Below the pieces are notes generated by a model. The model did not search any database. It saw only the letters and a list, made by a program, of their open reading frames with translations, and was not told the origin of the DNA. The position numbers and the translations under genes were made by a program. DNA of 64,000 bases from contig CAJQUW010008687.1 in NCBI GenBank assembly GCA_907163375.1, positions 153,754 to 217,753 of the forward strand, written 5' to 3'. Shown here in pieces: positions 1 to 64,000 of this stretch. The stretch's first letter is position 1. The number at the start of each line of letters is the position of its first letter. The stretch comes from Prostheceraeus crozeri. Lineage: Eukaryota; Platyhelminthes; Polycladida; Euryleptidae.

Positions 1-149
1 GGGTAAAACCTTAGCTACTCTTTTGCGATCATGTGGCTTGGAGAATTATCCAAAAGAAGCAGAATTTTTCTACGTCAGGTTGAGAGTTTCGCGTTCCATT
101 TCTGAAGCCATGACTCGAAAATGGATGCCGTCATCCAAGCTTTACGATT

Positions 150-359
150 CCATCTGTAGATTCTGTGGTGACATAAATGAGGTACATAGTAGGCTAACAA
201 ATGATTTCGTTCCCGAGAAAATATGTGATAAGTGATAAACAGGAGGTTGTGACGTAAATGACTGAGATCTGCACACAAATATTTCCGTTCCAAATAATTT
301 GGTGACTCATAGGAGGTTGGGACATAACTGAAGGGTGACATAAGCGAGGTTTAACTGTA
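150..359. repeat. Degenerate terminal part of a pogo/Tigger-like element
   Basis: Several short repeats of a GTGACATAAATGAGGT-like string occur at about 170, 248 and 337. The stretch ends in GCGAGGTTTAACTG followed by TA at 358-359. Read from the other strand this gives CAGTTAAACCTCG, the kind of CAGT...CCTCG end seen in pogo/Tigger elements that duplicate TA. I did not find the other end, and no transposase is visible. The small frames here look like chance. Confidence 0.3.
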
Positions 360-689
360 TGTAAAGTTCGTTATGGTATAACTTTTGGTGGTATGAACAT
401 GCATATAAATGCTATCTTTTAATGTAGGGATTATGTTTGGAAAATCAGGCAAAATATCGTCATTAGTCTAGTTATTTATTCAGCCTATTGTATATTAGAT
501 AAAATCAGAGTTCTTACAATATTACAGCAACCATAAACGGGTTCAACAAATAAGGATAATCTTCAAAACTGAACAAATTGAAAGCGATATACAAATGCAA
601 CAAATTGCATGAACGAAGAAGAGAATGGCTTCGAAAATGCGCACTTCGATATGCTTACCATCTGACAATAAGTGCATTTCGCACTATCC
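360..689. other. AT-rich stretch, no gene recognised
   Basis: No convincing gene, RNA or repeat was seen. Short frames on both strands at 563-886 have no recognisable protein features and run into the inverted repeat that starts near 690. Confidence 0.5.
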
Positions 690-1443
690 ATTTTGCGGTT
701 TTGAGTAGTAAGGACATCCCAAAAGGAAGTGCAAAATGTAGAACGATGAGTCATCATGCTGACTCAGCCCCCCTCTGGAAGGAAGAACGGAGAGGGTCAA
801 GGATGTGTTGGGAGGAATGGGTCCGAGAGGAGGAAACTGGTCCCTACTCCCCCCCCTCGGCAGCGATCTTCCAACTTTGGTTCTAGAGATCGTAGAAAGT
901 CGTGCAATAGCTCATTTGAAAGCTAAGAGTGAGAAAAATGCAGTGGAAAGCTCAGTTTGGTCCTATTTTCCTGGGTTGAGAGAGGAAAATGGCAGGAAAA
1001 CGTCAGAGTTAGAAAAGTCAGGTTTTGGATGTTTTGGGATGAGAAAAGTCGTTTTTCGACATGAAGAAGTGCTCGGATGGGAAAACGGAGTGCAAATTCG
1101 GACGTTTTGGTCAAGTTTGGGTCTGGGAGCTTGTTTCCAGCTCAATCGGAGAGAAAAAGTTCTGACCTCCCCCCTCTGGAACGAGACTTCCAACTTTTTG
1201 TTCTAGAGATCGTAGAAAGTCGTGCAATAGCTCGTTTGAAAGCTATTGGTGAGACAAATTCAGTGGAAGACACGGCTTGTTCATGTCAGCCTTCGTCTAG
1301 ATGTGAGACGCCATTGAAAATTTTGGAAATTGGCGAAAAAACGACAGAGTTAGAATTTTTACGAAAATGGCTCTAGCGGGTGAACGAAGCCTCGGAGGGG
1401 AAAACAGAGACCAAATTTGGAATCAGCGTGACATTTTACACCT
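690..1443 (+). repeat. Left copy of an inverted repeat pair: one satellite dimer
   Basis: This segment is the reverse complement, with divergence, of the sequence that makes up 19006-44780. It holds two related halves, each built around a TCTAGAGATCGTAGAAAGTCG core (near 880 and 1203). Its outer edge (CGATGAGTCAT at 744) matches the rightmost edge of the big array (reverse complement near 44710). Its inner edge (GGAATCAGCGTGACATT at about 1420) matches the left edge of the array near 19010. Having the same inner and outer limits in opposite orientation is what terminal inverted repeats look like. Here the unit is present once; on the right it is amplified. The G tract next to the CCAGAG string is only 6 long here, against 7-13 in the array. 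Exact ends and a target duplication could not be fixed. Confidence 0.75.
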
Positions 1444-1499
1444 GAATGTCATTCATGCTATGTCTCGGAAGTGATAGGAAGAAAGATGACAGATGTAGT

Positions 1500-1888
1500 A
1501 GAGTTTACGAATGAATTTTGTTCACTACGTTTTCATCGACAAAGTCTTCGTGGTGTGATTAGGTCGTGAAAAGGCAGACTTAGAATTTGCTATCGCTAAA
1601 GGTTGCTACGTTTTCCAACAGCTCATGGACAGCTTGATGAATAAAGATGTGAAAGGTCGATTAGTTGCAGAGAATGAATTTGAGAAAGTGACTGATGAAC
1701 ATGCAGGTGAACGTGTAGTGTTTCATTTTGCATCATATTCTGCAGAGACGATGCATGATCCAAAAGATTTCTATCAGCGACACATGGTGAAAATTGCATC
1801 TCGACTAGATTCATTGCAAGAGCATGGATCCAACTTGCTCTTATGTCGCATAAAACACATTCATATTCAACTCAATGTGCTAAACTAG
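1500..1888 (+). pseudogene. Unrecognised ~120-residue family, copy 1 (frameshifted)
   Basis: One of three related genes, with copies at about 4097 and 15311. The N-terminal part around 1500-1557 contains a LRFHRQSLRGVI string matching IRFHRESFGGLI of the 15.3 kb copy, then runs into a stop. A single-base shift near 1560 restores the family sequence, which continues to 1888. Shared blocks are KGRLVA (residues about 60-66 of the family), a F-x-Y-x-RH-x-x-KI-x-x-R signature (here FYQRHMVKIASR), and a basic-hydrophobic C-terminus (KHIHIQLNVLN). No membrane segment, signal peptide or known motif was seen. It sits just inside the left inverted repeat. Function is unknown. Confidence 0.5.
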
Positions 1889-1919
1889 ATTTGACTACAA
1901 GATTTGGGAAAAGCAGTGA

Positions 1920-2034
1920 TGAGTCAGTCGTTCGCGCGCCTCCTTTTCCCTGCCGCAACGAAGTCAGGGGAGAAACGGAGGTATCTGATTGGCTCTCATA
2001 GTGTCAAATGTGGATTCGCAGGAGACTATAAAAG
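1920..2034 (+). promoter_or_regulatory. Promoter: AP-1 site, inverted CCAAT, TATA box
   Basis: TGAGTCA lies at 1920-1926, ATTGG (inverted CCAAT) at 1988-1992 and TATAAAAG at 2027-2034, followed by a pyrimidine-rich start region. A GTGAGTGTC donor-like sequence at 2151-2159 and an acceptor-like TTCTTTCGTTACAG ending at 2504 suggest a leader intron between this promoter and the 2510 gene. The same order of elements recurs upstream of the other genes of the element. Confidence 0.55.
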
Positions 2035-2161
2035 CAGACGTCTCCCCATTTTCTCTTCATTTCATTCTCTTGACTTGGAAAGCGTGTGTGACTTGCTCAA
2101 GCCATTCTCCCCTCTCAACTTTGTCTGATCAATCCTGTTTGCAAATTTACAAGTGAGTGTC

Positions 2162-2386
2162 ATGACTGTGTGGCCTAAACCTTACCAACATTTTGGAAGA
2201 GAGACGCAGGAGAGTGTGTGGCCGATGATTGTACAAGCTTATTTTGTTGAACCATCACCACCTCCACCACCTAGACGCTTTACCTTTACGTCTTTTAGGG
2301 AATTGAAACTTAATTCGGGTCCTAAGCCCAAGACATTTAATTTACTAGACGATGACGAAGACTTCGACTTTGGTGATAAGCTTTAA
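2162..2386 (+). CDS. Small protein with proline run and acidic tail, unrecognised
   Basis: A 74-residue frame from the first ATG at 2162. It has a central proline run (EPSPPPPPRR) and a strongly acidic, aromatic tail (LLDDDEDFDFGDKL). Acidic-aromatic tails of this kind are found on some phage and viral single-strand DNA-binding proteins, where they recruit partners; that is only an analogy. The frame starts 9 bases after a possible splice donor, so it may be the unspliced alternative of the transcript that otherwise joins to the 2510 gene. A histone-type stem-loop follows 20 bases after the stop. It could be a chance frame, but the composition argues for a real short protein. Confidence 0.35.
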   Translation: MTVWPKPYQHFGRETQESVWPMIVQAYFVEPSPPPPPRRFTFTSFRELKLNSGPKPKTFNLLDDDEDFDFGDKL

Positions 2387-2406
2387 ATCATGTGAAGGCC
2401 CCAAAA

Positions 2407-2425
2407 GGTCCTCTTAAGGGCCACC
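2407..2425 (+). promoter_or_regulatory. Histone-type 3' stem-loop candidate
   Basis: The bases GGTCCT-CTTA-AGGGCC-ACC form a six-base-pair stem (one G-T pair), a four-base loop and a 3' ACC flank, preceded by CCAAAA. This closely follows the metazoan replication-dependent histone mRNA 3' element (GG-pyrimidine stem, four-base loop, ACCA). It lies about 20 bases after the stop of the 2162 frame. No clear histone downstream element was seen after it. Confidence 0.4.
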
Positions 2426-2509
2426 TCATATGTCACTGCTAAGCTAAGGATTTTCTTTTCTCTGATGATCATGAATGTACTTAGTGGTATTCTTTCGTTA
2501 CAGACTGCC

Positions 2510-3181
2510 ATGGCCATGAATCCTACTCCAACTGCTGCATCACTCAATCCTCAAAATCTCGAGTTGTGGAATCCGAAAATTGAAAAGGTAATTCACGGCT
2601 ATCCTACCTACAAACAACAAGTGCGCTACAGCGGTGTTCGACTCTATCTTCAAACGCCGGCGGTATACTTACCAAAAGTGGATACGCTAGTAAATCGTTG
2701 CGGTCAAAACCTGAGTATCCCTATTGATAATTGGTTGCGTCAGGAGCTTGACATTTTAGAAGACGTTGTGAGGCAAAAGGCTCTTATTCCTACTGAACTA
2801 TTACAGTTGTGGCCAGAAAAGAAAACTTGTTATTATAAACCATTGTATCGCGGCACTCGCTGCTATATTTTGCAAAGCAAGTATTGTAAAGTCACTTCTG
2901 GAGTGACAGTTGAAACAGAATTGTCATCGCTAGGTGCAGGCTTTTATTCATTTCATATTGAGGTGCCTGCTGTTTATGTGGGACCTCATCAATCTGACGG
3001 TAATTTGATTTCTCTCAATTTGCGCATTGCTCAAATTCATCATCAACCTGAGTTAACAGGACTTGATCACATTGAGAAAGTCATTGATTCTTGTGTCAAA
3101 GAGTGTCAAGAACCTGTCACCAAACCTAAACGTCGTCGCGCATCAAAGAAAGGTGGTGTTACCACCAAAGAGAAATCTTAA
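2510..3181 (+). CDS. Unrecognised ~220-residue family, intact copy
   Basis: The only fully open member of a family also present at 5015-5582 and perhaps 5741. I chose the ATG at 2510, just after an acceptor-like TTCTTTCGTTACAG; an in-frame ATG at 2465 is also possible. Shared blocks with the 5 kb copy are a V-x-x-x-TP string followed by a conserved IPIDNW / VPLDYW block about 80 residues in. Further on comes GAGFYSFHIEVPAVYVGP matching GKGFYTFEIKIQTIYMDP, then a G-x-x-I/F-I-S/T-LN strand. The C-terminus carries a lysine/arginine cluster (KPKRRRASKK), a likely nuclear localisation signal. The all-beta look plus the acidic protein next door makes a DNA-binding (OB-fold-like) role possible, but I do not recognise the family. 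Confidence 0.6.
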   Translation: MAMNPTPTAASLNPQNLELWNPKIEKVIHGYPTYKQQVRYSGVRLYLQTPAVYLPKVDTLVNRCGQNLSIPIDNWLRQELDILEDVVRQKALIPTELLQLWPEKKTCYYKPLYRGTRCYILQSKYCKVTSGVTVETELSSLGAGFYSFHIEVPAVYVGPHQSDGNLISLNLRIAQIHHQPELTGLDHIEKVIDSCVKECQEPVTKPKRRRASKKGGVTTKEKS

Positions 3182-3182
3182 G

Positions 3183-3923
3183 TATTGTAATCAGTTAGTA
3201 TGTAGTGAATGTGGAAAACGCGGTCTTGCGCGTTATGTTCAATTAAAACATTGTAATCATGTTGTATGTATATTTTGTTATGTAAAGGACAGACATCCTT
3301 GTAAAGTTCCTGCTCAATGTATTATATTTTAATGAAGTCTTTTTGATATTGTAGGTTGTCATCTTCATAGACAGTGAGGGAGCACCCATGCAGGAATTGA
3401 GTGCTATTGCAATGAGAGAAAGTGATCAAACTGTTGCTAGTGTATATCATAGATTTCTGTCCTCTACTGTCCTCCACACAAAGACGGATGGTCACGGCGT
3501 CATGTGCATGGACTTGATCCTTCTATTTTGATTCATATTGGATTTGTAAATGAAACGTATTTGATAAGTGATTTCAAACGGTGGCTGTCAGGTTTTTATA
3601 TTGTTGAAATATTAGGAAATGATTCTGAACGAGAAGCATCAACACTTCAGTTGCACATTGATAATTTATAATTACCATGTTGGGTAGATCGTGTAAGACA
3701 AGACTATCATATGCATTGTGATCAAAAGAAGTTTAGAGATGAAATGATTTTTGATATGGCTGTATGTTTCGGTGAGAGCCATCACCTTTACAGACCACCA
3801 TCCCATTGTAATACTTGAAATAAAGCCACCTACATTGCAAAACTCTCTTCAAGCTGGCATTGTAGTCTCTATGACGTTTATGAACTGTATCTATATTATT
3901 GTCAACAGCATGGGTCAATGTAA
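3183..3923 (+). pseudogene. Zinc finger plus DEDD-exonuclease-like gene, broken
   Basis: The first ~50 codons (to 3332) encode a compact Cys/His cluster: CSECGKRGL, then KHCNHVVCIFCY, a RING- or B-box-like C-x2-C...C-x2-H-x2-C-x2-C arrangement. After a stop, the frame from 3355 begins VVIFIDSEGAPMQELSAIAM, where D-x-E in a hydrophobic strand looks like the exonuclease I motif of DEDD nucleases. A frameshift near 3470 is followed by WSRRHVHGLD and FVNETYLISDFKRWL. In-frame stops occur near 3670 (TAA) and 3817 (TGA), before a conserved-looking end, HCSLYDVYELYLYY. I recall similar zinc finger/exonuclease proteins in animal genomes but cannot give a name. A role in DNA processing for the element is inference. 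Confidence 0.5.
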
Positions 3924-4003
3924 AACATGTTTTTACTCGTTGTGAATGAGTGATGATCATTTTGTGAAGTGTATTCTGTACTTGTAAATTTTGACTGATG
4001 TTG

Positions 4004-4009
4004 AATAAA
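4004..4009 (+). terminator. Poly(A) signal AATAAA
   Basis: AATAAA 80 bases after the end of the exonuclease-like gene, followed by a T-rich stretch near 4030-4045. It suits the 3' end of that transcript. Confidence 0.35.
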
Positions 4010-4096
4010 CTTACAGTGGAACATGATTGTTATTTCTGTTTTATTCATAGTGGAAGTCATTGAAGCAATGTGAAATCTATAGTCACAGCGTTTATG

Positions 4097-4490
4097 ATGG
4101 CGCATCGTACACTAAGTAACCACATGTGTCATTTGACACTTGATCAACAGGGATTCGATGGATTTTTACAAGATTGGAATATTACATTTAAAATGAAGAT
4201 GAATGATATGAAAGTAGTGCTAACTGAAAGCCTTCCTCTCTTCAAAAGATTGATAGAGAGTTTACAACCTCAAGATGTAAAGGGTAGACTCGTTGCTTAT
4301 ATAGAGTTGAAAGATGTGCAAAAACCACTTCGTTTTGGATCTTATTGCACAGAATGGATTACTCTTGGTGATCAATTTTATGTACGTCATATGGAGAAAA
4401 TTATGGAGAGAATAGAAGACGATGGAAGGAAATGCGGACGTTGTTAAACATATCATGATTCAAGTGTGTTTACATCCACGACTTTGTTTG
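4097..4490 (+). pseudogene. Unrecognised ~120-residue family, copy 2 (C-terminal frameshift)
   Basis: The start is taken at the MAHRT methionine (4097) because the 15.3 kb copy also begins MAPEV. The frame is open to 4447. Family blocks are GFDGFLQDW (matching SFGGLIQDY), DVKGRLVAYIEL and FYVRHMEKIMERI. The last ~12 codons of the open frame do not match. A shift near 4428 gives a VVKHIMIQV string that matches the C-terminus of the other copies, so the end is frameshifted. AATAAA follows at 4515. Function is unknown; the protein is small, soluble-looking and moderately basic. Confidence 0.55.
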
Positions 4491-4514
4491 ATGGTCGACA
4501 TGTTGTGTAGATGC

Positions 4515-4520
4515 AATAAA
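4515..4520 (+). terminator. Poly(A) signal AATAAA
   Basis: AATAAA with a T-rich region right after it (GATTTCTTTTC), about 70 bases past the open frame ending at 4447. Confidence 0.4.
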
Positions 4521-4558
4521 GATTTCTTTTCACTGAGTATTTTGTAATGGTGTATAGA

Positions 4559-4806
4559 GCAACATGAGTCATTGCGCTTTGTCAGATAAATGAATGCGTC
4601 TTTGTTCGCTAGAAGGGGCGTGTCACAAAATGAGTCATTGCGCTTTTTGCATTACTATCGGGCTCTTTGTTAGATAAATGAATGCGTCTTTGTTCGAGAA
4701 AAGGGGCATGTCACAACATGAGTCATTGCGCTTTGTGCATTACTATCAGGCTCTTTGTTAGATAAATGAATGCGTCTTTGTTCGCTAGAAGGGGCGTGTC
4801 ACTAAA
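4559..4806 (+). repeat. Three tandem copies of an AP-1-site module
   Basis: Three copies of a unit that begins with ATGAGTCATTGCGCTTT and ends with ATGAATGCGTCTTTGTTCG plus GGGGCGTGTCAC. The first copy is shorter; the second and third also carry a GCATTACTATC insert. TGAGTCA sits at 4565, 4631 and 4719. Position upstream of the promoter at 4885-4970 suggests an enhancer array. Confidence 0.85.
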
Positions 4807-4884
4807 GTCTTTGTGAGGACTAGAACGACTTTGTAAGAGGGCAGTCAGTCATAGGGAAGGTTTCCACCCACGCAGTCAAAAGTT

Positions 4885-4970
4885 CACGTGTGATAACTCT
4901 TTGTCACGTAACAAAGACGGAAAACATGAAAAGGGAAACGCGTGTGATTGGAGCTAGGTCTGATTATAAA
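4885..4970 (+). promoter_or_regulatory. Promoter: E-box, inverted CCAAT, TATA
   Basis: CACGTG at 4885-4890, ATTGG at 4947-4951 and TATAAAG at 4965-4971. It resembles the promoter at 1920-2034 and probably drives the gene at 5015. Because the TATA box lies at 4965, the ATG codons at or before 4948 are unlikely to be used. Confidence 0.55.
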
Positions 4971-5014
4971 GCGGACGACTGAGCTCATGGCAATCATTTA
5001 CGTCCTTGCGCTAA

Positions 5015-5582
5015 CCATGCAGTTGCTCGAAGCCATCAACTCCTCTGCTCTCGCACTGGGTACACTGAACTCCCTTACTTTAGCATCGGGTAAAAATGCT
5101 TTCAATCAAAAGATAACTCATCATGGAGCAGTCGTGACCATAAAAACTCCAAGTCATCGGATGGCTTATCTAAAGGTCATGTCAACAAAGTATGGACTCG
5201 CCGTGTGTGTACCGTTAGACTATTGGACACGGTTACAATTCAATACTCTTGAAACATTCCTGAAAGAAATCTCACTATTCCGAAAGAAATTGTTCGACAC
5301 AATGGGAAGCGGCCACAAGTTCCCATCATGGAAAGACGATACATGTATGTGCATATGGATAGACACTGTCTCATCATCCATGAAAAGGAGGGCAGCGAAT
5401 TCGACTTACTCAATTGCAAACCTCTCCCCATTTTGGGAAAAGGATTCTACACCTTCGAAATTAAAATTCAAACCATCTACATGGATCCGCGCAGGGACGG
5501 AAGGTTCATTACGTTGAATCCCTATCTTGTCTCCATAACCTTTAAAAATGATGTCCATGTTGATGATGATCAACTACAGTAA
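5015..5582 (+). pseudogene. Unrecognised ~220-residue family, second copy (frameshift)
   Basis: A paralogue of the 2510 gene. The start is set at the ATG of MQLLEAIN (5015), downstream of the TATA box. The frame is open until about 5290. The family match then continues one frame over, through MERRYMYVHMD and GKGFYTFEIKIQTIYMDP, to the stop at 5580-5582. The conserved IP-x-x-W block appears here as VPLDYWTRLQ. Unlike the first copy it lacks the basic C-terminal cluster and ends with acidic residues (DVHVDDDQLQ), recalling the acidic tail encoded at 2162-2386. A single frameshift suggests recent loss. Function is not recognised. Confidence 0.55.
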
Positions 5583-5608
5583 CACTCTCCACACACACTG
5601 AGAACGCA

Positions 5609-5660
5609 CCATCGGTCTTTATGAGACCAAGGCCTGACGGCCACCGTATCAAGAAATAAA
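5609..5660 (+). terminator. Stem-loops and poly(A) signal at gene end
   Basis: GGTCT-TTATG-AGACC, then GGCC-TGAC-GGCC-ACC, then ATCAAGAAATAAA (AATAAA at 5655). The second hairpin with its ACC flank and nearby CAAGAAA recalls histone 3' ends but is weaker than the one at 2407. The AATAAA could work as an ordinary poly(A) signal. Confidence 0.35.
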
Positions 5661-5740
5661 ATGTGCACTCACCATGCCACACATGAACATGACTCTCTCC
5701 TTCTTTCTTAGGCATACCATTCTTCACTCAGGTTTGAATC

Positions 5741-6256
5741 ATGTGGAAATTATCAGCATGCCTCTATGTATCATGGAAAAGTCAGTGTGTTACATTTCAT
5801 GATGCGAAACGTCAATTTCAGATAAATCTAGAATGCTTTCAACTACGAAGGTTACATCGCGCTATCCTATCCAACTCTTGCCGTGTAATTAATGTAGGAG
5901 ACGGCATTGTATTTATTCACATTCAAGAGATGATTCTACATAATGATCACTGCTACATCGTGATTCCAAAACCCTCATGGGAAAAGTATAAAAGGGAAGT
6001 TCACTCAACCCTCATGTCATTTGTGAATCATGCTCCCCATCCGCATCATCAACACCATGCGCGAAATGAATCTCAGAAGAGACATCGATTTAGACCAGTT
6101 GCATACCCATCTTCCCGATTCAGTATATCATCGCGGTCGTCCACAAATGTTGGTCATTCGCATGAGCAACGGTCGAAATCTTCAAATCTTTCGCTGCGGC
6201 AAAATCCAAGTCCTAGGAAACCTTTCTCATTTCGTGATGCAGTCGATGTGTTATGA
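5741..6256 (+). CDS. Unrecognised frame, possible third member of the ~220-residue family
   Basis: A frame of 171 codons from ATG at 5741, preceded by an acceptor-like TCCTTCTTTCTTAG at about 5699-5712. Only the part up to about 6030 looks protein-like. A VGDGIVFIHIQEMILHN string aligns loosely with the GAGFYSFHIEVPAVYVGP block of the 2510 gene. A YIVIPKPSWEKY string may correspond to the family's IP-x-x-W block. Beyond 6030 the frame overlaps the TBP-like gene in another frame, and its His/Ser/Arg-rich composition looks like read-through of non-coding frame. So this may be a remnant about 97 codons long. Confidence 0.35.
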   Translation: MWKLSACLYVSWKSQCVTFHDAKRQFQINLECFQLRRLHRAILSNSCRVINVGDGIVFIHIQEMILHNDHCYIVIPKPSWEKYKREVHSTLMSFVNHAPHPHHQHHARNESQKRHRFRPVAYPSSRFSISSRSSTNVGHSHEQRSKSSNLSLRQNPSPRKPFSFRDAVDVL

Positions 6257-6567
6257 AGTCGTCAAGAAAATGCGAGCACTCATGCCTCATCTACGCCTCA
6301 GTCCCCTGACATTGAAGAATATAGTAGTGTCTGTTCAATTGAAGATGTTAGTGAATCTAGCAAACATTAAAACCAGTAATCATTGTATATTATATGAAAC
6401 TGAACTCTCCTGCTGCTCTGATTCGGAAGTGGCATCCTGTACATATTGCAGTGTTTCACAACGGACATTGTATCATGACTGGTTTACGTGATATCAGTAA
6501 AGTAGCTGACATTGTTAAATCTTTAATGCGTTATCTGTATGAGTCACAGTTAATAGAATCGTGTTAA
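6030..6567 (+). pseudogene. TATA-binding-protein-like gene with one frameshift
   Basis: Two halves resemble the two pseudo-repeats of the TBP core. Half 1 (6030 to about 6360) starts PIRIINTMREMNL and has LVIRM...LQIFRCGKIQVLG, matching the VIMRI...ALIFSSGK-x-x-x-TG strand pair of TBP, then the helix and a L-x-x-LTLKNIVVSV stretch. Half 2 lies in another frame (about 6361-6567) and has NSPAALIRKW and IAVFHNGHCIMTG, matching the F-P-x-LIYR and LIF-x-SGK-x-x-LTG pattern, then a helix. The frameshift lies between about 6355 and 6395. The start at 6030 lies right at the core, so there is no N-terminal extension. TBP-like proteins bind promoter DNA and nucleate transcription; large DNA viruses sometimes encode them. 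Many core residues differ from cellular TBP, so it is a distant homologue. No database check was possible. Confidence 0.6.
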
Positions 6568-6608
6568 TCACATGATGCGTTTTGAATAAGTCATCGCAAT
6601 GAACTATC

Positions 6609-6800
6609 GCCCACACACGTGTCGGTGAAAAGGTCATCAACAAGGTTCATCGCTTTATGATGAGTCAGCGCTATTTATAGACGTGAAATGATGCCCACAC
6701 ACGTGTCGGTGAAAAGGTTGAACAAGACTGATTAGATTCTTATCTAACTGACTGGTGCTTTACCACTTCATGAGTCAGAGCTATTTATAGACATGAGTCA
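6609..6800 (+). promoter_or_regulatory. Tandemly duplicated promoter: E-box, AP-1 site, TATTTATA
   Basis: Two copies of one module. Each has CCCACACACGTGTCGGTG (CACGTG at 6616 and 6700), then TGAGTCA (6661 and 6771) exactly 11 bases before TATTTATA (6672 and 6782). The second copy has a further TGAGTCA at 6794. The spacing is identical in both copies although the sequence between E-box and AP-1 site differs in length. Downstream there is only a 33-codon frame at 6793-6894, so the target gene is unclear. TATTTATA reads TATAAATA on the other strand, so direction is uncertain. Confidence 0.55.
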
Positions 6801-6879
6801 GCAAAGTGGTTGTTGTTTCCTAAGCCGAAGAAATTGTCGTGATGTTACATTCGTTTATGAGGATGATAACTTACAAACT

Positions 6880-7190
6880 CTAGCATGGTTTTGAGTTTAT
6901 TTTATACTTTACCTATCTTGCAAACTCTGAAATGATTCTAGCATTAATTCAAACTTTACAATCATCAACTTTATTTCAAACTTTACAAACGTAAACTTTA
7001 TTTCTAATTTTACAAACAGTGAAGTGATTCTGACTTCACTTATATTTCACCTATCTTACAAACAGCGACATAGTTATAACTTTGTTTCTAACTTCACAAC
7101 CATCAACTTTATTTCTAACTTTACAGTGAAATGATTCTGACTTCATTTATATTTCACCTATCTTACAAACAGCGACATGGCTACAACTTT
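6880..7190 (+). repeat. AT-rich imperfect tandem repeats
   Basis: A ~109 bp unit containing GATTCTGACTTCA and TTATATTTCACCTATCTTAC plus CAAACAGCGACAT occurs at about 7018 and 7127. It is embedded in shorter repeats of AACTTTATTTC and TTTACAAAC. No gene was recognised. Confidence 0.75.
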
Positions 7191-7273
7191 ATTACCAAGT
7201 CAGTCCCACCTATCTGACCCGCAACTTTATGTCAAAAGAAAAACGAGACAGTCTGTACATGATAAGTTATTGA

Positions 7274-7465
7274 ATGAAAGACATTTCATCACAGTCACAC
7301 ATAGTTAATACTATACACGGAGAAAACAAAGTCACTCATGTGCAGGGAGAGAACAAAGTCACTGATGTGCAGGGAGAAAACAAAGTCACTGATGTGTCGG
7401 AAACTGTACTGGGACAAAACAAAGTAAGCAAAAGCACTGGATACCCCATCGATGATATGCTGTGA
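7274..7465 (+). repeat. 27-bp tandem repeat inside a short open frame
   Basis: Three 27-bp copies starting at about 7319, 7346 and 7373 keep one reading frame and encode a GENKVTDVQ-type nonapeptide. The frame (63 codons) is open from an ATG at 7274. Period 27 preserves the frame, as expected for a coding repeat, but there is no other support, so I list it as a repeat. 7466-7639 shows nothing recognisable. Confidence 0.45.
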
Positions 7466-7639
7466 TCAGGAGTTGGACTCATGTTACAAGGCACTCATTC
7501 ACAACACCCCATGGAAAACGTCATGGAGTGAAAAAGCAAAACATCAACCACAACAGAAAGGAAGCATTCATCATCATACATCGCCGGACGGAGGAAGAGA
7601 AAGTTTCTGTCTCTTGGGTGGAGGTAGATGAGTGTCTGG

Positions 7640-10600
7640 ATGGCCGTACGGTAATGAGTGGTTAGGACTCATCCAGCATCGCTTGTCTTCCCAAGCTGAG
7701 AGACCTCATTTCCTAAACGTCATTGTTCTGACTTGATGCGACTGTGGTTTTAAAATGGTCATTTCTACTTTTTTAATCTTAAATGAATCTAGGGCATCTT
7801 GATAGTCCTTATGTGTCATTTTTCTATCGATTGACTTCGAGATGCCTTTTGCCCGTTTTATAGAAAGCTCTGAGGATTTTAGCTTCATGGAGTACATCTT
7901 GGGGCGAAGCAAGATCATCTCCTCTATCTGTTTGCCGGCACACTCATCTTTGAAGCAGCCAAGCTTCGCTTTATTTGTGGTAGAGTAAAGCGGATGGTTA
8001 GTGGGATAGTTGGAACTATCAAACTTGGGTGCTAAATATTTTAAAATGTCTTCCTGCTTGACTTGGCTAGTGGTTGTCAAAGCTAGGAAGAAGCTGTCTG
8101 TATCACCTACTAATTCCACATGTTGGATCAATGGACAAGTTTTAAAGGTGTGGTAAAACAACTTGTACATTTCTAACTTTGAGTGATCCAAGACAGCTTG
8201 ACCGACATAAATGGGCTTGCGAAGGTCTACTTTGGATTTTGACATTTTGAAACCAGTGATGTCTTCGGAAATGACATAATGGTGACAAAACAGCGGTGAG
8301 CGGCATAACTTGATACTCGTTTCCGGATCAGTCACGATACGATAGTCCATGCGCTTTCTTACATCCTCCATGGTTTACCAAAGGGGGCATTATTCTTAAA
8401 TTTAAAGAAGTCCTTTTCGAAAGGATTCTTGGATTCAGCCCGTTACTGTTAAATTCTATATACGGTTTTAGAAAGGGCTTCTGCCTAAACTGGATAGCGC
8501 GATGGATTTTGTCAAGTTGCATCCCCATACATAGATAGAATTTGAGGATGGAATAGTGCACGATGTGATGCTGCTTGTTCAATTGGGTGAGCAACAACTT
8601 CCTAGTGGGTTTATAGTTTAAGTCTTTTTCCGCCTCATATTGCTTATTGTGTTCTTCCATAAAGGGAGAGAACATATCTGGACTGACTATGCCAGATTCG
8701 GGTGCGTGAGGAAAATCAACTGTTCTATTCTTAATACATTCTGGATAGATGAGGTCGACTTCAAATAAATAACCTATGTCGGACTTATCTCCCAGTGCCA
8801 TGATGTGTGCTGGATTGGAGAAGTGTTCAATGTCATGGGGCTCTACCCATTGGAAGTCAGATTGTGGCAAAGGCTTGGATAATGCACTCCCATATAAATT
8901 ATTTTGGTCTATTTACATTAAATGCGTGGTCGATCCTATGTCTTGGCTGCTGTTGACAACATGTTTGTTGACAAATGTTAAGCCACCCCTAATACCACGT
9001 TCAAATAACGTGTACATTTCTGCATCTTGCAGTAAATGTACGCTGTCTTTCGTCATCTTGAAGGCTGACTGATAGGACAGACCCGGTAGACTAACAAAAT
9101 GGACGGGGTCTAAGGCGTCTTGTTCTAATGTGACTTTCCTAAAAGTCTCAAACACGTCAGCTAACAGATAGACGTCTAATTTTAAGTAGGCAAGCATGTA
9201 GTCACCAAAAGTGCGACACCTAAATTCTAACCATGCTTGCTCTGCATGCCTATAGTCATCCGGCGAACAGTCCTCACCCGTCAAATCAATTTTAAATTTA
9301 TCGATGGACGGAAGGGATGTATCCTTCAATGTGTCCATTGAACTAAAATAACTATAAGGAAACACCCCTTTCCATCGCATGAGACTGTCACTTATGTTGG
9401 GATAGTCTTTCTTTAAATGTTGAGTGAGGGGAAGTGTTTCTAAATTATTAGCCAACGCGGCTAAGGAAGAAGACATAAATTGAAAACTATCTCGAAACTT
9501 TATGTCATAGAAGACAGGCTTTCCTTCCTTCGTCTTATCGACTTGGACTTTAGCAGTGATGCACATAAATTTTTCCTTACTTTGTGCAATCACTTCGGAT
9601 GACCAGGATTTCATTTTACCGTATCCATGGCGAATGATGATGTGAGCATCATAACATTTAAAGTTATGGAAGATGACGGAGAGCGTTCGCCGTTAGAGCT
9701 CAAGTTTCATGTTACATTTACTGCATAAGGCAGACCTAAATTTACCATCGAGATGGCAATGGTCCCTCACTTTCTTATGTTGCTGATCATCAAAGGATGA
9801 ACAGCAGCGGGGACATTCCGTGGTCCTATCAAATTAAAAATTATCGGCTTCTGTGAAGCACATGGGTTTCCTAGTCAGCTCCGTTTCATAGCGTTGATGA
9901 AAACGGACTTTCCTATCTAAAAAGTTGAGGAAGTTTTCAACGCACTCCTCGCCTTGCCACACATGCATTTTATTTTGATTCCTATAATATGGATGCCAAA
10001 CTTCATAGCAGGCAATGGCTGCTGGCTCATGACTTAGGTCTTCTTGTTCAATGTAACATTCAATGTCCGCATAGATGGTACATATGGGACTGAGCTCATT
10101 GCCGTTTTCCTCATATCTATAAAATTTATCTTTGGGCATGACTTCCATTTGAAGTTTACCCCGAGAGCACCACTCGTAATGCTGTTAAAAAAATGCTTTG
10201 GATGTGAAACGCCGTGTGCAGCGATCACAGTAATAATGTTTGTCATCATAACTTTGTTAGTGGCGATACAACTTTGATATTTTAGGAATGCCACAATAAT
10301 ACCATTCTGGGTGGTTGTCGCTATATACTAGGAGAAGATTGACAACCCGCTCGAAGTTAATTTGGCAATTATTATACCGAATGCCCTTCAGACCTTTTTC
10401 CCAGAGATGGACGACGATCTTAATTTCATTCAATTTTTCAAATTGGGCGATGCCTTTAAAATCTAGTGTGTTGACATCTAATCCATCAAGCTTAAGCTCA
10501 TCCTCCCATTCACGATATTTAGTGACTCTTTGACGATGCATATCTATATCATTATAGTGAAGAATGGAGAGGACGGCATACTTGAAACACTGGGACTGAC

Positions 10601-10897
10601 AATCTACATTGATGACAGCCTTTTTGTCAGCCAGTGCTTTGGGAGGGTGAAACAACCGCTCCTTTACAAATTTTCTAAAAGATTGATTTTAATGTCTACT
10701 TTCTCTATCCCATGAAGAACCAGTCCGCTGTCTCTTTCATTAAATTTATTTAAGTTGCTGACGAGATAGATCGCATCTCTCTCTATCCACTCGTTTACAT
10801 CACCTATGAGATCAGCAGCACAGGAGGCTATCCTAATGGTCACAGTGGACTCTACTTTTCCCGTGCTACTGTCTACCTTATTGAAACGAGCAGTCCC
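7640..10897 (-). pseudogene. Protein-primed family B DNA polymerase with endonuclease VII-like module
   Basis: Read leftwards from about 10897. The N-terminal block has the WIERDAIYLVSNLNKFNER and CFKYAVLSILH strings typical of large invertebrate polymerases of this kind. A Cys2-His-Cys finger (YYCDRC...H-x3-C) lies near 10210. Exo I is YADIECY (near 10070). A recombination endonuclease VII-like zinc module has CPRC and VRDHCHLDGKFRSA (near 9780). Exo II is FHNFKCYDAH and Exo III is YLKLDVYLLADVF (near 9170). Polymerase motifs are IDQNNLYGSAL (near 8890), KFKNNAPFGK (near 8400) and GDTDSF (near 8090). The C-terminal NHSLPYGH-like end lies near 7645. Damage comprises in-frame TAA codons at 10257, 10185, 9834, 9693 and 8913, frameshifts near 10670, 8440 and 8385, and a TGA near 7706. 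Such polymerases copy linear genomes from a terminal protein, as in Polinton/Maverick and related viruses. Confidence 0.9.
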
Positions 10898-11680
10898 GAG
10901 TGATCATTTTCTAGAGATTTTACGATTTTCTACTGCCTTTCAAAATCGCTACAGATATTTGATTTGGCAGTAAACGTTTTATGGTTTTTAGAGACATTTG
11001 TATGAGCTGATAATGCCTACTGCCATTCTAGAGAATTCTTACTGGCATTCATGGCATCCATAGAATGTTTAGCAGGCAAATATATCTGTAAATGTTTGCT
11101 GGAGACACGTGTCTCTAAACATTTATCGACGACAGACATAACCTCTACAAGAACGTTGAACTCAAACATTTTTGTATAATACAGCAGTTCTTTTGCTGTA
11201 ATATACAAAAGAAAGATATTTGTATATAAATCTCGTATTGTTACCATCTAATGTATTCATAGGAATATATACATGTAATACAATTTTACACGCAATTACA
11301 AAATTCTATCTTATCAAATATATTGTTATGTTTATATATTTGATATATTGATATTATGTCTACATCACATTTAATACTTATTATATTAAGCATCACATGA
11401 ATAAATGAATGTGATGTGTAAATGTGCATGTATTATATTCATTTATTACTTGCTTTACACCTGTGAAAAGAACATTTGGTTTTATACATGCGTCCCTTCT
11501 CTTGCTACTTTGTCTCCTCTAAATGATTCGCTTTTGATGGAGTGTCACAATGCACGAGGCACAGAACTAAGTCCTTCTAGTCTCTTCTTATCTCTCTTTC
11601 TCCGGAAACTCCGGAGTCTCCTCGAACTGTTTGTTTTTGATCGGGGCCATAGTGCGCGAAGCACAGGGGAAGAAGCTTCC
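10898..11680. other. AT-rich intergenic stretch with CACGTG palindrome
   Basis: A perfect 14-bp palindrome GAGACACGTGTCTC lies at 11102-11115 with an E-box core. Short GGCAGTA/TACTGCC motifs recur (10926, 10970, 11027) and appear again at 13068-13130. A 76-codon minus frame at 11017-11247 crosses the palindrome and has no recognisable features. It may contain the promoter of the polymerase gene, but no clear TATA/donor module is visible. Confidence 0.5.
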
Positions 11681-11733
11681 TCTTTTTTTTCTCTCTCTCT
11701 CTCACACACACACACACTCTCTCTCTCCTTATC
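11681..11733. repeat. (TC)n/(CA)n compound microsatellite
   Basis: TCTTTTTTTT, then a CT run, a CACA run and another CT run. Frames crossing it are simple-repeat artefacts. Confidence 0.95.
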
Positions 11734-12315
11734 TCCATCTCTCCATTCATCTTCTTTTATTTTATTTTCTCCATTTGAAAGCTGATTTTCTGATTTTGAA
11801 TGTATCTCAGTTGGAATATTCAAGGTCACAATGCGGATCAGTTGTTCCCCTATTTGCAAGACTATGATGACTAAAGGACGTAATGTATGTACCGGTATCC
11901 GTCACAATTTTCCTCTACACACATCTCTCTCCCTACTGTGGAATGAACAACTCGTCGATCGCCTGCCTGTTGACTAATGAATTCCATCATAACGACCTTC
12001 GGTCCATGAGTTGAGTCACACGACAAAGAGGATGCGAGCGGACAGACTGTGTATGCTATATCAACCAGGCGTCATCAATTGCAGAGTCATTCCTCTCAGT
12101 GCATCGTGCATGTTTCAGTCATCCCAGCAGCGTCAATGCATGTCGTTCTACTGTCTTATACTTGTGGATTTACAAAACTTTTAACTACGCCTCAAGTCAG
12201 TCATTTGTGCTTTGGACATTCAGAGGATTCTGTCGTAATTCGACTTTCACAACCAATTTCAGGATTACGCCGACGCATTTTTTCACTATGGAAATATTTT
12301 CACTATCGATCTTCT
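11734..12315. other. No supported gene
   Basis: Frames at 12049-12371 have no recognisable protein features. One TGAGTCA is at 12012. The stretch runs into the long inverted repeat at 12316. Confidence 0.5.
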
Positions 12316-12595
12316 ATTTTCCTGGCATTGTACTAAAACCAAGCGGGTCACTCCTTTGTATTTGCCTTTGAAGTTATGCACAAGATAGAAATCAATAAGG
12401 TAAAACCACAGCGCTTCGTGTCACAGACACATCAAGGGGTGGAACCTTGCAGTGCGAATGTTTACTGCACGGTCCCACCTGACACTAGAAGCGCTGTGGT
12501 GTTACCTTGCTGGATTTCTATCTTGCACATAACCTCAAATAAAAGGCAAATACAAACGAGAGACCAGCTTGTTTTTAGCACAATGCCAGGAAAAT
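12316..12595. repeat. 280-bp foldback (long hairpin) repeat
   Basis: The left end ATTTTCCTGGCATTGT pairs with the right end ACAATGCCAGGAAAAT. The arms continue inward through TTTGTATTTGCCTTT, AAGATAGAAATC and ACCACAGCGCTTC and their complements. Even the centre (GTGGAACCTTGCAGT against ACTGCACGGTCCCAC) is partly self-complementary. The arms are about 110 bp with scattered mismatches and small indels. The transcript would fold into one long hairpin. It could be a foldback transposon, a small-RNA precursor or a structural element of the surrounding unit. Confidence 0.9.
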
Positions 12596-13050
12596 TGAAC
12601 TACCTCCTGTTCCTAACCTTCAACATCATTTTCATCTACACGTTTTGATTCGCATCATTCTGACTCAACTACCTAATACTTTTCACTTTCACTGAAAACC
12701 ATTAAACAAGTGATTGATTATATTGCTGAAAAGTCATTTGAAGTGAAATTATATTGTAATCAAATATTCGATCCACACACAGCTACAGTCGAACAAATAC
12801 AAGTTGAATAATACAAGTTGAATCTCTGAAGGAAGATTGGAGAAAATGGAAAATATAATGTGAGTTTTATTATTATTTTTAGGTACTGTTCAATACCTCA
12901 AATTCGGTAGTTTTGAATCCTGGTGGATGATTTAATGTATCCACGGGACTTAAAAATTACGCTTGCTTGAGGTTCGATCGGCATTTATATTATTCCTAAT
13001 TAATCGCAAAATATCGTGAAAATTGTTGCTTGTCTGAATGCGTTTATAAA
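12596..13050. other. No supported gene
   Basis: AT-rich. No recognisable gene, RNA or repeat beyond short A/T runs. Confidence 0.5.
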
Positions 13051-13137
13051 TTGATGTCTGTAGGCCTTTTTGGCAGTAGACGATTGATGTCTGCAGGTAT
13101 TTTTGGCAGTAGAAAATTAGTGCTTTTTGCAGTAGAC
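13051..13137. repeat. Short tandem repeat with TTTTGGCAGTAGA motif
   Basis: TTGATGTCTGYAGG...TTTTTGGCAGTAGA is repeated at 13051 and 13084, with a third partial copy ending at 13137. The same motif occurs near 10970 and, inverted, at 10926 and 11027. Confidence 0.7.
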
Positions 13138-13175
13138 AATGCGCGATAATTCTACTGCGAAATTTTATGGGATTT

Positions 13176-14660
13176 TCATAGAAAATGATCACTAGGGGTG
13201 AGATAGAACATGCCTTTGAGCAAAAATCTATCTAAGCTCGTCAACATTTGATGAATTAAACCTATATTATTCATCAAGAAAGGATGAATATCTTGTACAG
13301 GTTCAGAGCTTTCTAACTCATAGTCGCGAACGAGCCTCTCAAGGGAAAACTTGCTCAGCCTTAGAGTGACGTTGTCAGTGTAAAGCTCAGTGGAATGTGT
13401 GTGACAGAGTGTGTGCGAAGAAAAAACAAACTCTGTAGGAAAGGTCTTCCGACACGAAGAACAGGAAAAGCCGACGTGTGATGAAGGATGCTTCCTACCT
13501 GTTGTTGTCGGTGGTTGCCTCACACTGCCACAGGAACCGCCTTCGATGTGGACTCGCAAGTTGGTGCTGTTGTAGAACGTGCGTCCACAACCTTCACACT
13601 TGGGTCTTTGAGGGATGGTCGGCGCTTTCCTCCTCTGCAGGCATTGCTAGCGGTGTGACGTCTCAAACTGTAGGCTCAGGCGAAGACCGTCACACCGCTG
13701 GCATCGAAAGTCCTTTTCCTCTTCGACTTCAATCTCCCTCTCCTCTCCGACTATCTCCAACTCCTGTTCCTCCAGCAATCTCTCCACCGACTGAACGGGG
13801 AGGAGAGGGAGTTCGGCCGCTGCGGCAGGTGGAGGTGGCGATGCTGGGATGACGATGGAGCGAGAGGGAACGTCACCGTCCAGGAGGTAGGCCGCCAGAT
13901 CTGTTGAGAAAAAGAGAAAAGAGATTAGTAACATGATCATAATTTCAAGTTTGAAGTCTTATCCCCCTATTTCCCAATCACGGTTACTTACCATCTAATG
14001 AATTGATTTCCGGCAACACCGATGGACGCGGAGGAGGCAGGAGTGGGATGCGAGCCGAAGGTGGAAGGGTCCTTGGCTTCGGTGTTGGAGGGACGTGGTG
14101 ACGAGGAGCAGGAACTGGTGCAGGGAGCGCAGCAGGCGGTGGAGGTGGGGCGATGACAATGCCCGAGAAAGGGGTCGAACTTTGATCGGAGGTAGATGGG
14201 CGGGAAGGTAGGGCCGGAAATTCAGCATTGAATCTCCGCCTCGCAGCTTCTTCCCACTTCTTCATCTTTGCCATATCTGTAGAGAGGAAAGAGAGATTAG
14301 ATAATGAGACAAGGATGATGCAGAGGATCTGAAACAGTCTAAACATGAGATGTTAAAGATACTTACACTTGCTAAACCGCTCATAGGCTTCGCCAATTGT
14401 TCCTTGGGGGACGGGTTCCCCATTACGAATACATTCATGCACTGAAAAAGAATGGCAGCAAAGATAAGTAGAGGTAAAATTTGGATTCGGTTTCAACATG
14501 AACAAAATAAGGGAGGGGCTCTTGATTTTAATTAGGATGTCTACCCTAATGATGTTAGTAATAGAGCGTATCAACCTTGATGCAAATACTTACATTGCTC
14601 GATGTTGACCTTCTCCATCTCAGCAGCAATGCGGTAATTTTCAAGTTTGTTGAATTCCAT
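13176..14660 (-). CDS. Spliced gene: proline-rich protein with Cys2-His2-type zinc fingers
   Basis: Four coding exons with clean GT-AG junctions and matching phase: 14660-14594, 14441-14367, 14276-13992 and 13900 onward. Donors read GTAAGTATTT, GTAAGTATCT and GTAAGTAACC; acceptors end in TTCTTTTTCAG, CCTCTCTACAG and TTTTTCTCAACAG. The protein begins MEFNKLENYRIAAEM. A long proline-rich middle (PPPPPAALPAPVPAPR) is followed by a glutamate-rich stretch and finger-like clusters FRCQRC, CEGCGRTFYNSTNLRVH and CSSCRKTFPTEF...H-x4-H. An in-frame TAG at 13647-13649 would end it at 226 residues, but the same frame stays open to 13176 and contains the last two fingers. So it is either a fresh nonsense mutation or readthrough. 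A nucleic-acid-binding role is likely; the exact family is not recognised. Confidence 0.65.
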
Positions 14661-14713
14661 TTTCTTGTTAGGATGTAGTTGATTAATTGAATCACTGAAA
14701 AATTACTTCAATC

Positions 14714-15213
14714 ACTGAAAAGGAAAGATGAGAATCGTTTCATTTGCCTAGTCAACGTTTATCATGGGAACAATTATTGAAGTGACATCTAATGAACTAC
14801 ATTTCACTCTACTCCATGTCATTAAGACTAACCTTTGTCGAATGGCTGAAGTACTACGACCTGGCGAGAGAAAGCGTCACGTTGAGTATGAAGTCGAACG
14901 CCCAACATGAGCAACGGCTCAGAGGTTTTGGTCTAACAAACGACGAACAACCCGTGCAACGCAATCCCTCTACGGCAGTACCCGCCGTCCCGAAGGAACG
15001 CTCGAGCAAAGGAGGTATTACAGCGATGATATGTTTTATGAGCAGAAGATGTGATAGCAAGAGACTATTCAACTTGATAGCAAGTCAAAACAACCTGATA
15101 GCAGGAGCTCACCGACACTCACCTTGTGAAAGATAAATGTGAAGAGCAGAGCTGGTGCACTGCCTTTTATAAGATTTTCCTAAGCGGTAAATGGATGAGA
15201 CCTCTCGTCCAAT
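14714..15213 (-). promoter_or_regulatory. Promoter, non-coding exon 1 and leader intron of the 13-14.7 kb gene
   Basis: On the minus strand an ATTGG (plus CCAAT at 15209-15213) precedes TATAAAAG (plus 15164-15171). A short exon follows, ending CTTTCACAAG at 15123 with the donor GTGAGTG. The intron ends at CTTTCCTTTTCAG (15-base acceptor, exon from 14714) or a second acceptor with exon from 14694. The ATG lies at 14660. The intron carries CTTGCTATCAA-type motifs (plus GATAGCAAG at about 15055, 15075 and 15098). Confidence 0.6.
14908..15030. repeat. Intron module shared with 18298-18420
   Basis: Blocks CCAACATGAG, GTTTYGGTCTAA, CCGCCGTCCCGAAGGAAC and TATTACAGC occur in the same order here and at 18298-18420, with different spacing. 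It lies in the leader intron of the 13-14.7 kb gene. Confidence 0.6.
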
Positions 15214-15310
15214 CACAGACGAGCTAGAGTTCCCGATGTGCGCACACACACTTGTAACGCGTTATTGAAATCGTCGTAGGCAAAAATGATGTTTAGCAAT
15301 AGACTCAACC

Positions 15311-15763
15311 ATGGCACCTGAAGTCAATACATTGAAACATGATGATTACGAGATTCGTTTTCATCGAGAGAGCTTCGGAGGCTTAATACAAGATTACATC
15401 CATGAGTTTCAAAGGGAGTAGACAGAATTGGAAGCATGTCTAGACTACACACGAGAGATATTTACGGAGTTGATATCTTATTTCAAAGACAGTCTCATCA
15501 AGGTTATCTTAATTGCACATGTCAATTACACTCATTTTCCACAAGGTGAAGCAGTGGAAAGTGTTGACTTTCAATTTCGTTCCTACGGACAAGAATATGT
15601 TCCTGATGCTTCTGCGTTTTATACACGACATCTGCAGAAGATTATTTCTCGGATGGACAACTTTCATGGTTACGGCGATCATTTGCTTCTGAATAAAATA
15701 AACCATATTGTCATTGCAATAAGTAAAGTGGGTTTCAATGATGTTAAATCAAAGACCAAATGA
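15311..15763 (+). pseudogene. Unrecognised ~120-residue family, copy 3 (one in-frame TAG)
   Basis: The longest copy of the family: 150 codons from MAPEV to the stop, interrupted only by a TAG at 15419-15421 after codon 36 (FQRE-stop-TELE). Shared blocks are IRFHRESFGGLIQDY, a F-x-x-YGQEY region, FYTRHLQKIISRMD and NKINHIVIAISKV. The promoter region is probably shared with the divergent gene whose TATA box is at 15164, because only about 140 bases separate them. If the TAG is read through, or if translation starts at 15428, a protein of 111 residues or more remains possible. Function is unknown. Confidence 0.6.
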
Positions 15764-16125
15764 AGTATTTTTTCATGACGACTTTTTGCTAACTATACTT
15801 TAGAGGTAATGAGTCTCTACTGATACCATGTAGTTGATTTCTACAAACGGTAGACTTGTTACATTTCGTGGTAGTATTATTCATCACTGGTTTATCATGT
15901 TGAGTTCAATCTTCGAAATAAGTATATTTGGAACATCACATCTCTCCCTATGTTTTTTCTGCTGATTTTAGTAACTTACGTTTTCTTCAATACTTGTATA
16001 GGAATCGACTGCGATACAGTAAAGTAACTTATGCGTTCAGAGCTTGTTCACTAGCGAAGAGAGAAGTCTGTGATGTGTTGCATGTAGTGCAAGGGTCGCC
16101 TCCCATTTAATTCCATTTCATCATT
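15764..16125. other. No supported gene
   Basis: A 60-codon plus frame at 15928-16110 has no recognisable features. This is the 3' side of two converging genes. Confidence 0.5.
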
Positions 16126-17390
16126 TATTCTTCCCCTCTGCATTCCATATCCGAAGATATGTGGCGGGCTTGGGACCGCTTTAGCTGCATTAGAAGGTAG
16201 CCCTTAAGAGAGCTCATGGGGCGTTCTCCGTCCACCGACACCACTCTCTCCTCAACGACTACTGCAAGAACTCTGAAAGAAAAAGAATAGGAGATTAGAT
16301 GCGGTAAGGAAATGATCATGTTGAAGTAACTTACTTGGACTTTTCTTCCGAACTTTTCGGACGACGAAGTCCTCAAGCTCGCTGGTAATGTTCATGCTCA
16401 TGTGGAGACATCGGACTCCGTCGCCCTCGTAGCATTGCTGCGTCTGATTGGGGTCGCTCGTCATTGTCGGTACGTCGCACACATTATTTTCGAAGAGGGG
16501 AAGATGGACTTCATACACTCTTCTTTTTCTACTCTTCTCACGCTCATGCAATCGCTCCACTTCCGTCATCAACTGCCTGTTTATCACCTTCGTCTCTTCT
16601 ACTTCCTTCACCACACCTCGCATCCGCTCCACCTCATTCTTCTCACACATCAACTCCGACTCCAAGCGCTCAACCGCCTTCACTCGCTTCATCATTCCAC
16701 TCCTTTCCTTCAACCACTCCTGCTCCTTCACTCGCATCTCCTCCAACTCCTCTCTCATCACCTTCATACCCTGAACCTTAGCCTTCAGCTCTTCATTCTC
16801 CTTCAAAACTTTTCTATTCACACTCTGCATACCCATCATTCGATCATTCAACCTCACAAACGCCTCCATATCATACGCCTCTTTCCTAGGCGATGATGTA
16901 GCTACAGGTTCACCTACTTCCTGACTCTCCCTGTCTTTGTTTTCCTGAGCGTCCCACTCTTCAAATCAGCTATATACCCAAACAAATCTTCCATCACCGC
17001 ATCCAAATCAACCTCATCAGTCTCCCTAATTTCCGCTCTCAACTCCACTTCCTCAGTCGCATCCTCATCACTCTTCTCAGCCATCCCCTTCGCAATCGAA
17101 GGTACATCCTTATTATTCTCCTCCATTGCCAACAATATTCCCTCAAACTATGACTTAAATCCCTTCTCTCTGATGTTCTCAGTCTCACACCGCAAATGCG
17201 CCTTCATAAACTCTGCCTCATCCCCCATCGCACATATCCGACAAGACACACACAGCCTCAACATCACCTTCCTCTCATGGCCCATCGTTCCCTCTTTAGC
17301 TTTCAGGTGCTTTTTAAGGTCGCTGGCTCGTGCGATGCGGCCACAACTGCATTTCCCAACAAGCATTCTTGCATTACACTGCTTAGTCAT
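16126..17390 (-). pseudogene. Spliced gene: zinc-finger N-terminus and long coiled coil, broken
   Basis: The coding exon runs 17390-16335, then an intron (donor CCAA|GTAAGTTAC, acceptor TTTTTCTTTCAG, about 16334-16273) and a last exon to about 16126. The N-terminus has two Cys/His clusters: CSCGRIARASDLKKHLKAK and CRICAMGDEAEFMKAHLRC. A TAG at 17148 interrupts the frame, which then continues in register through an acidic segment. A frameshift near 16960 leads to a long heptad-rich region (ENEELKAKVQGMKVMREELE onward, about 120 residues), clearly a coiled coil. A basic end (VRKKSP) precedes the last intron. Architecture matches the 13-15 kb gene: TATA, short exon, leader intron, ATG exon. It is probably a DNA-binding, oligomerising regulator of the element. 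The family is not recognised. Confidence 0.6.
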
Positions 17391-17400
17391 TGTAGAGAAT

Positions 17401-17650
17401 CTGCAAAGATAGAGTAAAATTTGATAGCAAGTGTTTATAGGATACTACTTGCTGATATGCATTGAAAGACTAAGTCACCAAACATTTGATAGCAAACGTT
17501 GGAAGAAAATCATCAACCAAATTTAAAGAGTATGATTCCTAGCTTTATCCTAAAACCCAAAGTTTGATAGCAAACCTTGTCAGAGCACTCACCGTTCGTC
17601 TTGCAACTTTAAACAGGAGTGAAGACTAGAGAAAAGACGCGGTTTATATA
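17401..17650 (-). promoter_or_regulatory. TATA box, non-coding exon 1 and leader intron of the 16-17.4 kb gene
   Basis: Minus-strand TATATAAA (plus 17643-17650). Exon 1 ends GACGAACG at 17593 with donor GTGAGTGCTC. The leader intron ends in CTCTATCTTTGCAG, with the exon from 17400 and ATG at 17390. TTTGATAGCAA motifs (plus orientation) occur at about 17421, 17488 and 17560 inside the intron. Confidence 0.6.
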
Positions 17651-18840
17651 CCCAGTGAGTACAAAGCCATGATTCAGACCCTCCTTATTTGGCCATGCGT
17701 TTGACATGACAACAGCGGTTTTACCATTTATGGGCATCGGCAGTTACCGTGCTTTCAGTCACCAACTCCCAACACAAAGACGGGTTGCCCTATGACGCGA
17801 AAAGGTTTGACGTCAATGCCTGCAGTAACCCTCTCATTTTTACCAAGTTACAATGACAAACGATAGACGTTGCCAACCCTGAGTTACTGAGGCTAGACGA
17901 GATTTCACAAAGGCCTGATAGCAGAAGCCAGGTTGATAGCAAGCGTTTAGGTGTTAAGCTCTTGAATCCGTTACAGGCATTACTCAGAGGGGATCTTATC
18001 CCAGCTCCAAGGCCTCGACCCACAAATCCAACCTCGGGCGGACAGAGCGTGCGTCATGTCACTATGTTGGTATCCGGGCCCCGATTTTGACATAAAAACC
18101 GGTGGAGCTATTTACAAGAGGAAACATCCCAAGTCGTTGCTTTGATCAGCTTCATAGCAAGCCGTAGAGAGGGATAGCAAGCCGTGATTCACAAGCGTTT
18201 TGCAATGGAGATGTTTAGATGCCACCCATGACAATATAGCTAAGACTCAACCGATTGGCGTTCAAAGTGCTACGCTGAGAACTGTGTCAAATGCCCAACA
18301 TGAGTTGCCCCAGCCGTTTCGGTCTAAAATATGACACACTCCCTTGCCACACTTATCACTACGGCATCATCCGCCGTCCCGAAGGAACACCCTGTCAGTG
18401 GAATATTACAGCAAAACTCTCCGTGTCATGCTCACTTTCATTGAAAAGCCGCTTGCAATATGTGTGACTCGTACACACTTATACATGCCTTCATTGACTT
18501 CAGCAGGGTCGAAAACCCCAGAAAACTTCCAAAACTAGTGAATTTAAATTTTTCAACCTTTTAGCACTACTTATGAATTTTTATAAGTAGTCTGTCAGTA
18601 TAGATCTGATCAATAGCGATCGACCATTTTTTTGAATCAAGTCAAAAGGACTTGTAGAAGCAAAGTTACAAGCCTTTAAAGTTTTGGAGTCTTTTATGGC
18701 CTGGAGACGAAGGCCATCTCCTGGCTAACCTTTAAGTCTGACGCCTTAGCTGATATCAGCCATGAAATTTTCTAAGTCGGTATCCTACGGAAAGCCGAAA
18801 TTTGGAATGTCCGATGCTATCATTAGAGATCAGAGAGACG
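17651..18840. other. Leader/intron-like region with repeated TGATAGCAA motifs
   Basis: No convincing gene. It carries more GATAGCA motifs (17917, 17933, 18152, 18171). If the promoter at 18895 splices into the 17400 acceptor, the whole stretch would be one long leader intron. Shared sequence with 14908-15030 supports that reading. Confidence 0.45.
18298..18420. repeat. Intron module shared with 14908-15030
   Basis: Second copy of the block series described at 14908-15030 (CCAACATGAG, TTTCGGTCTAA, CCGCCGTCCCGAAGGAAC, TATTACAGC). Confidence 0.6.
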
Positions 18841-18930
18841 ACCTACCTTTGACAATTGCTCTCGTCTTAATGAAAAGTTTCTGTCGGTTCCCCGCTTATA
18901 TAGTTTGTGGCGATCAGCTGATGACGTAAT
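18841..18930 (-). promoter_or_regulatory. Third minus-strand promoter with donor-ended short exon
   Basis: Read on the minus strand: TTACGTCAT (CRE-like, plus 18922-18929), then TATATAAG (plus 18895-18902). About 45 bases later comes an exon end TGTCAAAG at 18847 with donor GTAGGTCG. It lies about 75 bases inside the right inverted repeat, and probably initiates a transcript leading into the 17.4 kb gene. Confidence 0.5.
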
Positions 18931-19059
18931 ATCCATCATCCAAACCTTTAAACACGTCTATCTCCGGTTCTAGTGCTCCGATTGACTTGAAACTCACCCT
19001 TTAGATGCAGAATGTCACGCTGATTCCAAATCTCTGTTTCCCCTCCGAGGCTTCGTTCA

Positions 19060-22000
19060 CCCGCTACAGACATTTTCATAAAAATTCTAACTGTGTCGTT
19101 TTTTCGCCAATTTCCAACATTTTCAATGGCGTCTGACATCTAGACGAAAGCTGACATGAACAAGCCGTGTCTTCCACTGAATTTGTCTCACTCCTAGATT
19201 TCAAATGAGCTATCACACGACTTTCTACGATCTCTAGAACCAAAGTTGGAAGTCTCGTTCCAGAGGGGGGGACGTCCTCAAAATTTTTTCTCTCCGATGT
19301 CGCTGAAAACATCCTTCCTAATCCAAAATTTCACTTAGATTCCGAATCTGGCCTCCGTTTTTCCATCCGAACACTCCTTCATGTCGAAAAATGGACTTTC
19401 TCATCCCAAAACGACCAAAACCTGCCTTTTCTAACTCTGATGTTTGCTGCCATTTTCCTCTCTAAACCCTGGAAAATAGGACCAAACTGAGCTTTCCACT
19501 GCATTTTTCTCACTCTTAGCTTTCAAATGAGCTATCACACGACTTTCTACGATCTCTAGAACCAAAGTTGGAAGTCTCGTCCAGAGGGGGGGGTCAGAAC
19601 GTTTTCTCTCCGATTGAGCTGGAAACAAGTCCTCTAGACCCAAAATTGGCCAAAAAGTCCAAATCCTCGGTCCATTTTCACGTGCGAGGCTTCGTTCACC
19701 CGCTACAGACATTTTCATAAAATTCTAACTGTGTCGTTTTTTCGCCAATTTCCAACATTTTCAATGGCGTCTGACATCTAGACGAAAGCTGACATGAACA
19801 AGCCGTGTCTTCCACTGAATTTGTCTCACTCCTAGATTTCAAATGAGCTATCACACGACTTTCTACGATCTCTAGAACCAAAGTTGGAAGTCTCGTTCCA
19901 GAGGGGGGGGACGTCCTCAAAATTTTTTCTCTCCGATGTCGCTGGAAACATCCTTCCTAATCCAAAATTTCACTTAGATTCCGAATCTGGCCTCCGTTTT
20001 TCCATCCGAACACTCCTTCATGTCGAAAAATGGACTTTCTCATCCCAAAACGACCAAAACCTGCCTTTTCTAACTCTGATGTTTGCTGCCATTTTCCTCT
20101 CTAAACCCTGGAAAATAGGACCAAACTGAGCTTTCCACTGCATTTTTCTCACTCTTAGCTTTCAAATGAGCTATCACACGACTTTCTACGATCTCTAGAA
20201 CCAAAGTTGGAAGTCTCGTCCAGAGGGGGGGGTCAGAACTTTTTCTCTCCGATTGAGCTGGAAACAAGTCCCCTAGACCCAAAATTGGCCAAAAAGTCCA
20301 AATCCGCGGTCCATTTTCACGTGCGAGGCTTCGTTCACCCGCTACAGACATTTTCATAAAATTCTAACTGTGTCGTTTTTTCGCCAATTTCCAACATTTT
20401 CAATGGCGTCTGACATCTAGACGAAAGCTGACATGAACAAGCCGTGTCTTCCACTGAATTTGTCTCACTCCTAGATTTCAAATGAGCTATCACACGACTT
20501 TCTACGATCTCTAGAACCAAAGTTGGAAGTCTCGTTCCAGAGGGGGGGGACGTCCTCAAAATTTTTTTCTCTCCGATGTCGCTGGAAACATCCTTCCTAA
20601 TCCAAAATTTCACTTAGATTCCGAATCTGGCCTCCGTTTTTCCATCCGAACACTCCTTCATGTCGAAAAATGGACTTTCTCATCCCAAAACGACCAAAAC
20701 CTGCCTTTTCTAACTCTGATGTTTGCTGCCATTTTCCTCTCTAAACCCTGGAAAATAGGACCAAACTGAGCTTTCCACTGCATTTTTCTCACTCTTAGCT
20801 TTCAAATGAGCTATCACACGACTTTCTACGATCTCTAGAACCAAAGTTGGAAGTCTCGTCCAGAGGGGGGGGGGTCAGAACTTTTTCTCTCCGATTGAGC
20901 TGGAAACAAGTCCTCTAGACCCAAAATTGGCCAAAAAGTCCAAATCCGCGGTCCATTTTCACGTGCGAGGCTTCGTTCACCCGCTACAGACATTTTCATA
21001 AAATTCTAACTGTGTCGTTTTTTCGCCAATTTCCAACATTTTCAATGGCGTCTGACATCTAGACGAAAGCTGACATGAACAAGCCGTGTCTTCCACTGAA
21101 TTTGTCTCACTCCTAGATTTCAAATGAGCTATCACACGACTTTCTACGATCTCTAGAACCAAAGTTGGAAGTCTCGTTCCAGAGGGGGGGGGACGTCCTC
21201 AAAATTTTTTTCTCTCCGATGTCGCTGGAAACATCCTTCCTAATCCAAAATTTCACTTAGATTCCGAATCTGGCCTCCGTTTTTCCATCCGAACACTCCT
21301 TCATGTCGAAAAATGGACTTTCTCATCCCAAAACGACCAAAACCTGCCTTTTCTAACTCTGATGTTTGCTGCCATTTTCCTCTCTAAACCCTGGAAAATA
21401 GGACCAAACTGAGCTTTCCACTGCATTTTTCTCACTCTTAGCTTTCAAATGAGCTATCACACGACTTTCTACGATCTCTAGAACCAAAGTTGGAAGTCTC
21501 GTCCAGAGGGGGGGGGGTCAGAACTTTTTCTCTCCGATTGAGCTGGAAACAAGTCCTCTAGACCCAAAATTGGCCAAAAAGTCCAAATCCGCGGTCCATT
21601 TTCACGTGCGAGGCTTCGTTCACCCGCTACAGACATTTTCATAAAATTCTAACTCTGTCGTTTTTTCGCCAATTTCCAACATTTTCAATGGCGTCTGACA
21701 TCTAGACGAAAGCTGACATGAACAAGCCGTGTCTTCCACTGAATTTGTCTCACTCCTAGATTTCAAATGAGCTATCACACGACTTTCTACGATCTCTAGA
21801 ACCAAAGTTGGAAGTCTCGTTCCAGAGGGGGGGACGTCCTCAAAATTTTTTCTCTCCGATGTCGCTGGAAACATCCTTCCTAATACAAAATTTCACGTAG
21901 ATTCCGAATCTGGCCTCCGTTTTTTCCATCCGAACACTCCTTCATGTCGAAAAATGGACTTTCTCATCCCAAAACGACCAAAACCTGCCTTTTCTAACTC

Positions 22001-25000
22001 TGATGTTTGCTGCCATTTTCCTCTCTAAACCCTGGAAAATAGGACCAAACTGAGCTTTCCACTGCATTTTTCTCACTCTTAGCTTTCAAATGAGCTATCA
22101 CACGACTTTCTACGATCTCTAGAACCAAAGTTGGAAGTCTCGTCCAGAGGGGGGGGGGTCAGAACTTTTTCTCTCCGATTGAGCTGGAAACAAGTCCCCT
22201 AGACCCAAAATTGGCCAAAAAGTCCAAATCCGCGGTCCATTTTCACGTGCGAGGCTTCGTTCACCCGCTACAGACATTTTCATAAAATTCTAACTGTGTC
22301 GTTTTTTCGCCAATTTCCAACATTTTCAATGGCGTCTGACATCTAGACGAAAGCTGACATGAACAAGCCGTGTCTTCCACTGAATTTGTCTCACTCCTAG
22401 ATTTCAAATGAGCTATCACACGACTTTCTACGATCTCTAGAACCAAAGTTGGAAGTCTCGTTCCAGAGGGGGGGGACGTCCTCAAAATTTTTTCTCTCCG
22501 ATGTCGCTGGAAACATCCTTCCTAATCCAAAATTTCACTTAGATTCCGAATCTGGCCTCCGTTTTTCCATCCGAACACTCCTTCATGTCGAAAAATGGAC
22601 TTTCTCATCCCAAAACGACCAAAACCTGCCTTTTCTAACTCTGATGTTTGCTGCCATTTTCCTCTCTAAACCCTGGAAAATAGGACCAAACTGAGCTTTC
22701 CACTGCATTTTTCTCACTCTTAGCTTTCAAATGAGCTATCACACGACTTTCTACGATCTCTAGAACCAAAGTTGGAAGTCTCGTCCAGAGGGGGGGGGTC
22801 AGAACTTTTTCTCTCCGATTGAGGTGGGAAACAAGTCCTCTAGACCCAAAATTGGCCAAAAAGTCCAAATCCGCGGTCCATTTTCACGTGCGAGGCTTCG
22901 TTCACCCGCTACAGACATTTTCATAAAATTCTAACTCTGTCGTTTTTTCGCCAATTTCCAACATTTTCAATGGCGTCTGACATCTAGACGAAAGCTGACA
23001 TGAACAAGCCGTGTCTTCCACTGAATTTGTCTCACTCCTAGATTTCAAATGAGCTATCACACGACTTTCTACGATCTCTAGAACCAAAGTTGGAAGTCTC
23101 GTTCCAGAGGGGGGGGGACGTCCTCAAAATTTTTTTCTCTCCGATGTCGCTGGAAACATCCTTCCTAATCCAAAATTTCACTTAGATTCCGAATCTGGCC
23201 TCCGTTTTTCCATCCGAACACTCCTTCATGTCGAAAAATGGACTTTCTCATCCCAAAACGACCAAAACCTGCCTTTTCTAACTCTGATGTTTGCTGCCAT
23301 TTTCCTCTCTAAACCCTGGAAAATAGGACCAAACTGAGCTTTCCACTGCATTTTTCTCACTCTTAGCTTTCAAATGAGCTATCACACGACTTTCTACGAT
23401 CTCTAGAACCAAAGTTGGAAGTCTCGTCCAGAGGGGGGGGGGTCAGAACTTTTTCTCTCCGATTGAGCTGGAAACAAGTCCTCTAGACCCAAAATTGGCC
23501 AAAAAGTCCAAATCCGCGGTCCATTTTCACGTGCGAGGCTTCGTTCACCCGCTACAGACATTTTCATAAAATTCTAACTGTGTCGTTTTTTCGCCAATTT
23601 CCAACATTTTCAATGGCGTCTGACATCTAGACGAAAGCTGACATGAACAAGCCGTGTCTTCCACTGAATTTGTCTCACTCCTAGATTTCAAATGAGCTAT
23701 CACACGACTTTCTACGATCTCTAGAACCAAAGTTGGAAGTCTCGTTCCAGAGGGGGGGACGTCCTCAAAATTTTTTCTCTCCGATGTCGCTGGAAACATC
23801 CTTCCTAATCCAAAATTTCACTTAGATTCCGAATCTGGCCTCCGTTTTTCCATCCGAACACTCCTTCATGTCGAAAAATGGACTTTCTCATCCCAAAACG
23901 ACCAAAACCTGCCTTTTCTAACTCTGATGTTTGCTGCCATTTTCCTCTCTAAACCCTGGAAAATAGGACCAAACTGAGCTTTCCACTGCATTTTTCTCAC
24001 TCTTAGCTTTCAAATGAGCTATCACACGACTTTCTACGATCTCTAGAACCAAAGTTGGAAGTCTCGTCCAGAGGGGGGGGGTCAGAACTTTTTCTCTCCG
24101 ATTGAGCTGGAAACAAGTCCCCTAGACCCAAAATTGGCCAAAAAGTCCAAATCCGCGGTCCATTTTCACGTGCGAGGCTTCGTTCACCCGCTACAGACAT
24201 TTTCATAAAATTCTAACTGTGTCGTTTTTTCGCCAATTTCCAACATTTTCAATGGCGTCTGACATCTAGACGAAAGCTGACATGAACAAGCCGTGTCTTC
24301 CACTGAATTTGTCTCACTCCTAGATTTCAAATGAGCTATCACACGACTTTCTACGATCTCTAGAACCAAAGTTGGAAGTCTCGTTCCAGAGGGGGGGGGA
24401 CGTCCTCAAAATTTTTTTCTCTCCGATGTCGCTGGAAACATCCTTCCTAATCCAAAATTTCACTTAGATTCCGAATCTGGCCTCCGTTTTTCCATCCGAA
24501 CACTCCTTCATGTCGAAAAATGGACTTTCTCATCCCAAAACGACCAAAACCTGCCTTTTCTAACTCTGATGTTTGCTGCCATTTTCCTCTCTAAACCCTG
24601 GAAAATAGGACCAAACTGAGCTTTCCACTGCATTTTTCTCACTCTTAGCTTTCAAATGAGCTATCACACGACTTTCTACGATCTCTAGAACCAAAGTTGG
24701 AAGTCTCGTCCAGAGGGGGGGGGGTCAGAACTTTTTCTCTCCGATTGAGCTGGAAACAAGTCCTCTAGACCCAAAATTGGCCAAAAAGTCCAAATCCGCG
24801 GTCCATTTTCACGTGCGAGGCTTCGTTCACCCGCTACAGACATTTTCATAAAATTCTAACTGTGTCGTTTTTTCGCCAATTTCCAACATTTTCAATGGCG
24901 TCTGACATCTAGACGAAAGCTGACATGAACAAGCCGTGTCTTCCACTGAATTTGTCTCACTCCTAGATTTCAAATGAGCTATCACACGACTTTCTACGAT

Positions 25001-28000
25001 CTCTAGAACCAAAGTTGGAAGTCTCGTTCCAGAGGGGGGGGGACGTCCTCAAAATTTTTTCTCTCCGATGTCGCTGGAAACATCCTTCCTAATCCAAAAT
25101 TTCACTTAGATTCCGAATCTGGCCTCCGTTTTTCCATCCGAACACTCCTTCATGTCGAAAAATGGACTTTCTCATCCCAAAACGACCAAAACCTGCCTTT
25201 TCTAACTCTGATGTTTGCTGCCATTTTCCTCTCTAAACCCTGGAAAATAGGACCAAACTGAGCTTTCCACTGCATTTTTCTCACTCTTAGCTTTCAAATG
25301 AGCTATCACACGACTTTCTACGATCTCTAGAACCAAAGTTGGAAGTCTCGTCCAGAGGGGGGGTCAGAACTTTTTCTCTCCGATTGAGGTGGAAACAAGT
25401 CCCCTAGACCCAAAATTGGCCAAAAAGTCCAAATCCTCGGTCCATTTTCACGTGCGAGGCTTCGTTCACCCGTTACAGACATTTTCATAATATTCTAACT
25501 GTGTCGTTTTTTCGCCAATTTCCAACATTTTCAATGGCGTCTGACATCTAGACGAAAGCTGACATGAACAAGCCGTGTCTTCCACTGAATTTGTCTCACT
25601 CCTAGATTTCAAATGAGCTATCACACGACTTTCTACGATCTCTAGAACCAAAGTTGGAAGTCTCGTTCCAGAGGGGGGGGGACGTCCTCAAAATTTTTTC
25701 TCTCCGATGTCGCTGGAAACATCCTTCCTAATCCAAAATTTCACTTAGATTCCGAATCTGGCCTCCGTTTTTCCATCCGAACACTCCTTCATGTCGAAAA
25801 ATGGACTTTCTCATCCCAAAACGACCAAAACCTGCCTTTTCTAACTCTGATGTTTGCTGCCATTTTCCTCTCTAAACCCTGGAAAATAGGACCAAACTGA
25901 GCTTTCCACTGCATTTTTCTCACTCTTAGCTTTCAAATGAGCTATCACACGACTTTCTACGATCTCTAGAACCAAAGTTGGAAGTCTCGTCCAGAGGGGG
26001 GGGGTCAGAACTTTTTCTCTCCGATTGAGCTGGAAACAAGTCCTCTAGACCCAAAATTGGCCAAAAAGTCCAAATCCGCGGTCCATTTTCACGTGCGAGG
26101 CTTCGTTCACCCGCTACAGACATTTTCATAAAATTCTAACTGTGTCGTTTTTTCGCCAATTTCCAACATTTTCAATGGCGTCTGACATCTAGACGAAAGC
26201 TGACATGAACAAGCCGTGTCTTCCACTGAATTTGTCTCACTCCTAGATTTCAAATGAGCTATCACACGACTTTCTACGATCTCTAGAACCAAAGTTGGAA
26301 GTCTCGTTCCAGAGGGGGGGGGACGTCCTCAAAATTTTTTTCTCTCCGATGTCGCTGGAAACATCCTTCCTAATCCAAAATTTCACTTAGATTCCGAATC
26401 TGGCCTCCGTTTTTCCATCCGAACACTCCTTCATGTCGAAAAATGGACTTTCTCATCCCAAAACGACCAAAACCTGCCTTTTCTAACTCTGATGTTTGCT
26501 GCCATTTTCCTCTCTAAACCCTGGAAAATAGGACCAAACTGAGCTTTCCACTGCATTTTTCTCACTCTTAGCTTTCAAATGAGCTATCACACGACTTTCT
26601 ACGATCTCTAGAACCAAAGTTGGAAGTCTCGTCCAGAGGGGGGGGGGTCAGAACTTTTTCTCTCCGATTGAGCTGGAAACAAGTCCTCTAGACCCAAAAT
26701 TGGCCAAAAAGTCCAAATCCGCGGTCCATTTTCACGTGCGAGGCTTCGTTCACCCGCTACAGACATTTTCATAAAATTCTAACTCTGTCGTTTTTTTCGC
26801 CAATTTCCAACATTTTCAATGGCGTCTGACATCTAGACGAAAGCTGACATGAACAAGCCGTGTCTTCCACTGAATTTGTCTCACTCCTAGATTTCAAATG
26901 AGCTATCACACGACTTTCTACGATCTCTAGAACCAAAGTTGGAAGTCTCGTTCCAGAGGGGGGGACGTCCTCAAAATTTTTTTCTCTCCGATGTCGCTGG
27001 AAACATCCTTCCTAATCCAAAATTTCACTTAGATTCCGAATCTGGCCTCCGTTTTTCCATCCGAACACTCCTTCATGTCGAAAAATGGACTTTCTCATCC
27101 CAAAACGACCAAAACCTGCCTTTTCTAACTCTGATGTTTGCTGCCATTTTCCTCTCTAAACCCTGGAAAATAGGACCAAACTGAGCTTTCCACTGCATTT
27201 TTCTCACTCTTAGCTTTCAAATGAGCTATCACACGACTTTCTACGATCTCTAGAACCAAAGTTGGAAGTCTCGTCCAGAGGGGGGGGGGTCAGAACTTTT
27301 TCTCTCCGATTGAGCTGGAAACAAGTCCCCTAGACCCAAAATTGGCCAAAAAGTCCAAATCCGCGGTCCATTTTCACGTGCGAGGCTTCGTTCACCCGCT
27401 ACAGACATTTTCATAAAATTCTAACTCTGTCGTTTTTTCGCCAATTTCCAACATTTTCAATGGCGTCTGACATCTAGACGAAAGCTGACATGAACAAGCC
27501 GTGTCTTCCACTGAATTTGTCTCACTCCTAGATTTCAAATGAGCTATCACACGACTTTCTACGATCTCTAGAACCAAAGTTGGAAGTCTCGTTCCAGAGG
27601 GGGGGGGGACGTCCTCAAAATTTTTTTCTCTCCGATGTCGCTGGAAACATCCTTCCTAATCCAAAATTTCACTTAGATTCCGAATCTGGCCTCCGTTTTT
27701 CCATCCGAACACTCCTTCATGTCGAAAAATGGACTTTCTCATCCCAAAACGACCAAAACCTGCCTTTTCTAACTCTGATGTTTGCTGCCATTTTCCTCTC
27801 TAAACCCTGGAAAATAGGACCAAACTGAGCTTTCCACTGCATTTTTCTCACTCTTAGCTTTCAAATGAGCTATCACACGACTTTCTACGATCTCTAGAAC
27901 CAAAGTTGGAAGTCTCGTCCAGAGGGGGGGGGGTCAGAACTTTTTCTCTCCGATTGAGGTGGAAACAAGTCCCCTAGACCCAAAATTGGCCAAAAAGTCC

Positions 28001-31000
28001 AAATCCGCGGTCCATTTTCACGTGCGAGGCTTCGTTCACCCGCTACAGACATTTTCATAAAATTCTAACTCTGTCGTTTTTTCGCCAATTTCCAACATTT
28101 TCAATGGCGTCTGACATCTAGACGAAAGCTGACATGAACAAGCCGTGTCTTCCACTGAATTTGTCTCACTCCTAGATTTCAAATGAGCTATCACACGACT
28201 TTCTACGATCTCTAGAACCAAAGTTGGAAGTCTCGTTCCAGAGGGGGGGGACGTCCTCAAAATTTTTTTCTCTCCGATGTCGCTGGAAACATCCTTCCTA
28301 ATCCAAAATTTCACTTAGATTCCGAATCTGGCCTCCGTTTTTCCATCCGAACACTCCTTCATGTCGAAAAATGGACTTTCTCATCCCAAAACGACCAAAA
28401 CCTGCCTTTTCTAACTCTGATGTTTGCTGCCATTTTCCTCTCTAAACCCTGGAAAATAGGACCAAACTGAGCTTTCCACTGCATTTTTCTCACTCTTAGC
28501 TTTCAAATGAGCTATCACACGACTTTCTACGATCTCTAGAACCAAAGTTGGAAGTCTCGTCCAGAGGGGGGGGGGTCAGAACTTTTTCTCTCCGATTGAG
28601 CTGGAAACAAGTCCTCTAGACCCAAAATTGGCCAAAAAGTCCAAATCCGCGGTCCATTTTCACGTGCGAGGCTTCGTTCACCCGCTACAGACATTTTCAT
28701 AAAATTCTAACTGTGTCGTTTTTTCGCCAATTTCCAACATTTTCAATGGCGTCTGACATCTAGACGAAAGCTGACATGAACAAGCCGTGTCTTCCACTGA
28801 ATTTGTCTCACTCCTAGATTTCAAATGAGCTATCACACGACTTTCTACGATCTCTAGAACCAAAGTTGGAAGTCTCGTTCCAGAGGGGGGGGGACGTCCT
28901 CAAAATTTTTTCTCTCCGATGTCGCTGGAAACATCCTTCCTAATCCAAAATTTCACTTAGATTCCGAATCTGGCCTCCGTTTTTCCATCCGAACACTCCT
29001 TCATGTCGAAAAATGGACTTTCTCATCCCAAAACGACCAAAACCTGCCTTTTCTAACTCTGATGTTTGCTGCCATTTTCCTCTCTAAACCCTGGAAAATA
29101 GGACCAAACTGAGCTTTCCACTGCATTTTTCTCACTCTTAGCTTTCAAATGAGCTATCACACGACTTTCTACGATCTCTAGAACCAAAGTTGGAAGTCTC
29201 GTCCAGAGGGGGGGGGGTCAGAACTTTTTCTCTCCGATTGAGCTGGAAACAAGTCTATAGACCCAAAATTGGCCAAAAAGTCCAAATCCGCGGTCCATTT
29301 TCGCGTGCGAGGCTTCGTTCACCCGCTACAGACATTTTCATAAAATTCTAACTGTGTCGTTTTTTCGCCAATTTCCAACATTTTCAATGGCGTCTGACAT
29401 CTAGACGAAAGCTGACATGAACAAGCCGTGTCTTCCACTGAATTTGTCTCACTCCTAGATTTCAAATGAGCTATCACACGACTTTCTACGATCTCTAGAA
29501 CCAAAGTTGGAAGTCTCGTTCCAGAGGGGGGGGGACGTCCTCAAAATTTTTTTCTCTCCGATGTCGCTGGAAACATCCTTCCTAATCCAAAATTTCACTT
29601 AGATTCCGAATCTGGCCTCCGTTTTTCCATCCGAACACTCCTTCATGTCGAAAAATGGACTTTCTCATCCCAAAACGACCAAAACCTGCCTTTTCTAACT
29701 CTGATGTTTGCTGCCATTTTCCTCTCTAAACCCTGGAAAATAGGACCAAACTGAGCTTTCCACTGCATTTTTCTCACTCTTAGCTTTCAAATGAGCTATC
29801 ACACGACTTTCTACGATCTCTAGAACCAAAGTTGGAAGTCTCGTCCAGAGGGGGGGGGTCAGAACTTTTTCTCTCCGATTGAGCTGGAAACAAGTCCTCT
29901 AGACCCAAAATTGGCCAAAAAGTCCAAATCCGCGGTCCATTTTCACGTGCGAGGCTTCGTTCACCCGCTACAGACATTTTCATAAAATTCTAACTGTGTC
30001 GTTTTTTCGCCAATTTCCAACATTTTCAATGGCGTCTGACATCTAGACGAAAGCTGACATGAACAAGCCGTGTCTTCCACTGAATTTGTCTCACTCCTAG
30101 ATTTCAAATGAGCTATCACACGACTTTCTACGATCTCTAGAACCAAAGTTGGAAGTCTCGTTCCAGAGGGGGGGGGACGTCCTCAAAATTTTTTCTCTCC
30201 GATGTCGCTGGAAACATCCTTCCTAATCCAAAATTTCACTTAGATTCCGAATCTGGCCTCCGTTTTTCCATCCGAACACTCCTTCATGTCGAAAAATGGA
30301 CTTTCTCATCCCAAAACGACCAAAACCTGCCTTTTCTAACTCTGATGTTTGCTGCCATTTTCCTCTCTAAACCCTGGAAAATAGGACCAAACTGAGCTTT
30401 CCACTGCATTTTTCTCACTCTTAGCTTTCAAATGAGCTATCACACGACTTTCTACGATCTCTAGAACCAAAGTTGGAAGTCTCGTCCAGAGGGGGGGGGG
30501 TCAGAACTTTTTCTCTCCGATTGAGCTGGAAACAAGTCCCCTAGACCCAAAATTGGCCAAAAAGTCCAAATCCGCGGTCCATTTTCACGTGCGAGGCTTC
30601 GTTCACCCGCTACAGACATTTTCATAAAATTCTAACTGTGTCGTTTTTTCGCCAATTTCCAACATTTTCAATGGCGTCTGACATCTAGACGAAAGCTGAC
30701 ATGAACAAGCCGTGTCTTCCACTGAATTTGTCTCACTCCTAGATTTCAAATGAGCTATCACACGACTTTCTACGATCTCTAGAACCAAAGTTGGAAGTCT
30801 CGTTCCAGAGGGGGGGGGGACGTCATCAAAATTTTTTCTCTCCGATGTCGCTGGAAACATCCTTCCTAATCCAAAATTTCACTTAGATTCCGAATCTGGC
30901 CTCCGTTTTTCCATCCGAACACTCCTTCATGTCGAAAAATGGACTTTCTCATCCCAAAACGACCAAAACCTGCCTTTTCTAACTCTGATGTTTGCTGCCA

Positions 31001-34000
31001 TTTTCCTCTCTAAACCCTGGAAAATATGACCAAACTGAGCTTTCCACTGCATTTTTCTCACTCTTAGCTTTCAAATGAGCTATCACACGACTTTCTACGA
31101 TCTCTAGAACCAAAGTTGGAAGTCTCGTCCAGAGGGGGGGGGGTCAGAACTTTTTCTCTCCGATTGAGCTGGAAACAAGTCCCCTAGACCCAAAATTGGC
31201 CAAAAAGTCCAAATCCGCGGTCCATTTTCACGTGCGAGGCTTCGTTCACCCGCTACAGACATTTTCATAAAATTCTAACTGTGTCGTTTTTTCGCCAATT
31301 TCCAACATTTTCAATGGCGTCTGACATCTAGACGAAAGCTGACATGAACAAGCCGTGTCTTCCACTGAATTTGTCTCACTCCTAGATTTCAAATGAGCTA
31401 TCACACGACTTTCTACGATCTCTAGAACCAAAGTTGGAAGTCTCGTTCCAGAGGGGGGGGGACGTCCTCAAAATTTTTTCTCTCCGATGTCGCTGGAAAC
31501 ATCCTTCCTAATCCAAAATTTCACTTAGATTCCGAATCTGGCCTCCGTTTTTCCATCCGAACACTCCTTCATGTCGAAAAATGGACTTTCTCATCCAAAA
31601 CGACCAAAACCTGCCTTTTCTAACTCTGATGTTTGCTGCCATTTTCCTCTCTAAACACTGGAAAATAGGACCAAACTGAGCTTTCCACTGCATTTTTCTC
31701 ACTCTTAGCTTTCAAATGAGCTATCACACGACTTTCTACGATCTCTAGAACCAAAGTTGGAAGTCTCGTCCAGAGGGGGGGGGGTCAGAACTTTTTCTCT
31801 CCGATTGAGCTGGAAACAAGTCCCCTAGACCCAAAATTGGCCAAAAAGTCCAAATCCGCGGTCCATTTTCACGTGCGAGGCTTCGTTCACCCGCTACAGA
31901 CATTTTCATAAAATTCTAACTGTGTCGTTTTTTCGCCAATTTCCAACATTTTCAATGGCGTCTGACATCTAGACGAAAGCTGACATGAACAAGCCGTGTC
32001 TTCCACTGAATTTGTCTTACTCCTAGATTTCAAATGAGCTATCACACGACTTTCTACGATCTCTAGAACCAAAGTTGGAAGTCTCGTTCCAGAGGGGGGG
32101 GGACGTCCTCAAAATTTTTTTTCTCTCCGATGTCGCTGGAAACATCCTTCCTAATCCAAAATTTCACTTAGATTCCGAATCTGGCCTCCGTTTTTTTTCC
32201 ATCCGAACACTCCTTCATGTCGAAAAATGGACTTTCTCATCCCAAAACGACCAAAACCTGCCTTTTCTAACTCTGATGTTTGCTGCCATTTTCCTCTCTA
32301 AACCCTGGAAAATAGGACCAAACTGAGCTTTCCACTGCATTTTTCTCACTCTTAGCTTTCAAATGAGCTATCACACGACTTTCTACGATCTCTAGAACCA
32401 AAGTTGGAAGTCTCGTCCAGAGGGGGGGGGGGTCAGAACTTTTTCTCTCCGATTGAGCTGGAAACAAGTCCTCTAGACCCAAAATTGGCCAAAAAGTCCA
32501 AATCCGCGGTCCATTTTCACGTGCGAGGCTTCGTTCACCCGCTACAGACATTTTCATAAAATTCTAACTGTGTCGTTTTTTCGCCAATTTCCAACATTTT
32601 CAATGGCGTCTGACATCTAGACGAAAGCTGACATGAACAAGCCGTGTCTTCCACTGAATTTGTCTCACTCCTAGATTTCAAATGAGCTATCACACGACTT
32701 TCTACGATCTCTAGAACCAAAGTTGGAAGTCTCGTTCCAGAGGGGGGGGACGTCCTCAAAATTTTTTCTCTCGATGTCGCTGGAAACATCCTTCCTAATC
32801 CAAAATTTCACTTAGATTCCGAATCTGGCTCCGTTTTTCCATCCGAACACTCCTTCATGTCGAAAAATGGACTTTCTCATCCCAAAACGACCAAAACCTG
32901 CCTTTTCTAACTCTGATGTTTGCTGCCATTTTCCTCTCTAAACCCTGGAAAATAGGACCAAACTGAGCTTTCCACTGCATTTTTCTCACTCTTAGCTTTC
33001 AAATGAGCTATCACACGACTTTCTACGATCTCTAGAACCAAAGTTGGAAGTCTCGTCCAGAGGGGGGGGGGTCAGAACTTTTTCTCTCCGATTGAGCTGG
33101 AAACAAGTCCCCTAGACCCAAAATTGGCCAAAAAGTCCAAATCCGCGGTCCATTTTCGCGTGCGAGGCTTCGTTCACCCGCTACAGACATTTTCATAAAA
33201 TTCTAACTGTGTCGTTTTTTCGCCAATTTCCAACATTTTCAATGGCGTCTGACATCTAGACGAAAGCTGACATGAACAAGCCGTGTCTTCCACTGAATTT
33301 GTCTCACTCCTAGATTTCAAATGAGCTATCACACGACTTTCTACGATCTCTAGAACCAAAGTTGGAAGTCTCGTTCCAGAGGGGGGGGGACGTCCTCAAA
33401 ATTTTTTTCTCTCCGATGTCGCTGGAAACATCCTTCCTAATCCAAAATTTCACTTAGATTCCGAATCTGGCCTCCGTTTTTCCATCCGAACACTCCTTCA
33501 TGTCGAAAAATGGACTTTCTCATCCCAAAACGACCAAAACCTGCCTTTTCTAACTCTGATGTTTGCTGCCATTTTCCTCTCTAAACCCTGGAAAATAGGA
33601 CCAAACTGAGCTTTCCACTGCATTTTTCTCACTCTTAGCTTTCAAATGAGCTATCACACGACTTTCTACGATCTCTAGAACCAAAGTTGGAAGTCTCGTC
33701 CAGAGGGGGGGGGGGTCAGAACTTTTTCTCTCCGATTGAGCTGGAAACAAGTCCTCTAGACCCAAAATTGGCCAAAAAGTCCAAATACGCGGTCCATTTT
33801 CACGTGCGAGGCTTCGTTCACCCGCTACAGACATTTTCATAAAATTCTAACTGTGTCGTTTTTTCGCCAATTTCCAACATTTTCAATGGCGTCTGACATC
33901 TAGACGAAAGCTGACATGAACAAGCCGTGTCTTCCACTGAATTTGTCTCACTCCTAGATTTCAAATGAGCTATCACACGACTTTCTACGATCTCTAGAAC

Positions 34001-37000
34001 CAAAGTTGGAAGTCTCGTTCCAGAGGGGGGGGGACGTCCTCAAAATTTTTTCTCTCCGATGTCGCTGGAAACATCCTTCCTAATCCAAAATTTCACTTAG
34101 ATTCCGAATCTGGCCTCCGTTTTTCCATCCGAACACTCCTTCATGTCGAAAAATGGACTTTCTCATCCCAAAACGACCAAAACCTGCCTTTTCTAACTCT
34201 GATGTTTGCTGCCATTTTCCTCTCTAAACCCTGGAAAATATGGCCAAACTGAGCTTTCGACTGCATTTTTCTCACTCCTAGCTTTCAAATGAGCTATCAC
34301 ACGACTTTCTACGATCTCTAGAACCAAAGTTGGAAGTCTGACAGGAGGGGGGGGATGTCCTCAAAATTTTTTCTCTCCGATGGTGATGGAAACAAGTCCC
34401 TAGACCCAAAATTGGCCAAAAAGTCCAAATCCGCGGTCCATTTTCACGTGCGAGGCTTCGTTCACCCGCTACAGACATTTTCATAAAATTCTAACTGTGT
34501 CGTTTTTTCGCCAATTTCCAACATTTTCAATGGCGTCTGACATCTAGACGAAAGCTGACATGAACAAGCCGTGTCTTCCACTGAATTTGTCTCACTCCTA
34601 GATTTCAAATGAGCTATCACACGACTTTCTACGATCTCTAGAACCAAAGTTGGAAGTCTCGTTCCAGAGGGGGGGGGACGTCCTCAAAATTTTTTCTCTC
34701 CGATGTCGCTGGAAACATCCTTCCTAATCCAAAATTTCACTTAGATTCCGAATCTGGCCTCCGTTTTTCCATCCGAACACTCCTTCATGTCGAAAAATGG
34801 ACTTTCTCATCCCAAAACGACCAAAACCTGCCTTTTCTAACTCTGATGTTTGCTGCCATTTTCCTCTCTAAACCCTGGAAAATATGACCAAACTGAGCTT
34901 TCCACTGCATTTTTCTCACTCTTAGCTTTCAAATGAGCTATCACACGACTTTCTACGATCTCTAGAACCAAAGTTGGAAGTCTCGTCCAGAGGGGGGGGG
35001 TCAGAACTTTTTTCTCTCGATTGAGCTGGAAACAAGTCCCCTAGACCCAAAATTGGCCAAAAAGTCCAAATCCGCGGTCCATTTTCACGTGCGAGGCTTC
35101 GTTCACCCGCTACAGACATTTTCATAAAATTCTAACTGTGTCGTTTTTTCGCCAATTTCCAACATTTTCAATGGCGTCTGACATCTAGACGAAGCTGACA
35201 TGAACAAGCCGTGTCTTCCACTGAATTTGTCTCACTCCTAGATTTCAAATGAGCTATCACACGACTTTCTACGATCTCTAGAACCAAAGTTGGAAGTCTC
35301 GTTCCAGAGGGGGGGGACGTCCTCAAAATTTTTTCTCTCCGATGTCGCTGGAAACATCCTTCCTAATCCAAAATTTCACTTAGATTCCGAATCTGGCCTC
35401 CGTTTTTCCATCCGAACACTCCTTCATGTCGAAAAAATGGACTTTCTCATCCCAAAACGACCAAAACCTGCCTTTTCTAACTCTGATGTTTGCTGCCATT
35501 TTCCTCTCTAAACCCTGGAAAATAGGACCAAACTGAGCTTTCCACTGCATTTTTCTCACTCTTAGCTTTCAAATGAGCTATCACACGACTTTCTACGATC
35601 TCTAGAACCAAAGTTGGAAGTCTCGTCCAGAGGGGGGGGGTCAGAACTTTTTCTCTCCGATTGAGCTGGAAACAAGTCCCCTAGACCCAAAATTGGCCAA
35701 AAAGTCCAAATCCGCGGTCCATTTTCACGTGCGAGGCTTCGTTCACCCGCTACAGACATTTTCATAAAATTCTAACTGTGTCGTTTTTTCGCCAATTTCC
35801 AACATTTTCAATGGCGTCTGACATCTAGACGAAAGCTGACATGAACAAGCCGTGTCTTCCACTGAATTTGTCTTACTCCTAGATTTCAAATGAGCTATCA
35901 CACGACTTTCTACGATCTCTAGAACCAAAGTTGGAAGTCTCGTTCCAGAGGGGGGGGGACGTCCTCAAAATTTTTTTCTCTCCGATGTCGCTGGAAACAT
36001 CCTTCCTAATCCAAAATTTCACTTAGATTCCGAATCTGGCCTCCGTTTTTCCATCCGAACACTCCTTCATGTCGAAAAATGGACTTTCTCATCCCAAAAC
36101 GACCAAAACCTGCCTTTTCTAACTCTGATGTTTGCTGCCATTTTCCTCTCTAAACCCTGGAAAATAGGACCAAACTGAGCTTTCCACTGCATTTTTCTCA
36201 CTCTTAGCTTTCAAATGAGCTATCACACGACTTTCTACGATCTCTAGAACCAAAGTTGGAAGTCTCGTCCAGAGGGGGGGGGTCAGAACTTTTTCTCTCC
36301 GATTGAGCTGGAAACAAGTCCTCTAGACCCAAAATTGGCCAAAAAGTCCAAATCCGCGGTCCATTTTCACGTGCGAGGCTTCGTTCACCCGCTACAGACA
36401 TTTTCATAAAATTCTAACTGTGTCGTTTTTTCGCCAATTTCCAACATTTTCAATGGCGTCTGACATCTAGACGAAAGCTGACATGAACAAGCCGTGTCTT
36501 CCACTGAATTTGTCTCACTCCTAGATTTCAAATGAGCTATCACACGACTTTCTACGATCTCTAGAACCAAAGTTGGAAGTCTCGTTCCAGAGGGGGGGGA
36601 CGTCCTCAAAATTTTTTCTCTCCGATGTCGCTGGAAACATCCTTCCTAATCCAAAATTTCACTTAGATTCCGAATCTGGCCTCCGTTTTTCCATCCGAAC
36701 ACTCCTTCATGTCGAAAAATGGACTTTCTCATCCCAAAACGACCAAAACCTGCCTTTTCTAACTCTGATGTTTGCTGCCATTTTCCTCTCTAAACCCTGG
36801 AAAATATGACCAAACTGAGCTTTCCACTGCATTTTTCTCACTCTTAGCTTTCAAATGAGCTATCACACGACTTTCTACGATCTCTAGAACCAAAGTTGGA
36901 AGTCTCGTCCAGAGGGGGGGGGGGGTCAGAACTTTTTCTCTCCGATTGAGCTGGAAACAAGTCCCCTAGACCCAAAATTGGCCAAAAAGTCCAAATCCGC

Positions 37001-40000
37001 GGTCCATTTTCACGTGCGAGGCTTCGTTCACCCGCTACAGACATTTTCATAAAATTCTAACTCTGTCGTTTTTTCGCCAATTTCCAACATTTTCAATGGC
37101 GTCTGACATCTAGACGAAAGCTGACATGAACAAGCCGTGTCTTCCACTGAATTTGTCTCACTCCTAGATTTCAAATGAGCTATCACACGACTTTCTACGA
37201 TCTCTAGAACCAAAGTTGGAAGTCTCGTTCCAGAGGGGGGGGGACGTCCTCAAAATTTTTTCTCTCCGATGTCGCTGGAAACATCCTTCCTAATCCAAAA
37301 TTTCACTTAGATTCCGAATCTGGCTCCGTTTTTCCATCCGAACACTCCTTCATGTCGAAAAATGGACTTTCTCATCCCAAAACGACCAAAACCTGCCTTT
37401 TCTAACTCTGATGTTTGCTGCCATTTTCCTCTCTAAACCCTGGAAAATAGGACCAAACTGAGCTTTCCACTGCATTTTTCTCACTCTTAGCTTTCAAATG
37501 AGCTATCACACGACTTTCTACGATCTCTAGAACCAAAGTTGGAAGTCTCGTCCAGAGGGGGGGGGGTCAGAACTTTTTCTCTCCGATTGAGCTGGAAACA
37601 AGTCCCCTAGACCCAAAATTGGCCAAAAAGTCCAAATCCGCGGTCCATTTTCACGTGCGAGGCTTCGTTCACCCGCTACAGACATTTTCATAAAATTCTA
37701 ACTGTGTCGTTTTTTCGCCAATTTCCAACATTTTCAATGGCGTCTGACATCTAGACGAAAGCTGACATGAACAAGCCGTGTCTTCCACTGAATTTGTCTC
37801 ACTCCTAGATTTCAAATGAGCTATCACACGACTTTCTACGATCTCTAGAACCAAAGTTGGAAGTCTCGTTCCAGAGGGGGGGGGACGTCCTCAAAATTTT
37901 TTTTCTCTCCGATGTCGCTGGAAACATCCTTCCTAATCCAAAATTTCACTTAGATTCCGAATCTGGCCTCCGTTTTTCCATCCGAACACTCCTTCATGTC
38001 GAAAAATGGACTTTCTCATCCCAAAACGACCAAAACCTGCCTTTTCTAACTCTGATGTTTGCTGCCATTTTCCTCTCTAAACCCTGGAAAATAGGACCAA
38101 ACTGAGCTTTCCACTGCATTTTTCTCACTCTTAGCTTTCAAATGAGCTATCACACGACTTTCTACGATCTCTAGAACCAAAGTTGGAAGTCTCGTCCAGA
38201 GGGGGGGGGGTCAGAACTTTTTCTCTCCGATTGAGCTGGAAACAAGTCCTCTAGACCCAAAATTGGCCAAAAAGTCCAAATCCGCGGTCCATTTTCACGT
38301 GCGAGGCTTCGTTCACCCGCTACAGACATTTTCATAAAATTCTAACTCTGTCGTTTTTTCGCCAATTTCCAACATTTTCAATGGCGTCTGACATCTAGAC
38401 GAAAGCTGACATGAACAAGCCGTGTCTTCCACTGAATTTGTCTCACTCCTAGATTTCAAATGAGCTATCACACGACTTTCTACGATCTCTAGAACCAAAG
38501 TTGGAAGTCTCGTTCCAGAGGGGGGGGGACGTCCTCAAAATTTTTTCTCTCCGATGTCGCTGGAAACATCCTTCCTAATCCAAAATTTCACTTAGATTCC
38601 GAATCTGGCCTCCGTTTTTCCATCCGAACACTCCTTCATGTCGAAAAATGGACTTTCTCATCCCAAAACGACCAAAACCTGCCTTTTCTAACTCTGATGT
38701 TTGCTGCCATTTTCCTCTCTAAACCCTGGAAAATAGGACCAAACTGAGCTTTCCACTGCATTTTTCTCACTCTTAGCTTTCAAATGAGCTATCACACGAC
38801 TTTCTACGATCTCTAGAACCAAAGTTGGAAGTCTCGTCCAGAGGGGGGGGGTCAGAACTTTTTCTCTCCGATTGAGCTGGAAACAAGTCCTCTAGACCCA
38901 AAATTGGCCAAAAAGTCCAAATCCGCGGTCCATTTTCACGTGCGAGGCTTCGTTCACCCGCTACAGACATTTTCATAAAATTCTAACTGTGTCGTTTTTT
39001 CGCCAATTTCCAACATTTTCAATGGCGTCTGACATCTAGACGAAAGCTGACATGAACAAGCCGTGTCTTCCACTGAATTTGTCTCACTCCTAGATTTCAA
39101 ATGAGCTATCACACGACTTTCTACGATCTCTAGAACCAAAGTTGGAAGTCTCGTTCCAGAGGGGGGGGGGACGTCCTCAAAATTTTTTCTCTCCGATGTC
39201 GCTGGAAACATCCTTCCTAATCCAAAATTTCACTTAGATTCCGAATCTGGCCTCCGTTTTTCCATCCGAACACTCCTTCATGTCGAAAAATGGACTTTCT
39301 CATCCCAAAACGACCAAAACCTGCCTTTTCTAACTCTGATGTTTGCTGCCATTTTCCTCTCTAAACCCTGGAAAATAGGACCAAACTGAGCTTTCCACTG
39401 CATTTTTCTCACTCTTAGCTTTCAAATGAGCTATCACACGACTTTCTACGATCTCTAGAACCAAAGTTGGAAGTCTCGTCCAGAGGGGGGGGGTCAGAAC
39501 TTTTTCTCTCCGATTGAGCTGGAAACAAGTCCTCTAGACCCAAAATTGGCCAAAAAGTCCAAATCCGCGGTCCATTTTTCACGTGCGAGGCTTCGTTCAC
39601 CCGCTACAGACATTTTCATAAAATTCTAACTGTGTCGTTTTTTCGCCAATTTCCAAAATTTTCAATGGCGTCTGACATCTAGACGAAAGCTGACATGAAC
39701 AAGCCGTGTCTTCCACTGAATTTGTCTCACTCCTAGATTTCAAATGAGCTATCACACGACTTTCTACGATCTCTAGAACCAAAGTTGGAAGTCTCGTTCC
39801 AGAGGGGGGGGGAGGTCCTCAAATTTTGTTCTCTCCGATGTCGCTGGAAACATCCTTCCTAATCCAAAATTTCACTTAGATTCCGAATCTGGCCTCCGTT
39901 TTTCCATCCGAACACTCCTTCATGTCGAAAAATGGACTTTCTCATCCCAAAACGACCAAAACCTGCCTTTTCTAACTCTGATGTTTGCTGCCATTTTCCT

Positions 40001-43000
40001 CTCTAAACCCTGGAAAATAGGACCAAACTGAGCTTTCCACTGCATTTTTCTCACTCTTAGCTTTCAAATGAGCTATCACACGACTTTCTACGATCTCTAG
40101 AACCAAAGTTGGAAGTCTCGTCCAGAGGGGGGGGGGGTCAGAACTTTTTCTCTCCGATTGAGCTGGAAACAAGTCCTCTAGACCCAAAATTGGCCAAAAA
40201 GTCCAAATCCGCGGTCCATTTTCACGTGCGAGGCTTCGTTCACCCGCTACAGACATTTTCATAAAATTCTAACTGTCGTTTTTTCGCCAATTTCCAACAT
40301 TTTCAATGGCGTCTGACATCTAGACGAAAGCTGACATGAACAAGCCGTGTCTTCCACTGAATTTGTCTCACTCCTAGATTTCAAATGAGCTATCACACGA
40401 CTTTCTACGATCTCTAGAACCAAAGTTGGAAGTCTCGTTCCAGAGGGGGGGGGGGACGTCCTCAAAATTTTTTTCTCTCCGATGTCGCTGGAAACATCCT
40501 TCCTAATCCAAAATTTCACTTAGATTCCGAATCTGGCCTCCGTTTTTCCATCCGAACACTCCTTCATGTCGAAAAATGGACTTTCTCATCCCAAAACGAC
40601 CAAAACCTGCCTTTTCTAACTCTGATGTTTGCTGCCATTTTCCTCTCTAAACCCTGGAAAATAGGACCAAACTGAGCTTTCCACTGCATTTTTCTCACTC
40701 TTAGCTTTCAAATGAGCTATCACACGACTTTCTACGATCTCTAGAACCAAAGTTGGAAGTCTCGTCCAGAGGGGGGGGGTCAGAACTTTTTCTCTCCGAT
40801 TGAGCTGGAAACAAGTCCCCTAGACCCAAAATTGGCCAAAAAGTCCAAATCCGCGGTCCATTTTCACGTGCGAGGCTTCGTTCACCCGCTACAGACATTT
40901 TCATAAAATTCTAACTCTGTCGTTTTTTTCGCCAATTTCCAACATTTTCAATGGCGTCTGACATCTAGACGAAAGCTGACATGAACAAGCCGTGTCTTCC
41001 ACTGAATTTGTCTCACTCCTAGATTTCAAATGAGCTATCACACGACTTTCTACGATCTCTAGAACCAAAGTTGGAAGTCTCGTTCCAGAGGGGGGGGGAC
41101 GTCCTCAAAATTTTTTTCTCTCCGATGTCGCTGGAAACATCCTTCCTAATCCAAAATTTCACTTAGATTCCGAATCTGGCCTCCGTTTTTCCATCCGAAC
41201 ACTCCTTCATGTCGAAAAATGGACTTTCTCATCCCAAAACGACCAAAACCTGCCTTTTCTAACTCTGATGTTTGCTGCCATTTTCCTCTCTAAACCCTGG
41301 AAAATAGGACCAAACTGAGCTTTCACTGCATTTTTCTCACTCTTAGCTTTCAAATGAGCTATCACACGACTTTCTACGATCTCTAGAACCAAAGTTGGAA
41401 GTCACGTTCCAGAGGGGGGGAAGTCAGAACTTTTTCTCTCCGATTGAGCTGGAAACAAGTCCCCTAGACCCAAAATTGGCCAAAAAGTCCAAATCCGCGG
41501 TCCATTTTCACGTGCGAGGCTTCGTTCACCCGCTACAGACATTTTCATAAAATTCTAACTCTGTCGTTTTTTCGCCAATTTCCAACATTTTCAATGGCGT
41601 CTGACATCTAGACGAAAGCTGACATGAACAAGCCGTGTCTTCCACTGAATTTGTCTCACTCCTAGATTTCAAATGAGCTATCACACGACTTTCTACGATC
41701 TCTAGAACCAAAGTTGGAAGTCTCGTTCCAGAGGGGGGGGGACGTCCTCAAAATTTTTTTCTCTCCGATGTCGCTGGAAACATCCTTCCTAATCCAAAAT
41801 TTCACTTAGATTCCGAATCTGGCCTCCGTTTTTCCATCCGAACACTCCTTCATGTCGAAAAATGGACTTTCTCATCCCAAAACGACCAAAACCTGCCTTT
41901 TCTAACTCTGATGTTTGCTGCCATTTTCCTCTCTAAACCCTGGAAAATAGGACCAAACTGAGCTTTCCACTGCATTTTTCTCACTCTTAGCTTTCAAATG
42001 AGCTATCACACGACTTTCTACGATCTCTAGAACCAAAGTTGGAAGTCTCGTCCAGAGGGGGGGGGTCAGAACTTTTTCTCTCCGATTGAGCTGGAAACAA
42101 GTCCTCTAGACCCAAAATTGGCCAAAAAGTCCAAATCCGCGGTCCATTTTCACGTGCGAGGCTTCGTTCACCCGCTACAGACATTTTCATAAAATTCTAA
42201 CTGTGTCGTTTTTTCGCCAATTTCCAACATTTTCAATGGCGTCTGACATCTAGACGAAAGCTGACATGAACAAGCCGTGTCTTCTACTGAATTTGTCTCA
42301 CTCCTAGATTTCAAATGAGCTATCACACGACTTTCTACGATCTCTAGAACCAAAGTTGGAAGTCTCGTTCCAGAGGGGGGGGGACGTCCTCAAAATTTTT
42401 TTCTCTCCGATGTCGCTGGAAACATCCTTCCTAATCCAAAATTTCACTTAGATTCCGAATCTGGCCTCCGTTTTTCCATCCGAACACTCCTTCATGTCGA
42501 AAAATGGACTTTCTCATCCCAAAACGACCAAAACCTGCCTTTTCTAACTCTGATGTTTGCTGCCATTTTCCTCTCTAAACCCTGGAAAATAGGACCAAAC
42601 TGAGCTTTCCACTGCATTTTTCTCACTCTTAGCTTTCAAATGAGCTATCACACGACTTTCTACGATCTCTAGAACCAAAGTTGGAAGTCTCGTCCAGAGG
42701 GGGGGGGTCAGAACTTTTTCTCTCCGATTGAGCTGGAAACAAGTCCCCTAGACCCAAAATTGGCCAAAAAGTCCAAATCCGCGGTCCATTTTCACGTGCG
42801 AGGCTTCGTTCACCCGCTACAGACATTTTCATAAAATTCTAACTGTGTCGTTTTTTCGCCAATTTCCAACATTTTCAATGGCGTCTGACATCTAGACGAA
42901 AGCTGACATGAACAAGCCGTGTCTTCCACTGAATTTGTCTCACTCCTAGATTTCAAATGAGCTATCACACGACTTTCTACGATCTCTAGAACCAAAGTTG

Positions 43001-43500
43001 GAAGTCTCGTTCCAGAGGGGGGGGGGACGTCCTCAAAATTTTTTCTCTCCGATGTCGCTGGAAACATCCTTCCTAATCCAAAATTTCACTTAGATTCCGA
43101 ATCTGGCCTCCGTTTTTCCATCCGAACACTCCTTCATGTCGAAAAATGGACTTTCTCATCCCAAAACGACCAAAACCTGCCTTTTCTAACTCTGATGTTT
43201 GCTGCCATTTTCCTCTCTAAACCCTGGAAAATAGGACCAAACTGAGCTTTCCACTGCATTTTTCTCACTCTTAGCTTTCAAATGAGCTATCACACGACTT
43301 TCTACGATCTCTAGAACCAAAGTTGGAAGTCTCGTCCAGAGGGGGGGGGTCAGAACGTTTTCTCTCCGATTGAGCTGGAAACAAGTCCCCTAGACCCAAA
43401 ATTGGCCAAAAAGTCCAAATCCGCGGTCCATTTTCACGTGCGAGGCTTCGTTCACCCGCTACAGACATTTTCATAAAATTCTAACTCTGTCGTTTTTTCG
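19060..43500 (-). repeat. Satellite array: about 39 tandem copies of a ~642 bp dimer
   Basis: Anchors such as TTCACCCGCTACAGAC recur every 639-644 bases from about 19060 to 43450. Each unit has two diverged halves (about 320 bp) that share a ~100 bp block ending in CTCTAGAACCAAAGTTGGAAG, CTCGT(T)CCAGAG and a G run. The G run varies from 7 to 13 between units. Internal copies are nearly identical; sparse variants include CTGTGTCG/CTCTGTCG and TCCTCTAGA/TCCCCTAGA. Almost every unit carries one CACGTG at the dimer junction. Minus-strand frames of 61-96 codons repeat with the unit, but G-run length changes break them, so they are not taken as genes. Near identity with divergence at the edges is the pattern produced by unequal exchange. 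Confidence 0.95.
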
Positions 43501-44600
43501 CCAGTGTCCAAAATTTTCAATGGAGTCTCACATCTAAACAAAGGCAGATATGAACAAGACGTGTCTTTCACTGCATTTTTCTCACTCTTAGCTTTCAAAT
43601 GAGCTATCACACGACTTTCTACGATCTCTAGAACCAAAGTTGGAAGTCTCGTTCCAGAGGGGGGGGGGTCAGAACTTTTTCTCTCCGATTGAGGTGGAAA
43701 CAAGTCCCCTAGACCCAAAATTGGCCAAAAAGTCCAAATCCGCGGTCCATTTTTACGTGCGAGGCTTCGTTCACCCGCTACAGACATTTTCATAAAATTC
43801 TAACTCTGCCGTTTTTTGGGGATGGACAAAAATCTTAAAGTCACTCTCACATCTAAACGAAGGCTGACATGAACAAGCCGTTTCTTCCACTGAATTTGTC
43901 TCACTCTTAGCTTTCAAACGAGCTATTGCACGACTTTCTACGATCTCTAGAACCAAAGTTGGAAGATCGTTCCAGAGGGGGGAAAAAGTCCGAATTTGCC
44001 CTCCGTTTTCCCATCCGAGGCCCCTTTATGTCGAAAAATGGACTTTCTCATCCCAAAACACCCAAAACCTGCCTTTTCTAACTTGGACGTTTTCCTGCCA
44101 TTTTCCTCTCTAAATCCAGGAAAATAGGATCAAACTGAGCTTTCCACTGAATTTGTCTCACTCCTAGATTTCAAATGAGCTATCACACGACTTTCTACGA
44201 TCTCTAGAACCAAAGTTGGAAGTCTGACAGGAGGGGAGGGGGACGTCCTCAAAATTTTTTCTCCAATGTCGCTGGAAACAACCTTCCTAACCCAAAATTT
44301 CACGTAGATTCCGAATCTGGCCTCCGTTTTCCCATCCGAGCACTTCCTCATGCCGAAAAATGGATTTTCTCATCCCAAAACGACCAAAACCTGCCTTTTT
44401 CTAACTCTGCCGTTTTTAGAGATTCCACCCCTTGCCTCACAGGAAAACTCCTCCTTCCTAACCCAAAATTTCACGTAGACTCCGAATCTGAACTCCGTTT
44501 TCCCGTCCGAACCCTCCTTCATGCCGAATTCCAACCTTTCTCATCCCAAAACCACCAAAACCCACCTTTCTCACTCTATCCTTCCCACATACCCTTGCCG
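43500..44600 (-). repeat. Diverged edge copies of the satellite
   Basis: From about 43500 the units become irregular. Half-units appear at about 43560-43660, 43890-43990 and 44140-44240 with many substitutions and deletions, and the last one (44400-44600) is only partly recognisable. One block uses GACAGGAGGGG instead of the usual CTCGTCCAGAGGGG; the same variant occurs inside the array near 34335. Confidence 0.85.
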
Positions 44601-44780
44601 CCTTCCTTCCTAGATTCCTAACCTTGCCGCCCTTGCAGCTTCCTCCTCTCGGACCCATTCCTCCCAGCCCATCCTTGGCCATCTCCCTCACCTTCCTTCC
44701 AGAGGGGGATGACTCATCGTTGCACATTTTGGCCTTGATTTTGGGACGGGCTTACTGCTGTTTTGCCGCTGCACTTTGGT

Positions 44781-45962
44781 GAAATAGCGCCACACAAAGT
44801 CTTTGTGACGTCCCATTCTTGAATCGTCTAAAGTGATGAAACTACATTTATGGAAGACACCATCTGATGAGACGAAGGGAACGTAAACCTACAGAATCAG
44901 TTATCTGATCGTTCTTTAATGAATCATAAGACATACTACTAGCCATTAAACAACACCCAATGCAAATGTACTACATACAGACGCTTGTAATACATCGTGA
45001 CTCACATTGGATTACTGTTGGAACTAACTCTATTGAAAATTTTAGCTACCAAGTAATAATAGTACGTGTACCTGTATACATGTATATATATAATATACTA
45101 TCTGTAGATAAGTGATTGGGATAATCAAGAAATATTGAATGGTACTCACTGAGTTGATTGTAGTGACGCCCGAACACAGATGAATGACGATAAATGACGA
45201 ATGCAGACGATGTATAAACGTTAAACGATCGCGCGCAGACGAGCCAATCCCACATTTTGCCAAATCGTATTCATGGTAACCAGGATACGGTTCTGTCTAG
45301 ACTTGATTTGATTAGCTCGTGAGGAAAAATCAGAGAGTATTTATAACATCAACTCATCGTAGTCTTTTGAGTAGCAACAAATTCTTAAATAAAAAAACAA
45401 AGTATGATAATGACTTGAAAAAATTAAACTTCGAAGGAAATAAAAATAAACTTCGAGCGAAAACTTCGCGAAATATTTCGATCGAAATATTTCGTGCCAA
45501 CCCTAATCTAGACACATGGGCATATACCGACGACATTTGCCAGTTGTTGGAATGATAAGGAGTTTCGGACATCCACATTAACAAACTGCTCGAAAGGCTT
45601 CCAACGGTAAAGTGTGACCACCACTTTTACAATAGCTGTTCGAAGTCATTCGAGAAATTCCATCTCTGATCAATTGGACTAACTTGGGCAGAATGACGTA
45701 TTACCGAAATATTTCACTCAATTTTTCAATGCTTAACTTGCCAAGGAGTACACGAATCAACGGGGTATGCATCTTAATTATTGGAATCATGGAATCAATT
45801 ATGAAAAGGTCATTTGCGTGGACATCATGATGAAAGCATACTTTTTCTTCTAGCCCACATCAATTTTTTTCAATTATAATTATATTCACGACATGTGACA
45901 TGCATGTGACTAAAATTTACAAGTTTTCAAGTAATGAAGTAAAGAAAATACAAGAAATTAAG
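44781..45962. other. Host-like AT-rich stretch, no gene recognised
   Basis: No supported gene. A perfect 26-bp palindrome made of CGAAATATTTCG, AT and CGAAATATTTCG lies at 45469-45494. Short frames near 45042-45584 lack protein features. Confidence 0.5.
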
Positions 45963-48900
45963 TTATTCCACTTTTCTTCCGGATATACGATAGCAAGTAA
46001 GTCCGAACCGTCTCAGATCGGGGAGGAAGTTTCCGAATATTAGAAGGAATTGGTTCCAGAAGCTTGTCCCATAAAATCGTAGGGAATTTTGACCGTATTT
46101 GACAGTCCTTACTTTTGGTTGCACAAACACGTTGCGGCGCATTCTTGATTGATCACATGATCTAAAATGTTCAGCGAGAGATAACGGAGCATAACCTTTT
46201 AGGAATTGATAATTCTCCAGAAATTTTCGGGGATTTATTGATTCACTCGATATTGTTGTCCGCCATATTGACTGCATTGTTCTAAATAAAGTTATGCACC
46301 ATCGAAGTTCCAGCTCCGGTGCGTTGAACATTGCCGTTAAACTTGAAATAGGCGCCTTTACATCTCTAGCTGCTACTCTCAAGCACCTGTTATGCATTGC
46401 TTGCAGCTTCTTCTTGCAAGGAGAAGATAGAAATGTGTGGAATATCGACATGTATTCAAAGTGAGGCATAATATACGTCTGGACTAACTTCCATCGCACA
46501 GCTCTACTGACAGAGTTCTTAAGTCGGCGTATACCAGTCAGTTTCCAGGCAATTATGCGTGACAAATATTTGATTTGCTTTTCAAATTTGAATTCTCTAT
46601 CAATGCGTAGCCCAAGCAGAGTGATACAGTCTCTGTTTTCCAAACTTATTCCACCTGCGTTACTAAGGCTGATATGTTCTTTCTGTGCTCCCAGACATTG
46701 ACATTGAAACTTATCTGGGTTCGGTTTAAGATTGTTTTTAGAAAACCAATCCAGTATAGCCGTCATAGTCGTGTCTAATTTCGTTTGAATTTCATAGACG
46801 TTATCTCCAACTATCCAGAATGTTACATCGTCCGCATAAGCAAAAACTTCGGCTCCACATTTTGTTATCATAGGAAGGAGATCGTTTATAAAGACGTTCC
46901 AAATAAGAGGACCCCACTGTGAGCCCTGTGGAATACCTCGGATCATCTTGAAGGAGCAGGTGGATAAAACTCCATTAACTTTTACATGGTTGTAGCGGTC
47001 CGATAGATATGATTTCATCAGTTCTAATGCACCAATAGACATACCATATGCTTGCAGCTTACGGAGTAATAGTGCATGCGATATGCTATCAAATGCGGCC
47101 GATAAGTCAAGCAATACCACAGCAACCATCTTTTTTGAATCGATAGCTTTCTTCCACGATTCTATGCCATAAATCAATGCTGTTTCTGTGCTGTGATTGG
47201 TCTTGTATGCAAACTGCAGCGGAGAAAGGTATTTCAATACATGTTTTGAAAATCTAATAGTCATGAGTATTTCAATGATCTTAGAAAACTGAGACAAAAC
47301 TGTTATAGGCCGATATCTATGCACATCTGTTCTTTTGCCATTTTTAAATGCTGGTATCCAAATACCACGCTTCAATTCATTGGGGATTTTTCGTTCCGGG
47401 ATCATCATGTTGAAAATACATGAAATCATAATGCTTATGACAACCATCGCTGATTTAATCGAACGTGAAGGTAAGCCATCGATACCTGGTGCCTTTGATT
47501 CCTTAAGATATTTGATGACCTCCGAAACCTCATCTGCGTTTGTTCTTGAGAACTCGAACTCTGGAATATCATCTCTTACTTGCTCTGAGATCAATTTGAT
47601 GCTGAGATGATCATCCAAACTCTCGCAGTCATCTGAGTGTGTTCCTTCTCTAAATTCCTCATTGCTTCCGATGTTCGCAAAATAGTCTCCAAACTTGTCA
47701 GCAATTTTCTGATCGTCAACTATGTAATTTGGTTGCTGTTGATCTTTCAGAATTATCTTGGAAGAATCAAGCTTCTTTCGACTCTTCATCTGAGTTTCAA
47801 ATGTTCGGTAGAAGTCTCTTGCGCTGTCGGAGTTACATTTTTTCTTATAATATTCAGCAGCAGCTTTACGGTTTAGTTGTCTTTCCAATTTCTGCCAATA
47901 CATCTTTCTTTGCCAAGCATAGCAAGCATGATCACGCTTCCCACTATCCCGGTCAATTATTGCCCGATTAAGCCAATAGTGCTTCTGACGTCTTGCATTG
48001 GCCATCTCCGAATTGAACCAAGGAATTGTGTTTGAGCGGATTCTGATTTTCCTGAAAGGGGCGTGTTCATCCAAAATTTGCTGATACAATTGTCGAATGA
48101 AACTGTAAGTATCGTCAACAGTATCAAATATCATGCTGACACCAAAGACCGGAAGTGCCTCCCTAATGTCACATTGAAATCTTTCAGGATCGAAATCCTT
48201 GAAGGATCGACACCAAATAGTTCGCTTTTGGACAGCTGGACGATCGACACTTAGTGCAGTAATCACTATATAATGATCCGAAAAACCAGGATCATGAACA
48301 GTGACCTCATCCACCATATCCTCATGTCCCAAAACTTGGTCCAAACAAGTCCCACTAACCGGCCTTGTAGGTTCCTTTACAAAACATGTCAGAAAAAAGT
48401 GATCGCAAATATCTTGAAGAAGCTCTGTTCTCACTTTGTCATGTTTCCCTAACGCACACAGATTGATATCCCCAATCATGAGGCAATTGGAATCAATGGA
48501 ATTTGCAATACTGAGTACATGAATTATCTCCTCTTTTGCAATGCTGATAGATACTGATGGTTTTCGATAGATACAAAGAATCACAAAGCTTTCTTTGTTT
48601 CCGGATCGACAGTTAACATGTAACATTATGCATTCAATAGCTCTGAACTTCTTGTCTTTAGATAAGCAAGGAATTCTTGACGTCGGAATTTCTCCCCGGA
48701 TGTAGACTAGGGATCCTCCAGCTTTCTTTCGATCTTCACGAAACACCCTGTAACCCTTCGTCACAAGCTCGTCATCTGTTGTGGAATTGTCAATCTTCGC
48801 TTCCTGAATACATAAGATATCCAGTTTTAATTTCTCGAGATATTCTTTCTTCAAGGTTTGAAGTGGGATATCATCCATTTTTCTGATCGAGTTGACGTTT

Positions 48901-49034
48901 AATTGCCCGACGCATAACTGATTCTTGTATCTTTCTCTAAACTCAATCAGACCTTGAAATGAATTAGGCATATTATGAGTTCGTGGAATGACGCTGACAG
49001 CTCGAGAAAGGTAAATCGTCAATAATAAAGTCAA
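45963..49034 (-). CDS. Non-LTR retrotransposon endonuclease/reverse transcriptase, intact
   Basis: One uninterrupted frame of 1023 codons. The start is either 49034 or the methionine of MPNSFQG at 48971. The N-terminal third is an AP-type endonuclease: LNVNSIRKM, LDILCIQEAKID (catalytic Glu), IGDINLCALGK and SDHYIVI. The reverse transcriptase follows: APGIDGLPS, LSPLQFAYKTNHSTETALI, motif A LLDLSAAFDSISH, motif B RGIPQGSQWGPLIWN and motif C FAYADDVTFW. The C-terminus resembles the tail of Jockey/CR1-type ORF2 proteins. No ORF1 is visible nearby. The protein nicks the target DNA and reverse-transcribes its RNA in place. An intact frame suggests recent insertion, apparently in an intron or upstream region of the gene whose last exon is at 49847. 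Clade assignment (Jockey superfamily/CR1-like) is from motif style only. Confidence 0.93.
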   Translation of the reverse strand: MTLLLTIYLSRAVSVIPRTHNMPNSFQGLIEFRERYKNQLCVGQLNVNSIRKMDDIPLQTLKKEYLEKLKLDILCIQEAKIDNSTTDDELVTKGYRVFREDRKKAGGSLVYIRGEIPTSRIPCLSKDKKFRAIECIMLHVNCRSGNKESFVILCIYRKPSVSISIAKEEIIHVLSIANSIDSNCLMIGDINLCALGKHDKVRTELLQDICDHFFLTCFVKEPTRPVSGTCLDQVLGHEDMVDEVTVHDPGFSDHYIVITALSVDRPAVQKRTIWCRSFKDFDPERFQCDIREALPVFGVSMIFDTVDDTYSFIRQLYQQILDEHAPFRKIRIRSNTIPWFNSEMANARRQKHYWLNRAIIDRDSGKRDHACYAWQRKMYWQKLERQLNRKAAAEYYKKKCNSDSARDFYRTFETQMKSRKKLDSSKIILKDQQQPNYIVDDQKIADKFGDYFANIGSNEEFREGTHSDDCESLDDHLSIKLISEQVRDDIPEFEFSRTNADEVSEVIKYLKESKAPGIDGLPSRSIKSAMVVISIMISCIFNMMIPERKIPNELKRGIWIPAFKNGKRTDVHRYRPITVLSQFSKIIEILMTIRFSKHVLKYLSPLQFAYKTNHSTETALIYGIESWKKAIDSKKMVAVVLLDLSAAFDSISHALLLRKLQAYGMSIGALELMKSYLSDRYNHVKVNGVLSTCSFKMIRGIPQGSQWGPLIWNVFINDLLPMITKCGAEVFAYADDVTFWIVGDNVYEIQTKLDTTMTAILDWFSKNNLKPNPDKFQCQCLGAQKEHISLSNAGGISLENRDCITLLGLRIDREFKFEKQIKYLSRIIAWKLTGIRRLKNSVSRAVRWKLVQTYIMPHFEYMSIFHTFLSSPCKKKLQAMHNRCLRVAARDVKAPISSLTAMFNAPELELRWCITLFRTMQSIWRTTISSESINPRKFLENYQFLKGYAPLSLAEHFRSCDQSRMRRNVFVQPKVRTVKYGQNSLRFYGTSFWNQFLLIFGNFLPDLRRFGLTCYRISGRKVE

Positions 49035-49078
49035 TAAAATATGGTCGTCAATTCAATTCAATTCACAAAATTACTTCA

Positions 49079-49151
49079 GGTAGGACTCGAACCGAAAGAC
49101 AATAGTCACATGTTGCACCAATTGCACATTACTAGTCCACCAGACCACTCA
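49079..49151 (-). tRNA. tRNA-like segment with Pol III box A and box B
   Basis: On the minus strand TGGTGGACTAG (plus 49133-49143) fits box A, and GGTTCGAGTCC (plus 49083-49093) is an exact box B. The T-arm is followed by a CCTACC end. I could not build a full cloverleaf or an acceptor stem, so it is a tRNA-derived sequence (SINE head or promoter) and not a normal tRNA gene. It lies about 45 bases upstream of the retrotransposon frame and on the same strand. Confidence 0.45.
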
Positions 49152-49846
49152 CGCAACGATTGATGCCAACTTAATTCGTAGAACTATTCCGGGAATCACG
49201 AAATCACGTGCAATCCGCGCATGAAGCAATGACGTCGGAGGTTTGCAACAGCGAACAACACAAATATACCGGTGAGATATGATCACATAAACTTCCAGAT
49301 GAACGAGGATAAATCCTTCACAGCGAAGAATCCCACGTCGACTGATTTAGACAGCTGACACCATAAACTGCACGATGATGGGATGATACTTATGATCCAA
49401 GAATTACGAAAAATGGCCGACGGAAACCAGAGAACCGAAACAAAATCACAAAATCACATATTTCGAGCAACTGATCTCGTAGGGTGAACTGATGAGCTTT
49501 ACAACATCTTAACGTCAGATACTGCGTAGCTATATAGTCCCTGGTTCAAGCCTTCTATGTCTAGTGATTTGGGTCCTCTAATGACGACCGAAATAAATGT
49601 ATGCAACGTACGATCTTGACTCCACAAAATCTGTCAACTTAAATAGGCAGGTTGAATGAACATGTGGCGTAGTAAACGTTGCGGATTGCATATTATCGGC
49701 TATTAAATTTAGCACATTAGGACAGCTCTCGAGGTTGTTGATTTTTAATAGGTTGGTCAGTGTTCTTTTGCATGTAGCAATCTTGCATACCATGATTTGC
49801 ATCTGATGATATAACATTCGACCATGTTGATCCTCCTACTTTCCAG
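49152..49846. other. No supported gene; probable intron or transposon 5' region
   Basis: No recognisable coding sequence. It ends at the splice acceptor CCTACTTTCCAG of the 49847 exon. Confidence 0.45.
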
Positions 49847-50320
49847 ACAAAAAAGGAATGTGAGGAGCTACGAGAAAAACTGATAGAAATATCGCAAAGA
49901 TATCGACGACTTCAACATAATAATGAACATAATGATTCTTTCGAGCAAGTTCCTGAGAAGAAACGAATGTTTAAAGGACAATGTGGAGGTACCAATGTGA
50001 ATGACAGCGTTTTTCAACATCAACAAAGCAGAACTCAGAATCGTAAAGGACCGACGCTTAGATTGAATTCTTCTTTTAATCCTGCACGTGGGATGAATTA
50101 TGGATTGGTTAATCAAGTCTCTCCTGATTCATCAACGCTTTATCCTCAAACTCCCGTAAACAACAAAGCTCGAACTAATTGGATGTTATCTCAGCAATCA
50201 ACTTGTCGATCAGATCCTGGAAGCACTACACTAAGAAAATTCAATTTTACTCCCGACCAAGTTTCCAATAAAAACGCGTTCTCTCGCTCGAATCTAAATT
50301 CTAGATTTCGTTTCGGTTAA
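49847..50320 (+). CDS. Terminal exon of a host gene, tentatively CCNB1IP1/HEI10-like
   Basis: A strong acceptor (GATCCTCCTACTTTCCAG) is followed by 157 open codons and a TAA stop. The exon begins with a heptad-like segment (KKECEELREKLIEISQRYRR) and continues into a Ser/Asn/Gln-rich, low-structure tail ending SRFRFG. Human CCNB1IP1 (HEI10), a meiotic crossover RING protein, has a similar segment (SEKLMERNRQYQKLQ) at the end of its coiled coil, then a disordered tail with an NTPVRN motif; here TPVNN appears. The resemblance is modest and I could not search. Upstream exons are outside or hidden by the retrotransposon region. AATAAA occurs at about 50890. Confidence 0.45.
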   Translation, partial: TKKECEELREKLIEISQRYRRLQHNNEHNDSFEQVPEKKRMFKGQCGGTNVNDSVFQHQQSRTQNRKGPTLRLNSSFNPARGMNYGLVNQVSPDSSTLYPQTPVNNKARTNWMLSQQSTCRSDPGSTTLRKFNFTPDQVSNKNAFSRSNLNSRFRFG

Positions 50321-51354
50321 ATCTGTACTTACATTATGTTACGGTAAAAGTATTTAATCAGAAGATTGTATTGAAATTATTTATAGGGTATGCATATTTC
50401 AGAAACTTTTCTACTGTAAGTGAAATTGTTTGTGTTTCTTTTGGTGTTGGTAAAGTTAGTTTATGAAAACCTTTATTTTTGTACCATATCGACTAATGGA
50501 AATGTTTCAATACAACAATGTCAGTAAAATGTTGTGAATTGTTCTACATTGCTTTGATTCGACCGATAGAGACGGATTTTAACGGTACTGGTTTTCAAGA
50601 CGATAGCATTGATCCCTCAGTGTTGATTCTGCCGCTCGTAGAGAACAGCAAGAATCCCTATTGAACTGAAAAACTCATCCATACAGAAAAACAAATTCAT
50701 GTAGAATCCTTTTCTCGAATATGGACATAGAATCTACCAGTGTTACATTTTTTCATGAAGACTTAGTCATTATTTTCTTATCATCTTTTACTCGTTGCCT
50801 GGATTTTCTGGTGGCGACTGGCGACACAGGTTCCTGACCAGAATGGTCCCGAAACTCAGTTTTGGTAAAGCTGTCCCACAGAAAGCCTCAAAATAAAATT
50901 TGAATAACAGAAGCGCTCTCAGCATCTATTATTGTTGTTTCAAAGCAATTTGCAAAGAGATGCCTAATAAAATATATTGAATAATAAATAGAATACAAGG
51001 CTTTCAGCGATGAGGCCGGACCGGTAAAATCGATTTTGGGATCATGATTTTATGCATAGAAAGATTTTCATTTTAATTATTATTTAATATAGATCTGATC
51101 CAGTAATACTTTCAAGCTCATCTAAAACGTTTCTCGGACAGTTAGGGGGACGTATATAGGCCTACTATCAAAGATGTGCAATTCCACTATCGAACTGTTC
51201 GAGGCTATTGATTTTAGCATTTTTTAACACTGCATGATAACCGATCATGACTGCCGTTTAAATTTGCTATGATTAGGTTCAGATTCATTGGAGCTTATAC
51301 AATGTAAATCTATTTCTTCGTATTACTTTTGTATTTTGTAAGAAACTGTTTAGC
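50321..51354. other. 3' flanking sequence, no further gene seen
   Basis: Probably the 3' untranslated and downstream region of the preceding gene; AATAAA near 50890. No other feature was recognised. Confidence 0.45.
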
Positions 51355-51476
51355 TACCCGCGAGAAAATAAGTCCGCGGACCCTCGAGGACCGGCCCACG
51401 ACTAAAAGACGAGGGCGAGTCCCTCGAAAAGTCGTCAAAAAGTCGAGGGCCAGCCCTTGACTTTCCAAAAAAATGC
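51355..51476 (+). repeat. Dispersed repeat, inverted relative to 54246-54487
   Basis: It starts TACCCGCGAGAAAATAAGTC and has GGCCCACGACTAAAAGACGAGGG. The reverse complement of 54455-54487 begins with the same TACCCGCGAGAAAAT string. It is likely a miniature transposable element. Confidence 0.55.
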
Positions 51477-51525
51477 CACCCCCCTTGCGTTGTACTACTA
51501 AAAAGTACAACGCAAGAAGGGTGGC
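51474..51525. repeat. Short inverted repeat
   Basis: The arms CTTGCGTTGTAC and GTACAACGCAAG are perfect, with a 9-base loop TACTAAAAA; flanking GCCACCC and GGGTGGC extend the pairing. Confidence 0.85.
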
Positions 51526-52467
51526 AAGTGGCTTAAATCTGAAAACTATTGAACCTACCTTAGATTTTTATTCACGCAGGTCGATAGTGTCACTCCACTA
51601 AGTGTTCCATGTACTAATAGAAAAATAATAACACTCTATTAGAACCGAAACATTCGGAGGCAGTGACGAGTTCCGCGAAGACTGAAGACCATAACGTCTG
51701 AAATATGAAAGAAGGTTCTCTAGATTATGTAATATCATTGTTAGAAATAGCCTATACATCATTACAATTATAGAAATTGTTTCCTTAGCTCTTGCTTCAT
51801 AATTTCATGTTAATGTTTATAAGAAAATGATAATATCACTCACAGTCACACGGCATAATTGGATGATCATATAACCCTGCAATTATAAAAAGGAAATATT
51901 GGTCTGTAGAGAGGCGATCAGGAGTGTTATAGGCCAGCATACTATCCCAAGCATATGAAACGGATTTCATTAAAATGTTGTTGGGTTGGCAATAAAATCT
52001 CACGAAGAGACTGAAAAATTGATCGATCGACCAATATCAAATATTACAATTATACATAGGAGGATATTATTACGTTCGAGATTAAAGCTGATTAAGGACA
52101 CGGTCGTTTGTAATGTAATCCACTCTGTATTATAGAGATAGGCTTAATCAATAACCGAAGATTTTTGAATTCATAAATAATTCAGCGCTTCCGTTTCATT
52201 TGTTAGATACAGAATATCTACTGAGAACACGGTAGGATGTCTGATGATAATTTGAGAAGCTCTTTGAAATCCTGTTGTATGTAAAGCAAGGGATTATCAA
52301 GACCATGTAGGCCGTATCGTCAGGGCAGACTGTACATTGCTAAGTTCCGAAAATTCAATGCATATCAACATGGCTGTCAAAGCAGTAGAGATAAAGCGGT
52401 AGATGAAACAGGACAGTAATAGCAGAATATCTGTGCACAAATCAGTATAAAAATGAATTTGTACATA
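51526..52467. other. AT-rich, no gene recognised
   Basis: Nothing supported beyond simple AT-rich sequence. Confidence 0.5.
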
Positions 52468-52488
52468 CAGTCAAAGCTCGATTCAATT

Positions 52489-52715
52489 CTGGCGACGTGA
52501 CATTAGACGGGCAAAATCAATCAATACGGCATGTAAAAACCAATGAAACAGATGAAGTTAGCAAAGGACTTTAATTGAATATCTTTAATAAGAAGGAAAC
52601 ACCGTTGTACTCTTATTAAAGATATTCAATTAAAGTCCTTTGTTAACTTAATCTGTTTCATTGGTTTTTACATGCCGTATTGATTGATTTTGCCCGTCTA
52701 ATGTCACGTAGCCAG
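52489..52715. repeat. 227-bp foldback repeat
   Basis: Arms 52489-52592 and 52612-52715 are reverse complements over 104 bases with about four mismatches; the loop is about 19 bases. Matching blocks include GTGACATTAGACGGGCAAAA, CGGCATGTAAAAACCAATG and GGACTTTAATTGAATATC. Confidence 0.95.
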
Positions 52716-52886
52716 AAGTGACTTTATCTCATTGCAGCGATCAGTCAGTTATCGCCAACGCTGTGCAAAGTATTTTGCAGTCAAAGCTCGATAATTAAGA
52801 GCATAAATACCAGGTTTTCTTTCTCTTAATTATTAACAACAATGATATTAAATACACGATAGATCAGATTGCCATGCAAAAGATGT

Positions 52887-52963
52887 GCGGCTGGTAGGAT
52901 TCGAACCTACGACCAAGGTTAGTTAACCAGACCTGTGCTCTAACCAACTGAGCTACGAGCCAC
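52887..52963 (-). tRNA. tRNA-like gene, probably a tRNA pseudogene or SINE head
   Basis: On the minus strand: GTGGCTC, a D-arm GCTCAGTTGGTTAGAGC, an anticodon region CAGGTCTGGTTAACTAACC, and a perfect T-arm GTAGG-TTCGAAT-CCTAC followed by CAGCCGC. The acceptor stem pairs except for one position. The anticodon stem-loop is about three bases too long, and the anticodon cannot be fixed (GGT or GTT possible). A 15-base stretch at its 3' end (GCGGCTGGTAGGATT) is duplicated directly at 52968-52982. Confidence 0.55.
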
Positions 52964-53118
52964 TGGTGCGGCTGGTAGGATTGAAAGTCTGTAATTATTT
53001 ATTGAAAGTCTGAATTCAAAAGCAACTTATATAAGCCGCCAAATATACAAAAAATACCGCGGCCGTATGATCTTAATTGACCGAAGTCTTCCGTGTCCGA
53101 ATTAACGAGCTTCGACTG

Positions 53119-54245
53119 GGTACCGTATTCATACGAAGGGATTCGTTTACGATGTCAGTCTGTTCGCACGATTTGATCTGAATGGTTGTGAAATATTGGC
53201 TTGCTTTACCTATAGTCAAACATTTATAACCAGAGGAACATTTTTTACATCACATCTAGTTCAAAAGTTATCTGTTGAAATATTTCAATTAATTCAGTGT
53301 TTGGTATAATGTGTAGTGCGCAGGTTAACCGCTATTATTTGCTAAATTTATCTATCATCACTTCATTCGACTTACCTGATACGAATTGCGTTTGATAAAT
53401 AATCCATTCCATCAATATTTTCGGCTCAGGATATTCCTCGCATTTTCTTTATTGTAATTTGATTTATAATCCATTAATAAGATCAATCAATTTACACAGC
53501 GATGTCCACAGGTGTCAGTCAGGCAGCTCCAAAGGTACAGACACAAATGAATCGTCTAGATTATTCTGCGCTATTTCTCTTTGTGAAATGAAGCGATGAC
53601 CTCTATTTCACCCCTCGAGTTGAAATGTGATCTTCTAATTGCGCTGCGCTATCGAAGGCGCACGAGAAAGTTATCTGCTATCGGGCTGGCCCGGACTGGA
53701 CAAAGCGCGCTTCTATTAATAGAATTCTCTCTCCCTCACTGTATAACAGGCTTGAAGCGACCGAGATATTATGCTGCACTCATTGAGGATTCTTCCATTC
53801 ATTCACAATTTAATGAATGAACAATAATACAACTTGCAACCTTGATGACGAAAAAATTGACAAGCATTGAAATTCAGGCATAGTCAGAATCATGGTCAGA
53901 ATGATATAAAGAATGATATGAAGTTCAGGGTAAGTCAGGAATTTTGAGTAATTTTATGCATTGTCATCGATGCGTCATGCAAATGTATAAAGTATCGCAA
54001 CCAAAAATGTTTATCGCAACATTTCACGATTTAATTCATCATGTAGCGAAAATCACTGAAAGAAATGAGAGCTAAGGTTATTTATTCCAAGGAAAAACTT
54101 GCCTAGATATGCCAGACAGCCGATCGATGACAGTTTTGGGCCAGTCCACTAGCATCAGAGATACGTTTTTCTTAGAAATCACAACAAATTCGCTGCTCAA
54201 TGTGTGTGACAACTCTGGGGTCATTCTTATTCAAAATTAGAGCTC
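53119..54245. other. No gene recognised
   Basis: The 74-codon plus frame at 53596-53820 has no recognisable features. Otherwise unremarkable AT-rich DNA. Confidence 0.5.
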
Positions 54246-54487
54246 GTGTGAACTTAAGGGCCGACCCACGACCACCGTCAAAAAGATAACCGTGAAAATT
54301 GGGGGGCCAACCCTCAACTTTAAGACATCACATTTCACGCCATTTTTTGAAGAGAATGGTCGCAAATTGACATGATCATGCATTTTAACTTCCAAATAAG
54401 CCATTTTCGAAAAATTTGTTGGCCCCATATTTTCACGTGGCCCACTACTTTTTGACGAGGGGCCCACGACTCATTTTCTCGCGGGTA
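54246..54487 (-). repeat. Dispersed repeat, inverted copy of the 51355 element
   Basis: It ends (reverse strand start) with TACCCGCGAGAAAATGAGTC and contains GGGCCCACGAC-like blocks at both ends. The two copies are about 3 kb apart in opposite orientation. Confidence 0.55.
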
Positions 54488-55195
54488 TGTCCAAGCTTTA
54501 AAAAATAACCATGCTTGTGGTATGGTTACATAGTGACATCACAGCCGACAAGGGTGTACAGGGCTGCTGTTAGTCATGTGCTAGTGGATTGGCAATCACG
54601 CGTAACTACACATGACCCTAGACATCCGTGGCTATGCGGGACATTGCTGCAACATCTGTTATATAAGTTAGTATAGTTGGCAGTCCTGTTATATAGACTT
54701 TCCGTCTCATGTCTGCATGTATCAGAGGCTAAACAATGTGATAGGACCTCAATTTCATGCTCAGGGAAGACAGAACATGCTTAGCGGTTCATCCGTGATT
54801 CAAGCGGCAACGGAGACAACCGTAGACGACGCGACGCGCAAACTCAGATCAAGTGATTTCTGGCTCTTGGTGCAGCGCGTATGTACGCGGGTAGAAGAAC
54901 AGAATGTCCTTAACCACGAATGTTTGTGGTGTTCCGTAATTACGCGTGGCATGTCACCTAATGGAAAACAACAATAACTTGGTTCAAATTTTCGTTATTG
55001 AAGATGAAAGCCAGAGATATGAAAAGAAGATTCTTGTGGTTTGAAAGTTGATAATGATGAGGTTTTCAAGACGAATAAAGTGACGAAATCAGCACATTTG
55101 AACGGTCACAGTTTCAGAATGATTGCACACTACATGATAGATGTCAATGTTTCACATGAAAAAGTTATTCTGCAAAGAATCAAAGAAGCATTTAT
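54488..55195. other. No gene recognised
   Basis: An 86-codon plus frame at 54717-54977 has ordinary composition but no recognised motif, splice site or partner. I do not call it a gene. Confidence 0.4.
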
Positions 55196-55597
55196 TTACC
55201 ACGGAAATATAGAACCAGTCAATATTTTGCTAATAAATCCAATAATAAAAATGATCACAAAGATCGACAAAAGACAGAAGCAGCACTTGCAACATTTTCG
55301 ACAAGAAAAATTATCCTCCTCCGAAGTGTTCTTTGCTTTATCCAAGTCATTATTGATCGGAATGACAGTTGATTTGTGCGGCTTAGAGAGAACGCCAAAA
55401 TCAGCACGAACTTTCGAGTGAGATGAACCATCCAAATCATCGCTGATCGGAATGGAGGTGTACTTATACGGTTTAGAGTGGACACCATAATCACGCCGGA
55501 CCTTTGAGTGAGATGAACATGGATAACCCAATCGGTCACACTTTGAACAAAGATCAGATCGATGCGGTCCACCTTGATAATGCTCGAAGTCATCATT
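55196..55597 (-). CDS. Terminal exon of a small membrane protein with internal repeats
   Basis: On the minus strand a strong acceptor (TTTCAATTCTCTTTCAG) precedes 133 open codons. The exon encodes two ~35-residue repeats of SSHSKVR-D-F/Y-GV-SKP...IPI-DDLD. A cysteine cluster (CRKCCKCCFC) follows, then a hydrophobic segment (LLSIFVIIFIIGFIS) and a short tail (KILTGSIFPW). This looks like a tail-anchored or single-pass, possibly palmitoylated, membrane protein. Earlier exons were not found. I do not recognise the family. A chance frame is possible, but acceptor, repeats and membrane segment coincide. Confidence 0.5.
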   Translation of the reverse strand, partial: NDDFEHYQGGPHRSDLCSKCDRLGYPCSSHSKVRRDYGVHSKPYKYTSIPISDDLDGSSHSKVRADFGVLSKPHKSTVIPINNDLDKAKNTSEEDNFSCRKCCKCCFCLLSIFVIIFIIGFISKILTGSIFPW

Positions 55598-56028
55598 CTG
55601 AAAGAGAATTGAAACTGATATTTGCAAATGTTTTTGAGACAGTGTTCGTTCGGTTGAGTTGTAGAGTCGACAAACAATTGAGCGTTTTGAAATTATTTTT
55701 CATTACGATTTCATCCGACCAAAAGGATTATCCTATTAAGACAAATGGAATGTTTATCAAGATGTAAACAGCAATTCATATCACTTCAATGACATTTACA
55801 TCAGATGCATGAAATGAATATCGGCTGTGCACCACCGATGAACATGTGCAAAACGTGGGCTCCGTTGAATTACTATTTGAAAATATTTCGAGATTCATTA
55901 TTTCATACATAGAGTGAATGTTTACCAGGCAGTGTAGTGGTGTTCTTTAAAAAATGCAACCATTGCTTTTCTAAGCATCAGCAACTTATACCGTGTTTCT
56001 TCGAATAATAGCCGCGGGTACTATTAAA
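55598..56028. other. No supported gene
   Basis: Presumed intron or flank of the minus-strand gene. CTTCGAATAATAGCCGC at about 55998 is an inverted match to 58727-58742. Confidence 0.45.
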
Positions 56029-56752
56029 ACTATATAAATAATAACTAAAAATCAATTCACAATAAGATACTTCTTGAGATACTACCTAAAAAAGCTAAAA
56101 CAAGTAACGAGTCATGAAATTACAAATTGTCTAGAGAATTGCGAGACAACAGGCTTCCAAATGTCACTTATACCGATTCCGCCATTTCAATTATACACAC
56201 TCACTGTTGGAATATATATAAATTGATTCCTTGACTTTTCTTTTGAATGTGTTCGACTCCCGTGCAATTGACCCAATCCAAGTATCAAAGATCAATTAAT
56301 GAAAGTGAAGAAAATTGATGAAGATAAGCGAAACACAATATATAAAGTCAATTGCAAAGATTGTGATCGGTTTTACATTGGAGAGTCAGGCAGGAAATTA
56401 AGTACAAGAATCAATGAACATCAACGTGACACCAAGACCAACAATTTTTCATCGGCAGTGTCCGAACACACTCATATAGATAACCATCGACCTAACTTTG
56501 AGGCAATACCAATTGCACGGGAGTCGTTCAAAAGAAAAGTCAAGGAATCAATTTATATATATTCCAACAGTGACAGCGTGTATAATCGAAATGGCGGAAT
56601 CGGTATAAGTGACATTTGGAAGCCTGTTGTCTCGCAATTCTCCAGACAATTTGTAATTTCATGACTCGTTACTTGTTTTAGCTTTTTTAGGTGGTATCTC
56701 AAAAAGTATCTTATTGTGAATTGATTTTTAGTTATTATTTATATTTATTTGG
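56029..56752. mobile_element. Penelope-like element fragment with inverted arms
   Basis: The left arm 56029-56270 is the reverse complement of 56510-56752, sharing blocks such as CAATTGCACGGGAGTCG, AGAAAAGTCAAGGAATC and ATTTCATGACTCGTTACTTG. The right arm includes the 3' half of a GIY-YIG coding frame. Penelope-like elements are known to insert with partial inverted or tandem copies. The reverse transcriptase part is absent. Confidence 0.75.
56299..56664 (+). CDS. GIY-YIG endonuclease domain of a Penelope-like element
   Basis: An open frame of 121 codons. The start of the domain reads NTIYKVNCKDCDRFYIGES, followed by GRKLSTRINEHQRD: the Cys-x2-Cys insertion, the YIG tripeptide and the conserved Arg of Penelope GIY-YIG nucleases. 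The C-terminal part is the segment duplicated in the left arm. It is a 5'-truncated fragment, because the upstream reverse transcriptase is missing, so it is not expected to move by itself. Confidence 0.85.
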   Translation: MKVKKIDEDKRNTIYKVNCKDCDRFYIGESGRKLSTRINEHQRDTKTNNFSSAVSEHTHIDNHRPNFEAIPIARESFKRKVKESIYIYSNSDSVYNRNGGIGISDIWKPVVSQFSRQFVIS

Positions 56753-58071
56753 TGTCTTGTAACTAGGTCATGAACAGTAATCTTGGTGACATGATTGATG
56801 ATTGTCCGATCTCTTCCATTCCATCAGCAGTGATCAAGGTGCGCAGATTGACACCGAAACGTCTGCAAATAATCAGAGATATTTTAAAAAGAACAGTTGG
56901 TGTTTTCCGCAAACAATTATATTTTTCTAAAGTACATAATCAAATTTCAATAGGCATATTATATACCTAGGCCTACATATTGATAATGTATGCAGCCTTT
57001 TTGTAGAATGTATCTTGCAGATGTATAAGTTCAATTGATGCTTCATCTTCTCAGTTCAATCTTTGAAACTTCATTCATTTTATTGTTTAGTTGTAGCTTA
57101 ATTGTAGGCCTACACAACTGGAATGATTTAGGAAGAATGCAATAAGTTTCTCAAGCATAAAAATCAATTGATCTTTTTTTCAGCAAAGAATTTTCAAAAA
57201 TGTGCAATTAATAAGAAATCGCATCAGTGCTTTTCCAGACTACGCAAAGTCTTATTTAGCACATTATATTTAGTTCGACTCGCCAAATATACATGTATAC
57301 AGTACATGTAAAACTGTAGATACTATCAAAACGGATCATGAAATCTAATGTCAAAAAGTGCAACTGATTGGGAATCAAGATAAACAGACATGAAAGATAG
57401 ATAGATATTTGTATCAGAAAATTGCTTTATAACAAAACCACTTTCTATAAAAAAAAATTTAGACTTATATTTCCAATTGATAAAATTACAATCAAAATCG
57501 GCAAATTGAAACATAACAGCAAAATCGAACCTTAAAATGAAACCTGATGAAAACTGGACGATATCAAAATCTAACAACATTGATTCACACTATCAAACAA
57601 AAGACTTCATAGAAAACTGAAAATGGATTGTAAAACTATCGATAAAATTTATCTCTAAAACAAATTGCGTTCAATCGACCTGCTCTTCTGGAAAGTTAAT
57701 GATTTCTGTTTATGTGATCGTTTGATCAACAAAATAAAGAGAAAGTTGTGCTACTTGAGTGAGTGGTTGACTTAAAAGAGGACATTGATTTATAGATCAG
57801 GCACAGGCTTATCATGTGACTATTTTCTGAAACAATTACGATGGAACAGTCTATAGCCAGAATATAGTCAGTCTATAGTCAGAATTTGCATATCGAGTTA
57901 TATGATTCAGCATCGACCATCCAATTTATTTAGTGTACATCTGAGCTGGTACTATATAGGCACACATGCAGTTTAATTATTTATATGTAGGTAGACGTGT
58001 GTAAAGCTATCGACAGGGAAAATTATGCATAAGTCAATGCGCATGTAATTGTGAGTATTTTTAGCAGAAAA
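56753..58071. other. AT-rich, no gene recognised
   Basis: Short frames at 56770-56970 and 57326-57580 show no recognisable motif. TAGGCCTAC motifs occur at about 56968 and 57106. Confidence 0.5.
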
Positions 58072-58175
58072 ATTGACGTCAACCTTTCATTAGACCCGCA
58101 TCCCCACTCCCTAAATTTTGGTCAACTTTTGTCAACTTTCGGGAACCCCCTCCCCCGGTCATGGTTGACGTCAAT
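58072..58175. repeat. 104-bp miniature inverted-repeat element
   Basis: It begins ATTGACGTCAACC (58072-58084) and ends GGTTGACGTCAAT (58163-58175), a perfect 13-bp terminal inverted repeat. Each end contains the palindrome TTGACGTCAA, which includes a CRE (TGACGTCA). Confidence 0.8.
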
Positions 58176-58640
58176 TGTGAACAATCCCCGATAGGCCTAC
58201 CCTATATTCAGGTTTTATGAAAAATTTTGTAATTATCAGATTTTTACACGGAAATATATTTTTAATGCTTATAAACATTTATAATCTTTCACATCCAGTA
58301 CTTTCCCTTTGCTTAAGAGAATTCTGATTTGTGGAGCTTTAATTTGGAATCAGAGATATGACCTACTTAAGCACCGGGTATGAATTATGAATCGATTTAT
58401 GCTTGTAGGCCTACGTAAATTAGTGGTACACATAGTTTACAATTCTTATTTAAAAATAGACATAAAATAGGCCTTATCTTTTTTTTCTTTTTTTAAGATA
58501 TAGCTGGTATATAATTCGCATACCGGTACTGTAATGTAGGCCTTTATATTATATAACCATTGCAGGCCTGATAATGTAGAAATAGGAAATGAGTGTGCAT
58601 GTACAAATGCACGGCAATGTTAAGTTCTCTAGAACCGTTG
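58176..58640. other. No gene recognised
   Basis: AT-rich sequence only. Confidence 0.5.
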
Positions 58641-58742
58641 CCTCGAATAGTAGCCGCGGCTACTATTTGAGGGCTGCTACTATTACAAGCCTTTATACAG
58701 AGTTGCGGCTACTATTCGAAGGCGGCTATTATTCGAAGAACG
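58641..58742. repeat. Repeat built on CGAATAGTAGCCGC, with 22-bp palindrome
   Basis: AATAGTAGCCGCGGCTACTATT at 58646-58667 is a perfect palindrome. Related GCGGCTACTATTCGAAG-type strings follow at about 58702 and 58726, and an inverted single copy lies near 55998. Likely the remains of a miniature transposon. Confidence 0.6.
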
Positions 58743-58903
58743 ACGGTAAGTTCATTTCGAGCTTTATTATCTCCGAAACAGTTGCTCGGTGAAGATTTGG
58801 GACGAGTAGGATGTCATTGGTGTTATAAGTAGGGTTCAGAAAAATATTATTTTAAATAAAAAGTTTATTTTCAAATATTTTAGAATTTTTGGGATTATAA
58901 ATA

Positions 58904-60060
58904 CAGTAGAATTCGCATATATCGGCTTCGGCTATATCGGCGGTTCGTCTATATCGGCGGTTTCTTTTTGTCCCGGCAGAATTTCCTATCTTTTCCATAT
59001 AATCGAGTTCGCTTATATCGGCTTCAGGTATATCGGCGATTCGCCTATATCGACGCATTTTCGCTGTCCCTGACAGAAAAAATTCGTTTATAACGGCGGA
59101 TTTCCTGGAAATCCTCAAGCGATGTGTTTTGCCTAGAAGAGTCACTAGAATGACAGTATATGTGGACGCGGATGGCTGTAGATTCTGTTAGGACTATCCG
59201 ATTCTAACTATTCTAGTGGCATGTGAAAATTTAGATCTTCTACAATTCATCTCGATCATGTTTGGGGGTTTGATCAAAATTGTGGAATCTAGCAGCCGAG
59301 GAAAGATAAGTAGGCTTGCCACTGTATCTCACTGATAATTCTCACATAATTAGTTTTTCATTCGACGCGATGATTGCATTGTTAACGCCTTCACTTACGA
59401 TGCTATTGTCAGACCTGACTTAATGACTGTTGCGTCATCAAAGGAGCACAAGCTACCGTCGAAAACATTGTTGAGTTCGATGCATGTCCTCTCTCTAGAC
59501 AGAAAGCGGCTCGCCACCCCATCCATCTCTATGGTTTCGCCTGCACGTGACTCTTAGCAGCGTCTTGATTGACTTAGATTGGCTGGCTTCGCCTGCACGT
59601 GACTCGTAGCAGCGTCTTGATTTATGCCCACTCTTCTTTGTTTTGTGCTTCATATAGCAGGTAAGCATGTAGGCATGAAGAAGCTTCAATCTTCTTGATT
59701 CAAAAAGCATACTCAGTTTTTGACAAACATAGTGATATCCGGTTTGCGATACTTACGCTGCAAGTATCAGTTCAGAAAGGCACAATTTTTAGATATCTAT
59801 TGATTACATAGACACAATTACATGTACATGTACTGCACATGTTGGACAATAAGTCAATATGTACATGTATTTAAGTATAGCAACGCAGTAATTCATGAGT
59901 CAATACACGTATATACATTGTATAATGCATGGCATGATCTCAGAGCTCGTGTAGATTTCACAAAACTTCAAAATTCAGGGAGTTCGCATATATCGGCGGT
60001 TCGCGTATATCGGCGGTTTTCGTCTGTCCCTTGAGGCGCCGATATATGCGAATTCTCCTG
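58904..60060. mobile_element. pogo/Tigger-type non-autonomous element with TA duplication
   Basis: The left end is CAGTAGAATTCGCATATATC preceded by TA (58902-58903). The right end on the other strand is CAGGAGAATTCGCATATATC, followed on the plus strand by TA (60061-60062). Sub-terminal TATATCGGCGGTTCG-type repeats occur at both ends (58930-59060 and 59995-60020). CAG...CTG ends flanked by TA are diagnostic for pogo/Tigger. No transposase is visible in the ~1.15 kb interior. Confidence 0.75.
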
Positions 60061-60904
60061 TATTTTGATTTCCTCCAATACTTTTCAATATTTCTAAGCT
60101 TTTCGGACTGTCTAAAATACATTTAGGCCAATTCAAATATTCTGCGCTTCGTAAAAAAACTTTTATGAAATTTAGTCATATGTTGCAGCCAAAATATTGA
60201 AAAGTGGTTTACATCGGCGATCACCATGCTACAAATTGTATTTCAAATTTTTTTGATAAGAACTCAATTTATGCGTTGCATTCGATCAGTGTTCAGGTGT
60301 CATTCACTCCCGAATGACCTATCTCCTCAGGCAGGTGCCATCTACAACTTTAGACCCATCACGATTATCTTCGAGCGTGTATTACAAGACAGTCCCATCT
60401 GACAATCACCGGCGACATTCCAAAAATCTCCAAAAATTAGTTTGTAATTATTTTTGCGAATGAAGGATATTATGCATGTTTTTTTAAAATGCCTTGATTC
60501 TCAGTGTCTAAGAATTTTTGGGATAAGAAAAGATAATTTAATACTTTGATGCTGGGTTGGACTGAGCATTCTTTCAACCTTGCATGCGGCTTCATTACGA
60601 ATTCACAATAATTTGACTTCTAAGCATCTTAAATATTTAAAAAATTACTTCGAGACTTTGAAATAATTAACTGGGGACGGTTTAATGTCTTGACTAAATA
60701 TTTTTCCGAACCCTAGTTAGAAAAGAACAAGATCAGCAAAGAATTCGATGTGAAACGGTGAAATAAAGTTTCAGGTGGACTCTGCAAGCTGGCCAGGAAA
60801 TTAGAGAATCAAGTCAGGATGACAATTGGTTCTCATGTTCTGCTCCTTCAAGCGAATTTTGAAGACTGCACTGTCAATCGAACGCTTTCTGAGCACCTGT
60901 ACAA
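60061..60904. other. AT-rich, no gene recognised
   Basis: No supported gene or repeat. Confidence 0.5.
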
Positions 60905-61060
60905 AAAGTAGGATAGGATAGGATAGGATAACTTTATTGGTCCACATACGATCAGATTCGGTAGACGCATTACAATTCAAAGAGATAAAATAAATAAAAT
61001 GATAAAAATATACATCAAGGTACACATTACAACGCAAATACTATTTACAAAATTTGATAA
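60905..61060 (-). mobile_element. 3' tail of a non-LTR retrotransposon
   Basis: (GGATA)n at about 60909-60931 is followed by ACTTTATTGGTCCAC. On the minus strand this reads GTGGACCAATAAAGT and then a TATCC repeat, a common 3' end of CR1/Jockey-type elements (poly(A)-like signal plus short tandem tail). Confidence 0.6.
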
Positions 61061-61079
61061 ATGAAGATTTGTAGCGTAA

Positions 61080-61660
61080 AGTCCGAGAGTAATGGGCAAA
61101 AGACCGTTCCAGGACAGGACAGGTCAAAAAAAAATTGGTATCTTTAAAAACGACATAAATTCATGAATTTAGTCCCTTTTTCAGGTTTTTAAGACCTGAA
61201 TTCATGAATTTAGTCCATTCAAAAAGTACCATTTTTTCAAAAAATGGTATTTTTAAAAACAACATAAATTCATGAATTTGAACCCTTTTTCAGGTTATGA
61301 AGACCTAAATTCATAAATTTGGGCGTTTTTAAAAATACCCAGTTTTTCAAATTTTTCAAAATCTCAAATTTGAGAATTACAATTTTTACCTTGAAAATCA
61401 TGACCGTTCCAGGACACCGAAAATCATAAAAGTTGAAAATCTCAAATTTGAGAATTACAATTTTTACCTTGAAAATCATGACCGTTCTAGGACACTAAAA
61501 ATTATAAAAGTTGAGTATCTCAAATTTGAGAATTACAATCGGGCGAAGCCCTAGAACCTTCGGTTCGATTTTCATTGCTTAAATCATGACCGTTCCAGGA
61601 CATCTAAAACCGGACACCGAAAATCATAAAAGTTGAGAATTTCAAATTCATGAATTTTAT
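61080..61660. repeat. Tandem repeats around GACCGTTCCAGGACA
   Basis: GACCGTTCCAGGACA-type strings recur at about 61101, 61402, 61471 and 61586. They alternate with AATCATAAAAGTTGA, ATCTCAAATTTGAGAATTAC and AAATTCATGAATTT blocks. CAAATTTG and AATTCATGAATT are palindromic. This looks like a terminal repeat region bordering the Polinton-type element to the right. Confidence 0.75.
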
Positions 61661-61689
61661 CCATCTTTCAGGTTTTTAAAATATATCAT

Positions 61690-62416
61690 GTGACTAATAA
61701 TATTTCTTTAAAAATGGAAGAAACAAAAATGGAAGGAACTTCAGAAATGGAAGAAACAAAAGTGGAAGGAACCTCAAGAATATATCCTTCGTTATCTCAA
61801 TTAAAAATAAGTGAATTAAATATTGAAAAACACAAAGATAGAGTACGTTATATGAAAGATAAGGAATCCCAATTATTATTAAGATTAGAGCATTAAAAAA
61901 AATTAAGAAAGAGATGGAACTAAAGTTAAGAATGTAACACAAGGAATTGGCTTATTCTTAACAATAAGTTTAGGTGCTTTAACAATTGTTATATCTTCAG
62001 GTGTTTTAGTAATTCCAGTAGTTGCTACAGCTTTAACAGGTACGGGTGTTTTTGCAACTTCACTTGCTACAATGTTAGATAAATCTTTAATAACTAAGAA
62101 ACGAAAATCATTAAAAACTAAGCATTTACATATTAAAGAAGTCTGATAAACTACATTACTACTTTCAAAGAGTATGTGATGATAATGTTATTACGTTAGA
62201 TGAGATTGAAAAATTTGATCAAATAGCTAATGAAGTAAATCAAATATCATTTCAATCACAGACAGAAAAAGTTAATGATAAAAATAAAAAGGATGGTAAA
62301 ATTTCTAGTGATGGTAAAACTTTTATTGATGATAAAATTTCTAATGAAGAAAATGACAAAATTTTTTTAGAAGAGCTAAAAACTTTATTAGACAAAACTT
62401 TATTAAACAAAACTTA
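61690..62416 (+). pseudogene. Polinton/adintovirus-type hydrophobic protein, frameshifted
   Basis: The first frame (to 61896) ends with a SQLKISELNIEKHKDRVRYM and LLLRLEH stretch. After a shift, a second frame (from about 61920) encodes a hydrophobic double segment (GLFLTISLGALTIVISSGV and a second Gly/Thr/Ala-rich run) and a basic loop. After another shift near 62140 a third frame has VCDDNVITLDEIEKFDQIA and an Asp/Lys-rich tail. This order (coiled N-terminus, membrane hairpin, basic loop, helical tail) is one I associate with a conserved small protein of Polinton/adinto-like elements in cnidarians and other animals. Its role there is uncertain, perhaps virion-membrane related. A 15-bp repeat TTAAACGAGAAAACT follows at about 62425-62480. 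Confidence 0.6.
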
Positions 62417-62633
62417 ATACGAGAAAACTTTAAACGAGAAAACTTTAAACGAGAAAACTTTAAACGAAAAGATTACAAACAACAAAGCAATAAAAAAATA
62501 ATTTGTTCAGTAAAATGTTTTTGCTGTATTCCAATGTTACCACAAAATTCAAATATTATATTTTAAAAAATAGATAAAATTAAAGCTGGATAATAACAAA
62601 AAAATATTATACCACTATGTTGTATATTTTTTA

Positions 62634-63370
62634 TTACTCAGTAAACAAATCTTCGATAACTCTATCATGAATTTTTTTATCAATATTAATTGTAATGAAT
62701 CCATAATCTTTTGCCCAAGCATTATTACACGATTGTTTAAATTCATCTTTATCTTTTATACATAAATCTCTTAGCAAATCACTTAAGATTCTTGAATTTA
62801 TATCAAATAGTATAAATATATTTGATTCTTTCTAATAACACTTCCGTCTAATGAATACATACTTTGTGTTAAATAAAAATACACTACAGTTATTATGTCT
62901 ACCTCTTGTAAAATAATTTCTCTGAACTGACTGATTTCTATCATTAACACAATCATCAAAAATTACACAATGTTTCATTGTTTTATCTAGTTTACTAGGA
63001 TCTTGCATATTACCACTATCATCTATTAATTGTATCTTTATATGGTTATTTTTATTAGATTCTACTAACTGACTATTTTCTACTGCTTCCTCACACCATG
63101 AACTTATTTCTTCTTCATATTCAGATTTTTCGTATTCTTCGAATAGGGAAGCAATTGCTGTTTTTTTAAGATTATTTTCAAATCCATATTTTAAAAATTG
63201 ATAGACTGGTTGTTCTGCTGTTGTTGTATAAATTATAAGATTGTTTATAATCCAAAAAATTTGGAGTCGTTAAAATTTTAAATAATAGATACGTTTTTCC
63301 ACAACCTGATCTTCCGCAAATAACTGACAAAACTTTATTAGATAAATTTGGATGATGATTAAATATTAAC
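62634..63370 (-). pseudogene. FtsK/HerA-like packaging ATPase of a Polinton-type element, broken
   Basis: Read leftwards: LSVICGRSGCGKTYLLF near 63340 is a Walker A motif. KHCVIFDDC near 62975 fits Walker B, followed by NYFTRGRHNN and VFYLTQS, the pattern of the A32/HerA-like ATPases of Polintons and NCLDV-related viruses. A frameshift near 63220-63260 separates Walker A from the middle part. Another near 62820 is followed by a C-terminal region containing DKIHDR-like residues. These ATPases drive DNA into capsids. Base composition is much more AT-rich than the 0.7-44.8 kb unit, supporting a separate origin. Confidence 0.75.
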
Positions 63371-63479
63371 GTTTTTTTTTTATTTTAAAGACATTACACT
63401 CATTTTTTAATAAAAAAAATTTATTTTTATTTTATTTTTATTTTTAAAGAAGAAGAAGAAAAATTAAACTTTTCTAGCT

Positions 63480-63545
63480 TCGCGTGGGAAGTTTATACCT
63501 CTCGAACGGGAGTTTATACCTCCCGAACGGGAGTTTATACCTCTC
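63480..63545. repeat. Three copies of GGGAGTTTATACCTCYCGAAC
   Basis: A 21-bp unit is repeated three times with small changes, between the ATPase and the structural-type gene remnant. It could be an intergenic regulatory repeat. Confidence 0.85.
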
Positions 63546-64000
63546 GAACCAAAAAGATCTATCATAATCTCTTCGCCTCCAAAATTTATTTCTTGTCCTT
63601 TCTCATCAGTGATTCTAATGTTAATGTTGTTTATTGTTTTTCTTGTAATAGGGTAATATATTAATGTTTGTGGATTTGCATTTTATCTTTAACCAATGGG
63701 CACAGTAAAAAGCTGGAAAACTGAATATTAAATTTGATAATTTACCATTTATATAACCTCCATTCAATAATGTCACAATGTACAACAATTGAATTTATTT
63801 CAGTTATTTTTTGGAATCTTCTCACCTAAATGATAACCTTGATATAGGTTTGTTTATTAAATCCTAATAGCTTTGACAATGATCTATCATGATTAAAATC
63901 AACTTGATGATTTTCGTCTAAAGTAAGAGAAAATTTATTAACTGCCGGTTCAACTTGCAAAATGTAATTGTTTCTTATCTTTAAATGGTATACCCTAAAT
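63546..64000 (-). pseudogene. Partial structural-type protein of a Polinton/adinto-like element
   Basis: Read leftwards from the window edge: a first block (YILQVEPAVNKFSLTL, then SLSKLLGFNKQTYIK), a stop, then in shifted frames INSIVVHCDII, YINGKLSNLIFSF and INIRITDEKGQEINFGGEE. I recall this order of blocks from a protein family encoded next to the ATPase in Polinton/adinto-like elements; it is thought to be structural. At least three shifts or stops are present. The gene continues beyond the window. The specific capsid role is not established by what I can see. Confidence 0.5.

Follow-up and report, generated by a model that had tools for sequence, protein, structure and literature searches.

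The two inverted satellite blocks in the window, the whole 64,000-nucleotide stretch of Prostheceraeus crozeri DNA analysed here, are the ends of one element, which entered by a single insertion with a 6-bp target-site duplication. The inner dimer of its right arm has been multiplied about 38-fold, on that side only. The finding was confirmed as real and well bounded, and new satellite DNA appears to have been caught here forming from a transposon end. The element spanned 704-44759 (44,056 bp) and consisted of a left arm of 743 bp, an interior of 17,553 bp and a right arm of 25,760 bp. The right arm was 34.7 times as long as the left, in agreement with the approximately 35-fold difference given in the earlier note.

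On opposite strands, BLASTN matched 849-1446 with 19593-19000, and 704-839 with 44759-44636. This bore out the proposal that 690-1443 and 19006-44780 have the same edge sequences, inner and outer, in opposite orientation: once reversed and complemented, 19000-44759 matched 704-1446 at either edge. A local alignment of the outer edges with free limits began precisely at 704 and 44759; an element was therefore present where the earlier note had placed it, but its exact ends were at these positions and not at 690 and 44780. The alignment score of the outer edges was 70, compared with a mean of 10.75 for shuffled sequences, and 0 of 200 shuffles scored as high. The left and right outer edges were 84.0% identical over 125 aligned bases (K2P 0.180), and the innermost dimers with the inner edges were 89.5% identical over 571 bases (K2P 0.113). 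No inverted similarity was found past the element ends, where the score of flank against flank was equalled by 170 of 200 shuffles, or inside the inner edges, where that of interior against interior was equalled by 191 of 200. This indicated that the homology ended at both limits.

The left end opens with AGTAGTAAG and the right end with AGCAGTAAG. The terminal motif is AGTAGT at the left, as in Polintons/Mavericks, and AGCAGT at the right, a difference of one mismatch. As had been proposed as a check, a target-site duplication was sought outside the ends, and a perfect one was found by flank comparison: GTTTTG abutted both ends in the same orientation, at 698-703 and at 44760-44765. The chance agreement of two random 6-mers, drawn from the non-array part of the window, was 0.00039.

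On the forward strand, the left arm starts with the outer edge (704-848), supported by alignment, shuffles and the tree described below. The arm body (849-1394), defined by BLASTN and monomer mapping, contains one A monomer and one truncated B monomer. It is followed by the inner edge (1395-1446), identified by alignment as the counterpart of 19000-19045. The interior (1447-18999) has the layout seen in relatives. The right arm, on the reverse strand, begins with the aligned inner edge (19000-19045).

There were 79 monomer starts in the right arm, spaced 257-329 bp apart and forming about 39 dimers, and two in the left arm. The claimed numbers of one dimer at the left and about 39 at the right thus held, with the left dimer incomplete: its second monomer is truncated beside the inner edge, at the same cut point as the last monomer of the right array. 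The monomers alternated between types A and B, which were 68.5% alike, and likeness within types was 99.8% for A and 99.1% for B (75 monomers).

The amplified satellite block (19046-43329, reverse strand) contained about 38 dimers of about 642 bp, an array length that is dependent on the assembly. The 37 complete dimers measured (639-647 bp) differed pairwise by 0.54% on average and by 2.5% at most. Substitutions were present in 44 columns, ten of which were common to at least two copies, and nine of the 37 dimers had no substitution compared with the majority sequence. A 33-mer specific to the array occurred in the window as 37 exact copies. Neighbouring dimers were not significantly closer to each other than distant ones at any of 10 lags (lowest: 134 of 1000 permutations).

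Older units were retained in the outer 1.4 kb of the right arm. Two B-type monomers, R01 and R02 (43330-43965, reverse strand), were 13% and 8% different from the array B monomer over the first 205 bases, at tree distances of 0.155 and 0.097, respectively. The outer A monomer, R00, was 0.137 from the array A monomer. R00 lies in the outer zone (43966-44759, reverse strand) together with partial units and the outer edge. This outermost 0.8 kb has the layout of an ordinary arm: it runs collinearly with C5982, an ordinary arm of the long type, for about 770 bp (82%). On the other hand, the B monomer touching the inner edge and one from the far end were separated by a tree distance of zero (first 205 bases). 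This indicated that the array abuts the inner edge, with the old units left outside. The long array was also the more homogeneous part (0.54% inside, versus 8-13% for R01 and R02).

Relatives were searched for in the assembly to which the window belongs (2.05 Gb, 14,165 contigs). With the left arm as query, 40 of 5,528 candidates were scored and gave 84 matches; the stretches fetched extended just 8-18 kb inward of each arm. In one batch of 20 partner stretches, 10 had no arm, and six of the 10 with matches gave pairs. Left out of the pairs were C3236, whose truncated arm lacked an outer edge; C1023, which was cut short where the fetched stretch ended; and C10459 and C719, with arms in the same orientation.

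Eleven other paired elements were measured. Their 22 arms were 650-2,426 bp long, the outer end being estimated by alignment rather than by motif in four of them (both arms of C12338 and the right arms of C7593 and C5059). All 22 arms were built of the same monomers of about 320 bp in varying number, with 1.4 to 7.0 monomer equivalents compared with 1.7 and 79.9 in the window. The repeats are therefore part of the inverted ends of the family. The ratio between the two arms was 1.0-1.8 in ten of the pairs and 3.7 in C7709 (2,426 and 651 bp). The earlier note had also suggested looking elsewhere for inverted dimers around the same interior; these 11 pairs provided them, the interior being common to the relatives.

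Seven of the 11 pairs were flanked by an exact 6-bp duplication, which in C7709 was TATATA in a TA run and in C5982 used the outer of two right ends. No 6-bp duplication was found in C8609, C12338, C7593 and C5059. C8609 had both end motifs, yet was without a duplication; in the other three, no recognised motif was present at one or both ends.

The fetched interiors of the relatives matched that of the window in individual pieces, whose order mostly agreed over the parts covered. The interior next to the left arm had 1,408 candidates, and of the 40 scored, 39 were at other places and 90-95% alike. That next to the right arm had 4,610, and 39 of the 40 scored were again at other places (91-94% alike). 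These results on both sides showed that the family is large. In some copies, both ends appeared to bear the same type of interior, either right or left.

Although the two arms were the ends of one element, as had been proposed, they were not sister copies, their outer edges falling into different groups. In a tree of outer edges (137 columns, limited support), the left edge joined C6712 and the right edge was placed elsewhere. The two outer edges of one element were sisters in five of seven pairs (C13669, C8609, C5982, C7709 and C5318) and separated in the other two (C10662, of which one arm was shortened there, and C10285). The inner K2P between arms was 0.003-0.038 in nine of the 11 other pairs, and that of the window, at 0.116, was well above this range. 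It was 0.160 in C7709 and 0.197 in C7593, where the stretches compared seem unlike in unit make-up. To C6712, the K2P was 0.045 for the left inner dimer and 0.113 for the right one, which in this comparison was 0.126 from the left arm. The outer edges and the inner dimers agreed in placing the two ends of the window element in different end lineages.

The two inner dimers of the window differed at 66 sites. At least 15 of 20 other arms (from 14 contigs, six of which contributed two each) sided with the left arm at 44 sites and with the right arm at 7, and 15 sites were split. The 66 sites are not independent, because 26 of the 44 right-derived ones were clustered in the 3' part of monomer A as one swapped block. 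An insertion age based on the 11-18% divergence between the arms was rejected, in view of this block and of the less than 4% difference between the arms of nine of the 11 other pairs. Arm divergence cannot date the insertion, because the arms are not sister sequences.

The array dimer was set against 22 arm stretches, of which three came from the window and 19 from elsewhere. The 5' part of the array A monomer was closest to C6712 (97.0%; next 95.0%). Its 3' part was up to 94.5% identical to long-type outer units (92.2% to the window's own right outer zone), and just 74-75% to the left arm and C6712. The 3' part of the array B monomer was 97% identical to R01/R02 and 95.8% to the unit that bridges the two C6712 dimers, with none of the remaining arms above 89%. 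At the level of sequence, this identified the amplified dimer as a mosaic, of which the nearest matches lie in ends of the same family.

The most economical reading is that a C6712-like end and a long-type end of this family exchanged sequence and that the dimer so formed was then amplified. Recombination between end variants probably preceded the expansion, because the left and right ends group apart by outer edge. The hybrid character looks limited to the end sequences. The window had also been considered as a chimera of two elements, the right-side interior having been found in inverted pairs elsewhere; this was withdrawn because several relatives have the left-type interior at one end and the right-type at the other.

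The interior contained a broken gene for a DNA polymerase B (PolB) of the protein-primed type (7706-10688, reverse strand), with five in-frame TAA stops and one frame change. The pieces matched DNA_pol_B_2 in Pfam (E 6.5e-8), and tblastn of the PolB of L001 against the interior gave 3.9e-116. L001 is an IMG/VR contig with genes for an rve integrase and an A32-type ATPase as well, and was the sole confirmed relative among viral contigs (1 of 36 stretches). When eight L001 proteins were searched against the interior, only the polymerase had a convincing partner. There was no tblastn match to the L001 integrase in the interior, and no match there to the ATPase or to a 477-residue protein. The latter, which had no Pfam match, may by its size be a capsid protein.

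Region 1-19100 contained 93 reading-frame pieces of 60 residues or more. Of these, 33 were scanned against Pfam, some of them trimmed to a start codon, and these 33 included no rve integrase, packaging ATPase, protease or capsid gene. A variant genetic code was considered, all five PolB stops being TAA, and dropped; a nearby LINE frame also terminates in TAA, and the natural homologue P0098 continues past the one stop position that it covers. A nested insertion of 2.3 kb with 19-bp inverted ends (18/19 match) occupied 10895-13197, and the interiors of seven relatives passed straight from 10894 to 13198.

No results came from searches of phages with PolB, plasmids with the left arm, the PDB with a PolB piece, or viral contigs with either one PolB piece alone or a 37-mer of the monomer. 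Nine loci with PolB relatives were seen in MAG records. From the PolB, the end motif, the length of the duplication and the inverted repeats, the element was filed as a decayed one of the Polinton/Maverick type. Since the copy is decayed, it is called Polinton-type, and completeness as a Polinton is not claimed.

We consider it likely that in this decayed Polinton/Maverick-type copy, end variants recombined, and the right arm then grew in place through amplification of the mosaic dimer. In the terminal inverted repeats of the element, a varying number of monomers of about 320 bp lies between the outer and the inner edge. Through recombination between end variants, a C6712-like A-B dimer would have received the A 3' part from an outer unit of the long type. 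Amplification of this mosaic dimer would have followed, with unequal exchange or replication-based duplication between identical units in the right arm as the most likely route, either in a recent burst or with continuing homogenisation. The arms would have been left unequal in a copy that was no longer replicating and was too decayed to restore equal ends. In-place amplification after recombination of the ends is supported by the array of the inner dimer, the older outer units, and the mosaic with its matches in family ends. Along these lines we infer the order of recombination, amplification and insertion.

The array dimer was also used as a query, and 38 of 5,865 candidates were scored. The window's own array was unlisted despite containing the query, so that the search was uninformative on near-identical arrays elsewhere. 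Within this limit, the best long match outside the window among the scored candidates was 91% (C6712). A separate array of about 8.2 kb was found at C9357 (about 140.6-148.8 kb), which was 77-86% identical to the window dimer over stretches longer than 150 bp. It was made of units of about 318 bp and had the family inner edge and right-end interior alongside; examination of 1.0 kb on its far side revealed no outer edge. Its monomers were less homogeneous, with mean differences of 8-14% at lags 1-8 (12 compared). The C9357 array appears to be an independent expansion.

These results also bear on a rather unlikely alternative, that a pre-existing satellite of the same dimer, perhaps itself derived from the same ends, entered the right arm by recombination or from a circle. 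Import would fit a dimer that is mosaic and distant from the left arm, the 5,865 loose candidates for it (38 scored), and the presence of the array at C9357. Against it, no source array appeared among the scored candidates, the best being C6712 at 91% and C9357 reaching 77-86%; this counts weakly, the search being blind to the window's own array. Furthermore, every part of the mosaic was closely matched in family ends, and some in the right arm itself. That the expansion took place before or during replication of the element, with the asymmetric 44-kb form inserted as such, we consider very unlikely. The array differed internally by 0.54%, far less than the left arm from its nearest relative (K2P 0.045), which points to later growth, and none of the 22 other measured arms exceeded 2,426 bp (the 8.2-kb array of C9357 lies outside the measured pairs). 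The different lineages of the two ends despite a perfect duplication would suit this alternative, since hybrid ends may pre-date the insertion.

There is a slight chance, smaller again, that the assembly misrepresents the array length through over-expansion or collapse. Dimers that are 99.5% identical, nine of 37 being without substitution against the majority, in an assembly of 14,165 contigs, invite this suspicion. Nevertheless, the 44 substituted columns and the scattered shared variants indicated many distinct copies, and both edges of the array were present. Arm length varies across the family, as would be expected if the left arm had shrunk from an ancestor with two long arrays. This history is highly improbable, because the left arm is sized and laid out like other short arms (such as C8609 and C10459) and is closest to C6712, a two-dimer end. 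Finally, the 5,528 loose candidate places for the left arm raised the question of whether independent satellite copies, or an unrelated array, merely happen to sit at 690-1443 and 19006-44780. Such chance neighbourhood of dispersed copies is excluded, for practical purposes, by the common inner and outer junctions and the 6-bp duplication, together with the terminal motif and an interior order as in the relatives. Amplification in place remains our preferred reading.

The comparisons with known systems draw on excerpts of the papers cited. Vertebrate Mavericks have (AGT)2 ends, 6-bp duplications and, when intact, inverted repeats of 46-1,447 bp (PMC8097293). The end motif, duplication length and inverted repeats of Mavericks agree with those of the window element (PMC8097293, PMC8969392), and a DNA_pol_B_2 polymerase is likewise shared with Polintons/Mavericks. 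The window copy differs in its 25.8-kb arm, in arms made of tandem monomers, and in that the searches revealed in it no gene for an integrase, ATPase, protease or capsid.

The nearest precedent in these excerpts is Tetris of Drosophila virilis, a foldback-like element with 220-bp units, for which the element encoding its transposase was not found. Units of its inverted ends expand into the TIR-220 satellite, in arrays that reach 66 copies; homogeneity is greater in the longer arrays, and alleles differ in unit number (PMC4079207). As far as described there, Tetris resembles the present family in having tandem units in inverted ends that vary in number between copies, and the long window array is likewise homogeneous. 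In contrast, the window contains a single PolB-bearing, virus-like element with a target-site duplication; its 320-bp monomers form mosaic dimers of 642 bp, and its expansion is extreme and confined to one side.

Internal tandem repeats also lengthen the inverted ends of Galileo in Drosophila willistoni, to 4,246 and 4,680 bp in the longest copy reported in the excerpt. Galileo differs from the window element in being a P-superfamily transposon with small asymmetry and repeats of about 140 bp (PMC4168063). Satellites have been connected with Polintons in other animals. CgiSat52 is linked to them by homology or adjacency (PMC8268682), LmiSat34-299 of the locust is homologous to Polinton coding sequence (PMC4935994), and satellite arrays lie beside Polinton-like sequence in Triatoma infestans (PMC5983683). 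Unlike in the window, these excerpts report homology or adjacency and no expansion inside an inverted end. Among the open-access titles, abstract openings and excerpts examined, none described a satellite growing inside a Polinton inverted end.

Satellites from transposon ends are thus already known from Tetris; what is new is the Polinton setting, the scale, the asymmetry and the traceable mosaic founder. The birth of a satellite in the terminal repeat of a mobile element, as the earlier note had put it, was supported, but tandem monomers were already present in the ends of all 11 other pairs. Such monomers are ordinary in this family, and the novelty lies in the amplification of one mosaic dimer. 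The origins of satellites are usually reconstructed once the source has decayed. Here, one locus and its genome display the source with its junctions and insertion scar, alongside ordinary relatives and the amplified product, and the parts of the founder unit can be assigned to identified end types.

We would suggest tentatively, at somewhat under even odds, that a high-copy Polinton family may act as a standing satellite nursery, through ends seeded with monomers, recombination between subfamilies, and repeated independent amplification of single units. The genome offers intermediates, so that seed repeats, recombination, amplification and loss of outer ends can be tested by comparing loci and individuals. 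Within this one genome, the monomer numbers formed a graded series of about 2, 3-5, 7, about 25 (C9357, by length) and about 80.

The interior of the element was interrupted by a nested insertion of 2.3 kb (window 10895-13197), bounded by 19-bp inverted ends, CCC[GT]AGTGATCATTTTCTA, and containing an imperfect palindrome of 288 bp at 12312-12599. The insertion was missing from seven relatives, the interiors of which were continuous across the site. The uninterrupted site was viewed in alignment for contigs C7709 and C10662.

Further coding pieces were present on the forward strand of the element. The piece at 6030-6491 matched the TATA-binding-protein domain (Pfam PF00352, E 1.8e-12), and its PDB matches were also TATA-binding proteins, albeit weak (best E 0.0014). 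This match sits within a Polinton-type element. Two unknown gene families were represented by diverged copies, one by three (1559-1888, 4064-4447 and 15422-15763) and the other by two (2396-3181 and 4948-5582). For 2465-3181, a single protein was found (P0139), with 92% identity over 78% of this stretch.

Elsewhere in the same genome assembly, the element at C7709:80489-97740 (L029, L039) showed a clear asymmetry of its arms, 2,426 versus 651 bp. Its 6-bp duplication, TATATA, is located within a TA run. On C13669, C5982 and other contigs, the same interior block was apparently found at both ends of elements. Such elements appear either to have more extended inverted repeats or to be non-autonomous members of the family. 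At C9357:140613-148774 (L064, L066, L065), an array of the same kind of monomer as that in the window adjoined the family inner edge. This second array is apparently independent of the first.

Relatives of PolB were also carried by contigs classed under prokaryotic MAGs (L002-L010), which are possibly eukaryotic or viral contamination.

Outside the element, an adjoining LINE-type frame of 1,023 residues occupied 45963-49034 on the reverse strand (RVT_1, E 2.4e-28), and the closest protein found for it was 58% identical. A tRNA-Thr (GGT) gene or tRNA-derived repeat lay at 52885-52963, also on the reverse strand.
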